A DNA stretch of 64,000 nt from Daucus carota subsp. sativus. Lineage: Eukaryota > Streptophyta > Magnoliopsida > Apiales > Apiaceae. The position numbers were made by a program, and so were the translations under genes. The first letter of the stretch is position 1. Each line of letters begins with the position of its first letter. The stretch covers positions 58,022,949 to 58,086,948 of the forward strand of contig NC_030383.2 of NCBI RefSeq assembly GCF_001625215.2, in the 5' to 3' direction. Under the pieces are notes generated by a model that was not told where the DNA came from, made no database searches, and saw only the letters and a program-made list of their open reading frames with translations. Of this stretch, positions 1 to 64,000 are shown piece after piece.

Positions 1-2726
1 TTGCAAAGGATACTTTTTATAATATCAAGCTTTTTTGGATTAGTAATGGAACTACATGAGCATATCAACTGGCATTGAATAACAGTAGTCCAAATTAAGT
101 CTTCCTTAAACAGATAATTGAACAGTTGAAATATGATAATAGAGACTCCTAATCCAGTGAACATTATGCACAAGGATCAAACGGTCGAACTGAAACAGCA
201 CTGCAGAACTTATTCCACTGGTCAATTCTAGTCGTAATTCCAATGGTTCGAGTCATAGGTTCTCGTGTTTAAAATTAAGCATCACCAGTTTCTGGCCTAA
301 CTGAAATGTCATTTTTTTTCATTCAAACATGTAGAAGTAAACATTTTTGATAAAACCAAACCTCCTACTGCAAGAATTTTCGCAAACACAATGTTATAAT
401 TTATAAATTGCTTCACTTATGGAGCTTGAGTACTGCAATGTTACTTTTCTCTTACAGACAAATACAGTACTTAAAGATAAGAAGCAAAACTAACTTTTCC
501 CATATACCAGTAGCAAAAATCTAATCTGCACTTGGGAAATTTCAGTATATTCACAGAAACACTATTGACTATTCTTTGTTGATAAGGAAACTATTTGGGA
601 AAGGTAGAAAGAGACCCAAGTTCCAAGCAAGATTAAGAGAAATTACTTTAAGACTTCATTACTTAATTATGTACTTAACAAGGTGTCAGATAATAAACTA
701 CTTCATAATCTATTAAGCACATAGGATGTAGTACATAATCACAATGCCAGAGATAGCTATAATCACATCAAAAGTTTTCACAAAACAAAGCAACTCTAAA
801 AATTAATGCAAGAATATGATATAAAATCATGTCAAGGTTCCACAATAAACTAAATTAACAACATTTCAAAATCTTGAAAATAAAAAAGATGGGTTATTAA
901 ACTCAAATAAAGAAAGGAGGTACCTCATCATGAGTTGTGTAGTTGCAGAAGGTAGTGGTGACTGGTGAGAGAGAGGAGATAGGTTTGCATGGTTGAAAAG
1001 TAAATAGTGCATGTAAGAAGATGACATCTAATTGTTGGCTAGTGAAATCCCCAGAGGAAATCTTATCCACAAATATTATCAAGATTTTGGCTCTCAAATT
1101 TTTTTTATTTTTTAAATTATTGATTGAGGCTGAGCCGCTGAGGGTACCTACAAAAGTGTGATGTACATTTTCTCTGGAGCTCATTTGTACACATCATACA
1201 TCTTTCCTTAGTTTCTGTGCACCCATACAAATTTGGATTCCTTTGCTTTTGCTTGGAGCAAAGAGTTCCACACTTCATTGTGGAAAGAACAGTGCCATAA
1301 ATAAACTAAGAACATTGCGAAATTAAAATAGATGATTATTTAGTACAACAGAAATTATTTGAATAGATGTTTAAATTTAAAAATTAGTATAAGCTAATTT
1401 TTAGAACAACTAATTTGTAAATAATTTTGTATGATAACAATTAAAATATATATATATACATATTATAAATTTTTATTATTTCACTCGTAAAAACTCATAA
1501 ATTGATTTTAATGTAGAATACTATCCAAATATACTAATTTCATATTCATAAATTTATTATATTAATTTATTTTTAATCATGTAAGTCATTATTTTAATAT
1601 TATCGGTTCCCCCAACAGTTGGAGTAAGATCATATTAATTTCATAAATTTTTATCAAATTTAGTGCAAGAACCACAGGTAATTCTATGAGTCTAGGCCCA
1701 ACTTTCCCACGCGTCTCGGCCCATCTTACTTGCTTTTCTCAAAAGTGGGTTTCTTTGAATGACCCAAACTAAATGAGTGGCCCAAAATTGACTGCACATA
1801 GCCAATAGGAGTAGCATATAATTGTCTGCGAATTTCTAAAAGTTGGATAATAGTTTGTGAAGCGCTACAAGAATCTAGCGAATAATCGAATTATTAAATG
1901 AATTTTTAATATTAGTTTTAAGTTATATATTTAATTTATTAATCTTATAAAATCAAATAACACACACATATATTTCACAAAAATAGGTATAGCTAATATC
2001 ACTAATAAAAAAGTATGTATTTTAAAACTAATATGAACAACTAATTTGTAATTTTCCAATCTTTATTTGTTTTTCAAATTTATTTTCTATAATCGACGAT
2101 ATAATGATTTTAACAGACAATCCGATTTTTGACAATCCAATTTTTGACCGATTTTTCCAGAAAATGAGATCGGGTCGATTAATTGAGATAGAATCCTCAA
2201 ACAACGATCACACAATTTTAGAAGACTGCATCCTTTCTTTGCAGAGGCTTGAGGATTTTTCTCAGGATTTGAAATTTTGGACACTTCCATTTTCAACAAT
2301 TAGGAATCAGCCTAACATTTCAAAGTACTCCTCGAGCCATCGAATCTATTGACAATAAACTAAAGAAAACTATCTAACGGTCTTTCTCTTCGTGCGTGTA
2401 GTACACTAGAAGACAGTTTGACAGTTTAAAATATTTGTCACCAACTCCCATTAGACGCGGTTCCAACTGTCAAATTCTAACAACTATTCTTCACATGCAA
2501 GAGCAAAAAAGTCATAACAGATCAAAACAACCAACTCAAAATTTGAAAAAATCAAATGAAAGAATGAATATTTTGTTGTATAAGCCATAATAAATACAAA
2601 TATAAGACTAGAAAATTTCCAAAGACAGCGCACAAGAATTCTATGTGTTATCTCAAGCAAAATAATGCAATACTCACAATTGTTGTAACCTAATGTTAGC
2701 TGTAGAAACTATAGACATGAAGTGCA
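1..2726. other. intergenic, no supported gene
   Basis: AT-rich sequence 3' of the receptor kinase gene. The open frames here (minus 903-1184, and overlapping frames on both strands near 2090-2350) show no recognisable domain. The minus frame at 903-1184 ends near a possible donor (GAG then GTACCT), so it could be a first exon of a gene running off the left edge, but nothing confirms it. I see no RNA gene. Confidence 0.5.
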
Positions 2727-5700
2727 TCAGAAACCAGAACTTCCACTGAAACCTCGGCTGTCTTTTTGCGTTTTCCCCATTTCCATTTCGCGGGTTTGTT
2801 GGCCTTCACTGCTTGATCCAGATAGGTACAGACCATATTCGCTGGTGGGTCGACTAACTTCACTGCTGGAGTATTCCTGACTTGCCAAGGCCATTTTCCG
2901 GAATTTTTTCATGTCCTCTTTGTATTGCATTGTGTCGTAGTCTGAACTTTCGTGTGAACTGTAGACCGTGCTGTGTCCAGGAGTAATTCCTTCGTTGAGA
3001 TCAGACAAAGAGAGGTCTCCTTCTAAAGCACGAACCACCTGCTCAGTTATGAGTGTTTGTTAGATGATATAAATGTGATCAAAGAAAAGATGAGATATCT
3101 TAGCTTTACGTGGCTTAAGCCCTAATGAACAGATAATTACATTTCTATTAAATGCTAATTTTCATTGTTTATCTCATGTAATAGGAGTAAATCAGTATCT
3201 TCATAAGCATATAGGAAACTTAGTAACGGAATAGCGAGATAATGACCTTTTTTGATTTTCAATTATCTAAAGGATATGTTATGCCATTGCTAAGAAATTC
3301 ATCACAGACAAAACCTTAAGAGGACACCACGGCGTAGATTTTTGGATTCAAATATTAATAAAACAGTTCAAAATGAAAACACAGATGATTTAACTTCCAT
3401 CTTCAGAAGACATCAGACAAGTGAAAATTGTAGGTGCGTGTATGTTTTCTAATTAAAAAAGGGTGGGAATCTTGTTTTTATGCAAAAGACTTAAAATTAT
3501 AATTTTAAACTGAAATAACTTGGAATTCTACATTTCTCAACATTAAACAATGTTTTAGTGACTGAGATGCATCTGTACACATACAAAATTAAGCATTTGA
3601 GCCTAGAAACACTATAAGCAAATTCAATCACCTGACTCATTCGTGGTCTACGCCTTGCTGAATGACGAACACAGGCAGCTGCACAAGCAACCATGCGTGA
3701 CATCTCACTTTGGTTATAATTATTTTGCAATCGAGAATCGACAAGGGTGTCAAAATTTCCCTCTTCCAAAGCTCTAGTGAGCAAGGGCCTTGCCTGAAAC
3801 ACAAATATCATGTTATATTAAGCTAATTTCAGCGTTTGTGACTAAAAGATAAAACCGGCAATTTAGTGCCTTATTGCAAAGTGTTTGAATCTTCTCGAGG
3901 CCAGACACCAACTTTAAGTGCACTCACAGCCATAGGTCATGAATAGAATGTATTAGAGGTATCAAGTAATACACTCACCCAGTCAACCAAACTGTCATCC
4001 ATGAAAGTTTGAGCTGAATCAACTGGTCTACGTCCAGTAACCATCTCCAGAAGCATTATACCAAAGGAGAAAACATCAGACTTGTCTGTAAGTTTACCAG
4101 AAGAAGCGTACTCTGGAGCCAGGTACCTGTGTTGGCAAATGTGTTAAAAACTATATAAGATCTTAAAGTGCGCTTCAAATTCCAGGAAAACAAATGCAAG
4201 GTCAGAAAAGCCCGGGCAGTAGGCAGTCAAACAAATTTAAACAACCAAGGCAGTAGTTACTATCTAGCACAAGAGGGGTTGGTGGAGGTAATATATCATA
4301 TGAAAGAAGAGTTATTAAAAAAATGAATGCAACATAATATCAGCTCTCCAAAACTTAACGTAAGATAGTGCTCAGCAAAGTTTAATGAGATTATTGTTCT
4401 TACCCAAAAGTTCCCATCACTCGAGTGGAGACATGAGTATTTAACTCAGAAGTGATCTTAGCAAGTCCAAAATCTGCTACCTACATTCATATGTGCAATT
4501 AGAATAAGAAAGATGAAGTTTTGATAAGAAAAAGGACAGGTCATTCCATGTCACAGAATTTAGCAGATCTTTCATGTATAATGAGAGAAGAAAACGCTTT
4601 AGAATATGAAAGTTTAAGTCATTTTAACTAGAATGCTGATAATAATATTTATGCTGTACAAGTTAAATTATGATTTATAATTTCAAACATTCTTGATTGT
4701 AAGGTTCTAGAATTATACCTTTGCCTCAAAATTAGAATCCAGAAGGATGTTAGCTGCTTTAATATCACGATGTATGATTTTGGGATTACCTGCACAGGTG
4801 AACAATAATAATAAATTAGGCATGCAAGATGCTTTGAAAATGTTTAGCATAATACTCTGGCTTTTGCCTTTACTAAAACTGAATGAATTATACAAGGGGA
4901 ACATACAATCCTCGTGTAGGTAAGCAAGTCCTTTTGCAGATCCAAGAGCGATTCGCATTCTTGATGGAAAATCCATGGTTGGCCTCCCTTTCCCTGAAAT
5001 TTCAATTAAATGCTATCAAGTTTTATAATTTGAAACATCAACTACCTGCTAAACAAAGTTTATAAACCACACACCAAATCAACATCTAATAGCAATTAGA
5101 CATTTTTCACAAGTCGAAGGTTCTCAGTTTGGTTTGATCAAAGATTTGAGTGTTAATAAATCAAGTGATATTTAAATAGGAGAATTTCGAAGCAGTTAAG
5201 TGTTCCTAGAGGACAGATTTTTCTCATTAAAGTGTTCCACGCAATACAATTTAAAAGTAGCTATTACAAGATCAAATGTCACCCAAACTGTAACTAACAT
5301 GGATACTAAATGTACTAGAAGTCAGTTCTTACCATGTAAGTGAAACTCCAAGGTGTTGTTTGGAACAAATTCGTAAACAAGCAATCTTTCTGCCCCGGTC
5401 ATGCAGTATCCAACTAAAGAAACAAGATGTTTGTGATGAACCCGGCTAATAATTTCAACCTCCGCCTGAAACTCACGCTCTCCTTGCCCACTACCAACTT
5501 TCAAGCGCTTAATTGCAACTTGTTTTCCATTTGGAAGGACACCTTTGTGCACATACCCAAAACCACCTTGTCCAAGGAGGTTTGCATCAGAGAAGCCATT
5601 CGAAGCCATTGCCAACTCTTCATATGTAAACGTGCTCTGTGATGAGAACCCTAAGGCCATGCCAGGGGAAGGAGCTTGGAGTGGATTATTGGAACCCCCT

Positions 5701-7023
5701 GAATAATTAGATCCAGATCCTCCGCTGCTATAAGGTTGGGGAGAAACAGATTGTGGCGGCCTAGACATTACAGGTGGAGGAGAAGGCTTCGGCCCCATCG
5801 AGATAACATGGTCGCTAGGTGGAGGAGCATTGTTTTGCCATTGTTGTTGCTGGCCACCATAAGGGCCATCTGTCAATCAGATAAACAGATTACCACAAGA
5901 GCTCAAACCAGCTTAATCCAATTACAAAATACAACACAAATTAACATATATAGTCTATATAGTCAAGAAGGGTAAACATGTCAGAAACTGAAAGCATAAT
6001 GTGTCAAGCAATCCATATGATCAAAGCAGAGACAAAAAGCATAGAGTGTCACGCGATCCATACAACTAATTTCTTCATTGTCATCATTTTCACATTTGAT
6101 CAAAGCATGGCAGTTCCCTAAAATCCGCATCATTCGCTGTCTAGGTGCTAAAATATGTGAAAAAACTTGTATTTGGTAAATTCAGGTGCCTGGGCTCCAG
6201 GTCGCGAAATTCAGGAGTAATCAGATACAACACAATATGATTTGGGGGAAACCATACAAATTAAGTAAAACAATCAGATTAATCCATGAATCAAATCCTT
6301 ATTAATCCAATTAATCACCTAACACTCCTAATCACCGACTTTAGAACAGTGATGTATGCCAGTAACCCATCATTTTACCCCCAAAGACCATCAATACAAA
6401 TAATTTAGAAAACAAAATTTGTTAAAAAATCAAAAACCAAGAAAGAGTATTAAGTATCAACCTTTAGGCCCTGAGGGAGGTGGAACATAATAACCAGGAG
6501 GTGGGCCATGCCCATACTCTCTTCTCTTCTTCTTCCTACAACATATCCACACAAGACATATAAGCACAACAATCACCACTCCACCAATAGCAATCCCAGC
6601 CACCAACCCAGTTGACACTGAGCCTCCTTTGGACCCTGATGACGGAGGACTCGCCTGACTCTTTGGCGGCGGCGGAGAAGGAGGAGATCTCGAAGTCCCT
6701 GGTGGAGATGGTGGAGACGGTGAAGATGGTGGAGGTTTAGTCACTGGTGGTGAGCCTGGATTGGATGGCGGAGAAGGTGGCGATGGTGGGGAGGGAGAGG
6801 AGGGTGTTGCTGGCGGAGGAGCATTGGAGGGTGGTGGAGGAGATGATGAGGGTGGCGGAGTGTCTGGCGGCGGAGGAGAGGAGGATGGCGGTGGAGAAGA
6901 TGACGGTGGTGATGGCGGTGTTGATGGTGGCGGTGAAGTTGAAGGTGGCGAGGGTGTTGGTAGGGGTGGTGAGGTTGTGTTGGTTGAAGGCGCCGGTGGT
7001 GATGTTGGTGCTGGTGCTGACAT
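2727..7023 (-). CDS. PERK1: PERK1-like proline-rich receptor kinase, 8 exons
   Basis: Plasma-membrane receptor-like serine/threonine kinase of the proline-rich extensin-like (PERK) family, which is linked to cell-wall sensing. Exons on the minus strand: 7023-6462, 5869-5333, 4993-4907, 4789-4719, 4480-4404, 4126-3979, 3793-3632, 3038-2727. All junctions have GT/AG and keep frame, giving 651 residues, about the length I recall for Arabidopsis PERK1. The extracellular part (about 1-135) is mostly Pro/Ser with SPPPP-type repeats. One membrane helix lies at about 139-161, followed by a basic CRKKKRR stop-transfer. The kinase domain is complete: glycine loop GQGGFG at about 287-292, VAIK lysine about 308, HRD aspartate about 404, DFG about 422-424, APE about 448-450. 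A C-terminal Ser-rich tail closes the protein. The family and exon model are secure; the choice of PERK1 among PERK paralogs is inference. Confidence 0.93.
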
Positions 7024-8408
7024 TTTACGGAATCAGTCAGACTAGGCTAACCCAGACCGAAATCCCGAGAATTCTACAAAGACTCAAGGGTTAAGGTTAT
7101 GGGTTTGTGAGAACTTTATGTTTATGTTTGGTAATACTGAAATGCTAAGATTTCATGTACTATGAGTTTTCTGTTTGTTAGAGTTTAGTTTTGTATGTAC
7201 TTGTGTGATTGTGTTGTGTATGTTAAGTTTGTACAGACATTTGAAGTAATAGTGTCTGATTATGGGAATGAATGATGATGAGGAAAGAATATCAAAGTGG
7301 GGCCATCATGACAGCTGGGACAGGCTGGGCCCACACCAACCCGCGTATTGGTGCAGTCTCTTTGGATTATGATAATGGGGTAGTGGTATATTTGTATTTT
7401 GTATTGGTGGCTGGTCTAGGTCAATGGCGCCGCGGCTTTCCTTTTTAAATTAATATATTATTATCAGTACAGTATAATATGAAATATCGTAAGCTGGCAA
7501 TTAGTAAAATTACGTAGTATACAAGATTTTGTCAAAATTGCTGGTAAGAATTTTGAGCCGGATTTTGATAAAAATGGCTAGTGAATTAATGAGTAGATAC
7601 GCGGTGTGATCAAGAGTCGAAAATTGTTCATTTTTTCAGATATTTTAGGCGTGTTACATTTGGGATAGCGATGATGTCGAAAATAAAAGTAGTACTGTAT
7701 GGTTTTGCACATGAAAGTTGTAACAGCATTTGCATTATTTGTAACAACCCCGGGTTCATAGAGTCCATCTAGAAATTATTCATGTGGGTGGCTTTCTCTT
7801 TTCAGTGCCATACACCTGCCATGTGCATTATATTTTTGTTGAAATGTTGATCAACTTCATCTTCAAAGTTTTCCGTTTATAATTGTGTTTTAATACTATA
7901 ACAATTGATTAATTACCTTTTTTCAAAATTTATTTCTTATATTGATATACTCATAAAATATTATGGAAGTCTTAGATTTTTTTTGATTCCAAAATAAGGG
8001 TACGTCTCTTATTTAATTTTTGATAATTAAAATCATACAGGTATCCGTCTTTTTCGAAAGAATACAAACCCTGAAAAGAAGTGAAAGAGATACAAGTGAT
8101 CAAGACTTCATTCGTGATTTGGATCCGTAACATGGATCAATACATAAATCATCAAGTTAAAATCGATTATCTATTTATCACACGTTATTTGACAAAAAAA
8201 GATTGCATAACATTACTCTTCTTTATATATACTCCCCCGTCATGTTGGTTCTTTACATCGAGGATGGAAAGACTCGGTATGTATTTTAGAACTTTTATAA
8301 ATTTTTTTATAATTTCATAAATTATGTTCTAACTTTTCTTCTAAATAAAAATATAATATTTTTATAAAAAATTTAGAAAAATAAATCATGAAACTATAAA
8401 ACTTTATA

Positions 8409-8476
<68 letters not shown>

Positions 8477-9998
8477 TGTATGTGTGTGTCAAACGGTGAA
8501 AAACTGTAAAAAGAAGAATGAAGAAGAAAGTGAGGGAAGGAGCAATTCAATACTATACTATGATAATAAGCAACATAGGTATAATTTGTAGTTGTCAACA
8601 AATTTGGTTTGGTACTCTCCACTAGAACTACAATTCTACCACACGTGGGCGTCTATTACTCTTATATTATTAAACAGCTTCAAATACTAAAAATACTCGT
8701 GACACAATATTATCATATAATATTACAAAAAAAAAGTTATAATAATGTTCAAAATAAAACTATAAATATACAATTTTGAATATCTTTTTTAATAAGAACC
8801 TTCATATAATTATTTTTAACTCTAATATGTTTGAGACAAATATCTTTTTTCATACATATGATGGTATACGAAATATGAAAAATCAGATTTGAAATTAATT
8901 GAATAATATATTATCACATACTAATAACAGAAATATATTCATAAATAGATAATAAATTGTAAAAGTTAAATTTTTGTGAAAATATAATCAACTGGTTAAT
9001 ACAATTTAATTAAAATCCAATTCATTAATACTAATATATAAATAAAATAATGTTAAAATATAAATTTACAAATAATTAATTATGAACTATATACCTGCTT
9101 CGCACGGATTAAAGGCTAATAATGTATTAAAATTCAAGTTTAATAATTTAGACGTTAAATATCCAAAAACTCCCCACACTGCCACACACTCCCTTTGAAG
9201 CTCCAAATGCGCAATTTGTTTGGTCATGCAAAAGAGAAGACCTGGATTCTAATTTCTAACTTTCCAAAAATTTGATAATGAGAAACCAGATTTGTTTGCG
9301 GAAATCAAGCTATGTAATTGTCCTTACACGTTTTCTCTCTTCCATTATCAATGTATTGTCACAGTTTGTCATTTATAACTGATGCTTACCTTTTCTGCTT
9401 TCTGACTATGACCTCTACATAGTTTTCTGCTGTTCTCATACCTGGGCTTCATTGCCGCAGTGTCCTAGTGTGACCGTAATTCAAGTGGATTCGATTTTCG
9501 TATGTCTCGAAATTATTCATCAAGAATTGACTACTCAAAACAGAGAATCGTTTTTAAACAAAAAAACCCTAGTTACACTCAAATGCTACTACAGCAGTGT
9601 TCTAAAATCTCTGATTTTTTTTTTAAATCTCTAATTTATTTCTGATCAAACTTTAAAAATATTCTATTAACTTATTCATCAAAATATGATTTGACTAAAA
9701 ATTTCTCCTTATGAGAAAAATCATCATAAATGCTGAATTCACATATCAATTGATTAGTTTTGATTTCCAATTCTTAAAACATATCTGGATAATATAAAGG
9801 GTACATTTGTTCACTTTCGGAGATTGAATTCAAGTTCCAGTATTCGATACAAGCTGTCAAATGCCGCCCAAATTGAATTATAAAAGGCTCTGATTTATAT
9901 TGCTCACAAATGGCGTCTTTCTATACGATAATAAGGCATTCCAAGCGAAGCTTTAATATCAAATGCTCCTATAAAACAGGGGAACTTCAGAATAATTA
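7024..9998. other. intergenic, PERK upstream region and simple repeats
   Basis: Contains the 5' leader and promoter region of the minus-strand PERK gene and further AT-rich sequence with a large microsatellite at 8413-8484. Short open frames at 8081-8320 and 9452-9634 have no domain and are ignored. No gene seen. Confidence 0.6.
8413..8484. repeat. compound microsatellite (TA)n-(TATG)n
   Basis: An uninterrupted TA dinucleotide run to about 8449 passes directly into about eight TATG tetranucleotide units and then TG repeats. This is a simple compound repeat likely to vary in length between individuals. Confidence 0.95.
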
Positions 9999-10245
9999 CT
10001 CCCTCCGTCCCTTTTTACATGTCCCTTTTGAAAAAAAAATTGTCCCAAATTACTTGTCCACCTCTCTTTTCAAAGCAATTTTTTGTATGTTTTTTCAAAA
10101 TATAACAATTTCCAATGTTTGACTAGCATATATATACACACAACTCTATCTAATTCATTACATTTATTAGGGATATGTATGAAAACAAGATATCCACCTA
10201 ACATTTTCTTAAGATGCGTTATTTTTTCAAAGGGGACGGAGGGAG
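9999..10245. mobile_element. Stowaway-like MITE
   Basis: Terminal inverted repeats CTCCCTCCGTCCC at the left and GGGACGGAGGGAG at the right, flanked on both sides by TA, the target duplication of Tc1/mariner Stowaway elements. It is 247 bp and non-coding. Confidence 0.9.
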
Positions 10246-11613
10246 TATAATTTTATCGAAATGTGAATATTTCAAGAAAACAAGGATATGACGTGCATTG
10301 CAATAACATAGTCAACTAATATCTTAACATGAGAGTATCTAGACATTGTAACCCACTTGTGTATTATTTATCATAATAAAATAATTAATAATACAAATGT
10401 GATTATCTAACGTATTATGGTTACCAAATTATTTAAAATAGAAAAACAATTGTATCAGTGAATGAATTGTGTTAACGCGGTGACACTGTGACAAACCGGA
10501 TAAGACAGAGTCAATGATTTTACAGCTTGACTCGTAGCCGATTATTGCGGGTTTTACGCCACTAATTATGAGAATCATCTGTTTATTTTACTACACCTAA
10601 CTTATGAACAGGATTAAGTTAAAGATTTCAATAATATTAACCCATGTGATCCCTACCTAATTAATTTTAAGCGGTGTGCCATGCATGTATTGTGAAAAAC
10701 ATTTTCCCCCTACAATTTAGACTTGTATGATTTACTAAATGAATATTTGTTTTAATATTTGAATACATATATTTTTTTAATATAAAAAACATTACAATCT
10801 TGAACATTCAATCTACCTCAACTATGAACATAGTGAGCAATTGACATTCTCTTAGCATTATGTGTAACAAATATTCACAATTATCAATACATCATATTAG
10901 AGCAATAACTGTCCCAATTTTATCTTGAAAGAGGAGTTGTCACGGGACTAGTCATCGTGCCATATTTGATACAAGTTTTACAAATCATCCAAAATATCAT
11001 ATAATTCTTTCTAAGAAATATTACTAAAATTTATAACAAGTCACACAAAAATATCAAAACACAATCTAAAAAAAAAGAATGACTAAAAGTTTTGATAACA
11101 AGACTCATCCAATAATGATTAGATTTTTGTTTTACTAAAAACCCGATAAACAGGATAGAGGATGAATGATCGGAAGGGCTTGATCAGGAAAGAAAATGAA
11201 AGTTGAAGAGCGGAGAATTGACAGTTTACATCCTAATTTTGAAAATTAACTCTCAAAACTGTAAATCTTATATATTCTATATTTAATAAATCTATATGTA
11301 ACAAGATTTCACGTCATGCGTGTTTATATTAAAATAATATTTTTATTATAGTTATTTAAACCAAGTTTATAACATATAGTGGGCCATTTCAAACATTATA
11401 AACCACATTAGAGATGCTTATGTGTATATGACATTATTGTCCGGGCAAGTCACGAACCATTATTACAGTTCAATGCTTTGGGCTAACTTTGGGCCTTGGC
11501 AAGACCGAAAATATCACATAAACCATTTCACATATTTGCTAAGTACATTACAAGGTGATACAATACATCTGATGCTTAGAGTAGGAAAAGCCCACAGTAT
11601 CAGAACTCTGGAA

Positions 11614-11845
11614 ACCTTGTTGCTCATCAAATGTAGATGACAAGACAAAGCTCAACATGCACCGTTCAACATAGTTCCGTAAAAGGGCAGCTTTGCATTG
11701 CGTAGAAGACATGACCAAGGTGTTCAGATAACTAACAGATCTCCTAACTTCTCACCAAAGTATTTACAACCAGTTTAAGGCCTGTCAAGAGAGGGACACA
11801 TTTGGATTCATACAAAGAATAGACATATCCCACACGACTAAGTTT
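11614..11845. repeat. direct repeat, copy 1
   Basis: Diverged match to 12572-12825 in the same orientation. Shared stretches include CATCAAATGT, CAACATAGTT, CTAACTTCTCACC, ACCAGTTTAAG and TTGGATTCATA. No target duplication or inverted ends were found, so this looks like a local segmental duplication near the 3' side of NYC1. Confidence 0.7.
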
Positions 11846-12571
11846 TAAAATAAGAGTCCTGATCTCCCTCACGTGTATGCTCGGACCTCTTAACATACAG
11901 TTTTATGACCGTTGGATTAATACGGAGTGACTGAGATTATAACATCATTTTATCACATCCCGTCTGGCGGTTTTTAATCACTCAACGGGCAAAATACTCG
12001 TTTCGATCGTCTAGCTAAAAAAACCATTGAACGGGCAAATAATCATTTTCTTTGTCCAACAATTAGAGACCGCTGAATGTGAGGATAATGAAGAGCAAAA
12101 TCAAACGTAGATGTCATGGAACAACATATGATAAACTCGACACTTCATATATATAATCATGCACAACATAAATATATTAATCAAGATAACTTTATCCTTC
12201 GATAGATCATTCTGGTGTGACCCTATATACTGATACAAAACTTGAGCTCTTATTTTATAAATGTTTTGCAGTAGTATCCTAGAAATTTAAAAATGAATGT
12301 CAGCACTATCCTTCTGCGGATAAACTCAATACAGCTGAGACCACTGCAGGCAGGCAAATTTTGTGGCTTAATGTGCCAAATTTGGGGTCTCCTGCATCTC
12401 CAGATTCAAGAATTATCAACACCAACATTTCGTATCATTTTTGTGTCAGCTTAAAAAATTGCCCAATCTACCTTAAAATGCAGCAACACATGTACCTTTT
12501 GACGTTTTTAGTTTAATGTTCTGATAATTTTTTATTTGCTAAAATTTAATTAAGCTATGAAACAGACTCTC

Positions 12572-12825
12572 CCTTGTTCATCAAATGTGCATGATAAGAC
12601 ACAGGTCAATATTCAGTGTTTAGTACAACATAGTTGCTTGCAAGCGCAGCTTAGTATTGCGTAACAGAGATAACCAAGATGTTCGGCTGGTATTCAATCA
12701 TTCCCCTAACTTCTCACCCAACTCACAAACCAGTTTAAGCCAAGCAAGGCAAAAAAGAAAGGGACACTCTTGGATTCATATAAAGAATAGACAAGAATAG
12801 ACATACCCCAGAAGACAGACACCTA
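12572..12825. repeat. direct repeat, copy 2
   Basis: Second copy of the roughly 240-bp repeat at 11614-11845, about 960 bp away and nearer the NYC1 stop codon at 13178. It may be a duplicated 3' untranslated or downstream segment of NYC1; that is inference. Confidence 0.7.
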
Positions 12826-13177
12826 AGTTTTATCACCAAATCATGAACCATTACATGTTACAATCATCTCGATAAAGAACACTTCATTTTATAATAAAGA
12901 ATATATGAAAATGCTAGTCCTGTTATTTACAGAACAGAAAGAGCCCGTCCTAAGCTCCATGTAAGTAGACATATGATTCATTACCTGAGCTTGAACTATG
13001 TATCAGTCAAAATAGCTGTTGATACCCTCTAGGCCCTTCAATGGTGCAGGGGTAAATAATCATGCATCACTTGTAGGTGCAGTCGCTTTGCATTGCAGTG
13101 CAGATAAATTCAGGCAGCAAACTTTAGCATCCGTCATTTTTTTGGTATCTCTAATAGCTTTCTAATTGTCAGTTTGT

Positions 13178-16149
13178 TTAAGAGCTTAGGGTACTAGAGA
13201 GGATAATGAAAGCACATACTACGGAAAGAGAGAATACTGAAACCCAAGTGTCCTCAGTGTAAGATTCCATGGCATCCGTAATTGATAACCGAGTCCGACT
13301 TTCAGCCCAGTTCCGGAGCCTATCAGCTTCGGATGCATATAGTGCTCTTCCCTGAAAGATGGCAGAATGAATTAGTTCTACTTCATTGCTCAAATCATTC
13401 TCTCTGTTGAAGCGTGATAAAAAAACAGAGTTGAAAATTACCTTGTCATCAAACCAGCGACCTCGTCGTACCCATGCAGTCACCAAGGCAACTAAAATCC
13501 TGGGAGGTGTCAAGTAATTGATAGCCTTTCCATTCCCCTTTATAACTCGCATGCGTGGAACCAAAGTTCTTGCAACTGTCTCCGGAAGCTCACAGATGAT
13601 GTTAAACATTTGCTTGTTTTGGACAGTTGAACCGCTGAAAACAAATAATCAAAAACAATAGTTGCATGAGAAAATTTCCACATATTCTGCGTACATGATT
13701 CATGATTTTTACGAGACAACAAAATCATGAATCAAACTAGAAGACTATCACCTATAAAAATCGAATCCATGCACTTGATTAACCCACGAGAAGGGCATAA
13801 AACATAATATTTGAAGTGTACCTTAGAAGCAAGTCTGTCAGAACCATGCCTGGAGAAGCTGTATGTACTCCAACTTTGGACTTTTTGCTTTCCTTTAACA
13901 ACGATGATTGAAGCTGCCTAAGACCACACTTCGTTGACCCATATCTACAGACATAAGCAGATATAACGTCAACAAACCTAACAAGCAACTCAAAGGCACA
14001 CTCTAGTACTCCATAAATTTACATAGACTACTGAAATTGAAGCTACGTTTTCAAAGTGGTGACTAGTCGTACACAGCTGTTAAGGGAGTGCTAGATCCCC
14101 CCGAACCAGCACCATCCATATTAAATATGTGACCTCCCTTATGTTGGTCAGCCATTACACGCATAGCTTCACGGGTGCAGATTATAGATCCAACCAAGTT
14201 TGTCGAGACAATCTATCCAAAAGATTACAATACTTAGGTAAATTTTCAAGTCATAATCGATTGCAGTCACTGAAATGTTGAACATTCATATACTAACCTG
14301 TTGGATATCTTCATCACTGAACTGCAGCAAAGGTCTGAAACCTTTATTTGTTCCAGCATTGTTTATCTGTACATAGATTGTTGATTAGGCAACTACTAAA
14401 AAATTGTCACAATACCCCCTGTTACAAAGTCTGTAACATATACCAGTAATTTCAATCTAGAAAATTTGGATTTCCATATATTTTTTCATCATAACTAATA
14501 ATAGGATGGTCCATAATACATTATTACTGAAGACCAAAGTTTCCATATTCTGAGAAAAGGAAATTATATGAACTAGAAACACTATAAAAGCTTACCCAAA
14601 TATCAATGGAACCTAATTCATTAATGGCGAAGTCTGATAACTTTTTCACATCTTTAGGATCACTAACATCACATGCCACGCCCACAACTTCTGCATACTT
14701 CAAACTTCTCTTAGAGAAGTCATCTGCTGTTTCCAGACATTCTTTTAGGCTGTCTTCTAGTTCTTTGATAGTCGTTTCCACAGAGTCTTGGCTGCTTGGA
14801 ATAAAATAATTGCAGGAACAAGGTAGTGCAGTGAGAAATATGTCAGGAAGAAAAAGAAACAGGAAACAGATAAGAATCTTATTTTATGGTTAAGAACACC
14901 ACCTACGAGATGCCACAACCACTCGATCTCCAGAAAGTAAAAATTCACGGGCTAGAGCTTTCCCTAATCCTCTTGTACTGTTAAGAAGAATTAATTAAAA
15001 TCAGATCAATAACTCAACAGAACATGTAATAGCTCCAACCAAGTATAATGAGAAGTTACACTCAGTAAATGTAACATAACCAAATCGGCTTAGGCCAGTT
15101 TTAAATGAATGAACCCCCTATGGACAATGCCAATCATGTCAGAGCCGCCTAATTATGCAAATTTAGTTATCTCTTGGTAATAGTCTTTGAAAAACTTTAT
15201 ATATCTTTTTTAAGTTCATGAGAGGGTACCTTCCTGTTATGACAACATTCCTTGGACCTGCCCGAGCGACTTCATCTAAAACCATGTTGGAACCAATCAT
15301 AGTTCCGATAATAATCCCACCAAGCCAACTATACCATATCAAATCATTCATTTGTCCGTCTCCACCTTTTCAAAATAGTTGCAAATTTTTTAAATTTAAA
15401 CACATCTATCAATGCCAATCTTCAGTAATTTATAAAAAACATATGATCACATAAACATCACGGTATCAACTGACCTGACAACTGGAATCCTGTTAACAAA
15501 ATTACTCCAGTGCCCATCATGGTCACAATATATCTACCAACATGAAGAGCAATCTGCCAATGTTCAACATACTCCCCATCAATCAATTAACTCAATAAAT
15601 TCCAAGGCACTAAGCACAATAATTTACGAATAAACCTAAAAAATTCAAAATAAGACAGTATTATAAAGAAACAAAACAACATATAACAATAAGAAAGATT
15701 CAAAGTTATCAGTCAATAAAATCAAATATTCACATGAATAAGAATTATATATGTACACAGACTGACAGACACACGTGTTCTCGGGCTAAAACTGTTCTAC
15801 GAATATAACGAAATTATAAACTTACAGATGATAAACTCTCCTCCAAATCCTCCACAAACTTTTTATCCACACGCGATCTAGAAGCCCTCTGAATTGCAGA
15901 TTTAAGAGACCCCATGAGTCTGTACACACCACTCTCTGATTTCACTTCACTACTTTCCATTTCTTTTCTTGCATCAACCACTTCACTTTCCTTTTCTTGC
16001 CTAAAAGACTTGCACTTCTGCACAAAACTCCTTCGACCCTTTAAAGATATCGGGTCCCACATGGCTACCTGCCGGTGAAACACCGGCGGTTGGCCGGTCC
16101 GGTGGTGGCAATCTAGTGGTGAAATGTGGAGTTTAGCCACTGTGGCCAT
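13178..16149 (-). CDS. NYC1: chlorophyll(ide) b reductase NYC1, chloroplast, 10 exons
   Basis: Short-chain dehydrogenase that reduces chlorophyll b to 7-hydroxymethyl chlorophyll a in the thylakoid, starting chlorophyll b breakdown and light-harvesting complex dismantling in senescence. Exons, minus strand: 16149-15826, 15553-15475, 15365-15230, 14977-14903, 14791-14596, 14366-14298, 14212-14073, 13944-13822, 13634-13442, 13351-13178. All junctions are GT/AG and in frame, giving 502 residues, close to known NYC1 proteins. Visible features: a transit-peptide-like N-terminus; two membrane segments at about 109-134 and 144-167; nucleotide-binding TGSTRGLG at 178-185; NNAG at 272-275; the catalytic pair Y341 and K345 in YGSTK; and a third hydrophobic segment at about 481-500. 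The membrane segments separate NYC1 from its soluble partner NOL. No frame defect is seen. Confidence 0.95.
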
Positions 16150-16279
16150 GTTTTTTAATGTAAAAGTACAAGAAAAGTGAGAGACACAGAATTGAATATC
16201 TAAAAAATGGGGATTGTAGTTAGATTTTATTGGGAATCTTGGAATGAGTTGTGTAAGATTTTAAGTACAAAATATCTGA

Positions 16280-16287
16280 CTATATAG
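16280..16287 (-). promoter_or_regulatory. possible TATA box of NYC1
   Basis: CTATATAG about 130 bp upstream of the NYC1 start codon, with a pyrimidine-rich leader-like stretch between. The motif is common in AT-rich DNA, so support is positional only. Confidence 0.3.
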
Positions 16288-16806
16288 AATGTATACATAT
16301 AAGCATGTAAGTTTGTAAAAGATCTAAGACAAGAGTGTGATGACCACACGTTAAGGCAAGCCTGATCTTCCTTGTTTGTCTGCATTAGTTTGGTATATTA
16401 ATTTTAAGACAACTAAATTTTATGATTAATATTTTGTGATTAAGCCATCATAATCACAGTATCCTAAATACTTGCTTTTATGAAAGAGCAAAACTTGTAT
16501 GGACATTTTCGCTGAATTTTTTTCACATGCGACAACAGTGTAATGGACAGGAGTGTCAAATTTGCAACTAATCTGAAGTAAATTAAAAACGTTTTTCATT
16601 TATGTTAAAATTAAATATTTGAATTTCGACCTTATGCATCTTTAAATTTATTATTATTATTATTGTCTATTTAATTGATGATATTAATTATTATCATATA
16701 AAATTATAAAAATAGATTAAGTTATTCACTCTTGTTAAATTCTCAATTAAATTATTTTCTGGCATGTTTTTAATTTTACATCAGTTTATAAGTCACCGTA
16801 AGAAAT

Positions 16807-17218
16807 GTGTATTGGATAGAGATTTTAAAGCATTTGTTTCAAAATTCGAGGATATTCGATTAGGATTGTTTGAAATTCATTAAAATCTTGAGGTATTCAA
16901 TTGAGATTTTACATTATGCTACAAAATTTTGGGGTATTCGATTAGGATTTTAAATTATGCTTTAAAATCTGCTTTAAAATCCGATGATATTCAATTGAGA
17001 TTGTTTAAAATCCATTAAAATATGATGGTATTCAAATGCTGATGGATTTTTTTGATTTTATGACATTTTTTAGTTTATTTTAGGTGTTTTGAAATCTCAT
17101 CATAATCTATTAGATTTTGAAGTATTGTACTGAAACTCTATCAACTTGTGCGACATTTTATGAAGAATCCATACAAAATCAAAATCACAATCACATCACA
17201 TGCAATCCATGAATACAC
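16807..17218. mobile_element. GTGTATTGG interspersed element, copy 1
   Basis: One of four related AT-rich elements in this window (also 21208-21659, 26846-27258 and a partial at 32165-32360). It opens with GTGTATTGGAT, closes with CCATGAATACACC, and carries internal repeats of the form ATTCAATTGAGATTT and AAAATCC. The ends are roughly inverted, and copy 2 lies in the opposite orientation. Non-coding; superfamily not determined. Confidence 0.75.
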
Positions 17219-17759
17219 CGCGTAAGCCCTCTTTCATATGCACCCAGACTAGCCATGTCGCTTAATTCTATGGTATATATTAAGTGGTTGCGTGTAAGTG
17301 ACGGTATTCTCTGAAGCCAAAATTCGATTATAGTTTAAGTTTCACGTATGCCAAGTGCAAGTTTTTGATTCGCCGAAAGATTTTACCAAGAAAGCAAGAG
17401 GGGAAGTAGATTTTGTGAGTCGCAAGAAAAATGAGATATATAGGTGATAAAAATGCTCGGCAGACCGGCTCTTAAAAGCCCAAAACAAGTTGGTGGGCTT
17501 TTTTATCTAAACATATAAAAGCCGAAAATAAGTTGGTGGAGTTTTTTTGATCTGATCAGTTGTGTGGAGATTACTCGATTAGACCGTGCAAGAGGGATAC
17601 ATGTGTTCGTTGCAATTTTTTATTTATTTTTACATTTTTTCGGTAGTTTAAATAATATAAATCATATTTTAAAATTTTAAATATATATAAATATTTTTCA
17701 AAATTTATTTGATGTCTTCGAGAAAATTCCTCCGGACCATTCTCCATATCACAGGAGGA

Positions 17760-18285
17760 CTTGTAACGACCGAGTTGAGCCAAGTTCGTTTTTGAGTTTT
17801 TTCTTATTAAGTCGAACCAAACTCGATAAGCTTATCGATCTTTTTTTGTTTCAAACTCGAGTTCGTTAAAAATCGAGTCGAGTTCGGGTTTTTAATGAAC
17901 CGATCCGAGTGATACTAAGCTAGTAAATAAAATTTCTACTTTTTTCAAATTTCAACAATTGGCTTTGTCTATTTAGTACACAATTAAAAATAAAAAATAT
18001 TTTTTTTAAATATTCTTTTCTTTAAAATGCATACTTTTTATCGAGTCGAGTTTTTAACGAATCGAACCCGAGTCCGAGTATTTAACGAGTCGAGTCGAAC
18101 AACTAAAAAACTCAGTTCGACTCGTTAAACTTATCAAACATTGTTAGTTGTTCAAACTCGAGCTTGTTAATGAGCCGAGTCGAGTTTTTACCGAGTCAGA
18201 GTTGAGCCTTTTATCGAGCTGAGTCGACTTTTTACCGAGTCGAGTCGAGTCAAGTCGGCTTAACGACTAGCTCGGTTCTTTTACG
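17760..18285. repeat. CTCGA-rich degenerate repeat element
   Basis: Dense in GAGTCGAGT and CTCGTTAA motifs on both strands, so different from its AT-rich surroundings. The ends look inverted: ACCGAGTTGAGCC near 17770 and GCTCGGTT near 18275. Possibly a non-autonomous transposon built of degenerate subterminal repeats; the superfamily is uncertain. Confidence 0.6.
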
Positions 18286-18423
18286 GGACATACACAAATA
18301 TTCTTCCTTTCCAAGACTCTTGCCGAGTTACTTTCAATTGTATGACTTTCGAAAATCATGCAGGTTAATTCCAAATGATCACTCATAAACGAGATAACAC
18401 CATCTCTAAAACACTATCAAGCA

Positions 18424-18890
18424 AAATTGCATCCCAGGAGTAGCTGGCTCCTTAATCACAAATGCTGGAATGGTAGTCTTACTCCAAATACTACAACATT
18501 TCTCGTTAAAATTATACACAGTAACTTGTCCGCCAAAGGATGGTATCATACTATCATATCGGCAAACATGATTGCAGGAGAATCCTGCAAATTCATCAAG
18601 ACACTAGGCTTTTCTGTTATATTGTCTATCAAACCCAAATCAGGCAACAATCTAAACATCTCATGTTATTTTGAACCTGCTTGACCATCCAATAAAGCGA
18701 TCCATTGAAAATTGCAGGTTTCTGGTAGTGCTAGACGAGAGGTTCATTGGACAGGAAGTTAGAGAAAACTACCAGAATTGCAAGAACAGATATCACGTAC
18801 TAAAAGACTTTTCTCCGCTGGAGAACGTCGACACAATGTTGCATTCATATTGCATTCTGCTGCAAAACGTCGAGTTCTATTGTTCAAATT
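18424..18890 (-). pseudogene. F-box gene fragment, downstream of F-box gene 1
   Basis: On the minus strand, pieces equivalent to the F-box-associated domain can be read, for example PAFVIKEPATPGM-like and FRLLPDLG-like segments, matching the neighbouring gene at 19002-20563 but with frame breaks and no F-box motif. A homologous fragment lies at 21957-22420 at the same relative position behind the second F-box gene, so the gene plus fragment was duplicated together. Confidence 0.8.
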
Positions 18891-19001
18891 GAAATTTAGT
18901 TGATTAAGTGTAATTTATAATCTTATAAGTTTGTTTATTTACAAAATGAACCGATACAAATCCAACATAAACAAGATAAATGATATAAATTGATAAACTC
19001 T

Positions 19002-20563
19002 TTATAATTTCAATCCAAGTAAGAGAGGTACTTCCTCCATTGCCATAGGTATCATCCTAATCTTCGTGAGCTTCACCTTCTTCCGCGTCTTCCACATCTT
19101 TTTCTGCAGTTTCAATGCTTCATCAAGCTCCTACAAGTACAATTGAGTAGAAATTAGTAACTATGCAAATACAACAATCAATCCCTAGTCAAATTACATG
19201 CTTTTTGTTCTGTTAAAGCATGATAGAATCAAGTAAAAGGCCTCATAACTTCAATTTTTTTACTCACTTTGCTTGTTCCAGGGCAGCTTTCTTTTCTGAT
19301 TAAATTCGGAGCAAAGGGCGTTAGGAAGAAAATTCCTTCGCAGTCATCTTTAACCACGGACTTCATTCCTTCAATGAACACCAGACTCTCCCAGTATTCA
19401 CAACTACCATAGCATGGGGACATACACAAGTATTCTTCCCATCCAAGAGTCCTCAGATTCTTGATTTCACGGCTTTTGAGATTGATGCATGTTAACCTCA
19501 GATCATCACTCACAAACAAAACATCACCACTCCTAAAACACTCTACCAAGCGGTATCGCTGCATCCCAGGAATAGGCGGCTCCTTAATCATAAATGCTCC
19601 TATCGACGTCTTACTCCAAATACTACATTTCTCGTTGTAAAAATAAATATCTACCTGTCCATTAATAAACATTGATATCTTGTCGCACAACATTAACACA
19701 AGAGACTCCCGCAAATTCATCAGATGACAAACCTTCTCTTTTGTACTCTCAATAGAACTCAACTCAGGCAACAACCTGAATACCTCAAGTTGAACATCGA
19801 ACATAATTATGATCGGATCTTGACCAGCTGACTCCACAAACCAATAAGGCGAACCGCCGACTATTGTGTACTGACAGCAGTACCTGAGGATACCAACATT
19901 GTAAAGAAAGTTAGAGGGAGCAATCTTTCTCCAACAAGCAGCTTTGCATGAATAGACATAACCTATTATAGGTTGTTGCCCAATGTCATCGAACATCTTT
20001 GAGTACACGACCTTAAAATCATTGGCAGCTGAATCGTAACCAAATCCTAAAAATTCAGGGTCCCAATCGGAAACATGTTCATCCGGGATAGGAGGGACTT
20101 TAAGCCTCTGTTTCATAGCAGGGTTCCATACTGAAATCTCTATTGTTTCAGGATCATCCCCGAAGCAATTGTAGAAACACACCAGGCCCTTGATGCAGCC
20201 CATGATCACTGTGAGTTTCGGATGTAAATGTTCGTAAGAACTTTCAATTTCGTGCTCTAATCTACTCCAAATTATGACCGCGTCCTCATCAAGCCCGCGG
20301 AGATCATGATGCCTAGTAATGAAATTATGGTCAGTGATAAGGAGATTCCAGGATTTACAAACTGATTTAAATCGCAAAAGTGACTTCACAGGCAGCCGTG
20401 TCAATATTTCTGATTCGATAACTTCTGGTGGAATTAGAGAACCAGGATCGCATGCCATAAGTTTCGTGCAGGACCTGTGGCTTGCTGATAGAGCAGCTAC
20501 AACTGGAGAGATGAACAATGTGTTGTATTCACCAAGATACCTTGACAAACCTTGTAAAATCAT
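19002..20563 (-). CDS. F-box protein with FBA domain, 2 exons (minus gene 1)
   Basis: Predicted SCF ubiquitin-ligase substrate receptor: the F-box binds SKP1-type adaptors and the C-terminal F-box-associated domain binds an unknown substrate. Exon 1 is 20563-19268 and exon 2 is 19130-19002, joined by a GTGAGT donor and TTGTAG acceptor in phase 0, giving 474 residues. The F-box (LIPPEVIESEIL... VKSLLRFKSVCKSW) is at about 43-82; the FBA part follows with WNPAMKQRLKVPP and GFGYDSAANDFKVVY. The start could also be the Met at 20458, just before the F-box, but the upstream 35 residues are shared with the tandem paralog at 22680-24135. The exon-2 tail is basic (QKKMWKTRKKVK) because one base is missing relative to the paralog, whose tail is acidic. 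Confidence 0.85.
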
Positions 20564-21207
20564 GTTTGATTATTGCAGCACCGAACAGAGAAGTGACTTG
20601 TTCTATATTTTTCGAAATTGTAATTTTGGGTCCGTATTTGAATAACGGAAGATGGTTTCTATTCGAAAATTAATAGAAGTTCTACTCCACTGACATGTTC
20701 TATTTCTATTAAAAGTATAATTTTGACTTCACATATATATAAACAATATATAAGATGGCTTCCAATCCAAAACGTAATAGAAGTTCTATTCTAGCATGGA
20801 CATATGAATTATTATACTTTAACATTTATGCCTAAAAATCTTCCTCCTATTTATATTATATTAAAAATCACTGTAAAGTATTTATAACTAGAATTAATTA
20901 AATATAAGTATCGGAAAAATGAGATTTCCGAACTTAGTTGATGAAGTCGCTATCCAGAAATTAATCAGATAGTCGAGACTAATCAGATCACTAATTGGAA
21001 TTAATTTAATATAATTTTTAAGATTATATATAATTATTTTATCATAATTGTGTGCTTATATAATTTTTTGTTTACAATTTTTTAGATATTGGTATAAATT
21101 TAATTACAAATTAATAGAGTATTTGATAAATTTTAAATTTTAATTTATTTGTTTTACAAAAAAATAAGTAATTTATACAAGAAACTTATTAATACAAAAT
21201 ATAAGGG

Positions 21208-21659
21208 GGTGTATATGGATTGTATGTGATTTTGATTTTGTGCAAAAGCTTAATAGAATGTCGCAGACTTGATATGGATCTTTAGGATTTAAGCACAACG
21301 GTTCAAACTCTCATTGATTTTGGCATGATTACAAAAAACTTAAAATACATTAAAAAATATCACAAAATTAATTATTTTATGAAATCCAAAAAAGTGCATC
21401 AACATTTGAATACCATCATATTTTAACGAATTTTAAAAATCCTAATTGAATACCATCGAATTTTAAAATATAATTGAAAATCATAATTGAATACCACCAG
21501 ATTTTGTAGTATAATTTAAAATCCCATTTAGCAAAAAAAATAATAATATAAAATCTCATCAATACCTCAAGATTTTAAGGATCTCAAACAATCCCGATCG
21601 AATATCCTCGAATTTCATAAATGAATAATTTTTTTTTTAAAATGTCAATCCAATACACC
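21208..21659. mobile_element. GTGTATTGG interspersed element, copy 2 (inverted)
   Basis: Starts GGTGTATATGGATTG and ends AATCCAATACACC. It reads as the reverse complement of the copies at 16807 and 26846, with the same ATTGAATACC and AAAATCC internal motifs. Confidence 0.75.
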
Positions 21660-21956
21660 AGTTACAAATACAAGGATTAAAGATAGATATTGAAATACAG
21701 ATACGTACAACAATGTTAACAGCAATCTCAGTTTTGCAGCAAACTCCTTATAAGTCTTGTTTTATTCGCACCAAGACTGGCCATGTCCCTTAAATTCTGT
21801 TTTACATGTAGTATCAAGTGATTGCATGCAAGTTTGATGGTATTCTGTTAAGTAAAAATTCGACTATAGTTTAAAGTTTTACATTCTTGATTCGCTTCCT
21901 TTAAGTCCAACCAAGACTCTTACTGTCAATTGTATGGCTTTCGAAATTCAAAATGC

Positions 21957-22420
21957 TTAGTATAGCATCCCAGGGGTAGCTGTCTCCTGAATTACAAATG
22001 CTGGAATGGAAGTCTTACCCCAAGTACTACTACATTTGTCGTTAAAATTGTAAACAGTCACTTGTCCGCCAAAGGATGATATCATATCGACAAACATGAT
22101 TGCAGGAGAATCCTGCAAATTCATCAAAACATTAGCCTTTTCTGTTATATTGTCTATAGAACCCAAATCAGGCAACAATCTAAACATCTCTTGTTATTCT
22201 GAACCTACTCGAGCAACCAGTAAAGCGATCCATTGAAAATTGCAGGTTTCTGGCAGTGCTTGACGAGACCATCATTGGACAGGAAGTTAAAGAAAACAAC
22301 CAGAATTGCAAGAACAGATATCGGGTACTAAAAGATGTTCTTTTCTCAGCTGGAGAACGTCGACACAATGTTGCATTCATATTGCATTCTGCTGCAAAAC
22401 GTCAAGTTCTATTGTTCGAA
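21957..22420 (-). pseudogene. F-box gene fragment, downstream of F-box gene 2
   Basis: A minus-strand open stretch at 22187-21957 reads like an FBA-domain end (FRLLPDLGSID, KTSIPAFVIQE, TPGM). Upstream, IFNGSLYWLLE-like residues are followed by a stop and frame shifts. It is the duplicate of the relic at 18424-18890. It lacks an F-box and cannot make the full protein. Confidence 0.8.
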
Positions 22421-22679
22421 TTGAAATATAGTTCATTAAGTGTATATATATATAATCTTATAAGTTTGTTTATTCACAAAATAAACCAATACAAACCCAG
22501 ATTTATAGAAGAAACCTTATCAAAACCACCGAATCCAAAATTCATCAACATTGATCTCTATTAAATACAATCAACATCTGAAAAATTTTATTCATCATTT
22601 ACGATCACATAATAAAACTCTTTCAAATTTTATTCCAAGGAGTACTTCCTCCATTGCCAGAGGTATCATCCTAATCTTC

Positions 22680-24135
22680 CTAAGCTTCAACTTCGTCAGC
22701 GTCTTTCACATCTTTTTCTGCAGCTTCAATTGCTTCATCAAGCTCCTACAAGTACAATTGAGTGAAAATTAATAACTATTCAAAGAGACAACAATCAATC
22801 TCTAGTCAAGTTACATGCCTTTTGTTCTGTTAAAATATGATAAAATCAAGTACCAGGCCTCCTAACTTAACAAATTTAACTCACTTTGCTTGTTCTACGG
22901 CAGCTTTCTTTTCTGATTAAATTCGGAGCAAAGGGTGTCAGGAAGAAAACTCCATCGCAGTCATCTTCAACCGCGGACTTCATTCCTTCTATGAAAACCA
23001 GACTCTCCGAGTATTCACAACCATCATAGCAGGGGGACATACACAAGTATCCTTCCCTTCCAAGATTCCTCAGATTCTTGATTTCACAGCTTTTGAGATT
23101 GATGCATGTTAACCTCAGATCATCACTCACAAACAAAACATTACCACTCCCAAAACACTCTACCAAACGGCATCTCTGCATCCCAGGAGGAGTCGGCTCC
23201 TTATTCATAAATTCTCCTATCGACGTCTTACTCCAAATACCACATTTTTCATTGTAAAAATAAACACCTACTTGTCCATTAAACATTGATCTTTTGTCGC
23301 AGAGCATTAACACAAGAGAATCCCGCAAATTCGTGATAAGACAAACCTTGTCTTTTGTACTGTCAATAGGACAAAACTCAGGCAACAACCTGAATACCTC
23401 AAGTTGAACATCGAACTTAATTACGATCAGACTTTGAAGTGACTCCACAAGCCAATAAGGCGATCCGTCGACTATTGTGTACCGACAGCAGTACCTGAAG
23501 ATACCAACATTGTAAAGAAAGTTAGAGGGAGCAATCTTTCTCCAACAACCAGATTTGCATGAATAGACATAACCTATTATAGGCTGTGGCTCCTCCATGT
23601 CATCGAAGACCTTTGAGTACACGACTTTAAAATCATTGGCAGCTGAATCGTAACCAAATCCTAAAAATTCAGGGTACCAATCGGAATCATGTTCATCAGG
23701 GACAGGAGGGACTTTAAGCCTCTGTTTCGTAGCAGGGTTCCACACTGAAATCTCCATTGTTTCACCATCATCCCCGGTGAAAATGTAGAAACACACCAGG
23801 CCCTTGATGCAGCCTATGATTTCGTGGTAAAATCTATTCCAAATTATGACCGCGTCCTCATCAAGCACGCGAAGATCATGATGCCTAGTAATGAAATTAT
23901 GGTCAGTGATAAGTAGATTCCAGTATTTACAAACTGATTTAAATCGCAAAAGTGACTTCACAGGCAGCCGTGTTAATATTTCTGATTCGATAACTTCTGG
24001 TGGAATTAGAGAACCAGGATCGCATGCCATAAGTTTCCTGCCGGACTTGTGGCTTACTGGTAGAGGAGCAACAACTGGAGAGAAGAACAATGTGTTGTAG
24101 TCACCAAGATACCTTGACAAACCTTGTAAGATCAT
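22680..24135 (-). CDS. F-box protein with FBA domain, 2 exons (minus gene 2)
   Basis: Tandem paralog of 19002-20563, same orientation, about 3.6 kb away. Exon 1 is 24135-22885 and exon 2 is 22745-22680, with the same GTGAGT donor after SK and TTGTAG acceptor, phase 0, giving 438 residues. The F-box lies at about 43-82 (PPEVIESEILTRLPVKSLLRF). The FBA domain follows but lacks about 14 residues near the stretch after the F-box that gene 1 has. The exon-2 tail is 21 residues and acidic (ELDEAIEAAEKDVKDADE). Predicted role as for gene 1; the substrate is unknown. No internal defect is seen. Confidence 0.87.
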
Positions 24136-24988
24136 GTTTGATTATTGCAGCACCGAACAAAGAAGTGACTTGTTCTATATTTTTCCAAACTGTAATTTGA
24201 GTTCGTATTTAAACGGAAGATGGTTTCTATCCGAAAACTAATACAAGTTCTCCTCAACTGACATGTTCTATTTCTTTTAAAACTGTAATTTTAATATTTA
24301 AACAATATAAGATGGCTTCAACCGAAACCTAACAGAAATTCTATTCTAACGAGGAAATATAAATTATACTTTAACATATATGGCTAAAAATCTTCCCCTA
24401 TTTTTATTATATTAAAAGTCGGTGTAAGTTATTTATAACTACAAAACTCCTGAATTTTAGTTAAATATAAGTGTCCGAATTTAATCGATGAAGATACAAT
24501 CCAAAAACTAATCGGATAGTTGGAGATTAATCAACTGAAATTAATTTAATATGATTTTTAAAATTATATATAATTATTTAAAGTATTATATCTTTTTATT
24601 ATTTTGTATTTTAATTAAATTAAGATAATTTTACAATTTTAATTACTTTTTATAGAATTTAACTTTTTTATACCATTTTTTAATCGATTATACCAATTTT
24701 CGATCGATAATCCGATTTTTCAAAAATAATTTTTCATCTAATTCATGATTAATTGAGATGAAATCCGTCGGAATAATCAATGATTAATACAAGATTACAA
24801 TTTTTAGAATGCTCTAAATATTAGAGAAGTAAACAAGACAAAAATAATAGAACAAATGAGATGGCTATCTGTGATCCGTCCGATACATGAAATTGTGAGA
24901 CAAGGACTCAAATTTCAAATAACTCTACCTATCTGTTTCTTTTACTACATGCCTATTTAAACAGCCTTTCCAAGTATTCTTATTCAAC
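24136..24988. other. intergenic, divergent promoter region
   Basis: AT-rich DNA between the minus-strand F-box gene 2 and the plus-strand OVATE gene, so it should hold both promoters. The first 420 bp resemble the upstream region of F-box gene 1. No other feature seen. Confidence 0.6.
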
Positions 24989-25771
24989 ATGGAGAATAAA
25001 TTCAAGCTAAAAATCTCTCGTATGTTTCGCTCCACTCTAGACTCTTGCCGAACCACAAGCCTCTCCGACGATGTCGCATCGTCGGAGCAGCCATTTTTCT
25101 TTCCCGAAAATACCCACCACAATCACCACCTTGTCGAACTCTTCTCCCCGAAACCTCCTCCTCCTCGCTCATTTCCCTCGCTTTGTAGACCGAAATCACA
25201 CGAAAATCAAACCACATTGTTCAACGACTTTAACTCGAAACCGAAACACAAAAAACAAAGAAGCAAATCGAGAAAAAATAGGAAGAGAAATAACCGAAAA
25301 TTCGATGAGTTCTTTTGTTCGGTAGCTGCGAATTATTATGGATTGTATAGTAGCGACGAGGATGAAAAAGAAAATGTCATGGATGATTACGAGACGACAT
25401 TTTTCAGCTCAAAGTCGATGTCATCTGGCTCGTTAAAATCTTCGGCAGCTGCTTATAACAATGTGGTTGCACTAGAGAAAATGCGAGAAGAAGAATATTT
25501 TAATGACGACGACGACGATGTTGAGTTGATGAAGATTTCTTCACCGTTAAATGGAAAAGTGAAAGACAGCGTTGCGGTGATCAAGAGCTCGAGTGATCCG
25601 TACAATGATTTCAGGACATCGATGGTTGAAATGATTGTCGAGAAGCAAATATTCGGACCGAAAGATCTCGAAAAATTGCTGCAGTGTTTTCTTTCGCTCA
25701 ACTCTGGTGCTCATCACAGGGTCATCGTCGAAGTTTTCACTGAGATTTTAGAAACTTTGTTTTCTGATTAA
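24989..25771 (+). CDS. OFP: OVATE family protein
   Basis: Plant-specific transcriptional regulator of 260 residues, single exon. OVATE proteins bind TALE homeodomain and TRM proteins and affect organ shape and secondary growth. The C-terminal OVATE domain is clear at about 201-258, starting SSDPYNDFRTSMVEMI and ending EVFTEILETLF, preceded by the SVAVIK motif typical of the OFP6/7/8 type. The N-terminus has a basic KHKKQRSKSRKNRKR stretch, a likely nuclear signal, and there is an acidic DDDDDVE run mid-protein. The ATG at 24989 is the first in frame and is followed by MENKFKLKISRMFRSTL, which fits the family start. The family is firm; the exact paralog number is not assigned. Confidence 0.92.
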   Translation: MENKFKLKISRMFRSTLDSCRTTSLSDDVASSEQPFFFPENTHHNHHLVELFSPKPPPPRSFPSLCRPKSHENQTTLFNDFNSKPKHKKQRSKSRKNRKRNNRKFDEFFCSVAANYYGLYSSDEDEKENVMDDYETTFFSSKSMSSGSLKSSAAAYNNVVALEKMREEEYFNDDDDDVELMKISSPLNGKVKDSVAVIKSSSDPYNDFRTSMVEMIVEKQIFGPKDLEKLLQCFLSLNSGAHHRVIVEVFTEILETLFSD

Positions 25772-26845
25772 TCTTTTGTTCAGCTCATGCCTGAATTGTT
25801 GATCCGTTGTGTTATATCTTTAGTGATTTTAAATGGTGGTGTAGTTAGGATGATCTGACTCTAGTTTGAGATTGTTGTTAGAGTGTTCTAAGTGTTGATG
25901 AATGTCAATGAATATCGTGTTTCTTGGTTATTCCGATTCGTTGCGTTTAATTCTATATATTTTTTTTCATCACTGTGCACATATTTTAAATTTTTTATAA
26001 AATATAATTATACAATTTATTTTTTCATAAAAATTTGAGTATTATATTTTGTTTAGAAGAAAAAATATTAATTATAATATTATATTTAATAAACAAATTA
26101 TAAATTCCTTGGGACGGATGGAGTATATTTGAATTTGGGAAGTTGTGGGCTTGAAAAGATCAACTTTTAAGGACAACATACATGAAGATTATATGACAGA
26201 CGATCTGGTTTGCGGTTAAGTCATGGACAAAGTGCATGACCGTATTGCACTTTGTGGTTAGCTTTTGGTTTGTCAAATTTCTTTGTTTTCGTGCTACACC
26301 TTGTGATTTTACTTTATGCCAACTACATCAAAAGGATTGAAAAGCCACACACTCATTTCAAATAAAAAGTAGACTTTGTCAAAGCTGTTTGACATTTGTT
26401 ATTTATTTTGAATTCTGTTCCGTGGTCCGCTAAAAACTTGATTCGACTTGATTTCGTTATCATAATAAAACGTGGTATCAGTAATAGTAATATATAATTA
26501 AGGCCCTTTGTTTAAACTTATAACTGGCTCGATGCTCGCTGCCAAAATGGTGTCCCCATAAACAAAGCTGGATTGTCCAGAAAAGGTACAATACAAGCAA
26601 TGTCATTTTGTGTTAGGTACTCCTTAATTTGTAATTATGCATCCTGATTAAACACAACCAACTTAATTATTAATGGTCCAGCTATCACTCTAGCATCGAA
26701 CAGAGTTTTCCATTGTAATGTAGCTGGTTTTTCAAATTCACCACAAGCTGACAAGAGCACCACGTACCTAATCAGAGTACCATAATGTTCTTACTTATTC
26801 TCCGTACATGCACACTGACCAAATGTTTGAGTTTGAGTACCGGTT

Positions 26846-27258
26846 GTGTATTGGATTGAGATTTTAAAGCATATTTTTGCATTTATGAAATCTGAGGATA
26901 TTCGATTGGGATGTTTGAAATCCATTAAAATTTCGAAGTATTCAATTAGGATTTTAAATTTCGCTTTAAAATCCGATGGTATTCAATTGGGATTGTTTAA
27001 AATCCATTAAAATCTGATGGTATTCAAATGCTGATGGATTTTTTTGGATTTCATAAAATGATGGATTTTGTGGCATTCTCTAGTGTATTTTAAGTTTTTT
27101 GAAATCCCACCAAATTCAATGGGATTTTGAAGCATTGCGCTTAAATCCTATCAACTCTGCGACAGTTTATCAAGAATCCGTAGCAAATCAAAATCACATA
27201 CAATCCATTAAAATCCATAAACTAAAAACAATCCATTAAAATCCCAATCGAATACACC
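26846..27258. mobile_element. GTGTATTGG interspersed element, copy 3
   Basis: Begins GTGTATTGGATTGAG, ends CAATCGAATACACC, and has the repeated internal ATTCAATTGGGATT and AAAATCC motifs of copies 1 and 2. It is the best-preserved copy. Confidence 0.8.
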
Positions 27259-27424
27259 CCTCTTAGTAAATACTTCGTCCGCTCCTTCAATCGTTTATAT
27301 TAATGAGACTGGGGCTCGACAAATATTTTAATACTCTCATAAGATATAGTTGATAAATTATTTTGAACCTTTTCTCTTTCTGAATAAAAGTTTAATATTT
27401 AATTTTCGACACATATTTTTTATA

Positions 27425-27652
27425 CTCACTCCGTCCCACCAGGTTCTTTACGCTATTTTTTGGCACACATTTTGAGGCTCCTATAAAGTATAGACCATAA
27501 TGTTTTTTTTAAGAAAAAAATCCTGAAAAAGAGTTTGACGTTTAAATTTTTATTCAAAAAAATAAATTAAAAAACGTTATTGAACTATACTTTATAAGAG
27601 TGTCAAAATGTGTGCAAACAGTGAACGTAAACATCCTGGTGAGCCAAAGGGA
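27425..27652. mobile_element. degenerate Stowaway-like foldback
   Basis: The left end reads CTCACTCCGTCCCACCAGG, and the right arm (about 27600-27650) contains the inverted CCTGGTGAG and matches to GGCACACATTTTGA and CTATAAAGTATAG. The ends are eroded, so boundaries are approximate. Confidence 0.6.
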
Positions 27653-27728
27653 ATATGCGTCTTAAAATGCGTGCGGAGTAAAAAAAACTGTAAACAGACG
27701 AGAGGGAAATAGAGAATAGTTTTTTTAT

Positions 27729-28289
27729 GGGTTTTATATCAAATATTTGGTCACCAGTTACGTCAAAATATCTCACTTGACCCATTCATCTCATCGGCGA
27801 CTCATTTAAGCCACTGCAAACCAAATATATATCATTTTACCCACATTACTATTCATACCTCATTACTTAATCATTTATCAAAAATTAACCGTTTAACTTT
27901 TTACTGCAAAACCACTTCGAGTGCTTTCATAATTGTCTCTAGTATTTATCAAGATAATTTGGGATTTTCTAAAATAACATAACTACGTAGTTAAAAATAT
28001 ATATAGTTATAAATATGTATTTATGTGATCACCCTAGCTATGTTGCTTTAAAAATTTCCAAATTATTTTGATAAATACTAGATGCCATTATGAAGGTACT
28101 TGAAGTGGTTTTGCAGTGAAAAGTTAAACGGTTAATTTTTGATAAATGATTAAGTAAAGAGGTATAAATAGTGATGGGGTAAAATGATATATATATTTGG
28201 TTTATAGTGACTCAAATGAGCTACCGATGAGATGGGTGGGTCAACTGAGATATTTTGACGTTACCGGTGGCCAGTTTGATATAAAACCC
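27729..28289. mobile_element. Mutator-like foldback MITE with 10-bp target duplication
   Basis: A 561-bp element starting GGGTTTTATATC and ending GATATAAAACCC, with inverted arms of about 250 bp around a short spacer near 27985-28020. GTTTTTTTAT flanks it on both sides (27719-27728 and 28290-28299). Long inverted ends with a 9-11 bp duplication point to a non-autonomous Mutator-like element. No transposase. Confidence 0.85.
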
Positions 28290-29042
28290 GTTTTTTTATA
28301 TACCGAAATTAATCGAGTTGCGCGGGAATTGGCTCATGTTGCCCAGTTCAAGCGAAACAAAAGAATTTTTCGAAACTAACTTTAATTTTGCTTATCACTT
28401 GAATTCATTTATTAACAACAACAAGATATACATGAGTTGTACAAATCAAGTGCAGTGGCCATAAGTATGTATATACATAAATAGATACTGTAAGGTTTTT
28501 CATGTATCAAGACGCAAGGACTAATAAAGCATCAGGGAAAGTGACGAGTCTTTGGGATACAATTCGTCTTTTGTATACAGTTGTATTATATCAACAATAA
28601 TGCTGCTATACAGTTGTGAAAGGTCGGCCTCAACTGAAGAGCAACAATGGTGATGTTACTTATGTGTTTAAAAAAGAAATTATTTGAAAATTTGAAGAAA
28701 AAGACAATATTTAAACCAAGAAAACAGGGGGACTGTTGTGTACCAGCAGCTCTCAGATTTTTACAGGGAATGATTCAATTTTTTGCCCCTTAAGTGGGGG
28801 TCTTATCTAGGGCTTGCTTCTGCATGTGCCATAACTAGCTGGTTTGTATAGTAGCTTGCAGGTGTAGTATCTATGGAGCTGCAGCCTACATGCCATTGCA
28901 TCTCTGCATCTCAAGAAAATTCTCCAATTCGAATTATAAATTCCTGATTAAGAATTATTAATTCCTGATTAATTCCTGTAATCCTATGTGACTGTTTGAT
29001 TTTTGAAATTTGATTAATAATTATAAATTTTCTAAAATAATA

Positions 29043-29296
29043 CCCCTTCATCCCATTTTAAGTGTCTTGTTTTGACTTTCAAAAGTTAAATTGACCAATT
29101 TTTGACCAAGTATAAAGAACAAATTCGTTATTATTTAAAAAATTAAAAATTACATTTCATAGTATATTGTATTTATTTTATAATGATATATTTTTTTATT
29201 TGTATAAATTATATTATATGTATAAATCTCAGTCAAAATTTGGTCAATTTGATTATTCAAAAGTCAAACATGACACTTAAAATGGGATGGAGAGCG
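29043..29296. mobile_element. Stowaway-like MITE
   Basis: The left end CCCCTTCATCCCATTTTAAG and right end CTTAAAATGGGATGGAGAG are inverted matches flanked by TA. The subterminal GGTCAATTTGA/TTGACCAATT motifs are shared with the Stowaway copies at 39834 and 60234. Confidence 0.85.
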
Positions 29297-30002
29297 TATG
29301 TTTTATATTAAATTAATATATTAAATATTATTATAATACTATGATAGGGCATGAAACAAATATGATCTTCTCAATTAATCAACGTCACTCATTAATACGG
29401 GTACCTCAACCGATTAATAACGATTCTCGACTTTTACGATCATTAACCGTCCTAAATTTTGTTATAGACCACGTAGCTTGTCCGCAAAAATTCTTGCTAA
29501 AGTAAAAATTAGAGTTTCGTCCGAGTAGTCTCGATTATAAGATCTCCAGTTGCATAGATTTGCAAGAGTAAGAACAAAAACAATCTATATGGAGTGTTGT
29601 CCAGCATGTGTAGTGATGGGTACTGCTTAACATTCTGTCTGAATTAAGGAGATTACAGAGCCAAGTAGAAATTCCAAAACGGGAAGAGAAATAAAGAATT
29701 GTCTGGAAATGGCAGTGAGCAGTTGGTAATTAAGCATTTCTCAGTCATGTCGCATTTTTTGGGTTCTCGAGCCCACTCACTTTTGCTGTTTCACGGATTT
29801 CGTGGATTTCTCTCGGGGTCCAGTCCAGTTCCACTCAATCAGTCGTTCGTATGTTTAAAAGTTCATTCCACAGTCCTCAGCTAGATTTCAAGTTTTGATC
29901 ACTAATATCGGGCCTGGAACAACACACCAAGCAGTTGGGCTGCTCAAATGAAATTCTGGTCTGTATTGCTCGTTTTGTCTTATAAATTTTGGTCTCTGTT
30001 TC

Positions 30003-30170
30003 CAATGGCGGATCTGACTATAAAGTTAAAGGGGTCAATTTTTTTGTAAAAAAAATTAAGAGGGTCACAAAAAAATTAAGGGGGTCAATTTCAATTTTAC
30101 AACCTAAAAATATGTATAATATTAAAAAAAATTTAAGGGGGTCAGGTGCCCCTACTAAGATTCGCCTCTG
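30003..30170. mobile_element. 168-bp hAT-type MITE
   Basis: Ends CAATGGCGGATCT and AGATTCGCCTCTG are imperfect inverted repeats. The 8-bp duplication TCTGTTTC flanks it (29995-30002, 30171-30178), which fits hAT elements. The interior repeats the motif AAGGGGGTCA. Non-coding. Confidence 0.88.
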
Positions 30171-31541
30171 TCTGTTTCTTAGGTTGAGCTGCATAACAAT
30201 ATGGCCAACTTAAATTTTTATGCCCATTTTTGCAATGCGAAGGGGTTAACAGCGGGAATCAGATTTTCACAAGCGAGCATTAAAGATGGATAAATCGAGG
30301 AGTAACTGGATTGATCCGGAATTAATAAAATGATTAATTAAATAATTAGAAATTTAAGTAGCATAGTGAGTCACGAAATTGAAATTAATCTGTGATGAAT
30401 CACCGTTTTCTTAGAACAATGCTCGCCGAACTGCCTTTTAAGAAGGGGTTTTACAATTAAACTCTGGGAGTACAACTTTACATGGAGCAGTAGCACCAAC
30501 TTCGATTATCAAAAACTAGATACAGTTGAACCTCGATTAAGTAATAATCAATAAGGTAATATCCTCATTAAAATAATATTTTTTTCTAATCCAAACATAA
30601 TATAAATGATGTATTTTTACTCAAAATAAAATAATAAACTCGATAAAGTAATTTTTTTGTTGATACCAACCTTATTACTTTAAAGAAGTTTAACTGTAAA
30701 ATGATAAATCGAGTGTTTACGTAGTAGCAAGTGAATTCTGGGATTCTATTTTGGAGCTCTAACATATTTCTTGCGCAACAGCGATGCACGCATGCTAACA
30801 ACTACTCCTATAAGAAATCAGATTATTACCAAAGTATCTAGCTGTATGCACATTTAACGGAAGGAGAGAAACAAGGTTCCACATATTTAACAACTCCCGC
30901 TCCTCGGGTTCTCCTAAAGAGGATACACACCAACTCCACCATTATCATCAAAGCAAAAGTTAAAGAAAGAAAAATAACGGATTCTCTTCTCCACTACTAA
31001 TTAATCTAATCATTCAGGAGCTTGTTTGCTTGGACTTAAAATCCGAATTTTAAGTCATTTCCAACTTTAATATGAAAAGTATCTATTTGTGTAATAAAAC
31101 AGAATTCAGCTTAAAATTAAAAATAAGCCAAAAACTGATTTAAAGCATGAAGTTAATTTTAGATACTTTTTCAGTGTCTTATTTTTTTATTTATTTTTGA
31201 TGAAAATTATTTATAAGTTACAATTTTCCTATAAATCACTTTTATTTTAATTATATTTTTAATAACTCATAAATTATTAATACCTCAAAATTATCGAAAC
31301 AGATGTTTTAAGTCCCATCTAAACTCAGCTAAACGGCTCCTAGTCACAGCAATCAATTCCTATGGGGAAAAAATGGAGCGTGTGAGACAGTCAAAAATCA
31401 TCTTTTTCCTTGCACTCCACTTTCTGTTCATCTTTTCTTTTAAGAAACACTACTTAATCAGGTTTACCTTAGACTGATCCTTTCAAGAATAGCCAAATCA
31501 GTGTGTTAACAAAGATCATTGGATTCCAAGCTTCATCCTCA

Positions 31542-32153
31542 ATGTTCCTCAGAAGCCCCCTTTCGACCACAAGAAAATTCTTGACAAGAGCTATACAAAA
31601 TGTCAAGTCCTTCTTCAATGAAGCTACTTATCAGAGGCTCCCGAAGACCTCTCCTATGATGCCGTTTTCTTGCATTGGCTGCCACGGTCTGGACAAGACT
31701 CTCAGCCAAAGGTACACAGAATTGGACAAGTTCTACACCGATTTTACTAATGAGCATGTCATAGACAACCGACAAGACTCAAAATCATCGACGTCTAGGA
31801 AATGTTCGGGACATGCAAGCATAGCATGTAATGAAGATTATGATCAAGTGGAGGAATGTATCAGGGATGATCATAACATGAAGAAGAGGAAAATGAGCCA
31901 AAGAGTTGCACCATCAAACACTTGTAAAAGTGTAGTTACAAGAGAAGAAAGGAGGTTTTTAGTGGCAAGAAAGTTGATGGAATTGAAAGTTGATGTGGAG
32001 GATGCGATGGACATTGAAGAAGTTCTTCATCACTACTCTCACCTTACTTCCCCGGTCTACATGGAGATTTTCGACCAGTTTTTCATTCACATTTACGGCG
32101 ACCTCTTTAAGCAGTTTTCAAGGCAACAGCTCATATTGAGACCGGCGACTTGA
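31542..32153 (+). CDS. small plant protein of uncertain family
   Basis: Single-exon frame of 203 residues from the ATG at 31542; an open frame extends upstream only from a GTG, so the ATG is preferred. The N-terminus is basic and reads TTRKFLTRAIQNVKSFF followed by TYQRLPKTSP. The middle is Ser/Lys rich with KKRK, and the C-terminus (about 145-195) is an ordered stretch with MDIEEVLHHYSHLTSPVYME and a hydrophobic IFDQFFIHIYGDLF. I recall plant proteins with this layout described as OVATE-family-like, but the canonical OVATE domain is not evident, so the family is left open. The 5' part of this gene recurs as decayed fragments behind F-box copies (34441, 48745, 62394), which shows it belonged to the duplicated unit. 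Confidence 0.75.
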   Translation: MFLRSPLSTTRKFLTRAIQNVKSFFNEATYQRLPKTSPMMPFSCIGCHGLDKTLSQRYTELDKFYTDFTNEHVIDNRQDSKSSTSRKCSGHASIACNEDYDQVEECIRDDHNMKKRKMSQRVAPSNTCKSVVTREERRFLVARKLMELKVDVEDAMDIEEVLHHYSHLTSPVYMEIFDQFFIHIYGDLFKQFSRQQLILRPAT

Positions 32154-32164
32154 AGGTCTACTTT

Positions 32165-32360
32165 GTAGACGTATATTCAATTGAGATTTTAAAGAATTTT
32201 ATATAATTTATGGATTTTAATGGATTGTATTTGATTTCGATTTTATGTGGATTCTAGATAAAATATCGTGGAATTGATATAAAGTTTTAAGATTTAAGGA
32301 TAATGTTTCAAAATCTCATAGATTTTGGTGAAATTTCAAAAAACTTAAAATACACGAACA
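32165..32360. mobile_element. GTGTATTGG element, partial copy 4
   Basis: Retains ATTCAATTGAGATTTTAAAG at the left and later motifs ATGGATTGTATTTGATTT and AAAACTTAAAATACA, but lacks a clear right end. It lies directly behind the gene at 31542-32153. Confidence 0.55.
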
Positions 32361-33134
32361 ATCCGAAATATAATTATTAAAATTCCTAAATAAGTTAGTA
32401 CAAGAGCTTGTGTTCATCACCTACATTTCTAAGCCAGTTCAGAATTATCAAAATTCATAGCTACATGAATTTAAAAATGTATGTTCACTTATTTTTGTAA
32501 AATATCGAATGAACTGCTAGAAAGTACTTATCAAATCCAAAGTTGAAAGTTACTTCTCAAATCTAGAGTTGATAAGTTTTTTGGGAATTTACCAAAACTA
32601 CCAATTTTTATAAGTATTTTGGTAAATTTATTATTTTTTGAAAATATTTGCAAAAATATTAATTTTTCAAAAATATTTGCAAAAGTACAATATGCAACTA
32701 GATGTATATGAATACAACCCCCGTTAATTAGCCCCGTACGGGTTGCAAGTATGGTCGTATTTGATTGCAAGTATAGTTCACTTGGTTGTAACGAGTTGTA
32801 TATAGTATTTTTGCAAATATATTCAAAAATTTAATATTTTTTATAAAATATTTGGAAAGTATTTTGTAAAATATATTTTAGACTTAGGTATTTAGGAGAA
32901 AACCCCAAATTTTTAATTGTATGTTTTAGATATTTTTTCTCTAACAATGAACTTTCTAATATATTATTCGAATGATATTAGGATTATTGTTATCATAAGA
33001 TAGAGGACAAATATCTGCTCTTCAATTCCGAATCAAAACTAATTTATGTTTTCTTATGTAGTTCTTTGTTAGCATAAGAAGTTATACAGTCTTATATAAG
33101 GACTCGTAACTTTGTCCAAAGTTTAATATCAAAA
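32361..33134. other. intergenic, upstream of plus F-box copy 1
   Basis: AT-rich sequence. The last 140 bp (from about 32990) are the conserved F-box upstream block found before the other array members, with GACAAATATCTGCTC and a TATATAAGG at 33093-33101. Nothing else is recognised. Confidence 0.6.
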
Positions 33135-34269
33135 ATGGCCATTACAAGATCCTTAACCAAAGAAAGCAAAAGCAAGCAACAATCTTGTTTCTGTCCTGCC
33201 TCCAGAAGTTATCGAATGGGAGATACTGCCTAGACTTTCTGTAAAATCACTTTTGCAATATAAGTCTGTTTGTAAATCCTGGAATTTGCATATCTCAACC
33301 GACCATAACTTCGTCAAGTCGCAGCTTCATCATAACCCCTGCAGAAACTCTCTCATACTGCATCATGGACTATGTCATGAAAGTTACTCTAACTCTTTGG
33401 TAGTTGGCTGCATTGATGGATTAGTATGTGTCTTCCGTTGGGTCGGCGATGCTTCAAAAGTATTGGAAATTGCGATTTGGAATCCTGCCACAAATCTGTG
33501 TTTGGTGATGCCTCCTCTTCCGAAGAGAAGTGTTGGAAGATATGATGTCCTTTTAGGATTTGGTTATGATTCGGTGGAGAATGATTTTAAGGTAATTTAT
33601 GGCTCCCTGATCGAAGAAAAACCATTAGCAGTTGATGTATATTCATGCAAAGCTGCTCGTTGGAAGAAAATTGCTCCCTCCAACATACTTTACCGCGGGG
33701 AAATTTATCAAGGAAGGAAGCCAATAATTTTCAATGGATCTCCTTTTTGGTTGATTTGGACGAGGCAGGACGCGGAAATCAGTCTGGTTGTGATATCGTT
33801 TGATGTTCGCCTCGAGGTTTTCAGGTTGCTGCCTAGGTTCAGTTGTATTCACAATAACTACTTAAAAACATTTGTTCTCATGAATTTCATGGATTCTTTT
33901 GCGATCATGGTCTACGATGAAAGAATGTATTTTCTAGTACCAATTGATGTTTATATTTTCAATCAGAGAAGTAGCGTTTGGAACAAGAAGATATCTATTG
34001 GACCATTCATATGTGAAGAGCCAAATATTTTGTTGCATAGCATAGTACCGTGTTCTAGGAATGGTGACATTTTATTTCTGAATGCCCATGGTTGCAGATT
34101 ATATGGCGTCAATCCCAAAACCCATACAATCAAATTACTTAAAGACGGCTCCTTTCCAGAACAGATCACATATAACTGCTTCAACTACTCAGAAAGCCTG
34201 AGTTTTGTTAAGGGGATGAAGCCCCTTTCCGACAAAAGATATGAAGGCAATTTCATATTTCTTCACTGA
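33135..34269 (+). pseudogene. F-box copy P1, frameshifted and C-terminally truncated
   Basis: Starts with the ATG shared by the array (33135), but one extra A near 33161 (ACCAAAGAAAGC where the paralogs have ACCAAGAAAGC) shifts the frame before the F-box. The F-box and FBA frame then runs open from 33190 to 34269. It ends at a TGA where paralogs read AGA, losing the last 13 residues (ELAPSYQYI end). The long internal frame still encodes KSVCKSWN, GFGYDSVENDFKVIYG and the rest of the FBA domain. Its duplicate P5 (46820-48591) lacks the frameshift, so the defect probably arose after duplication. A shorter product from an internal Met cannot be excluded. Confidence 0.85.
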
Positions 34270-34440
34270 GAGACACTAGAGCTTGCCCCTAGTTATCAAT
34301 ATATATGATTCAGTACATGTTTTCTACTTAGAACCTGCTTCTTTAATTATTGTGCCTTTTATTCTGAGTTTTTTCATTTACTGAGAAAATTTTGGAATAC
34401 TACTATCAGTCAGATCTATATACTTGATGTACAGTGAGAT

Positions 34441-34660
34441 TCGTCGTAAAACAGTCAAGAATCATCTCTTACCTTCCTCTCCATTTTCGCTAGCTGTTCT
34501 TGTGAGCACTAGCTATACTTATGTTCAATGTCTCTAAAACGCTCCCTTTGCAACACAATAAAATTCTGTACAAGAACCAACAAAGTGTCAATATTTCTTC
34601 AAGAAGCTAGCTACTTATCAAAATCTTCCAAAGAACCCTCATCTTTCACACCAAATTTTT
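34441..34660 (+). pseudogene. 5' remnant of the 31542 gene
   Basis: Aligns by eye with 31380-31660: ACAGTCAAGAATCATCT, a decayed start region at 34521 (ATGTTC), AAAATTCTGTACAAGA, GTCAATATTTCTTCAA, GCTACTTATCA and the CTTCCAAAGA equivalent of the LPKT codons. The frame is broken and the 3' half is absent. Confidence 0.75.
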
Positions 34661-35347
34661 ATATTTGTCAACTATAGTCCATATGTGGATACACAGGTAG
34701 CTACTAAAATCCTATTAAAAAAACCAACAAGATTTCTAATTTCTGTATCTGTATCTGGCCCTGTCGAATGGTGCTCAATTTCTGGCTGACATTTCACCTT
34801 ATGTTCTAATTGTTCAGGCTCTTGTGTAACAATTTTAAAGAGTTTAACGAGAATATAACATAAATTTAATTACGAGTGCATTTATTTTTATTTATTTTAA
34901 TTTTATAGATAAGTGAAAAATTTATATTAAGTTAGTTTTGTACAAATTTATTTTCATTAAGTTTAATATTACATTATTACTTTTATAATACAAATTTTGT
35001 TATTATTTTTAAAGACGCGAATTTAACTAAATATATTTGTCATAATTCATAGTTACATAAACTTAAAAAATTGTATGTTCACTTAATTTTGTAAAATATT
35101 GGATGAACCGCTAGAAAATTACTTATCAAATTTAGTTGATTAATTTAATAGTATGCTTTAGATACTTTATCAATATATTGTTCTAATGATATTAGGATTA
35201 CGGATACTATAAGATAGAGAGGACAAATATCTGCTCTTCAATTCCGAATCAAAACTGATTTATGTTTTCTCATGTAGTTCTTTGTTATAAGAAGTTATAC
35301 AGTCTTATATAAGGACTCGTAACTTTGTCCAAAGTTTAATATCAAAC
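34661..35347. other. intergenic, upstream of F-box P2
   Basis: Nearly identical to 50790-51456 in block B. The last 140 bp are the array-wide upstream block. No other feature. Confidence 0.7.
35306..35314 (+). promoter_or_regulatory. candidate TATA box of F-box P2
   Basis: TATATAAGG about 34-42 bp upstream of the ATG at 35348, within a 140-bp block conserved upstream of all array members. The same motif is at 33093 before P1. P6 and P4 have TTTATAAGG, and P3 and P7 have lost it. The small distance to the ATG implies a very short leader if this box is used. Confidence 0.5.
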
Positions 35348-36532
35348 ATGGCCATTACAAGATCCTCAACTAAGAAAGCAAAAGCAAGCAACAATCTTGT
35401 TTCTGTCCTGCCTCCAGAGGTTATTGAATGGGAGATACTGCCTAGACTTCCTGTGAAATCACTTTTGCGGTTTAAACTTGTTTGTAAATCCTGGAATTTG
35501 CTTATATCAACCGACCATAATTTCGTCAAGACGCAGCTTCATCATAACCTCAGCAGAGACTCTCTCATACTGCAGCAAGAAAGTTTCTATAACTCTTTTG
35601 TAGTTGGCTGCATTGATGGATTAGTATGTGTCTTCCGTTGGGTCAAGGATGCTGCAAAAGTGGATATTGCGATTTGGAATCCTGCCACAAATCTGTGTTT
35701 GGTGATACCACCTCTTCCAAAGAGAAGTGTTCGAAGATATGATGTCCTTTTAGGATTTGGTTACGATTCGGTGGAGAATGATTTTAAGGTAATGTATGGT
35801 TCCCTGACCGAAGAAAAACCATTAGCAGTTGATATATTTTTATGCAAAGCTGCTTGTTGGAAGAAAATAGCTCCCTCCAACATCCTTTACCGCGGGGAAA
35901 TTTATCCAAAAAGGAAGCCAATAATTTTCAATGGATCTCCTTTTTGGTTGAATGAGAAGAGGCAGGATGCAGAAATCATTCTGGTTGTGATATCGTTTGA
36001 TGTTCGGCTCGAGGTTTTCCGGTTGCTGCCTAGTTTCAGTTGTATTGACAAAAACAAATTAAAAACATTTGTTCTCATGAATTTCATGGATTCTTTGGCG
36101 ATCATGGTCTACGAAGAGGGAATGTATTTTGTAAAACCAATTGATGTTTATATTTTTAGTCAGAGAAGCGGTGTTTGGAACAAGAAGATATCTATTGGAC
36201 CATTAAAGTTGAAGGAGATTCCTATTGGAAAATTAAGAATACCTGAGACAACTATTGAGCTGCATAGCTTAAAACCTTGTTCTTGGAATGGTGACATTCT
36301 ATTTCTTAATGCCCATCGTTGCAGATTATATGGCGTCAATCCCAAAACTCATACAATCAAATTACTTAAAGACAGCTCATTTGCAGAACGGATATATAAT
36401 TGCTCCAACTACTCAGAAAGCCTGAGTTTTGTTAAGGGGATGAAGCCCCTTTCCGACAAAAGATATGAAGGCAGTTTCATATTTCTTCACAGAGAGATGC
36501 TGGAGCTTGCCCCTAGTTATCAATATATATAA
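35348..36532 (+). CDS. F-box protein with FBA domain (P2), intact
   Basis: Single-exon gene of 394 residues; predicted SKP1-binding substrate receptor of an SCF ubiquitin ligase. The F-box is at about 19-60 (VLPPEVIEWEILPRLPVKSL, then KLVCKSWNLL). A type-1 F-box-associated domain follows with VGCIDGLVCVFRW at about 83-95, IWNPATNLCLVIPPLP at about 105-120, GFGYDSVENDFKVMYG at about 134-149, and a C-terminal LELAPSYQYI. The start matches the MAITRS... start of all plus-strand paralogs. It lies in block A; its block-B twin P6 (51457-59296) is split by a copia element. Unlike the minus-strand F-box genes it shows no second exon. No disabling change is seen. Confidence 0.9.
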   Translation: MAITRSSTKKAKASNNLVSVLPPEVIEWEILPRLPVKSLLRFKLVCKSWNLLISTDHNFVKTQLHHNLSRDSLILQQESFYNSFVVGCIDGLVCVFRWVKDAAKVDIAIWNPATNLCLVIPPLPKRSVRRYDVLLGFGYDSVENDFKVMYGSLTEEKPLAVDIFLCKAACWKKIAPSNILYRGEIYPKRKPIIFNGSPFWLNEKRQDAEIILVVISFDVRLEVFRLLPSFSCIDKNKLKTFVLMNFMDSLAIMVYEEGMYFVKPIDVYIFSQRSGVWNKKISIGPLKLKEIPIGKLRIPETTIELHSLKPCSWNGDILFLNAHRCRLYGVNPKTHTIKLLKDSSFAERIYNCSNYSESLSFVKGMKPLSDKRYEGSFIFLHREMLELAPSYQYI

Positions 36533-36731
36533 TTCAGTACATGTGATTGAAATCAAATGTGAAACCGGCCAGTACTACACATAGATATCATTGTCTTTTT
36601 GAAGGCAATGGATTTTGAACTTGTAATACCTTTTTCTGAATGGATACAGAGTACACTACTGACATTAATACTTTAACAGAACACAATATTCTTCTCTCTT
36701 TCTTTTCACTATCTTGTATCTTACTCAGTTA

Positions 36732-37486
36732 GATTAGAGCAAGTCCAACAGTGTCCTAGTTGGAGCCTTAAATATAATATATTAGAGCAAGTCCAAGAGT
36801 GCCTCAAATTGTTGTCCTAAGTTAAAATTTAGGGCATTTGATAAAAAAAACTGCTCCAACAATGTCCTAGTGATGCCTTATATCACTAGGACAACTCCAT
36901 CAAGCCTTATTTTTGAGGCACACTCTCTCCTTGCCCTATCTCATATTTTATAATAAATATCTATCTACACCCTCTTTCTCTCTCTACTTTCTATTATGTT
37001 TTAATGAAGAAAGTGAACTTTCAATAATAAAATATTAAACAAATAGAGAAAATAAGGCACATTGTTGGAGTTGAAGTTGGTTGAATATGTCCTAAACTAC
37101 TAGGACATAATTTTTTATATTATATTTAGGGCTTCAACTAGGACACTGTTGGACTTGCTCTTATGTCCTAGTAGTTTAGGACATATTCTACCGACTTCAA
37201 CTCCAACAATGTGCCTTATTTTCTCTATATGTTTAATATTTTATTATTAAAAGTTCACTTTCATCATTAAAACATAATATAAAGTAGAGAGAGAAAGAGA
37301 GTGTTGGTAGAAATTTATTATAAAATATGGGATAGGGCAAGGAGAGAGAGTGCCTCAAAAATAGGGCTTGGAGAGGTTGTCCTAGTGATATAAGGCATCA
37401 CTAGGACATTGTTGGAGCAACCTTTTTTATCAAATGCCCTAAATTTTAACTTAGGACATGATATAGGGCTTCTCTTGGACTTGCTC
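36732..37486. mobile_element. Tourist/PIF-like compound foldback, TTA target duplication
   Basis: Missing from the block-B counterpart at about 59494, where ACTCGGTTAG runs straight into the Stowaway. TTA flanks both ends. The GAGCAAGTCCAA end motif occurs near 36738 and 36785 and inverted near 37150 and 37470. The two halves (36783-37160 and 37164-37486) are inverted copies of one MITE, so it looks like a nested or head-to-head pair. Non-coding. Confidence 0.82.
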
Positions 37487-37489
37487 TTA

Positions 37490-37700
37490 CTCCCTCCATC
37501 CCAAATTAGATGACCACTTTGACTTTGGGCACACAATTTAAGGTTCATTGACTGTATTTTTAAAATTTTATTTTTGCTAATAAAAATTAAAATATGAAAT
37601 TTTTATTTACAAAAGAAAAAATAAATTTCGGAAATAGACGGTCAATGCACCTAAAGTTACGTGCCCAAAGTCAACTAGTTCATCTAATTTGGGATGGAGG
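37490..37700. mobile_element. Stowaway-like MITE, block A copy
   Basis: Starts CTCCCTCCATCCCAAATTAG and ends CTAATTTGGGATGGAGG. The same element is at 59496-59700, so it predates the block duplication. Confidence 0.85.
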
Positions 37701-37804
37701 TAATAATTAATCTTAATTTAGTCATACGTCAATTTAAAATATTCAAATAATTGATGACTCTCTTGAAACTGTCTACTCCCTTATTTGCCTATATACACTA
37801 CTAT

Positions 37805-39395
37805 GGGTCCTGTTCCCTGACATGTGGTTGTCAGGAAACGTTTATTTGACAACCTACTCCCCAGCCGTTGGATCGACGATCCAACGGCTGGGACAAAAGA
37901 TTCAGTTTTTAAGTGTCCGCGGTTAAAAACCGCGGACACTAGGTCTTTCCGCGTGTTTCTCCTGCGGACACACATGCCTATCCGCGGTTAATAACAGCGG
38001 ACAACACAGATTGTGAAAACCCTAAGTGTCTACTTCTAAAAAAATATGAAATTATACTCTCTTTTTTTTTTTTGAATTTATGGATTTAGATGATTATTAT
38101 GATTAAACTAATTTTGTTTTGAATAAATAACAATTAACTTTATTTTATATTATATGTTTAGAATTCTTTGTTTATATATTTTTAATAGTTAGTAGATTAT
38201 TATTAAAATTATCATTATTACCTATACATTCTAATCTTAGTATTTTATCATAAATTTAATTGTTATTTTTTTAAATTTTTTTTATTGATTGACTAATTTT
38301 TTTGTGAATAGTTAATATAGAATTTTTATTCTTGTCACATATTATATATTATAAGTATTATTTATTTTTTGTGTTATATAAAATATATTTAAATTCAATT
38401 TATTTAACAAAAATATAAAATGCTACTTAGACAATGTATGTTTTTAGACGTTTATGCTAAATATTTTTGTATTTTCTCGATCCTTCTTGCTTTCTAGCTG
38501 CATGGTTTGCTGTTTATATTGTTTTTTTCTTTTACTTTAACAAGCTTGTGTAATGTTGTAAAAGACTTTGTGGTTAGGGTGATATTTATGTACTTAAAGA
38601 GAATATATAATAAATATTATTCTCTTTTATGTGGTATATATAACACATAAATATTATTCTCTGTAAAATATATAAATATTATTCTTTTTATTGGATATAT
38701 ATACCACATAAATATTATTCTCTTTTAAATTAATTTAAAACTTAAAACAAGAAAAACGTCTAAAAAATATACATTGTCTAAGTAGCATTTTATATTTTTG
38801 TTAAATAAATTAAATTTAGATATATTTTATATAACACAAAAAATAAATAATACTTATAATATATAATATGTGACAAGAATAAAAATTATATATTAACTAT
38901 TCACAAAAAAATTAGTCAATCAATAAAATAATTTAAAAAAATAACAATTAAATTTATGATAAAATACTAAGATTAGAATGTATAGGTAATAATGATAATT
39001 TTAATAATAATCTACTAACTATTAAAATATATAAACAAAGAATTCTAAACATATAATATAAAATAAAGTTAATTGTTATTTATTCAAAACAAAATTAGTT
39101 TAATCATAATAATCATCTAAATCCATAAATTCAAAAAAAAAAAGAGTATAATTTCATATTTTTTTAGAAGTAGACACTTAGGTTCACAGTCTGTGTTGTC
39201 CGCTGTTATTAACCGCGGGTAGGCATGTATGTCCGCGGGAGAAACACGCGGAAAGACCTAGTGTCCGCGGTTTTTAAGCGCGGACACTTAAAAACTGAAT
39301 CTTTTGTCCCAGCCGTTGGATCGTCGATCCAACGGCTGGGGAGTAGGTTGTCAAATAAACGTTCCCTGACAACCACATGTCAGGGAACAGGACCC
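37805..39395. mobile_element. Mutator-like foldback transposon with 650-bp inverted arms
   Basis: 1591 bp, starting GGGTCCTGTTCCCTGACA and ending TGTCAGGGAACAGGACCC. The 9-bp duplication CACTACTAT flanks it (37796-37804, 39396-39404), and the unoccupied site is present once at 59796-59804. The arms (about 37805-38453 and 38753-39395) are inverted copies around a 300-bp spacer. The outer 230 bp contain smaller GC-rich hairpins, such as 37861-37891 and 37912-37940. No transposase frame, so non-autonomous. The 9-bp duplication and long inverted arms place it with Mutator-like elements. Confidence 0.92.
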
Positions 39396-39833
39396 CACTA
39401 CTATAACCACAGACACGGTATTCTTGTTGTTTATGATAATTTTACACTATCATTTTCATAAATAAGTCGCTTATTTTCGAGAAATTATAAATACTTTTTT
39501 CCAAAATAAACCAAAGTGTACATCTGGCTTTTATCTCTACTTGATAGATTACTATGTACAAGGATGCTTTAAAAGTATTTATATAAATTTTTTAGTTGAC
39601 TTCGGGTTTGTCTTTTAAATATTTTATAATATTAATATATGTTAATAATAGTAGGTTAATCTTTTTATTTTTTAACTAATTGTAAATTATATTTAAAAGG
39701 ATAACAGTGGAGTTTATATAGTGTTTTTAATGTTTAGTGATGTAAGAGTAAGAGAACTCTACTTATTACAGACTTTTGGTTATAAAGTGACATAAATAAA
39801 CATAACCAAAATTTTGAACTACAAATTATACTA

Positions 39834-40092
39834 CTCCCTCCGTCTCCTTTTATATTTCCTTGTTTGACTTTTGATCAGTCAAATTGACTATATTTTGACT
39901 GAAATTTTACATATATCATATAATTCGAAAAATAATAAAAATATGTCATTAGAAAGTATATTTAGTGTATTTTAATATGCAATTTTCAGATTTCGAAAAT
40001 AATGAAGAGATAATTTGTAATGTTTAGTCAAAATTTGGTCAATTTGACTGGTCAAGAGTCAAATGGTGACATGTAAAAGGGGATGGAGGGAG
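39834..40092. mobile_element. Stowaway-like MITE, block A copy
   Basis: Ends CTCCCTCCGTCTCC and GGGGATGGAGGGAG, flanked by TA. Nearly identical to 60234-60492 in block B. Confidence 0.9.
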
Positions 40093-40597
40093 TATTATTT
40101 ATTGCTTTCTGTTTGTCTTGGAGTAGACAAAATAAAAATTAAAAAAGGTTACAGAGTTTTCTATATTGTAAATAGGTACTAGAAATAATATTTATTTTAT
40201 TATATTTTTAAATATATTTTTTAAATATTAATATATGTTATTAATAATAATTTTCTTTGACTAATTATAAATTATATTTTCCATAATTTTTATTGTTAAA
40301 ATTTATAAAAATTGAATATTATTAATCTATAAAAAAAAGAATATTAGATTGACGAAAATTTTGAACCACAAATTATAGCAATGTTGATGTTTTAAATAAT
40401 TTTTCTCTAACAAAACTATTTAATATATTGTTAGAATGATATTAGGGTAATAAATACAATAAGATAGAGAGGACAAATATATCAGCTCTTCAATTCCGAA
40501 TCAAAACTGATTTATGTTTTCTTAGTGGCTCTTTATTATAAGAAGTTATACCCAACTTATGCCTACTCGTAACTTTGTCCAAAGTTTAATATCAAAC

Positions 40598-41803
40598 ATG
40601 GCTATTACAGGATCCTTAACCAAGAAAGCAACAGAAAGCAACAATCTTGTTTCTGTCCTGCCTCCAGAAGTTATTGAATGGGAGATACTGCCTAGACTCT
40701 CTGTAAAATCACTTTTACAATATAAATCTGTTTGTAAATCCTGGAATTTGCTTATCTCAACCGACCATAATTTCGTCAAGTCGCAGCTTCATCATAACCT
40801 CAGCAGAGACTCTCTCATACTGCATCAAGTAAGTTTCTATAACTCTTTTGTAGTTGGTTGCATTGATGGATTAGTATGTGTCTTCCGTTGGGTCAAGGAT
40901 GCTTCAAAAGTGGATATTGCGATTTGGAATCCTGCCACAAATCTGTGTTTGGCGATACCACCTCTTCCAAAGAGAAGTGTTCGAAGATATGATGTCCTTT
41001 TAGGATTTGGTTATGATTCGGTGGAGAATGATTTTAAGGTAATTTATGGTTCCCTGATTGAAGAAAAACCATTAGCATGTGATGTCTATTCATGCAAAGC
41101 TGCTTGTTGGAAGAAAATTGCTCCCTCTAACATACTTTACCGCGGGAAAATTTCTCAAAAATGGAAGCCAATAATTTTCAACGGATCTCCTTTTTGGTTG
41201 ATTCGGAAGAGGCAGGACGCAGAAATCAGTCTGGTTGTGATATCGTTTGATGTTCGGCTCGAGGTTTTCAGGTTGCTACCTAGTTTTAGTTGTGTGGCCA
41301 CTAAAAACTTCAGAAAATTTGTTTTCACGGATTTCATGGATTCTCTTGCGATCATGGTCTATGATGTGGGAAGGTATTCTGTAGAACCAATTGATGTTTA
41401 TATTTTTAATCAGATAAGTAGTGTTTGGAACAAGAAGATATCTATTGGACCAATTATATGTAAAGAGCCGGATATTAAGTTGAAGGAGATTGCTATTGGA
41501 ACATTTATAAGAATACCTGAGACTATTATGTTGCATAGCATAATACCGTGTTCTAGGAATGGTGACATTCTATTTCTGAATGCCCGTAGTTGCAGATTAT
41601 ATGGCGTCAATCCCAAAACCCATACAATCAAATTACTTAAGGACGGCTCATTTCCAGAACGGATATATAATTGCTTCAACTACTCTGAGAGCCTGAGTTT
41701 TGTTAAGGGGATGAAGCCCCTTTCCGACAAAAGATATGAAGGCAGTTTCATATTTCTTCACAGAGACACGCTAGAGCTCGCCCCTAGTTATCAATATATA
41801 TGA
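40598..41803 (+). CDS. F-box protein with FBA domain (P3), intact
   Basis: Single exon, 401 residues from the ATG at 40598, which matches the paralog start MAITGSLTKKA; an in-frame upstream ATG at 40559 adds 13 residues with no paralog counterpart at P2. F-box at about 19-60 (VLPPEVIEWEILPRLSVKSL), followed by a complete FBA domain with IWNPATNLCLAIPPLP and GFGYDSVENDFKVIYG, ending LELAPSYQYI. Compared with P2 it carries an insertion near 280-305 (ICKEPDIKLKEIAIGTFIR). Its 3' half closely follows P7 (60989-62212), while the stretch coding YNSFVVGCIDGLVCVFRWVKD follows P2/P6, so it looks mosaic. The upstream block lacks the TATATAAGG motif of P1 and P2. Confidence 0.89.
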   Translation: MAITGSLTKKATESNNLVSVLPPEVIEWEILPRLSVKSLLQYKSVCKSWNLLISTDHNFVKSQLHHNLSRDSLILHQVSFYNSFVVGCIDGLVCVFRWVKDASKVDIAIWNPATNLCLAIPPLPKRSVRRYDVLLGFGYDSVENDFKVIYGSLIEEKPLACDVYSCKAACWKKIAPSNILYRGKISQKWKPIIFNGSPFWLIRKRQDAEISLVVISFDVRLEVFRLLPSFSCVATKNFRKFVFTDFMDSLAIMVYDVGRYSVEPIDVYIFNQISSVWNKKISIGPIICKEPDIKLKEIAIGTFIRIPETIMLHSIIPCSRNGDILFLNARSCRLYGVNPKTHTIKLLKDGSFPERIYNCFNYSESLSFVKGMKPLSDKRYEGSFIFLHRDTLELAPSYQYI

Positions 41804-42465
41804 TTAAGTACGTGTTTTCTGTTTAGAACCTGCTTCTTTAAATAATTGCGGTTTTCATTTTGGGTTTTTTCATTTAGTGTGAAAATTTTGGAATACTAAT
41901 ATCAATAAGATCTATATACTTGATGCATTGATGAGCATTCTTCGATCTTAATTTCAGGTATTGAGTATCTTAATTGATTGATATTGCGTATTAGATTTGT
42001 TGTAAAACAGTCAAGAATCATCTCTTACCTTCCTCTCCATTTTTGCTCGCTGTTCTTGTAAGAACCACTACTTAAACAAGAGTAGCTTCAGTTAAGCAAG
42101 AGTAGTTTCTTTCTTGTAAGAAAGATAACAGAGTATACTGATGACCATAATACTTAAAAAGAATAATACAGAACATACTCCTCTCTTTCTTTTCATTTGT
42201 CTATCTTGTATCTCTTCCTTGAAGCCTCTGTATCTGTATCTGGCCCTTTCGAAAGCTAGTGTTAGCATGATGGACTTAATTGTCCTAGATTTTTATATTA
42301 TCTGTTAATGTCTCGTTTTAAAATATTAAAATAATTGATGGCTCTCTTGAAACAATCAGTAGCAAATTTAACAGATAGAACCTGTCTACTCCCGTAATTT
42401 GCCGATATACACTACTGTAACCACAAACACCGTGCTCTTGCCGTTTGTTATAATTTTACACATCA
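41804..42465. other. intergenic behind P3 with a trace of the 31542 gene leader
   Basis: Related to the DNA behind P7 (62213 onward). About 42004-42080 (ACAGTCAAGAATCATCTCTT, then TTGCTCGCTGTTCTTG) matches the leader of the 31542 gene, but the coding part is lost. The site CACTACTGTAACC near 42410 is another unoccupied relative of the Mutator-like insertion site. Confidence 0.6.
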
Positions 42466-44938
42466 TCTATACTATTATATACTTATATATAATAAAATAA
42501 ATATTTCTTACCAGTTTTATTTGTAGAATCATATAAACCACAATTTACACTTTCACAATTTTTTTACAATATTTTTAAAATTAATAAGCCGAATTTATAC
42601 GAGGAACAAATACAAAAACTTTTTCTTAATTTAAAATGGATTCTACCTTCTTATTGCATGTTTATAATTCCTTTTCTTAATTCTAAACAAATTATGTTTA
42701 TCAATATTAATCTAGAACCATATAAGTTTTCTGAAAAATATTTAAATCACATTATAATAATTCTAATATAAAATACATTTATAAATATAATCTGATAGGA
42801 GTTGGCATAACGTATTCTACTCAAAATATATTAAAATTTGATAAAAAAAATTTAATTACTTTGGCATGATACATACGAGAAAAGGAATGGCTTGATTACA
42901 ATAGTTTATTTGAAGCCATTAATGGTAGTGATGGTGTATTTACAACAGTTCTAACTTACAAACAAATCATAATTTCGAATTTTATTTTATTAAAAATTTT
43001 AATTTATTATTTATAAATTAAATAATTAAAAAGCTCTCGTGCTTGCACGGGCTATAAGCTAATTATATACTTATATATAATTATCGTAAGGGAAATAATT
43101 TGGACGCATGGTTGTTCGGTCCTAAACCTTATCATCCGTTGGATCGAATATTGAACAAATAAGCACCGTTAGATTAAAACAAAATTAACTTATGTTCCAT
43201 TAGGTAACTGATATCTACTTGCATGTTTATAATTCCTTTTCTGAATCCAAAGCAAATTCTGTCTTTCACATGTTTATGATCCAAAACAAATATTTTTATT
43301 ATTAAAGATAAATGTGTTAGATTAAGTCACTCATAACCGTTAAATCATGGAAAACTAATATTTTGGATTCGATTCAAGTAAAATTTATTTAATTGAAAAT
43401 TTTAATTTATTATTTGTAAATTAAATTTTCCCCACCATTTAAAATATATTTAAAAAGTTTTTAAATAATTAAAAAGCTCCCGTGCCTTACACGGGATATA
43501 AGCTAGTACTATTAAAACCGAAACATTAAAAATTTGGTCGGTCGGTACTTGGGCTAAAATACAGACCTATCTATATAACCAATTTTTTTTTTGATTTGGG
43601 CCCAAGTACGGGCCTATCTATATAACCAATTAATCCTTTTAAAATCGAAAAATTAAAGTTTGGTAGGTCAATACTTGAACCAAAATACGGGCCTATCTAT
43701 ATAACCAATTATTCTGGGCCTATCTATATAACCAATATTCTTTTTAATTTGGACCAAAGTACGGGCCTATCCATATAACCAATTAATCCTTTTAATTGAA
43801 ATATATTACCTTTTTTATAATTCTGATTGAAAAACTCAATATTCTACAATAACATTGAGAAACATGGTAATTACTTTTTTTAACTAAAGTATATTATCTT
43901 CTTATAAATTTTTTAACTAAAAAAATCAATCTTTTACAATTAATACGGACATGGGCGACATATTTATACGTAAAGATGTGTGCCAAAAGTCTAAACGTCA
44001 AATAATAAAAAAAGTAGAGGGTGTATTATTATATTGGTCGGGCGGTCGGTACTTGGGCCGAAGTATGGGCATATCTATATAACCAATTATTCTTTTTAAC
44101 TAAAATAAATTATCTTTTATAAATTTTTTAGCTAAAAAAACTCAATATTCTAAAATAATATCGAGCAACATAGTAATTGCCTTTTTAATCCAAACGTATT
44201 ATCCTTTTCGGATTTTCTAACTAAAAAAATCGAGCTTTTGCAATTAACACGGACGACATATATTTTAAAATATAATATCATTAAATATAATTATTAATAA
44301 ATAACATGTGATATTATTCGACCAAAATACATTAATAACACTATTTTTAATACTATAATGATCTCACATTAAAAGAAATATTACAAATCTATCATATACT
44401 ATATATTATTACACTATTAAAGCCGAAAATAAAAAGTTCAGTTGGTTGGTTGGTCAGTTAGTTAAGTTTGGTAAATCGGTTAGTATTCGATCCACGGAGT
44501 TCTTGAATTTATAATATGTTATAGTATATTTTTTATTATCTATTAAACCAAAACATTAAATTTAGATTAGTATGGTGGGTTCGTATTTGGTTTCATCGTT
44601 TCTTTAAATTATAAAATGTTTTATATCATATTATTAATTATTAATAACGAAATATTAAAACGTTGATTGGTTAGTTTATATCTGAGTTTATAGGCCTCCT
44701 TAAATTATAACATGTAAAAAAAATATTTTAACATTCACATTAAAATATATAGTTCGATCTAATTTTTAATTAGCCATTTGACGGACTTAACTATGAAGAA
44801 TTTATCCAACTGTTAAATAAAATATTTATTCAACCACATTATTCTATCATAATTTTACTTTTACAATAAAATTAGGTAAATTTAAAATACATACGATAAA
44901 ATAACAAATATGTTAACCGCCCGTGCAATATAAGCTAG
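42466..44938. mobile_element. Helitron-like insertion, probably nested
   Basis: The left edge is A then TCTATACTATTATATA; the right edge is CCCGTGCAATATAAGCTAG then T, as for Helitrons (TC start, CTRR end, A/T host site). Flanks TTTTACACATCA and TAAGTTATTTATTTTC correspond to neighbouring sequence in the related region at 39440-39480, so this 2.5 kb is an insertion. Two further Helitron-type 3' ends lie inside: a CGTGCTTGCACG hairpin then CTAA at 43059-43062, and CCCGTGCCTTACACGGG then CTAG at 43503-43506. Several Helitrons are therefore stacked. No Rep/helicase frame was seen. Confidence 0.72.
43559..44095. repeat. irregular repeat of a GGGCCTATCTATATAACC unit
   Basis: At least six copies of a CCTATCTATATAACCAATT core (near 43565, 43612, 43692, 43718, 43765 and 44070), each often preceded by TACTTGGGC or AAGTACGGG. 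Spacing is irregular. It lies inside the Helitron-like insertion. Confidence 0.8.
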
Positions 44939-45348
44939 TAAGTTATTTATTTTCAAAAAATTATAAATATTTTTTTTCAAAATAACCAAAGTATACATAT
45001 GACTTTTATCTCTGCATAAACTCGTATAGTTGGCTGCATCGATATATTAGTATGTATCTTCGGTTAGCACAAGGATGCTTTAATTGTAATATTATAATAT
45101 TATTTTTATAATAAAATTTCATTATTATATTTAAAGACATACATTTATGTGATTAGTTCCTTTTTGGGCAAATATAGGATTATGGATATTCATATCCTGA
45201 GATGGAGAGGACAAATATCTGCTCTTCAATTCCAATTCCGAATCAAAACTAAATTATGTTTTTTCATGTAGTTCTTTATTAAAAGAAGTTATACACAACT
45301 TATGTCTTTATAAGGACTCGTAACTTTGTCCAAAGTTTCATATCAAAA
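44939..45348. other. intergenic, upstream of truncated F-box P4
   Basis: Resumes the host sequence shared with 39460 onward, then the array-wide F-box upstream block with TTTATAAGG before the ATG at 45349. A short GTTGGCTGCAT fragment of F-box coding sequence is embedded near 45030. No gene. Confidence 0.6.
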
Positions 45349-45606
45349 ATGGTCATTACAAGATCCTTAACTAAGAAAGCAAATGCAAGCAACGATCTTG
45401 TTTCTGTCCTGCCTCCAGAAGTTATTGAATGGGAGATACTGCCCAGACTTCCTGTGAAATCACTTTTGCGGTTTAAATCTGTTTGTAAATCCTGGAATTT
45501 GCTTATCTCAACCGACCATAGTTTCGTCAAGACGCAGCTTCATCAGAACCTCAGCAGAGACTCTCTCATACTGCAGCAAGAAAGTTTCTATAACTCTTTT
45601 GTAGTT
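45349..45606 (+). pseudogene. F-box copy P4, only the N-terminal F-box part
   Basis: About 86 residues from the shared start through the F-box (VLPPEVIEWEILPRLPVKSL, KSVCKSWNLL) to YNSFVV match the paralogs. At about 45606 homology stops abruptly and the frame runs on into unrelated sequence to a stop at 45715-45717. The FBA domain is absent. If expressed, it would be a SKP1-binding F-box without a substrate domain, a possible dominant-negative form, but it is more simply a truncated duplicate. Confidence 0.88.
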
Positions 45607-46819
45607 AACTCTGACTTGACAAACAGAAACTCGAAGAGAATGAAGTCATTGTCCATATTGCAACATATAATAAAAGTATTGAAACACAAGACATCCGTCA
45701 ATTTGATATCAAATTAGTTTTGGAAAGTTAATTAACTTTGTCAAACTACAATATTAGTTTGTCAAACAACTACAACACTACTGTTATATTTACAAGAACT
45801 CCAAATATAATTATATATAATGTTTGCCTATTAGATTGAATATAACAATTACGACTTAAAATTTTGAATTTTATTCGAGATTAAAGACACTATAAACGAA
45901 CTTATATGTGTTGATCTTGAATATTATTTTCACAATTTAAAATTCAACAAACAATATACTGATTTTATTAAAATAAAACATATTGTTAGAGTTAAGTTTC
46001 GTAAAGTCCACATTTAAGCTGTAGTAAGTACCGGTCATAATCTTTTAGTTTAGTCGTAAATAATATTTTTAATTATTCAAATTTATATATAATTTATCAT
46101 CTTTAAATAGTTTTAAATATAATTATCAATTAATCATTAACATCTTTCAACTCCAACAATCATTAAGATCATTATTCTCTTATGAGTTATATTTTAGAAC
46201 ATATATAGTGTTAGTGATTTATAAAATTATTGTTTTATTTTTTTATTGCAACGATTAAATCGTAGAATATAATCCGCGGATTGTCGAATGTTTACAAATA
46301 TTGTGGATTAAACAAATTAAAATTAAAACGAATAGATTATTTTTAAATAATTTTGAACTCCGATACTCTTTATTTTGTGAACTCCATAGAACGGGGGCCC
46401 ATATTGTTATAAAATAAATTTAAAATAAGATCAAATTTTAATATATAGAAAGTCTTATTTTCAAATAACAATAATTTAAATATCATTAAAAAACAATAAT
46501 TATAATAATTATAATAAAAATATGATAATATAATTAAGAAAAAATTATCCTTCCAATAAATAATAAATTTTAAAAATTTATTTAAACTCGTGCTTGGCAC
46601 GGGTCATCAACTAGTATATTGTTCAAATAATAATAGGATTATCGATACCCTGAGATAGCTAGAGAGGACAAATATCTGCCCTCTTTTTTTTTGTCACAAA
46701 CAAATATCTGCTTTTTAATTCGGAATCAAAACTGAATTATGTTCTCATGTAGTTCTTTATTATAAGAAACTTATGTCTTTATAAGGGCTCGTAACTTTGT
46801 CCAAAGTTTAGTATCAAAT
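45607..46819. other. unrelated DNA ending in a Helitron-type terminus, then F-box upstream block
   Basis: From 45607 to 46614 no F-box homology is seen. It ends with CTCGTGCTTGGCACGGG, ATCAACTAG at 46614 and then T, a Helitron-like 3' terminus. From 46615 the F-box upstream block resumes (TATATTGTTC, GACAAATATCTGC) before P5. I could not find a convincing 5' terminus, so whether this is an inserted Helitron or a recombination scar is open. Confidence 0.55.
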
Positions 46820-48591
46820 ATGGCCATTACAAGATCCTTAACCAAGAAAGCAAAAGCAAGCAACAATCTTGTTTCTGTCCTGCCTCCAGAAGTTATCGAA
46901 TGGGAGATACTGCCTAGACTTTCTGTAAAATCACTTTTGCAATATAAATCTGTTTGTAAATCCTGGAATTTGCATATCTCAACCGACCATAACTTCGTCA
47001 AGTCGCAGCTTCATCATAACCCCTGCAGAAACTCTCTCATACTGCATCATGGACTATGTCATGAAAGTTACTCTAACTCTTTGGTAGTTGGCTGCATTGA
47101 TGGATTAGTATGTGTCTTCCGTTGGGTCGGCGATGCTTCAAAAGTATTGGAAATTGCGATTTGGAATCCTGCCACAAATCTGTGTTTGGTGATGCCTCCT
47201 CTTCCGAAGAGAAGTGTTGGAAGATATGATGTCCTTTTAGGATTTGGTTATGATTCTGTGGAGAATGATTTTAAGGTGATTTATGGTTACCTGATTAGAG
47301 AAAAACCATTAGCAGTTGATGTATATTCATGCAAAGCTGCTCGTTGGAAGCAAATTGCTCCCTCCAACATACTTTACCGCGGGGAAATTTTGTTGAGTGG
47401 GTTCAACCCAAGTCCCACATCGGAAAGATAAAGAAAATTTATCTTGAATATAAGCAGCCAAAGAACTCCATTAGTATGAGGCCTTTTGGGAGGAGCCCGA
47501 AAGCAAATCCGTGTGGGCTTGGCCACGGCCCAGAGCGGACAATATCATACTAATGCGGAGTTAACGGGTGTTGCGCGGCCCAAAAAGTGGTATCAGAGCG
47601 AGGTTAAGAAGTTGATCTTGGGGTTGCGGGCTGCAGTTGTGTGATGTGGGGAGGCTCTCCAGAACTACGATTGGAGGTCTTGGACGGCTTGTGTCGAAAG
47701 TCTTTCCGACAAAGGTGGTCGGACGGCGTGTCCCGCAAGATGAGGAATCAATGAGTAGCGGCGGTATAAGAGTCACAAGATTGGTGGTTCTTGGATTGAG
47801 GGGAGATTGTTGAGTGGGTTCAACCCAAGTCCCACATCGGAAAGATAAAGAAAATTTATCTTGAATATAAGCAGCCAAAGAACTCCATTAGTATGAGGCC
47901 TTTTGGGAGGAGCCCCAAAGCAAATCCGTGCAGGCTTGGCCACGGCCCAGAGCGGACAATATCATACTAATGCGGAGTTAACGGGTGTTGCGCGGCCCAA
48001 CAAATTTATCAAGGAAGGAAGCCAATAATTTTCAATGGATCTCCTTTTTGGTTGATTTGGACGAGGCAGGACGCGGAAATCAGTCTGGTTGTGATATCGT
48101 TTGATGTTCGCCTCGAGGTTTTCAGGTTGCTGCCTAGGTTCAGTTGTATTCACAATAACTACTTAAAAACATTTGTTCTCATGAATTTCATGGATTCTTT
48201 TGCGATCATGGTCTACGATGAAAGAATGTATTTTCTAGTACCAATTGATGTTTATATTTTCAATCAGAGAAGTAGCGTTTGGAACAAGAAGATATCTATT
48301 GGACCATTCATATGTGAAGAGCCAAATATTTGGTTGCATAGCATAGTACCGTGTTCTAGGAATGGTGACATTTTATTTCTGAATGCCCATGGTTGCAGAT
48401 TATATGGCGTCAATCCCAAAACCCATACAATCAAATTACTTAAAGACAGCTCCTTTCCAGAACAGATCACATATAACTGCTTCAACTACTCAGAAAGCCT
48501 GAGTTTTGTTAAGGGGATGAAGCCCCTTTCCGACAAAAGATATGAAGGCAATTTCATATTTCTTCACAGAGACACTAGAGCTTGCCCCTAG
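46820..48591 (+). pseudogene. F-box copy P5, interrupted by a TRIM
   Basis: The block-B twin of P1. The N-terminal part (46820-47390) has an intact start, F-box and half of the FBA domain, without the frameshift of P1. A 612-bp TRIM is inserted after the codons for YRGEI. The rest (48003-48591) resumes at the same codon after a 5-bp duplication. The last codons are shifted (paralog ELAPSYQYI replaced by RACP and a stop). Without splicing of the TRIM, translation ends shortly after the insertion, about 203 residues. Confidence 0.93.
47391..48002. mobile_element. TRIM retrotransposon in F-box P5
   Basis: Terminal-repeat retrotransposon in miniature, 612 bp. LTRs at 47391-47585 and 47808-48002 (195 bp each, differing at about four or five sites) start TGTTGAGTGGG; the right one ends CCCAACA. 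The primer-binding site TGGTATCAGAGC at 47588-47599 is the initiator-tRNA-Met type, and a purine tract TTGAGGGGAGA precedes the second LTR. AATTT is duplicated on both sides (47386-47390, 48003-48007). The 222-bp interior has no gag or pol, so it must be mobilised in trans. Confidence 0.95.
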
Positions 48592-48744
48592 TTATCAATA
48601 TATATGATTCAGTACATGTTTTTTACTTAGAACCTGCTTCTTTAATTATTGTGCCTTTTATTCTGAGTTTTTTCATTTACTGAGAAAATTTTGGAATACT
48701 ACTATCAGTCAGATCTATATACTTGATGTACAGTGAGATTCGTC

Positions 48745-48899
48745 GTAAAACAGTCAAGAATCATCTCTTACCTTCCTCTCCATTTTCGCTAGCTGTTCTT
48801 GTGAGCACTAGCTATACTTATGTTCAATGTCTCTAAAACGCTCCCTTTGCAACACAATAAAATTCTGTACAAGAACCAACAAAGTGTCAATATTTCTTC
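48745..48899 (+). pseudogene. 5' remnant of the 31542 gene, split by a hAT element
   Basis: Equivalent to 34460-34612: CAGTCAAGAATCATCT, ATGTTCAATGTCTCT, AAAATTCTGTACAAGA. It continues on the far side of the hAT insertion at 50718-50790 (TTTCTTCAAGAAACTAGCTA, CCTCATCTTTC). Frame broken. Confidence 0.72.
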
Positions 48900-49021
48900 C
48901 AGTGGCGGAACCAGAGGGGGCTAGGGGATGCTAGAGCCCCCCCTAACCTCGAAAAAACAGTGCATATTTTTTTTTCCAGCCCCCGCTGAATTATTGATGT
49001 CAGTATAATTCAGGGCACTTA

Positions 49022-50267
49022 GAACGTGTCCAAAAGATACTTTATAACATGTTCTAAGTCATAATTTAGGGTATTTGAAGAAAAATGTTGATCCAACAAT
49101 ATCCTAGTGATGCTTTATATCATTAGCAGGCCCGGTTCTGAGGGTAGGCCAGAGGGGCAGTGGCCTAGGGCCCAAGACTGAGAGGGGCCCAAAAATTTTA
49201 AGTTATTTAATTATGTTATTTTTTTGTCAAAAAATTATTATTTTCATTTATATTAATATTTTTAAGGTAGAAAATATTAAAATTATTTTTGTTAAAATAA
49301 TTATTATTTTTGAGCTATTTTTTTACATAGAAAATATTAAAATTGATTGACAAAATAATTAAATTAATAAATAAGAAAAATGAAAGAAAATATTAAAAGG
49401 CAAGAGAACTTGTCGATAAGAAAAAAGTGATACATAAGAAATAATACAACAGATCCATAACACATTACACATCCAAATACCTAACCCAATTTTATTTCAG
49501 CTCGCTGCTCGTCTCTCCTTCTCCCCTCATATCCATCTCTTCCGTCTCCATTTAATCTGAATACTTCCCAAAAAAAACAAGGCGTTATAACCACTAAATC
49601 TCTTGGAATTTTCATCTATTCTTAACTATGACAACTATTTCTTTCTACAATTTAAATAGAGATAAGTTGTAGTTGGAAGGTGCATCACTTGTGAGGTTTA
49701 TCATCTATGAATTGAAGTTATTCAGAGATTCTGCAATTGATAAATCAAGGGTTTCTTGGTCATCAATGAGCATCTCGGAAAGCTCGTAAAACTTATTTTT
49801 TTATGAGATGTTAGATTGTGTATTATGTCATTACTTATAAATTATTTGGAACTTTTTTGTAATATATTTTAGTAAAATTTTTGCCAGGGATTGTTTAGTT
49901 AGCTTACTGTTCTTGGGTCGTTGGATGAATATCCAGAGGTCAGGATTATATTAAAAATTTTAACATGTCCAGCATTTTTTTACCGCTGGACCGGGATCTT
50001 CTCATGGCCGCCGGATATTCATCCAACGACCCAAAACTTGTGTGTTACTTCACTCCTCCACAGCCATTAATGATTGTGGACCGCTACCCTAAAAAAGGCC
50101 CCAATTTTATTTTTTGCCTAGGGCCCCTGAAAGTTCAGGATCGGGCCTGATCATTAGGACAACCTTTTCCGACCTTATTTATAAGGCACCTTTGTCTCCT
50201 TGCTCTATACTATATTTTCTAATAAATTCTTATATACACTCTTTTTCTCTCTACTTTGGACTTGCTC
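49022..50267. mobile_element. Tourist/PIF-like MITE interrupted by a hAT element
   Basis: TTA duplication on both sides (49019-49021, 50268-50270) and ends GAACGTGTCCAAAAG and GGACTTGCTC, related to the foldback at 36732 (shared TCCAACAAT, CCTAGTGATG, ATAAGGCAC). About 215 bp once the hAT element at 49127-50149 is removed. Confidence 0.8.
49127..50149. mobile_element. nested hAT-like element, CAGGCCCGG ends
   Basis: 1023 bp with ends CAGGCCCGGTTCTGA and TCAGGATCGGGCCTG and an 8-bp duplication ATCATTAG (49119-49126, 50150-50157). Inside, GGGTCGTTGGATGAATATCC near 49916 recurs inverted near 50013-50032, a further internal foldback. No transposase seen. Confidence 0.9.
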
Positions 50268-50293
50268 TTAGTCTAAAGAGAGATTAACAAATA

Positions 50294-50554
50294 CTCCCTT
50301 TCATCCTAATTTAGATGAGATTTTTACTTATTTCACACATATTAAGGAGTATCAAAAGATTGTTCTTTTTTCTATCTCTGCCCATATTTATTATGTTGAC
50401 TTATCATAACATTGGTTAGATGGTATATTGGAAATGATAAATAAGAAAGGGTAAGATGAAAAATTGTTGATACATGTGCATTGAAAAGAAAGAGACTTAA
50501 CTATTTCGGAATAAAAAATTTTCTCAAAAGGATCATCTAATTTGGGATAGAGAG
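50294..50554. mobile_element. Stowaway-like MITE nested in the hAT element
   Basis: Left end CTCCCTTTCATCCTAATTTA and right end CTAATTTGGGATAGAGAG, flanked by TA. Related to the copies at 37490 and 59496. Confidence 0.82.
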
Positions 50555-52216
50555 TACATTCAAAAAGATACACTCATAAGTCATACGCACTCACTTGACA
50601 ATCCCCTAACTCAACATATCACTGTTATAAATTCATTCAACGGCGAACCCGTGACAATCTACTCAGTTGCGCTTTCGAATTTGAGCCCCCTAAGATTTAC
50701 TCCTGGTTCCGCCACTGATTTCTTCAAGAAACTAGCTACTTATCAAGATCTTCCAAATAACCCTCATCTTTCACACCAAATTTTTATATTTGTCAAGTAT
50801 AGTCCATATGTGGATACACAGGTAGCTACTAAAATCCTATTAAAAAAACCAACAAGATTTCTAATTTCTGTATCTGTATCTGGCCCTGTCGAATGGTGCT
50901 CATTTTCTGGCTGACATTTCACCTTATGTTCTAATTGTTCAGGCTCTTGTGTAACAATTTTAGAGAGTTTAATTATGAGTGCATTTATTTTTATTTATTT
51001 TAATTTTATAGATAAGTGAAAATTTTATATTAAGTTAGTTTTGTACAAATTTATTTTCATTAAGTTTAATATTACATTATTACTTTTATAATACAAATTT
51101 TGTTATTATTTTTAAAGAGGCGAATTTAACTAAATATATTTGTCATAATTCATAGTTACATAAACTTAAAAAATTGTATGTTCACTTAATTTTGTAAAAT
51201 ATTGGATGAACCGCTAGAAAGTTACTTATCAAATTTAGTTGATAAATATTAATAGTATGCTTTAGATACTTTATCAATATATTGTTCTAATGATATTAGG
51301 ATTAGGGATACTATAAGATAGAGGACAAATATCTGCTCTTCAATTCCAAATCAAAACTGATTTATGTTTTCTTATGTAGTTCTTCGTTATAAGAAGTTAT
51401 ACACAACTTATGTCTTTATAAGGACTCGTAACTTTGTCCAAAGTTTAATATCAAATATGGCCATTACAAGATCCTCAACTAAGAAAGCAAAAGCAAGCAG
51501 CAATCTTGTTTCTGTCCTGCCTCCAGAAGTTATTGAATGGGAGATACTGCCTAGACTTCCTGTGAAATCACTTTTGCGGTTTAAACATGTTTGTAAATCC
51601 TGGAATTTGCTTATCTCAACCGACCATAATTTCGTCAAGACGCAGCTTCATCATAACCTCAGCAGAGACTCTCTCATACTGCATCAAGTAAGTTTCTATA
51701 ACTCTTTTGTAGTTGGTTGCATTGATGGATTAGTATGTGTCTTCCGTTGGGTCAAGGATGCTTCAAAAGTGGATATTGTGATTTGGAATCCTGCCACAAA
51801 TCTATGTTTGGTGATACCACCTCTTCCGAAGAGAAGTGTTCGAAGATATGATGTCCTTTTAGGATTTGGTTATGATTCGGTGGAGAATGATTTTAAGGTA
51901 ATGAATGGTTCCCTGATCGAAGAAAAACCATTAGCAGTTGATGTATATTCATGCAAAGCTGCTTGTTGGAAGAAAATAGCTCCCTCCAACATCCTTTACC
52001 GCGGGGAAATTTATCCAAAAAGGAAGCCAATAATTTTCAATGGATCTCCTTTTTGGTTGAATGAGAAGAGGCAGGATGCTGAAATCAGTCTGGTTGTGAT
52101 ATCGTTTGATGTTCGGCTCGAGGTTTTCAGGTTGCTGCCTAGTTTCAGTTGTATTGACAAAAACAAATTAAAAACATTTGTTCTCATGAATTTCATGGAT
52201 TCTTTGGCCATCATGG

Positions 52217-53026
52217 TGTTGTAAAAATGCTCCTGCAGATTTGGTTAGCCAGCATATACATATAACCAAAACCGTAAACTTAAGTTCCAACAGTAATACA
52301 ATTGTTTCCAGAGGCAAACTAATATAATGAAAACAGATGGAAAACAGAGCACCAACGCAAAAAAATTGCAGAATAAATCAACAAGACTAACAAGCAAATT
52401 GGAGATAAAAAATCTGAAATATAGATTGAATTAACAGGGTTTAGAGAGTGGCCTGGTGAGGCGTGTGAAAACACTGCCCTAAGGAATAGTGCCCCTTCTC
52501 GTGCAAGGTTTTTGTGGCAACTCCTTAGCGGTACAACACCCAATTTAGTTTTCCTTTTCCGTGCACGAAGGATCAGGATATCAACAAAGTTTTTCCGATG
52601 CTCCAAATTAACACCCACAAAATACTAATTGTACAATTATATAACCCAATTGATATGTATATGTAACTAGATGTGTGATATAGAGAAGGAGGAAGGAGAA
52701 TAGCTATTGTAGATATAGCGAGATTATGAATTGATGCTTATCACTACTCCTGATTGTCAAGCGTAGTTATATAGGAACTCAAAAAGTAACAGCCGCAAGC
52801 TCTTTACTAGTATGTATTAAAAGAGAAGATATGGTCTTAATGTAAAAACCAGAAACGTGCAAAGCAACGGGAGGAAAAGCAACGGGAGGAAAAATAAATA
52901 AAAGATATTGACTAATCTTTGTCAATAAATAATTGTTGACTAAAACCAAAACCCAAATGGATAAGGCAAATTATATCTTTTAAATTTTATTTTTATAATT
53001 AACATATATTTGGCAAATATATAACA
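52217..53026 (-). repeat. 3' LTR of the copia element
   Basis: Lies at the lower-coordinate end because the element is reversed. Preceded on its coding strand by the polypurine tract. Contains a 99-codon open frame also present in the other LTR, which has no domain and is not called. Confidence 0.95.
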
Positions 53027-53608
53027 ATCCCCCCCAAAATAAAATTTAAAACAACCAAATTAATACAGCAAATATAATATGGAGCTTATGTTATTATGTA
53101 TTCAACACGGGTAGCTTCCGGCTTGGAACCCGCGCCTAGTGACATTTGTCGCATTTTGAAGAAACTAAGTGGACTAGGCCTGGAACTTGAATCTTTTAAC
53201 CAAAAATTGACAAAAGCACACATAATACGGAAAAACAATTGTTAGGGCTTGCGCTATAATGGCCATGCGCAATAACCGACTCATGAGAGTTTTAGAGATT
53301 AGCCCGTACCTCATAGTTGCGGCCACACAACTCCTCTCACGTAGGTAAGTCCTCAAAGGTATTAGTGAACGGATAAATACCTTGCAAATTCTGCCTTAAG
53401 ACTTATTAAGAGTATAAATACTCAACCTTACCGTTCACTATATGAGCACTTCATCATCATAGGAATGGGGTAGAAGAATGTATCTATGTACATCTTCTAA
53501 GGAGTATTACTCCTTATATTGAAGGCTCACACACAATCATCTATTCAGCTTGTTTCTACCCTTGGAACTTATTAAACAAGTAGGGTTGCCACTGTCGATG
53601 ATGCATAA

Positions 53609-56600
53609 TTATGGACTTAACCCCATTCCCCTCGATGAATCTAGGATCTTTTTCCTAGATAGACCCTTTGTCAAAGGATCCGATAAATTCTCTTCTGACC
53701 TTACAAAATCTAAGGTCACATAATCTCTCATCAAGCGCTTGATTGATTTGTAACGTATTTGCAGATGCCTATTCAATTTAGCATTAACAGTTTCCTGTGC
53801 CAGTAAGTCAAGAACAGCAGTAGAATCACAATGTACATGAACAGGTGGAACAATTTTAAACAAAAACGATAAGTCAAGTAACAAATTACGAAGCCATTCA
53901 GCTTCCAAACATGTAGTGTCAAGAGCAATTAACTCAGCATCAGATGTACTTCTAGCAATTATAGTTTGTTTAACGGAACCCCAAGATATAGCACCACCAC
54001 CAAACAAAAATATAAAACCGGAAGTGGATTTTACTTGACGTGAATCAGTTACCCAATTTGCATCAGAATATCCTTCTAGTAAATCAGGATGACCACTATA
54101 TATAAGTGAATAATCTATAGTGCCTTTTAAATACTTAAGTACTCTCTCTAAAGCTGTCCAATGTTCTTGACTTGGGTTACTTGTATATCTACTAAGTCTT
54201 CCTACAGCATAAGATATGTCAGGTCTTGTTCTATTTGAGATGTATAGTAGAGAGCCTATTATTTGAGAGTATTTATGTTGTGAAATAGGATTGCCTTTAT
54301 TTTTATTAAGAGCTACACTCGAGTCATAAGGTGTTGATACAGGTCTACAATCCATATAATTATATTTTTTAAGCATTTTCTCAATTGAATGACTTAATGA
54401 TATGTGAATCCCCTTTTCACTTCTAAAAATTCTCATTCCTAAAATCACATTTGCCTCTCCTAAGTCTTTCATATCAAAATTTTTAGAAAGATAATTTTTA
54501 ATATCAACAATACAAGACATTGATCTACTAAAAATTAAAATATCATCCACATAAATGCATATAATGACATATTCATCACCAATCACTTTATAATATAAAC
54601 ATTTATCATATTCATTTGAAACAAATCCATATTTAGTAATCACACAATCAAATTTTTTAAACCAATCTTTAGAGGCTTGTTTTAAACCATATATCGATTT
54701 TACTAACCTACATACTTTATTTTCTTTCCCTTTTACTATAAAACCTTCTGGTTGTTCCATATAAATTTCTTCCTCTAAATCACCATTTAAAAAGGCTGTT
54801 TTAACATCCATTTGGTGTATATGTAATTTATAAATAGAAGCTAAGGCTAGGAGAGTCCTAATAGTGGTTATGCTAGCTACAGGTGAATATGTGTTAAAAT
54901 AATCAATTCCTTTCTTTTGTGTAAACCCTTTAGCAACTAACCTAGCTTTGTACTTATCTACAGATCCATCAGGCCTCAATTTTTTCTTAAATACCCATCT
55001 ACACCCTACAGTTTTAAAACCTTTAGGTAAGTCAGTTAAATGCCAAGAATTATTCTCCAAAAGAGATTTCATTTCACTATCTATGGCTTCTTTCCAAAAA
55101 GGAGCATCTGGTGAAGACATAGCTTCCGAATAAGTAGATGGTTCACCTTCAACAGAATAAACAAGAAAATCATCTCCATAATCTTTTTCTATCCTACCTC
55201 TTTTACTTCTTCTAGGTTCTTCTAATGATGTTGATGTACTAGGAATGTTTGACATTGAATTAGAACTAGAGCTAGCGACTTGTTTTAGCATCCTAGTCTT
55301 ATAAGGAAAAATATCCTCAAAATAGGTTGCATCTCTAGCCTCAATAATAGTATTAGGGGAAACATCGGGATTATCAGAATGAATTACAAGAAACCTATTT
55401 GTTGTACCTTGAGTATACCCTATAAAGATAGCATCTACTGTTTTAGATCCTATTTTTCTTTTCTTTGGTTCTGGAATTCCTACTTTAGCCAAACAACCCC
55501 AAACTTTGAAATAATCAAGTTTTAGACTTCTATTTTTCCAATATTCATAAGGTGTAATATTAGTGGTTTTATTAGGAATTCTATTTAACACATAACAAGC
55601 GGTGAGCAATGCCTCACCCCAAAGATTTTCGGGAGCACCTGAACTTACAAGCATACAATTTATCATATCTAGCAAAGTCCTATTTTTTCTTTCAGCGACA
55701 CCGTTAGATTGTGGAGTGTAAGGGGCTGTAACTTCGTGAATTATTCCATGTTCTTGGCAAAATTGTGTAAAATCATTATCCATATATTCTCCACCTCTAT
55801 CGGATCTAAGAATTTTAATACTTTTTTCAGTTTGTTTTTCAACCTCGGCTTTATAAATTTTAAAATTTCCTAAAACCTCGTCTTTAGTCTTAAGAAGGTA
55901 TACATAACAATACTTAGAATAATCATCAATAAAAGTTACAAAATATCTTCTACCACCTCTAGTAAGAACCTTACCACTATCACACACATCACTATGAATT
56001 AATTCTAGTAATGAAGAGTCTCTAGCAATATTTGGAAAAGCCTTTCTAGTGTGTTTGCATTGTGCACATATTTCACATTTTGTTCTTTCCTTAATATTAT
56101 GATTTGGGAGTAATCCTTTATTAATCATTCTTTGTATTGTACCATAATTAACATGTCCTAGTCTTTCATGCCACAAAGAAGAATTTTCAGTATTTAGGAC
56201 AATTGGAGAGATTTCATTATTAATAAGATTAGGAGAAACATTCAATTTTATTAATCCTTCACATACATAACCTTTACCAATAAATACATTACTCTTGGAG
56301 ATTACAACTTTATTAGAGTCCATAACAATGCGATAACCTACACTAAGAAGAATTGAACTACTAATGAGATTTCTCCTAATTGTAGGTACATGTAGAACAT
56401 TATTAAGAACTAAGATTTTTCCAGATGTAAATTCCAAATTTATTCTTCCTCTTCCACTCACTTGAGCTACCGAATCATTTCCAAGGATTACATTTCCTCC
56501 ACTTGATTCCTGATAATTTGAAAACCATGAACGTTCATTACACACATGAATATTAGCTCCAGAGTCTAACCACCAATCATTAGAGTTATAGATTGTATTA

Positions 56601-57601
56601 TTTATTAAAGGGATAGAATTTTCTAACCTAAATGAATTATTCGGAGTTCCCTCAATCATGTTGACTTGATGTTTTGGAGCGGCTTTGAAGCGATTACTGG
56701 CTTGAACAGGTTGAGTTTTCTTGTAGAAACATTGAGGAGCAAGATGATTTGTTCTTCCACATACATAACAATGTTTTTGATTGTTCTTGGAACCACCATT
56801 AGACTTATAAGAGTTTTGATTTTGATTTTGGGAATATTTTGATGGGCCTTTATTATGAAATTTATTCCCACTGTTTTTGAAATTTCTATTTTTGGGTTTA
56901 AAAGAGCTCTTGTGGCGATTTGGATTTTTGGATTCCTCGGTGAGATTGACTTTAGGGGAAACTTCAATTTTAGACTTCTCGTTTTGCCTATGTTCGTTTT
57001 CAATACGGACTTTCACAATAGCATTATTAAGAGTGAGAGATGATTGATTGTGGCGAAGTTCTCTAGCAAAATCAGACCAACTAGGAGGGAGTTTATCGAT
57101 GAGATTTGAAACTTTGAATTCTTCGGAAAATTTAGAACCTTTGGACTCGAGATATCTGACATGATCTTGAAAAGTGTGTAATTGATCTCCTATAGGTTTA
57201 TCATTTACCATTTTAAAATTATAAAAGGAGGATGCACTAAACCTATGGGCACCAACATCATCAAAACCATACTCGGTTTCTAAAGCTTCCCATAATTCTT
57301 TAGCCGAATCAAACTCACAATATATATCATATAAGGTATCCGACAAGGCACTAAGAATTCTATTTAAGCAAAGATAATCTTGATCTTTAGTGGGTTTTGT
57401 TGGAGTAGAAGATGTGGGTGCTAAAGTTTCGGTTTGTGGAGTTGAAGTAGAAGTCTCTTTACTAGTATTTTGATATTCCAAAACACTTATAAGGCCTAAG
57501 GTGGTTAACCAAAATCTCATTTGTTTTTGCCAACGCTTAAAATTCAATCCACTAAATTTCTCGGGTTTAGCCGAGCGAATGTCGTCTCTTGTATCCGCCA
57601 T
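53609..57601 (-). CDS. copia gag-pol polyprotein, open
   Basis: Single uninterrupted frame of 1330 residues from the ATG at 57601, chosen because it starts MADTRDD with a copia-type gag; an open extension upstream to 57826 is hydrophobic leader translation and is not counted. Order of domains: copia-type gag; zinc knuckle CYVCGRTNHLAPQC at about 276-289; aspartic protease with DSGA at about 349; integrase with the WHERLGH zinc-binding start at about 477 and catalytic core (HSD, then DRGGEY) at about 530-620; reverse transcriptase with YVDDILIF at about 1017; and RNase H near the C-terminus with DAELIAL. Order IN before RT defines Ty1/copia. All key motifs are present with no stop or frameshift. 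Confidence 0.96.
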   Translation of the reverse strand: MADTRDDIRSAKPEKFSGLNFKRWQKQMRFWLTTLGLISVLEYQNTSKETSTSTPQTETLAPTSSTPTKPTKDQDYLCLNRILSALSDTLYDIYCEFDSAKELWEALETEYGFDDVGAHRFSASSFYNFKMVNDKPIGDQLHTFQDHVRYLESKGSKFSEEFKVSNLIDKLPPSWSDFARELRHNQSSLTLNNAIVKVRIENEHRQNEKSKIEVSPKVNLTEESKNPNRHKSSFKPKNRNFKNSGNKFHNKGPSKYSQNQNQNSYKSNGGSKNNQKHCYVCGRTNHLAPQCFYKKTQPVQASNRFKAAPKHQVNMIEGTPNNSFRLENSIPLINNTIYNSNDWWLDSGANIHVCNERSWFSNYQESSGGNVILGNDSVAQVSGRGRINLEFTSGKILVLNNVLHVPTIRRNLISSSILLSVGYRIVMDSNKVVISKSNVFIGKGYVCEGLIKLNVSPNLINNEISPIVLNTENSSLWHERLGHVNYGTIQRMINKGLLPNHNIKERTKCEICAQCKHTRKAFPNIARDSSLLELIHSDVCDSGKVLTRGGRRYFVTFIDDYSKYCYVYLLKTKDEVLGNFKIYKAEVEKQTEKSIKILRSDRGGEYMDNDFTQFCQEHGIIHEVTAPYTPQSNGVAERKNRTLLDMINCMLVSSGAPENLWGEALLTACYVLNRIPNKTTNITPYEYWKNRSLKLDYFKVWGCLAKVGIPEPKKRKIGSKTVDAIFIGYTQGTTNRFLVIHSDNPDVSPNTIIEARDATYFEDIFPYKTRMLKQVASSSSNSMSNIPSTSTSLEEPRRSKRGRIEKDYGDDFLVYSVEGEPSTYSEAMSSPDAPFWKEAIDSEMKSLLENNSWHLTDLPKGFKTVGCRWVFKKKLRPDGSVDKYKARLVAKGFTQKKGIDYFNTYSPVASITTIRTLLALASIYKLHIHQMDVKTAFLNGDLEEEIYMEQPEGFIVKGKENKVCRLVKSIYGLKQASKDWFKKFDCVITKYGFVSNEYDKCLYYKVIGDEYVIICIYVDDILIFSRSMSCIVDIKNYLSKNFDMKDLGEANVILGMRIFRSEKGIHISLSHSIEKMLKKYNYMDCRPVSTPYDSSVALNKNKGNPISQHKYSQIIGSLLYISNRTRPDISYAVGRLSRYTSNPSQEHWTALERVLKYLKGTIDYSLIYSGHPDLLEGYSDANWVTDSRQVKSTSGFIFLFGGGAISWGSVKQTIIARSTSDAELIALDTTCLEAEWLRNLLLDLSFLFKIVPPVHVHCDSTAVLDLLAQETVNAKLNRHLQIRYKSIKRLMRDYVTLDFVRSEENLSDPLTKGLSRKKILDSSRGMGLSP

Positions 57602-58057
57602 ATTAATTGTTAACTGTAATTTAATCAATTCACTATATGTCAAAATAATAATATATAATAATAGGACAAGAAGCAATATTTTAAATAACAAGTCAAAAAC
57701 AGCAAATATGATATTAAAACTAGTCGAATAAAATAATAAGGTACAACTGAATTTTAGTATGCAATCCAACACAGAGCTACAAAACAAATATATATGTGGT
57801 TTAGTTGGACACACTTGATCATACAAAACTTAACACAGAAAGTCAAAGTTTCCGATTTTATAAGTTCACAGGTTATGCTTTACTGGTGCTTATATTAAGT
57901 CTGTATTGGCAAGATTAGTGTGCCTGACTATAAGAATCCAAAAGAAGCCAACAATACAAATAATTTTAGCAGACTAGTTTATTATGTACTAACTAAACAC
58001 ATGTACAAAGATGTTGATCAAGCAGAGTAAACAACAAAAACTACTATTCCTTAGATT

Positions 58058-58866
58058 GTTGTAAAAATGCTCCTGCAGATTTGGTTAGCCAGCATATACA
58101 TATAACCAAAACCGTAAACTTAAGTTCCAACAGTAATACAATTGTTTCCAGAGGCAAACTAATATAATGAAAACAGATGGAAAACAGAGCACCAACGCAA
58201 AAAAATTGCAGAATAAATCAACAAGACTAACAAGCAAATTGGAGATAAAAAATCTGAAATATAGATTGAATTAACAGGGTTTAGAGAGTGGCCTGGTGAG
58301 GCGTGTGAAAACACTGCCCTAAGGAATAGTGCCCCTTCTCGTGCAAGGTTTTTGTGGCAACTCCTTAGCGGTACAACACCCAATTTAGTTTTCCTTTTCC
58401 GTGCACGAAGGATCAGGATATCAACAAAGTTTTTCCGATGCTCCAAATTAACACCCACAAAATACTAATTGTACAATTATATAACCCAATTGATATGTAT
58501 ATGTAACTAGATGTGTGATATAGAGAAGGAGGAAGGAGAATAGCTATTGTAGATATAGCGAGATTATGAATTGATGCTTATCACTACTCCTGATTGTCAA
58601 GCGTAGTTATATAGGAACTCAAAAAGTAACAGCCGCAAGCTCTTTACTAGTATGTATTAAAAGAGAAGATATGGTCTTAATGTAAAAACCAGAAACGTGC
58701 AAAGCAACGGGAGGAAAAGCAACGGGAGGAAAAATAAATAAAAGATATTGACTAATCTTTGTCAATAAATAATTGTTGACTAAAACCAAAACCCAAATGG
58801 ATAAGGCAAATTATATCTTTTAAATTTTATTTTTATAATTAACATATATTTGGCAAATATATAACA
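58058..58866 (-). repeat. 5' LTR of the copia element
   Basis: Matches the LTR at 52217-53026 throughout. As the upstream LTR on the coding strand it should carry the promoter, but I did not pick a TATA box with confidence. Confidence 0.95.
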
Positions 58867-59495
58867 CATGGTCTACGAAGAGGGAATGTATTTTGTAAAA
58901 CCAATTGATGTTTATATTTTTAATCAGGGAAGTGGCGTTTGGAACAAGAAGATATCTATTGGACCATTAAAGTTGAAGGAGATTCCTATTGGAAAATTAA
59001 GAATACCTGAGACAACTATTGAGCTGCATAGCTTAAAACCTTGTTCTTGGAATGGTGACATTCTATTTCTTAATGCCCATCGTTGCAGATTATATGGCCT
59101 CAATCCCAGAACTCATACAATCAAATTACTTAAAGACAGCTCATTTGCAGAACGGATATATAATTGCTCCAACTACTCAGAAAGCCTGAGTTTTGTTAAG
59201 GGGATGAAGCCCCTTTCCGACAAAAGATATGAAGGCAGTTTCATATTTCTTCACAGAGAGATGCTGGAGCTTGCCCCTAGTTATCAATATATATAATTCA
59301 GTACATGTGATTGAAATCAAATGTGAAACCGGCCAGTACTACACATAGATATCATTGTCTTTTTGAAGGCAATGGATTTTGAACTTGTAATACCTTTTTC
59401 TGAATGGATACAGAGTACACTACTGACATTAATACTTTAACAGAACACAATATTCTTCTCTCTTTCTTTTCACTATCTTGTATCTTACTCGGTTA

Positions 59496-59700
59496 GTCCC
59501 TCCATCCCAAATTAGATGACCACTTTGACTTTGGGCACACAAGTTAATTGACTGTATTTTTAAAATTTTATTTTTGCTAATAAAAATTAAAATATGAAAT
59601 TTTTATTTACAAAAGAAAAAATAAATTTCGGAAATAGACGGTCAATGCACCTAAAATTACGTGCCCAAATTCAACTAATTCATCTAATTTGGGATGGAGG
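59496..59700. mobile_element. Stowaway-like MITE, block B copy
   Basis: Same element as 37490-37700, with TCCCTCCATCCCAAATTAG at the left and CTAATTTGGGATGGAGG at the right, slightly shorter inside. Confidence 0.83.
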
Positions 59701-60233
59701 TAGTAATTAATCTTAATTTAGTCATACGTTAATTTAAAATATTCAAATAATTGATGACTCTCTTGAAACTGTCTACTCCCTTATTTGCCTATATACACTA
59801 CTATAACCACAGACACGGTATTCTTGTTGTTTATGATAATTTTACACTATCATTTTCATAAATAAATCGCTTATTTTCGAGAAATTATAAATACTTTTTT
59901 CCAAAATAAACCAAAGTGTACATCTGGCTTTTATCTCTACTTGATAGATTACTATGTACAAGGATGCTTTAAAAGTATTTATATAAATTTTTTAGTTGAC
60001 TTCGAGTTTGTCTTTTAAATATTTTATAATATTAATATATGTTAATAATAGTAGGTTAATCTTTTTATTTTTTAACTAATTGTAAATTATATTTAAAAGG
60101 ATAACAGTGGAGTTTATATAGTGTTTTTAATGTTTAGTGATGTAAGAGTAAGAGAACTCTACTTATTACAGACTTTTGGTTATAAAGTGACATAAATAAA
60201 CATAACCAAAATTTTGAACTACAAATTATACTA

Positions 60234-60492
60234 CTCCCTCCGTCTCCTTTTACATTTCCTTGTTTGACTTTTGATCAGTCAAATTGACTATATTTTGACT
60301 GAAATTTTACATATATCATATAATTCGAAAAATAATAAAAATATATCATTAGAAAGTATATTTAGTGTATTTTAATATGCAACTTTCAGATTTCGAAAAT
60401 AATGAAGAGATAATTTGTAATGTTTAGTCAAAATTTGGTCAATTTGACTGGTCAAGAGTCAAATGGTGACATGTAAAAGGGGATGGAGGGAG
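60234..60492. mobile_element. Stowaway-like MITE, block B copy
   Basis: Ends CTCCCTCCGTCTCC and GGGGATGGAGGGAG with TA flanks. Twin of 39834-40092, so older than the block duplication. Confidence 0.9.
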
Positions 60493-60988
60493 TATTATTT
60501 ATTGCTTTCTGTTTGTCTTGGAGTAGACAAAATAAAAATTAAAAAAGGTTACAGAGTTTTCTATATTGTAAATAGGTACTAGAAGTAATATGTATTTTAT
60601 TATATTTTTAAATATATTTTTAAAATATTAATATATGTTATTAATAATAATTTTCTTTGACTAATTATAAATTATATTTTCCATAATTTTTATTGTTAAA
60701 ATTTATAAAAATTGAATATTATTAATCTATAAAAAAAAGAATATTAGATTGACGAAAATTTTGAACCACAAATTATAGCAATGTTGATGTTTTAAATAAT
60801 TTTTCTCAAACAAAACTATTTAATATATTGTTAGAATGATATTAGGGTAATAAATACAATAAGATAGAGAGGACATCAGCTCTTCAATTCCGAATCAAAA
60901 CTGATTTATGTTTTCTTAGTGGCTCTTTATTATAAGAAGTTATACCCAACTTATGTCTACTAACTTTGTCCAAAGTTTAATATCAAAC

Positions 60989-62212
60989 ATGGCTATTACA
61001 GGATCCTTAACCAAGAAAGCAACAGCAAGCAACAATCTTGTTCCTGTCCTGCCTGCAGAAGTTATTGAATGGGAGATACTGCCTAGACTCTCCGTAAAAT
61101 CACTTTCGCAATATAAATCTGTTTGTAAATCCTGGAATTTGCGTATCTCAACCGACCATAATTTCATCAAGTCGCAGCTTCATCATAGCGACCTCAGCAG
61201 AGCCTCTCTCATACTGCATCAAGAAGTAGGTCATGAAAATTACTTTAACTCTTATATAGTTGGCTGCATTAATGGATTAGTATGTGTCTTCCGTTGGCAC
61301 GCGGATGCTTCAAAAGAATTAGAAATTGCGGTTTGGAATCCTGCCACAAATCTGTGCTTGGTGATACCACCTCTTCCGAAGAGAAGTGTTAGAAGATGTA
61401 ATGTCATTTCAGGATTTGGTTATGATTCTGTGGAGAATGATTTTAAGGTAATGTATGGTTCCCTGATTGAAGAAAAACCATTAGCAGTTGATGTATATTC
61501 ATGCAAAGCTGCTTGCTGGAAGAAAATTGCTCCATCCAACATACTTTACCGCGGGAAAATTTCTCAAAAATGGAAGCCAATAATTTTCAATGGATCTCCT
61601 TTTTGGTTGATTCAGAAGAGGCAGGACGTGGAAATCAGTCTGGTTGTGATATCGTTTGATGTTCGGGTCGAGGTTTTCAGGTTGCTGCCTAGTTTCAGTT
61701 GTATGGACAATAACAACTTTAAAAGATTTGTTCTCATGAATTTCATGGATTCTTTTGCGATCATGGTCTATGACGTGCGAATGCATTCTGTAGAACCAAT
61801 TGATGCTTATATTTTTAATCAGATAAGTAGTGTTTGGAACAAGAAGATATCTATTGGACCAATTATATGTAAAGAGCCGGATATTAAGTTGAAGGAGATT
61901 GCTATTGGAACATTTATAAGAATACCTGAGACTATTATGTTGCATAGCATAATACTGTGTTCTAGGAATGGTGACATTCTTTTTCTGAATGCCCGTAGTT
62001 GCAGATTATATGGCGTCAATCCTAAAACCCATACAATCAAATTACTTAAGGACGGCTCATTTGCAGAACGGATATATAATTGTTTAAACTACTCTGAGAG
62101 CCTGAGTTTTGTTGAGGGGATGAAGCCCCTTTCCGACAAAAGATATGGAGGCAATTTCATATTTCTTCACAAAGAGACACTAGAGCTTGCCCCTAGTTAT
62201 CAATATATATGA
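60989..62212 (+). CDS. F-box protein with FBA domain (P7), intact
   Basis: Single exon, 407 residues from the ATG at 60989 (paralog start MAITGSLTKKA; an in-frame ATG at 60953 adds 12 residues). F-box at about 19-60 (VLPAEVIEWEILPRLSVKSL), with one Pro-to-Ala change against the paralogs. FBA domain complete: VGCINGLVCVFRW, VWNPATNLCLVIPPLP, GFGYDSVENDFKVMYG, and the ICKEPDIKLKEIAIGTFIR insertion shared with P3; it ends LELAPSYQYI. It is the block-B twin of P3 but differs most in the stretch around residues 70-145, where P3 resembles P2/P6. Predicted SCF receptor as for P2; substrate unknown. Confidence 0.9.
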   Translation: MAITGSLTKKATASNNLVPVLPAEVIEWEILPRLSVKSLSQYKSVCKSWNLRISTDHNFIKSQLHHSDLSRASLILHQEVGHENYFNSYIVGCINGLVCVFRWHADASKELEIAVWNPATNLCLVIPPLPKRSVRRCNVISGFGYDSVENDFKVMYGSLIEEKPLAVDVYSCKAACWKKIAPSNILYRGKISQKWKPIIFNGSPFWLIQKRQDVEISLVVISFDVRVEVFRLLPSFSCMDNNNFKRFVLMNFMDSFAIMVYDVRMHSVEPIDAYIFNQISSVWNKKISIGPIICKEPDIKLKEIAIGTFIRIPETIMLHSIILCSRNGDILFLNARSCRLYGVNPKTHTIKLLKDGSFAERIYNCLNYSESLSFVEGMKPLSDKRYGGNFIFLHKETLELAPSYQYI

Positions 62213-63000
62213 TTCAGTACATGTTTTCTATTTAGAACTTGCTTCTTTTTTTCTTTTTCTTTTTTTGCCAAGTTAGAACCTGCTTCATTAAATAATTGCG
62301 GCTTTTATTCTGAGTTTGTTTTTTCATTTACTGAGAAATTTTTGGAATACTAATATCAGTCAGATCTATATACTTGATGTACAGTGAGATTTGTTGTAAA
62401 ACAGTCGAGAATCATCTTTTACCTTCCTCCATTTTTGCTCGCTGTTCTTGTGAGCACTAGCTATACTTTGCAACACAATAAAATTCTTTACAAGAACCAA
62501 CAAAGTGTCAACATTTCTTCAAGGAAGCTAGCTACTTATCAAAATCTTCCAAGGAACCCTCATCTTACACACTAATTTTTTTACTAAAACAGATATATCT
62601 GGTATGACTTGGTTGAAATCAAATGTGCAAGCGGCGACAACCTAGAAGTCTATTACATTAAACAGATAAACCGGCCAGTACTACACATAGACATCATTGG
62701 CGACGGATTATAAACATGTAATGTCTTTTTCTGAACAGAGAACACAATGGATTTTGAACATGTAACGTTTTTTAAACTTTAAGGTGCATATTTCCAAAAA
62801 AAATTGTTTGAGATTAAATTGAAAAAACGCCTAAACTTAAGGAGTGTAAAGAGTCAATTACTCTTAAAAGAAAATTGCTCCCTCCAACATAATGAATGAA
62901 TACCGCCCAACAATCCACCACAGGTTAGTCTAAAAGTGCCATCAAATTGGTATAAATTAGTTATTAGTTATTTGTTAGTGTGTATAAAGGACTCAAATAC
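62213..63000. other. intergenic behind P7
   Basis: Contains the 31542-gene remnant (62394-62575), then sequence shared with that behind P2 (AAACCGGCCAGTACTACACA near 62670), and a short F-box scrap GAAAATTGCTCCCTCCAACATA near 62870. No gene. Confidence 0.7.
62394..62575 (+). pseudogene. 5' remnant of the 31542 gene
   Basis: ACAGTCGAGAATCATCT, TTTGCAACACAATAAAATTC, TTACAAGAACCAACAAAGTG, TTTCTTCAAGGAAGCTAGCT and CTTCCAAGGAACCC follow the order of 31388-31660. The start-codon region is deleted relative to the copy at 34521. Confidence 0.72.
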
Positions 63001-64000
63001 TCCGATGTGAAATGTTCCACCAAATAATTGTCAATGAATCACCTTTTAGGTTGAATCAGAAGGCAGGATTCAAAAATCAGTCTGGCTGTGATCTCGTTCG
63101 ATGTTCGCATGAGGTTTTTAGGATGCAACTTAGTTTCTTTTTTTTTGTAAGGGGATGTAACTTAGTTTCAGTTGTACTGAAAATAACAACTTGAAAAAAT
63201 CTTTTGTTTCCATGAACTTCATGGGTTCTTTGGCAATCATGGTCTACGACCTGGGAATGTATTTTGTACAATTCCAATTGATGTTTCTATTTTCAATCAG
63301 AGATGTGGTGTTTGGAACAAGCAGATATTCATTTTAGATAAAGATTCTAGTGAGACTGCTGAAGTGCAGGCTCAAGTTCACAATGCAGTGTTAGACAGCA
63401 TGCATAAAGTTCAGTACAAAGCAAGTATATTCAAGGCAATGAAAGCACAAATAATAAGTTGAAGGATATATATCAGAACGTTTAGAGTACCAGAGACGAA
63501 ACTATTAAAACCTTGTTCTAGGAATGGTGACATTATATTTTTAGATGTCCATGGTTGCGGATTATACGGCGTCAATCCTGAAGCCCATACAATCAAAATT
63601 CTTTGGTTTCACTCGTATTGACAAAAACAACTTAAAAACATTTATTCTCATGAATTTCATGGATTCTTTTGCCATCATGGTCTATGACGTGAGAATGCAT
63701 TCTGTTGAACCAATTGATGCTTATATTTTTAATCAGAGAAGTAGTGTTTGGAACAAGAAGATATTGGACCATTTATATGTAAAGAGCCGAATATTAAGTT
63801 GAAGAAGATTGCTATTGGAAAATTAAGAATACCTGAGACTATTATGTTGCATAGCATAATACTGTGTTCCAGGAATGGTGACATTCTATTTCTGAATGCC
63901 CATGATTGCAGATTATATGGCGTCAATCCCAAAACCCATACAATCAAATTACTTAAAGACGGCTCATTTGCAGAACGGATATATGATTGCTTCAACTACT
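63001..64000 (+). pseudogene. scrambled F-box copy P8, runs off the window
   Basis: Pieces of the FBA domain occur with many frame breaks: RLNQKAGFKNQ SG near 63050, MVYDLGMYFVQ near 63240, a C-terminal GVNPEAHTIK at about 63570. Then at about 63600 the sequence jumps back to an earlier part of the gene (DKNNLKTFILMNFMDSFAIM) and runs again to DGSFAERIYDCFNY at the window end. It is thus a fusion of two partial copies. No F-box motif lies within the window. A fragment KPIIFNGSPF is missing between the first pieces. Confidence 0.85.

Follow-up and report, generated by a model that had tools for sequence, protein, structure and literature searches.

Our analysis of a window of 64,000 nucleotides from Daucus carota subsp. 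sativus suggests that a block of F-box-type genes was probably duplicated not long ago through recombination between F-box paralogs, and that the two copies were then patched by gene conversion and struck by transposons. An older tandem F-box array would have been enlarged by a young copy that begins at the P1 start codon, takes in P2 and stops near the P3 start codon; it probably arose when paralogs recombined ectopically at their 5′ ends. Thereafter, copy A took up two transposons and copy B three, all five of different kinds, and short ectopic conversions among the paralogs would have swapped coding and promoter pieces. Duplication, conversion and insertion at this locus are known processes, and nothing was found outside the known frame.

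The comparison of block A (33135-42066) with block B (46820-62460) bore out the initial annotation, which had proposed the same order for P1-P2-P3 and P5-P6-P7. The blocks are collinear in BLAST segments (identity 93.4-99.3%, E-values 0.0 to 2e-148; Table 1) and have two Stowaway-like elements in common. These show the TA target duplication and the CTCCCTCC-type terminal inverted repeats of Stowaways; in the first of them, the first base of the repeat is altered in B, and both copies have a degenerate right end.

Table 1. Genes, collinear segments, transposons and paralog-like tracts at the F-box locus (window positions)
Feature	Position	Strand	Remarks
P1, F-box-type gene	33135..34269	+	frame shifted by an extra A near 33159; stop 33231-33233
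P2, F-box protein	35348..36532	+	open frame, 394 aa; PF12937 and PF00646 above cut-off
P3, F-box-type gene	40598..41803	+	open, 401 aa; 414 aa with upstream ATG at 40559
P4, truncated F-box 5′ fragment	45175..45606	+	between the blocks; from sequence comparison
P5, partner of P1	46820..48567 (homologous CDS end approximate)	+	interrupted by TRIM; stop 47429
P6, partner of P2	51457..59296 (homologous CDS end approximate)	+	interrupted by copia; stop 52222
P7, partner of P3	60989..62212	+	open, 407 aa; 419 aa with ATG at 60953
BLAST segment pair	33007-33706 / 46700-47390		
BLAST segment pair	33701-34603 / 48002-48902		
BLAST segment pair	34593-36108 / 50718-52217		
BLAST segment pair	36103-36732 / 58867-59496		
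BLAST segment pair	37473-37804 / 59476-59804		
BLAST segment pair	39396-41925 / 59796-62379		
Foldback/MITE insertion, A only	36737..37486	.	TIR GAGCAAGTCC, TSD TTA; PIF/Harbinger-like
MULE-like insertion, A only	37805..39395	.	TIRs of ~650 bp (11 substitutions/641), 9-bp TSD CACTACTAT
TRIM retrotransposon, B only	47391..48002	.	two LTRs of ~195 bp, 4 differences; TSD AATTT; TGGTATCAGAG after 5′ LTR
hAT-like element, B only	48900..50717	.	TIR CAGTGGCGGAACCAG (inverted), 8-bp TSD ATTTCTTC
Copia-type LTR retrotransposon, B only	52217..58866	-	identical 810-bp LTRs, 1330-aa open frame, TSD CATGG
Stowaway-like MITE 1	A 37490..37703, B about 59496-59703 (ends approximate)	.	both blocks
Stowaway-like MITE 2	A 39834..40092, B 60234-60492	.	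both blocks; palindrome; ends read by eye
P1 upstream/5′ tract	32995..33202	+	P2-like, not P5-like; permutation p 0.002
P3 tract	40752..41041	+	closer to P6/P2 than to block partner P7; 0/1000 shuffles

What distinguishes the blocks is a set of five large insertions, of which A has two and B three, and a target site duplication flanks every one. Unoccupied partner sites had been claimed for all five, and this is exact for four, where the target is present once and insert-free in the opposite block. The exception is the foldback site, which is nearly but not precisely empty, as B is 5 bp short beside the junction. The alignment cut points lie at most 3 bases off the final element ends, which affects few junction columns. 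The empty sites and the target duplications support a block duplication followed by distinct insertions in each copy, an argument on insertion order that presupposes no exchange between blocks or paralogs.

The foldback element is flanked by TTA and carries GAGCAAGTCC as inverted repeats, which may point to a PIF/Harbinger-Tourist MITE, but its empty site shows the 5-bp difference. The MULE-like element, classed by its ends, combines a 9-bp target duplication with long inverted repeats, and the hAT-like element an 8-bp duplication with short ones. Five stop-to-stop frames of at least 60 aa overlap the latter (the longest internal one is of 79 aa, and one of 137 aa crosses the end), and it is probably non-autonomous. 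In the copia element, with its LTRs and 5-bp target duplication, the integrase domain rve (533-630) precedes the reverse transcriptase domain RVT_2 (850-1092). The TRIM is 612 bp long and shows short LTRs, a 5-bp target duplication, TGGTATCAGAG and a purine-rich end (presumably the PBS and PPT motifs); it contains no ORF of at least 150 aa. A Cassandra origin was rejected because no 5S RNA match appeared in Rfam searches: the whole window gave no match at gathering thresholds, and 47300-48100 searched at E up to 1 gave only PreQ1-III (18.1 bits vs. 63). No paper turned up in the literature search that joined two or more of the terms “terminal-repeat retrotransposons in miniature”, “upstream sequence element” and “CCCACATCG”.

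Assemblies are known to go wrong at tandem paralogs, and one might suspect that two haplotypes or array copies had been misjoined here. We regard such an artefact as highly improbable, since the window is free of Ns, the divergence pattern is a mosaic, and the outer flanks (left of 32951/46610 and right of 42066/62460) have no long mutual match in a self-comparison listing matches of at least 100 bases; cross-comparison of the flanks gave short repeat and F-box matches only.

The expectation of a dated order of events held in part. The copia LTRs are identical (0/810) and the element is clearly younger than the block (p 6e-5); the TRIM LTRs differ at 4/197 positions, which makes this element inseparable from the block (Fisher p 0.53). 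Dating of all five insertions was dropped because a clock exists only in the two LTR elements and that of the TRIM does not separate it from the block. The arm divergence of the MULE-like element (11/641) and the arm identity of the foldback element (86%) were rejected as clocks.

Outside the insertions, the intergenic parts of A and B differ at 39/2746 sites (0.014), as compared with 114/3523 for the three CDSs summed, that is, intergenic DNA aligns better than coding DNA, the opposite of the outcome that the initial annotation had named as refuting. When whole CDSs were compared with intergenic DNA, P3/P7 was the only clearly different pair (76/1206, p 2e-15; p 0.059 for P2/P6 and 0.35 for P1/P5). 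At synonymous sites, the divergence was 23/258 for P3/P7 (p 3e-10), 11/252 for P2/P6 (p 0.002) and 5/234 for P1/P5 (p 0.39). Such a rise at synonymous sites would not be expected from protein-level selection alone.

These data bear on the simpler view that a P1-P2-P3 block was duplicated and aged evenly, the coding excess reflecting rapid change of F-box genes or diversifying selection on them. The simple gene order in both blocks and the shared Stowaways agree with it, as do the Ka/Ks ratios, which stay under 1 without being low (P2/P6 0.39, P3/P7 0.61). Nevertheless, we find even ageing quite unlikely in view of a P3/P7 Ks of 0.095 against 0.014 in intergenic DNA, of the paralog-like tracts described below, and of the A/B distance, which spans an about ninefold range across seven segments, from 3/897 to 21/723 (heterogeneity p 3e-5). 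The upper value belongs to intergenic DNA (34601-35347) and matches that of the adjoining P2/P6 coding stretch 35348-36102 (21/755); another intergenic part, 39396-40597, shows 10/1193. With intergenic parts so uneven, P2/P6 is not clearly special. Clustering of differences was not found in P2/P6 at three window sizes (534, 655 and 1211 of 2000 shuffles), and in P3/P7 it was weak at short windows (247, 52 and 13 of 2000).

The similarity of the blocks also has edges. Between the P1 and P3 start codons, A and B differ at 77/5063 sites, as against 34/171 upstream of the P1/P5 start codon; from the P3 start codon to 42066, P3/P7 differ at 98/1407 (CDS 76/1206, downstream 22/201). High identity sets in at the start codon of P1/P5 and is lost shortly into P3/P7. 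Likelihood placed the left change point at 33095-33137 (−40 to +2 from the P1 start codon) and the right one at 40601-40716 (+3 to +118 from the P3 start codon); in gene position, the two intervals touch without overlapping. Because the copies stand 6.2 kb apart, with the P3 coding part, P4 and the P5 promoter in between, we discarded a simple adjacent unequal crossover. As both edges sit at start codons, a single event repairing a break in a resident F-box gene, at its start codon, might have copied 7.5 kb, from the P1 start codon to that of P3, splitting the supposed resident into the P5 promoter and the P7 coding sequence behind a P3-type promoter; we offer this one-event version tentatively and think it rather unlikely. 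The original left edge may have been erased by a promoter exchange between P1 and P2. The older look of P3/P7 could reflect a position beyond the edge of the young copy, overwriting by conversion, or both. At columns from 1030 onwards, a recount gave five derived sites shared by P3 and P7, three by P7 and P8 and none by P3 and P8, counts that would suit P7 as a copy of P3 or as an older neighbour alike.

The duplication could, on another reading, be old (at least 6%, like P3/P7) and only look young, gene conversion between A and B having later evened out the intergenic DNA and P1/P5. This is in line with the stretch from the TRIM site to the hAT site, where just 3/897 positions differ (in 15/1000 shuffles the lowest 900-base window goes that low; the lowest 600-base window, at 176/1000, is not unusual), and the TRIM LTRs (4/197) have diverged further than that flank has. 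However, the remaining segments lie at 0.8 to 2.9%, several separate conversions would be required, all sparing the insertions, and the P3/P7 excess starts at one edge, 40601-40716; such an old origin therefore seems very unlikely to us. Under the tentative one-event version, conversion may by now be confined to stretches delimited by the insertions that later entered B, as the low TRIM-hAT interval hints.

Along the F-box genes, similarity switches between paralogs. Upstream of P1 (columns 60-290), 23 sites are P2-like and 4 are P5-like, as against 7 vs. 89 in the CDS. In the P3 tract, 25 sites are P6-like and 3 are P7-like (19 vs. 60 in the remaining CDS, Fisher 1e-9). P2 carries 6 P1-like and no P6-like sites at columns 200-290 (10 vs. 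76 elsewhere), and the 3′ end of P7 is closer to P1 (18/278) and P5 (17/276) than to P3 (30/275; Fisher 4e-4). The tract edges were picked after data inspection, and the permutation tests presume even rates along the gene. A fragment test did not reach p 0.01 in 11 of 15 CDS pairs, or in 9 of 15 with the 5′ region included. The window contains no close donor for the P3 patch 41278-41345, the P5 patch 47257-47298 or the two P7 stretches tested. A single duplication date is not secure, because the A/B distance varies about ninefold and such tracts exist.

Such switching recalls interlocus gene conversion among Caenorhabditis paralogs, an exchange that, according to PMC3966223, raises within-gene variation; the present case differs in the organism and in that donors of several patches are absent from the window. 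On gene conversion as a source of bias in the ages of tandem duplicates, PMC6118310 deems GC-biased conversion unlikely to matter much and does not estimate conversion rates. Here, in contrast, tracts were located, and import from a third paralog would make the CDSs look older, not younger.

P1, P3 and P7 are all paralogs of P2 at the DNA level. The F-box (PF12937) exceeds the Pfam cut-off of 24.3 bits in P2 (27.7), P5 (25.7) and P6 (26.5) and falls just under it in P3 (23.0). P7 has no F-box match and matches PF24750, the F-box protein At3g26010-like beta-propeller (30.8 vs. a cut-off of 25); P1 has no Pfam match, the ORF used starting at 33508, beyond the F-box part. Of the six genes, a frameshift has broken P1, the TRIM P5 and copia P6, a loss such as redundancy and a presumably relaxed constraint would allow, and P2, P3 and P7 are open. 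Clustered genes, recent duplicates and broken copies liken the locus to the plant F-box superfamily, for which PMC7829749 notes family sizes that are large and diverse, along with genomic drift; in comparison with that work, events here are visible base by base at one locus.

Taken together, the locus is a compact case in which duplication, conversion and insertion are partly separable at the base level. It also holds a warning for dating: Ks places one block at 0.022, 0.046 or about 0.094-0.095, depending on the gene pair, and the LTR clocks fail to resolve the TRIM from the duplication. Should the start-codon edges be original, F-box genes can exchange promoters through events of this kind.

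Comparison of 30001-44000 with 44001-64000 in the window (64,000 bases, 67% A+T, no Ns) gave a collinear chain of six segments with 93.4-99.3% identity, and its only large interruptions are five insertions, each with a target-site duplication. The duplication of a three-gene F-box block in the same order (block A, P1-P2-P3; block B, P5-P6-P7; partners P1/P5, P2/P6 and P3/P7), as proposed in the initial annotation, holds in outline, and the two Stowaway-type MITEs described as common to both blocks were indeed found. The opposite block, said to be unoccupied at all five sites, carries a single unoccupied target at four; at the foldback site, B is off by 5 bp. The block and its insertions are real and were correctly outlined, the kind of event being ordinary.

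Insertions distinguishing the two copies of the F-box block
Element	Position	Block	Target-site duplication
Foldback element	36737-37486	A only	TTA
Long-TIR MULE-like element	37805-39395	A only	CACTACTAT
TRIM	47391-48002	B only	AATTT
hAT-like element	48900-50717	B only	ATTTCTTC
Copia element	52217-58866	B only	CATGG

The hAT-like element is probably composite or nested: two parts of it (49028-49126, 50150-50257) are akin to the block A foldback element, and near 50537 it has a Stowaway-like end (up to 4 mismatches). The TRIM LTR (47391-47586) contains GTCCCACATCGG, which resembles the promoter element of plant snRNA genes, and a TATA-like stretch comes next; a literature search on such an element in a TRIM found no paper. 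A 561-base palindrome at 27729-28289 (83% across 568 aligned columns) is probably another foldback element.

From the common start codon, P2, P3 and P7 have open frames of 394, 401 and 407 aa. P1, with one surplus base, runs for 32 codons before a stop; the P5 frame ends within the TRIM, and that of P6 just within the copia LTR. The F-box is supported by Pfam in P2, P5 and P6 and nearly so in P3, while P7 matches a beta-propeller and no F-box. P8, at the window edge (63023-64000), comprises two F-box gene fragments with a partly repeated stretch, 63606-64000 being 92% identical to P7. A second tandem pair (18426-21107 and 21962-24646, 85-89% identical) includes a minus-strand ORF for an F-box protein (22876-24135, Pfam).

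The five insertions had been claimed to give a dated order of events after the duplication. In the intergenic DNA of the block, insertions excluded, 39/2746 sites differ (34/2741 minus one 5-site patch). In the LTR comparison proposed beforehand, the copia LTRs, identical across 810 bases, fell below block divergence (p = 6e-5), whereas the TRIM LTRs, with 4 differing sites, were inseparable from it (Fisher p = 0.53; length taken as 197, the LTR proper being ~195). At plant substitution rates between 6.5e-9 and 1.3e-8 per site per year, the ages are ~0.5-1.1 My for the block (intergenic divergence), ~0.8-1.6 My for the TRIM and below 0.14-0.29 My for copia. The TRIM being nominally older than the block, the clock has little resolution. 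The order "duplication, then TRIM" is supported solely by the empty site; that copia came last of the two LTR elements is supported by both empty site and clock.

The coding parts of the block, moreover, are of more than one age, which the initial annotation missed. The partners differ at 11/1132 (P1/P5), 27/1185 (P2/P6) and 76/1206 (P3/P7) coding sites; against intergenic DNA (p = 0.35, 0.059 and 2e-15), only P3/P7 is clearly raised across the whole CDS. Synonymous divergence is 0.022, 0.046 and 0.094, respectively (vs. intergenic, p = 0.39, 0.002 and 3e-10), and 0.12-0.16 in the 12 remaining paralog pairs. Raised synonymous sites would not be expected from selection on the protein. The P1/P5 differences are clustered (six within 25 bases, 0/2000 shuffles), as are those of P3/P7 at 100 bases (13/2000), more weakly at 50 (52/2000) and 25 (247/2000); those of P2/P6 are not (534, 655 and 1211 of 2000).

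The core, the high-identity part of the block, is itself uneven: its seven segments differ at 9/566, 3/897, 21/723, 21/755, 7/630, 6/299 and 10/1193 sites (heterogeneity p = 3e-5). Divergence is lowest between the TRIM and hAT sites (33702-34600; B, 48004-48899; 3/897), and 21/723 sites differ directly past the hAT site. A 900-base window this low arose in 15/1000 shuffles; the lowest 600-base window is unremarkable (176/1000). This hints that the interval may reflect recent A-B conversion limited by the insertions.

A three-rate likelihood model (intervals at 2 log units; differences in its three parts 32/139, 79/5132 and 98/1370) placed the left block edge at 33095-33137, -40 to +2 from the P1 start codon, and the right edge at 40601-40716, +3 to +118 from that of P3. 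This near-equal gene position points to paralogs having recombined. The copies do not adjoin, as they would after a single crossover, so that the duplication would have involved two exchanges or one templated repair. The left edge could have been displaced by P1-P2 promoter exchange, and the right one by conversion of P3 or P7.

Among the six full gene copies, P3 at 40752-41041 is like P6 and P2 and unlike P7; the P1 upstream region is like P2 and unlike P5; in its near promoter, P2 has six sites in common with P1 and none with P6; and the P7 3' end is closer to P1/P5 than to P3. The edges of these tracts were chosen after viewing the data. In a pairwise fragment test on the CDS, 4 of 15 pairs were significant (p of 0.01 or less); once the 5' region was added, 6 of 15 were. 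These include the partners P3/P7 (both runs) and P1/P5 (with the 5' region), and three and four non-partner pairs, respectively. The window holds no close donor for the patches in P3 (41278-41345) and P5 (47257-47298) or for the P7 stretches examined. Judged from sequence, the tract pattern is the trace that ectopic gene conversion between neighbours would leave. The dated order is less secure than the initial annotation made it, and the more instructive feature of the locus is its mosaic of ages.
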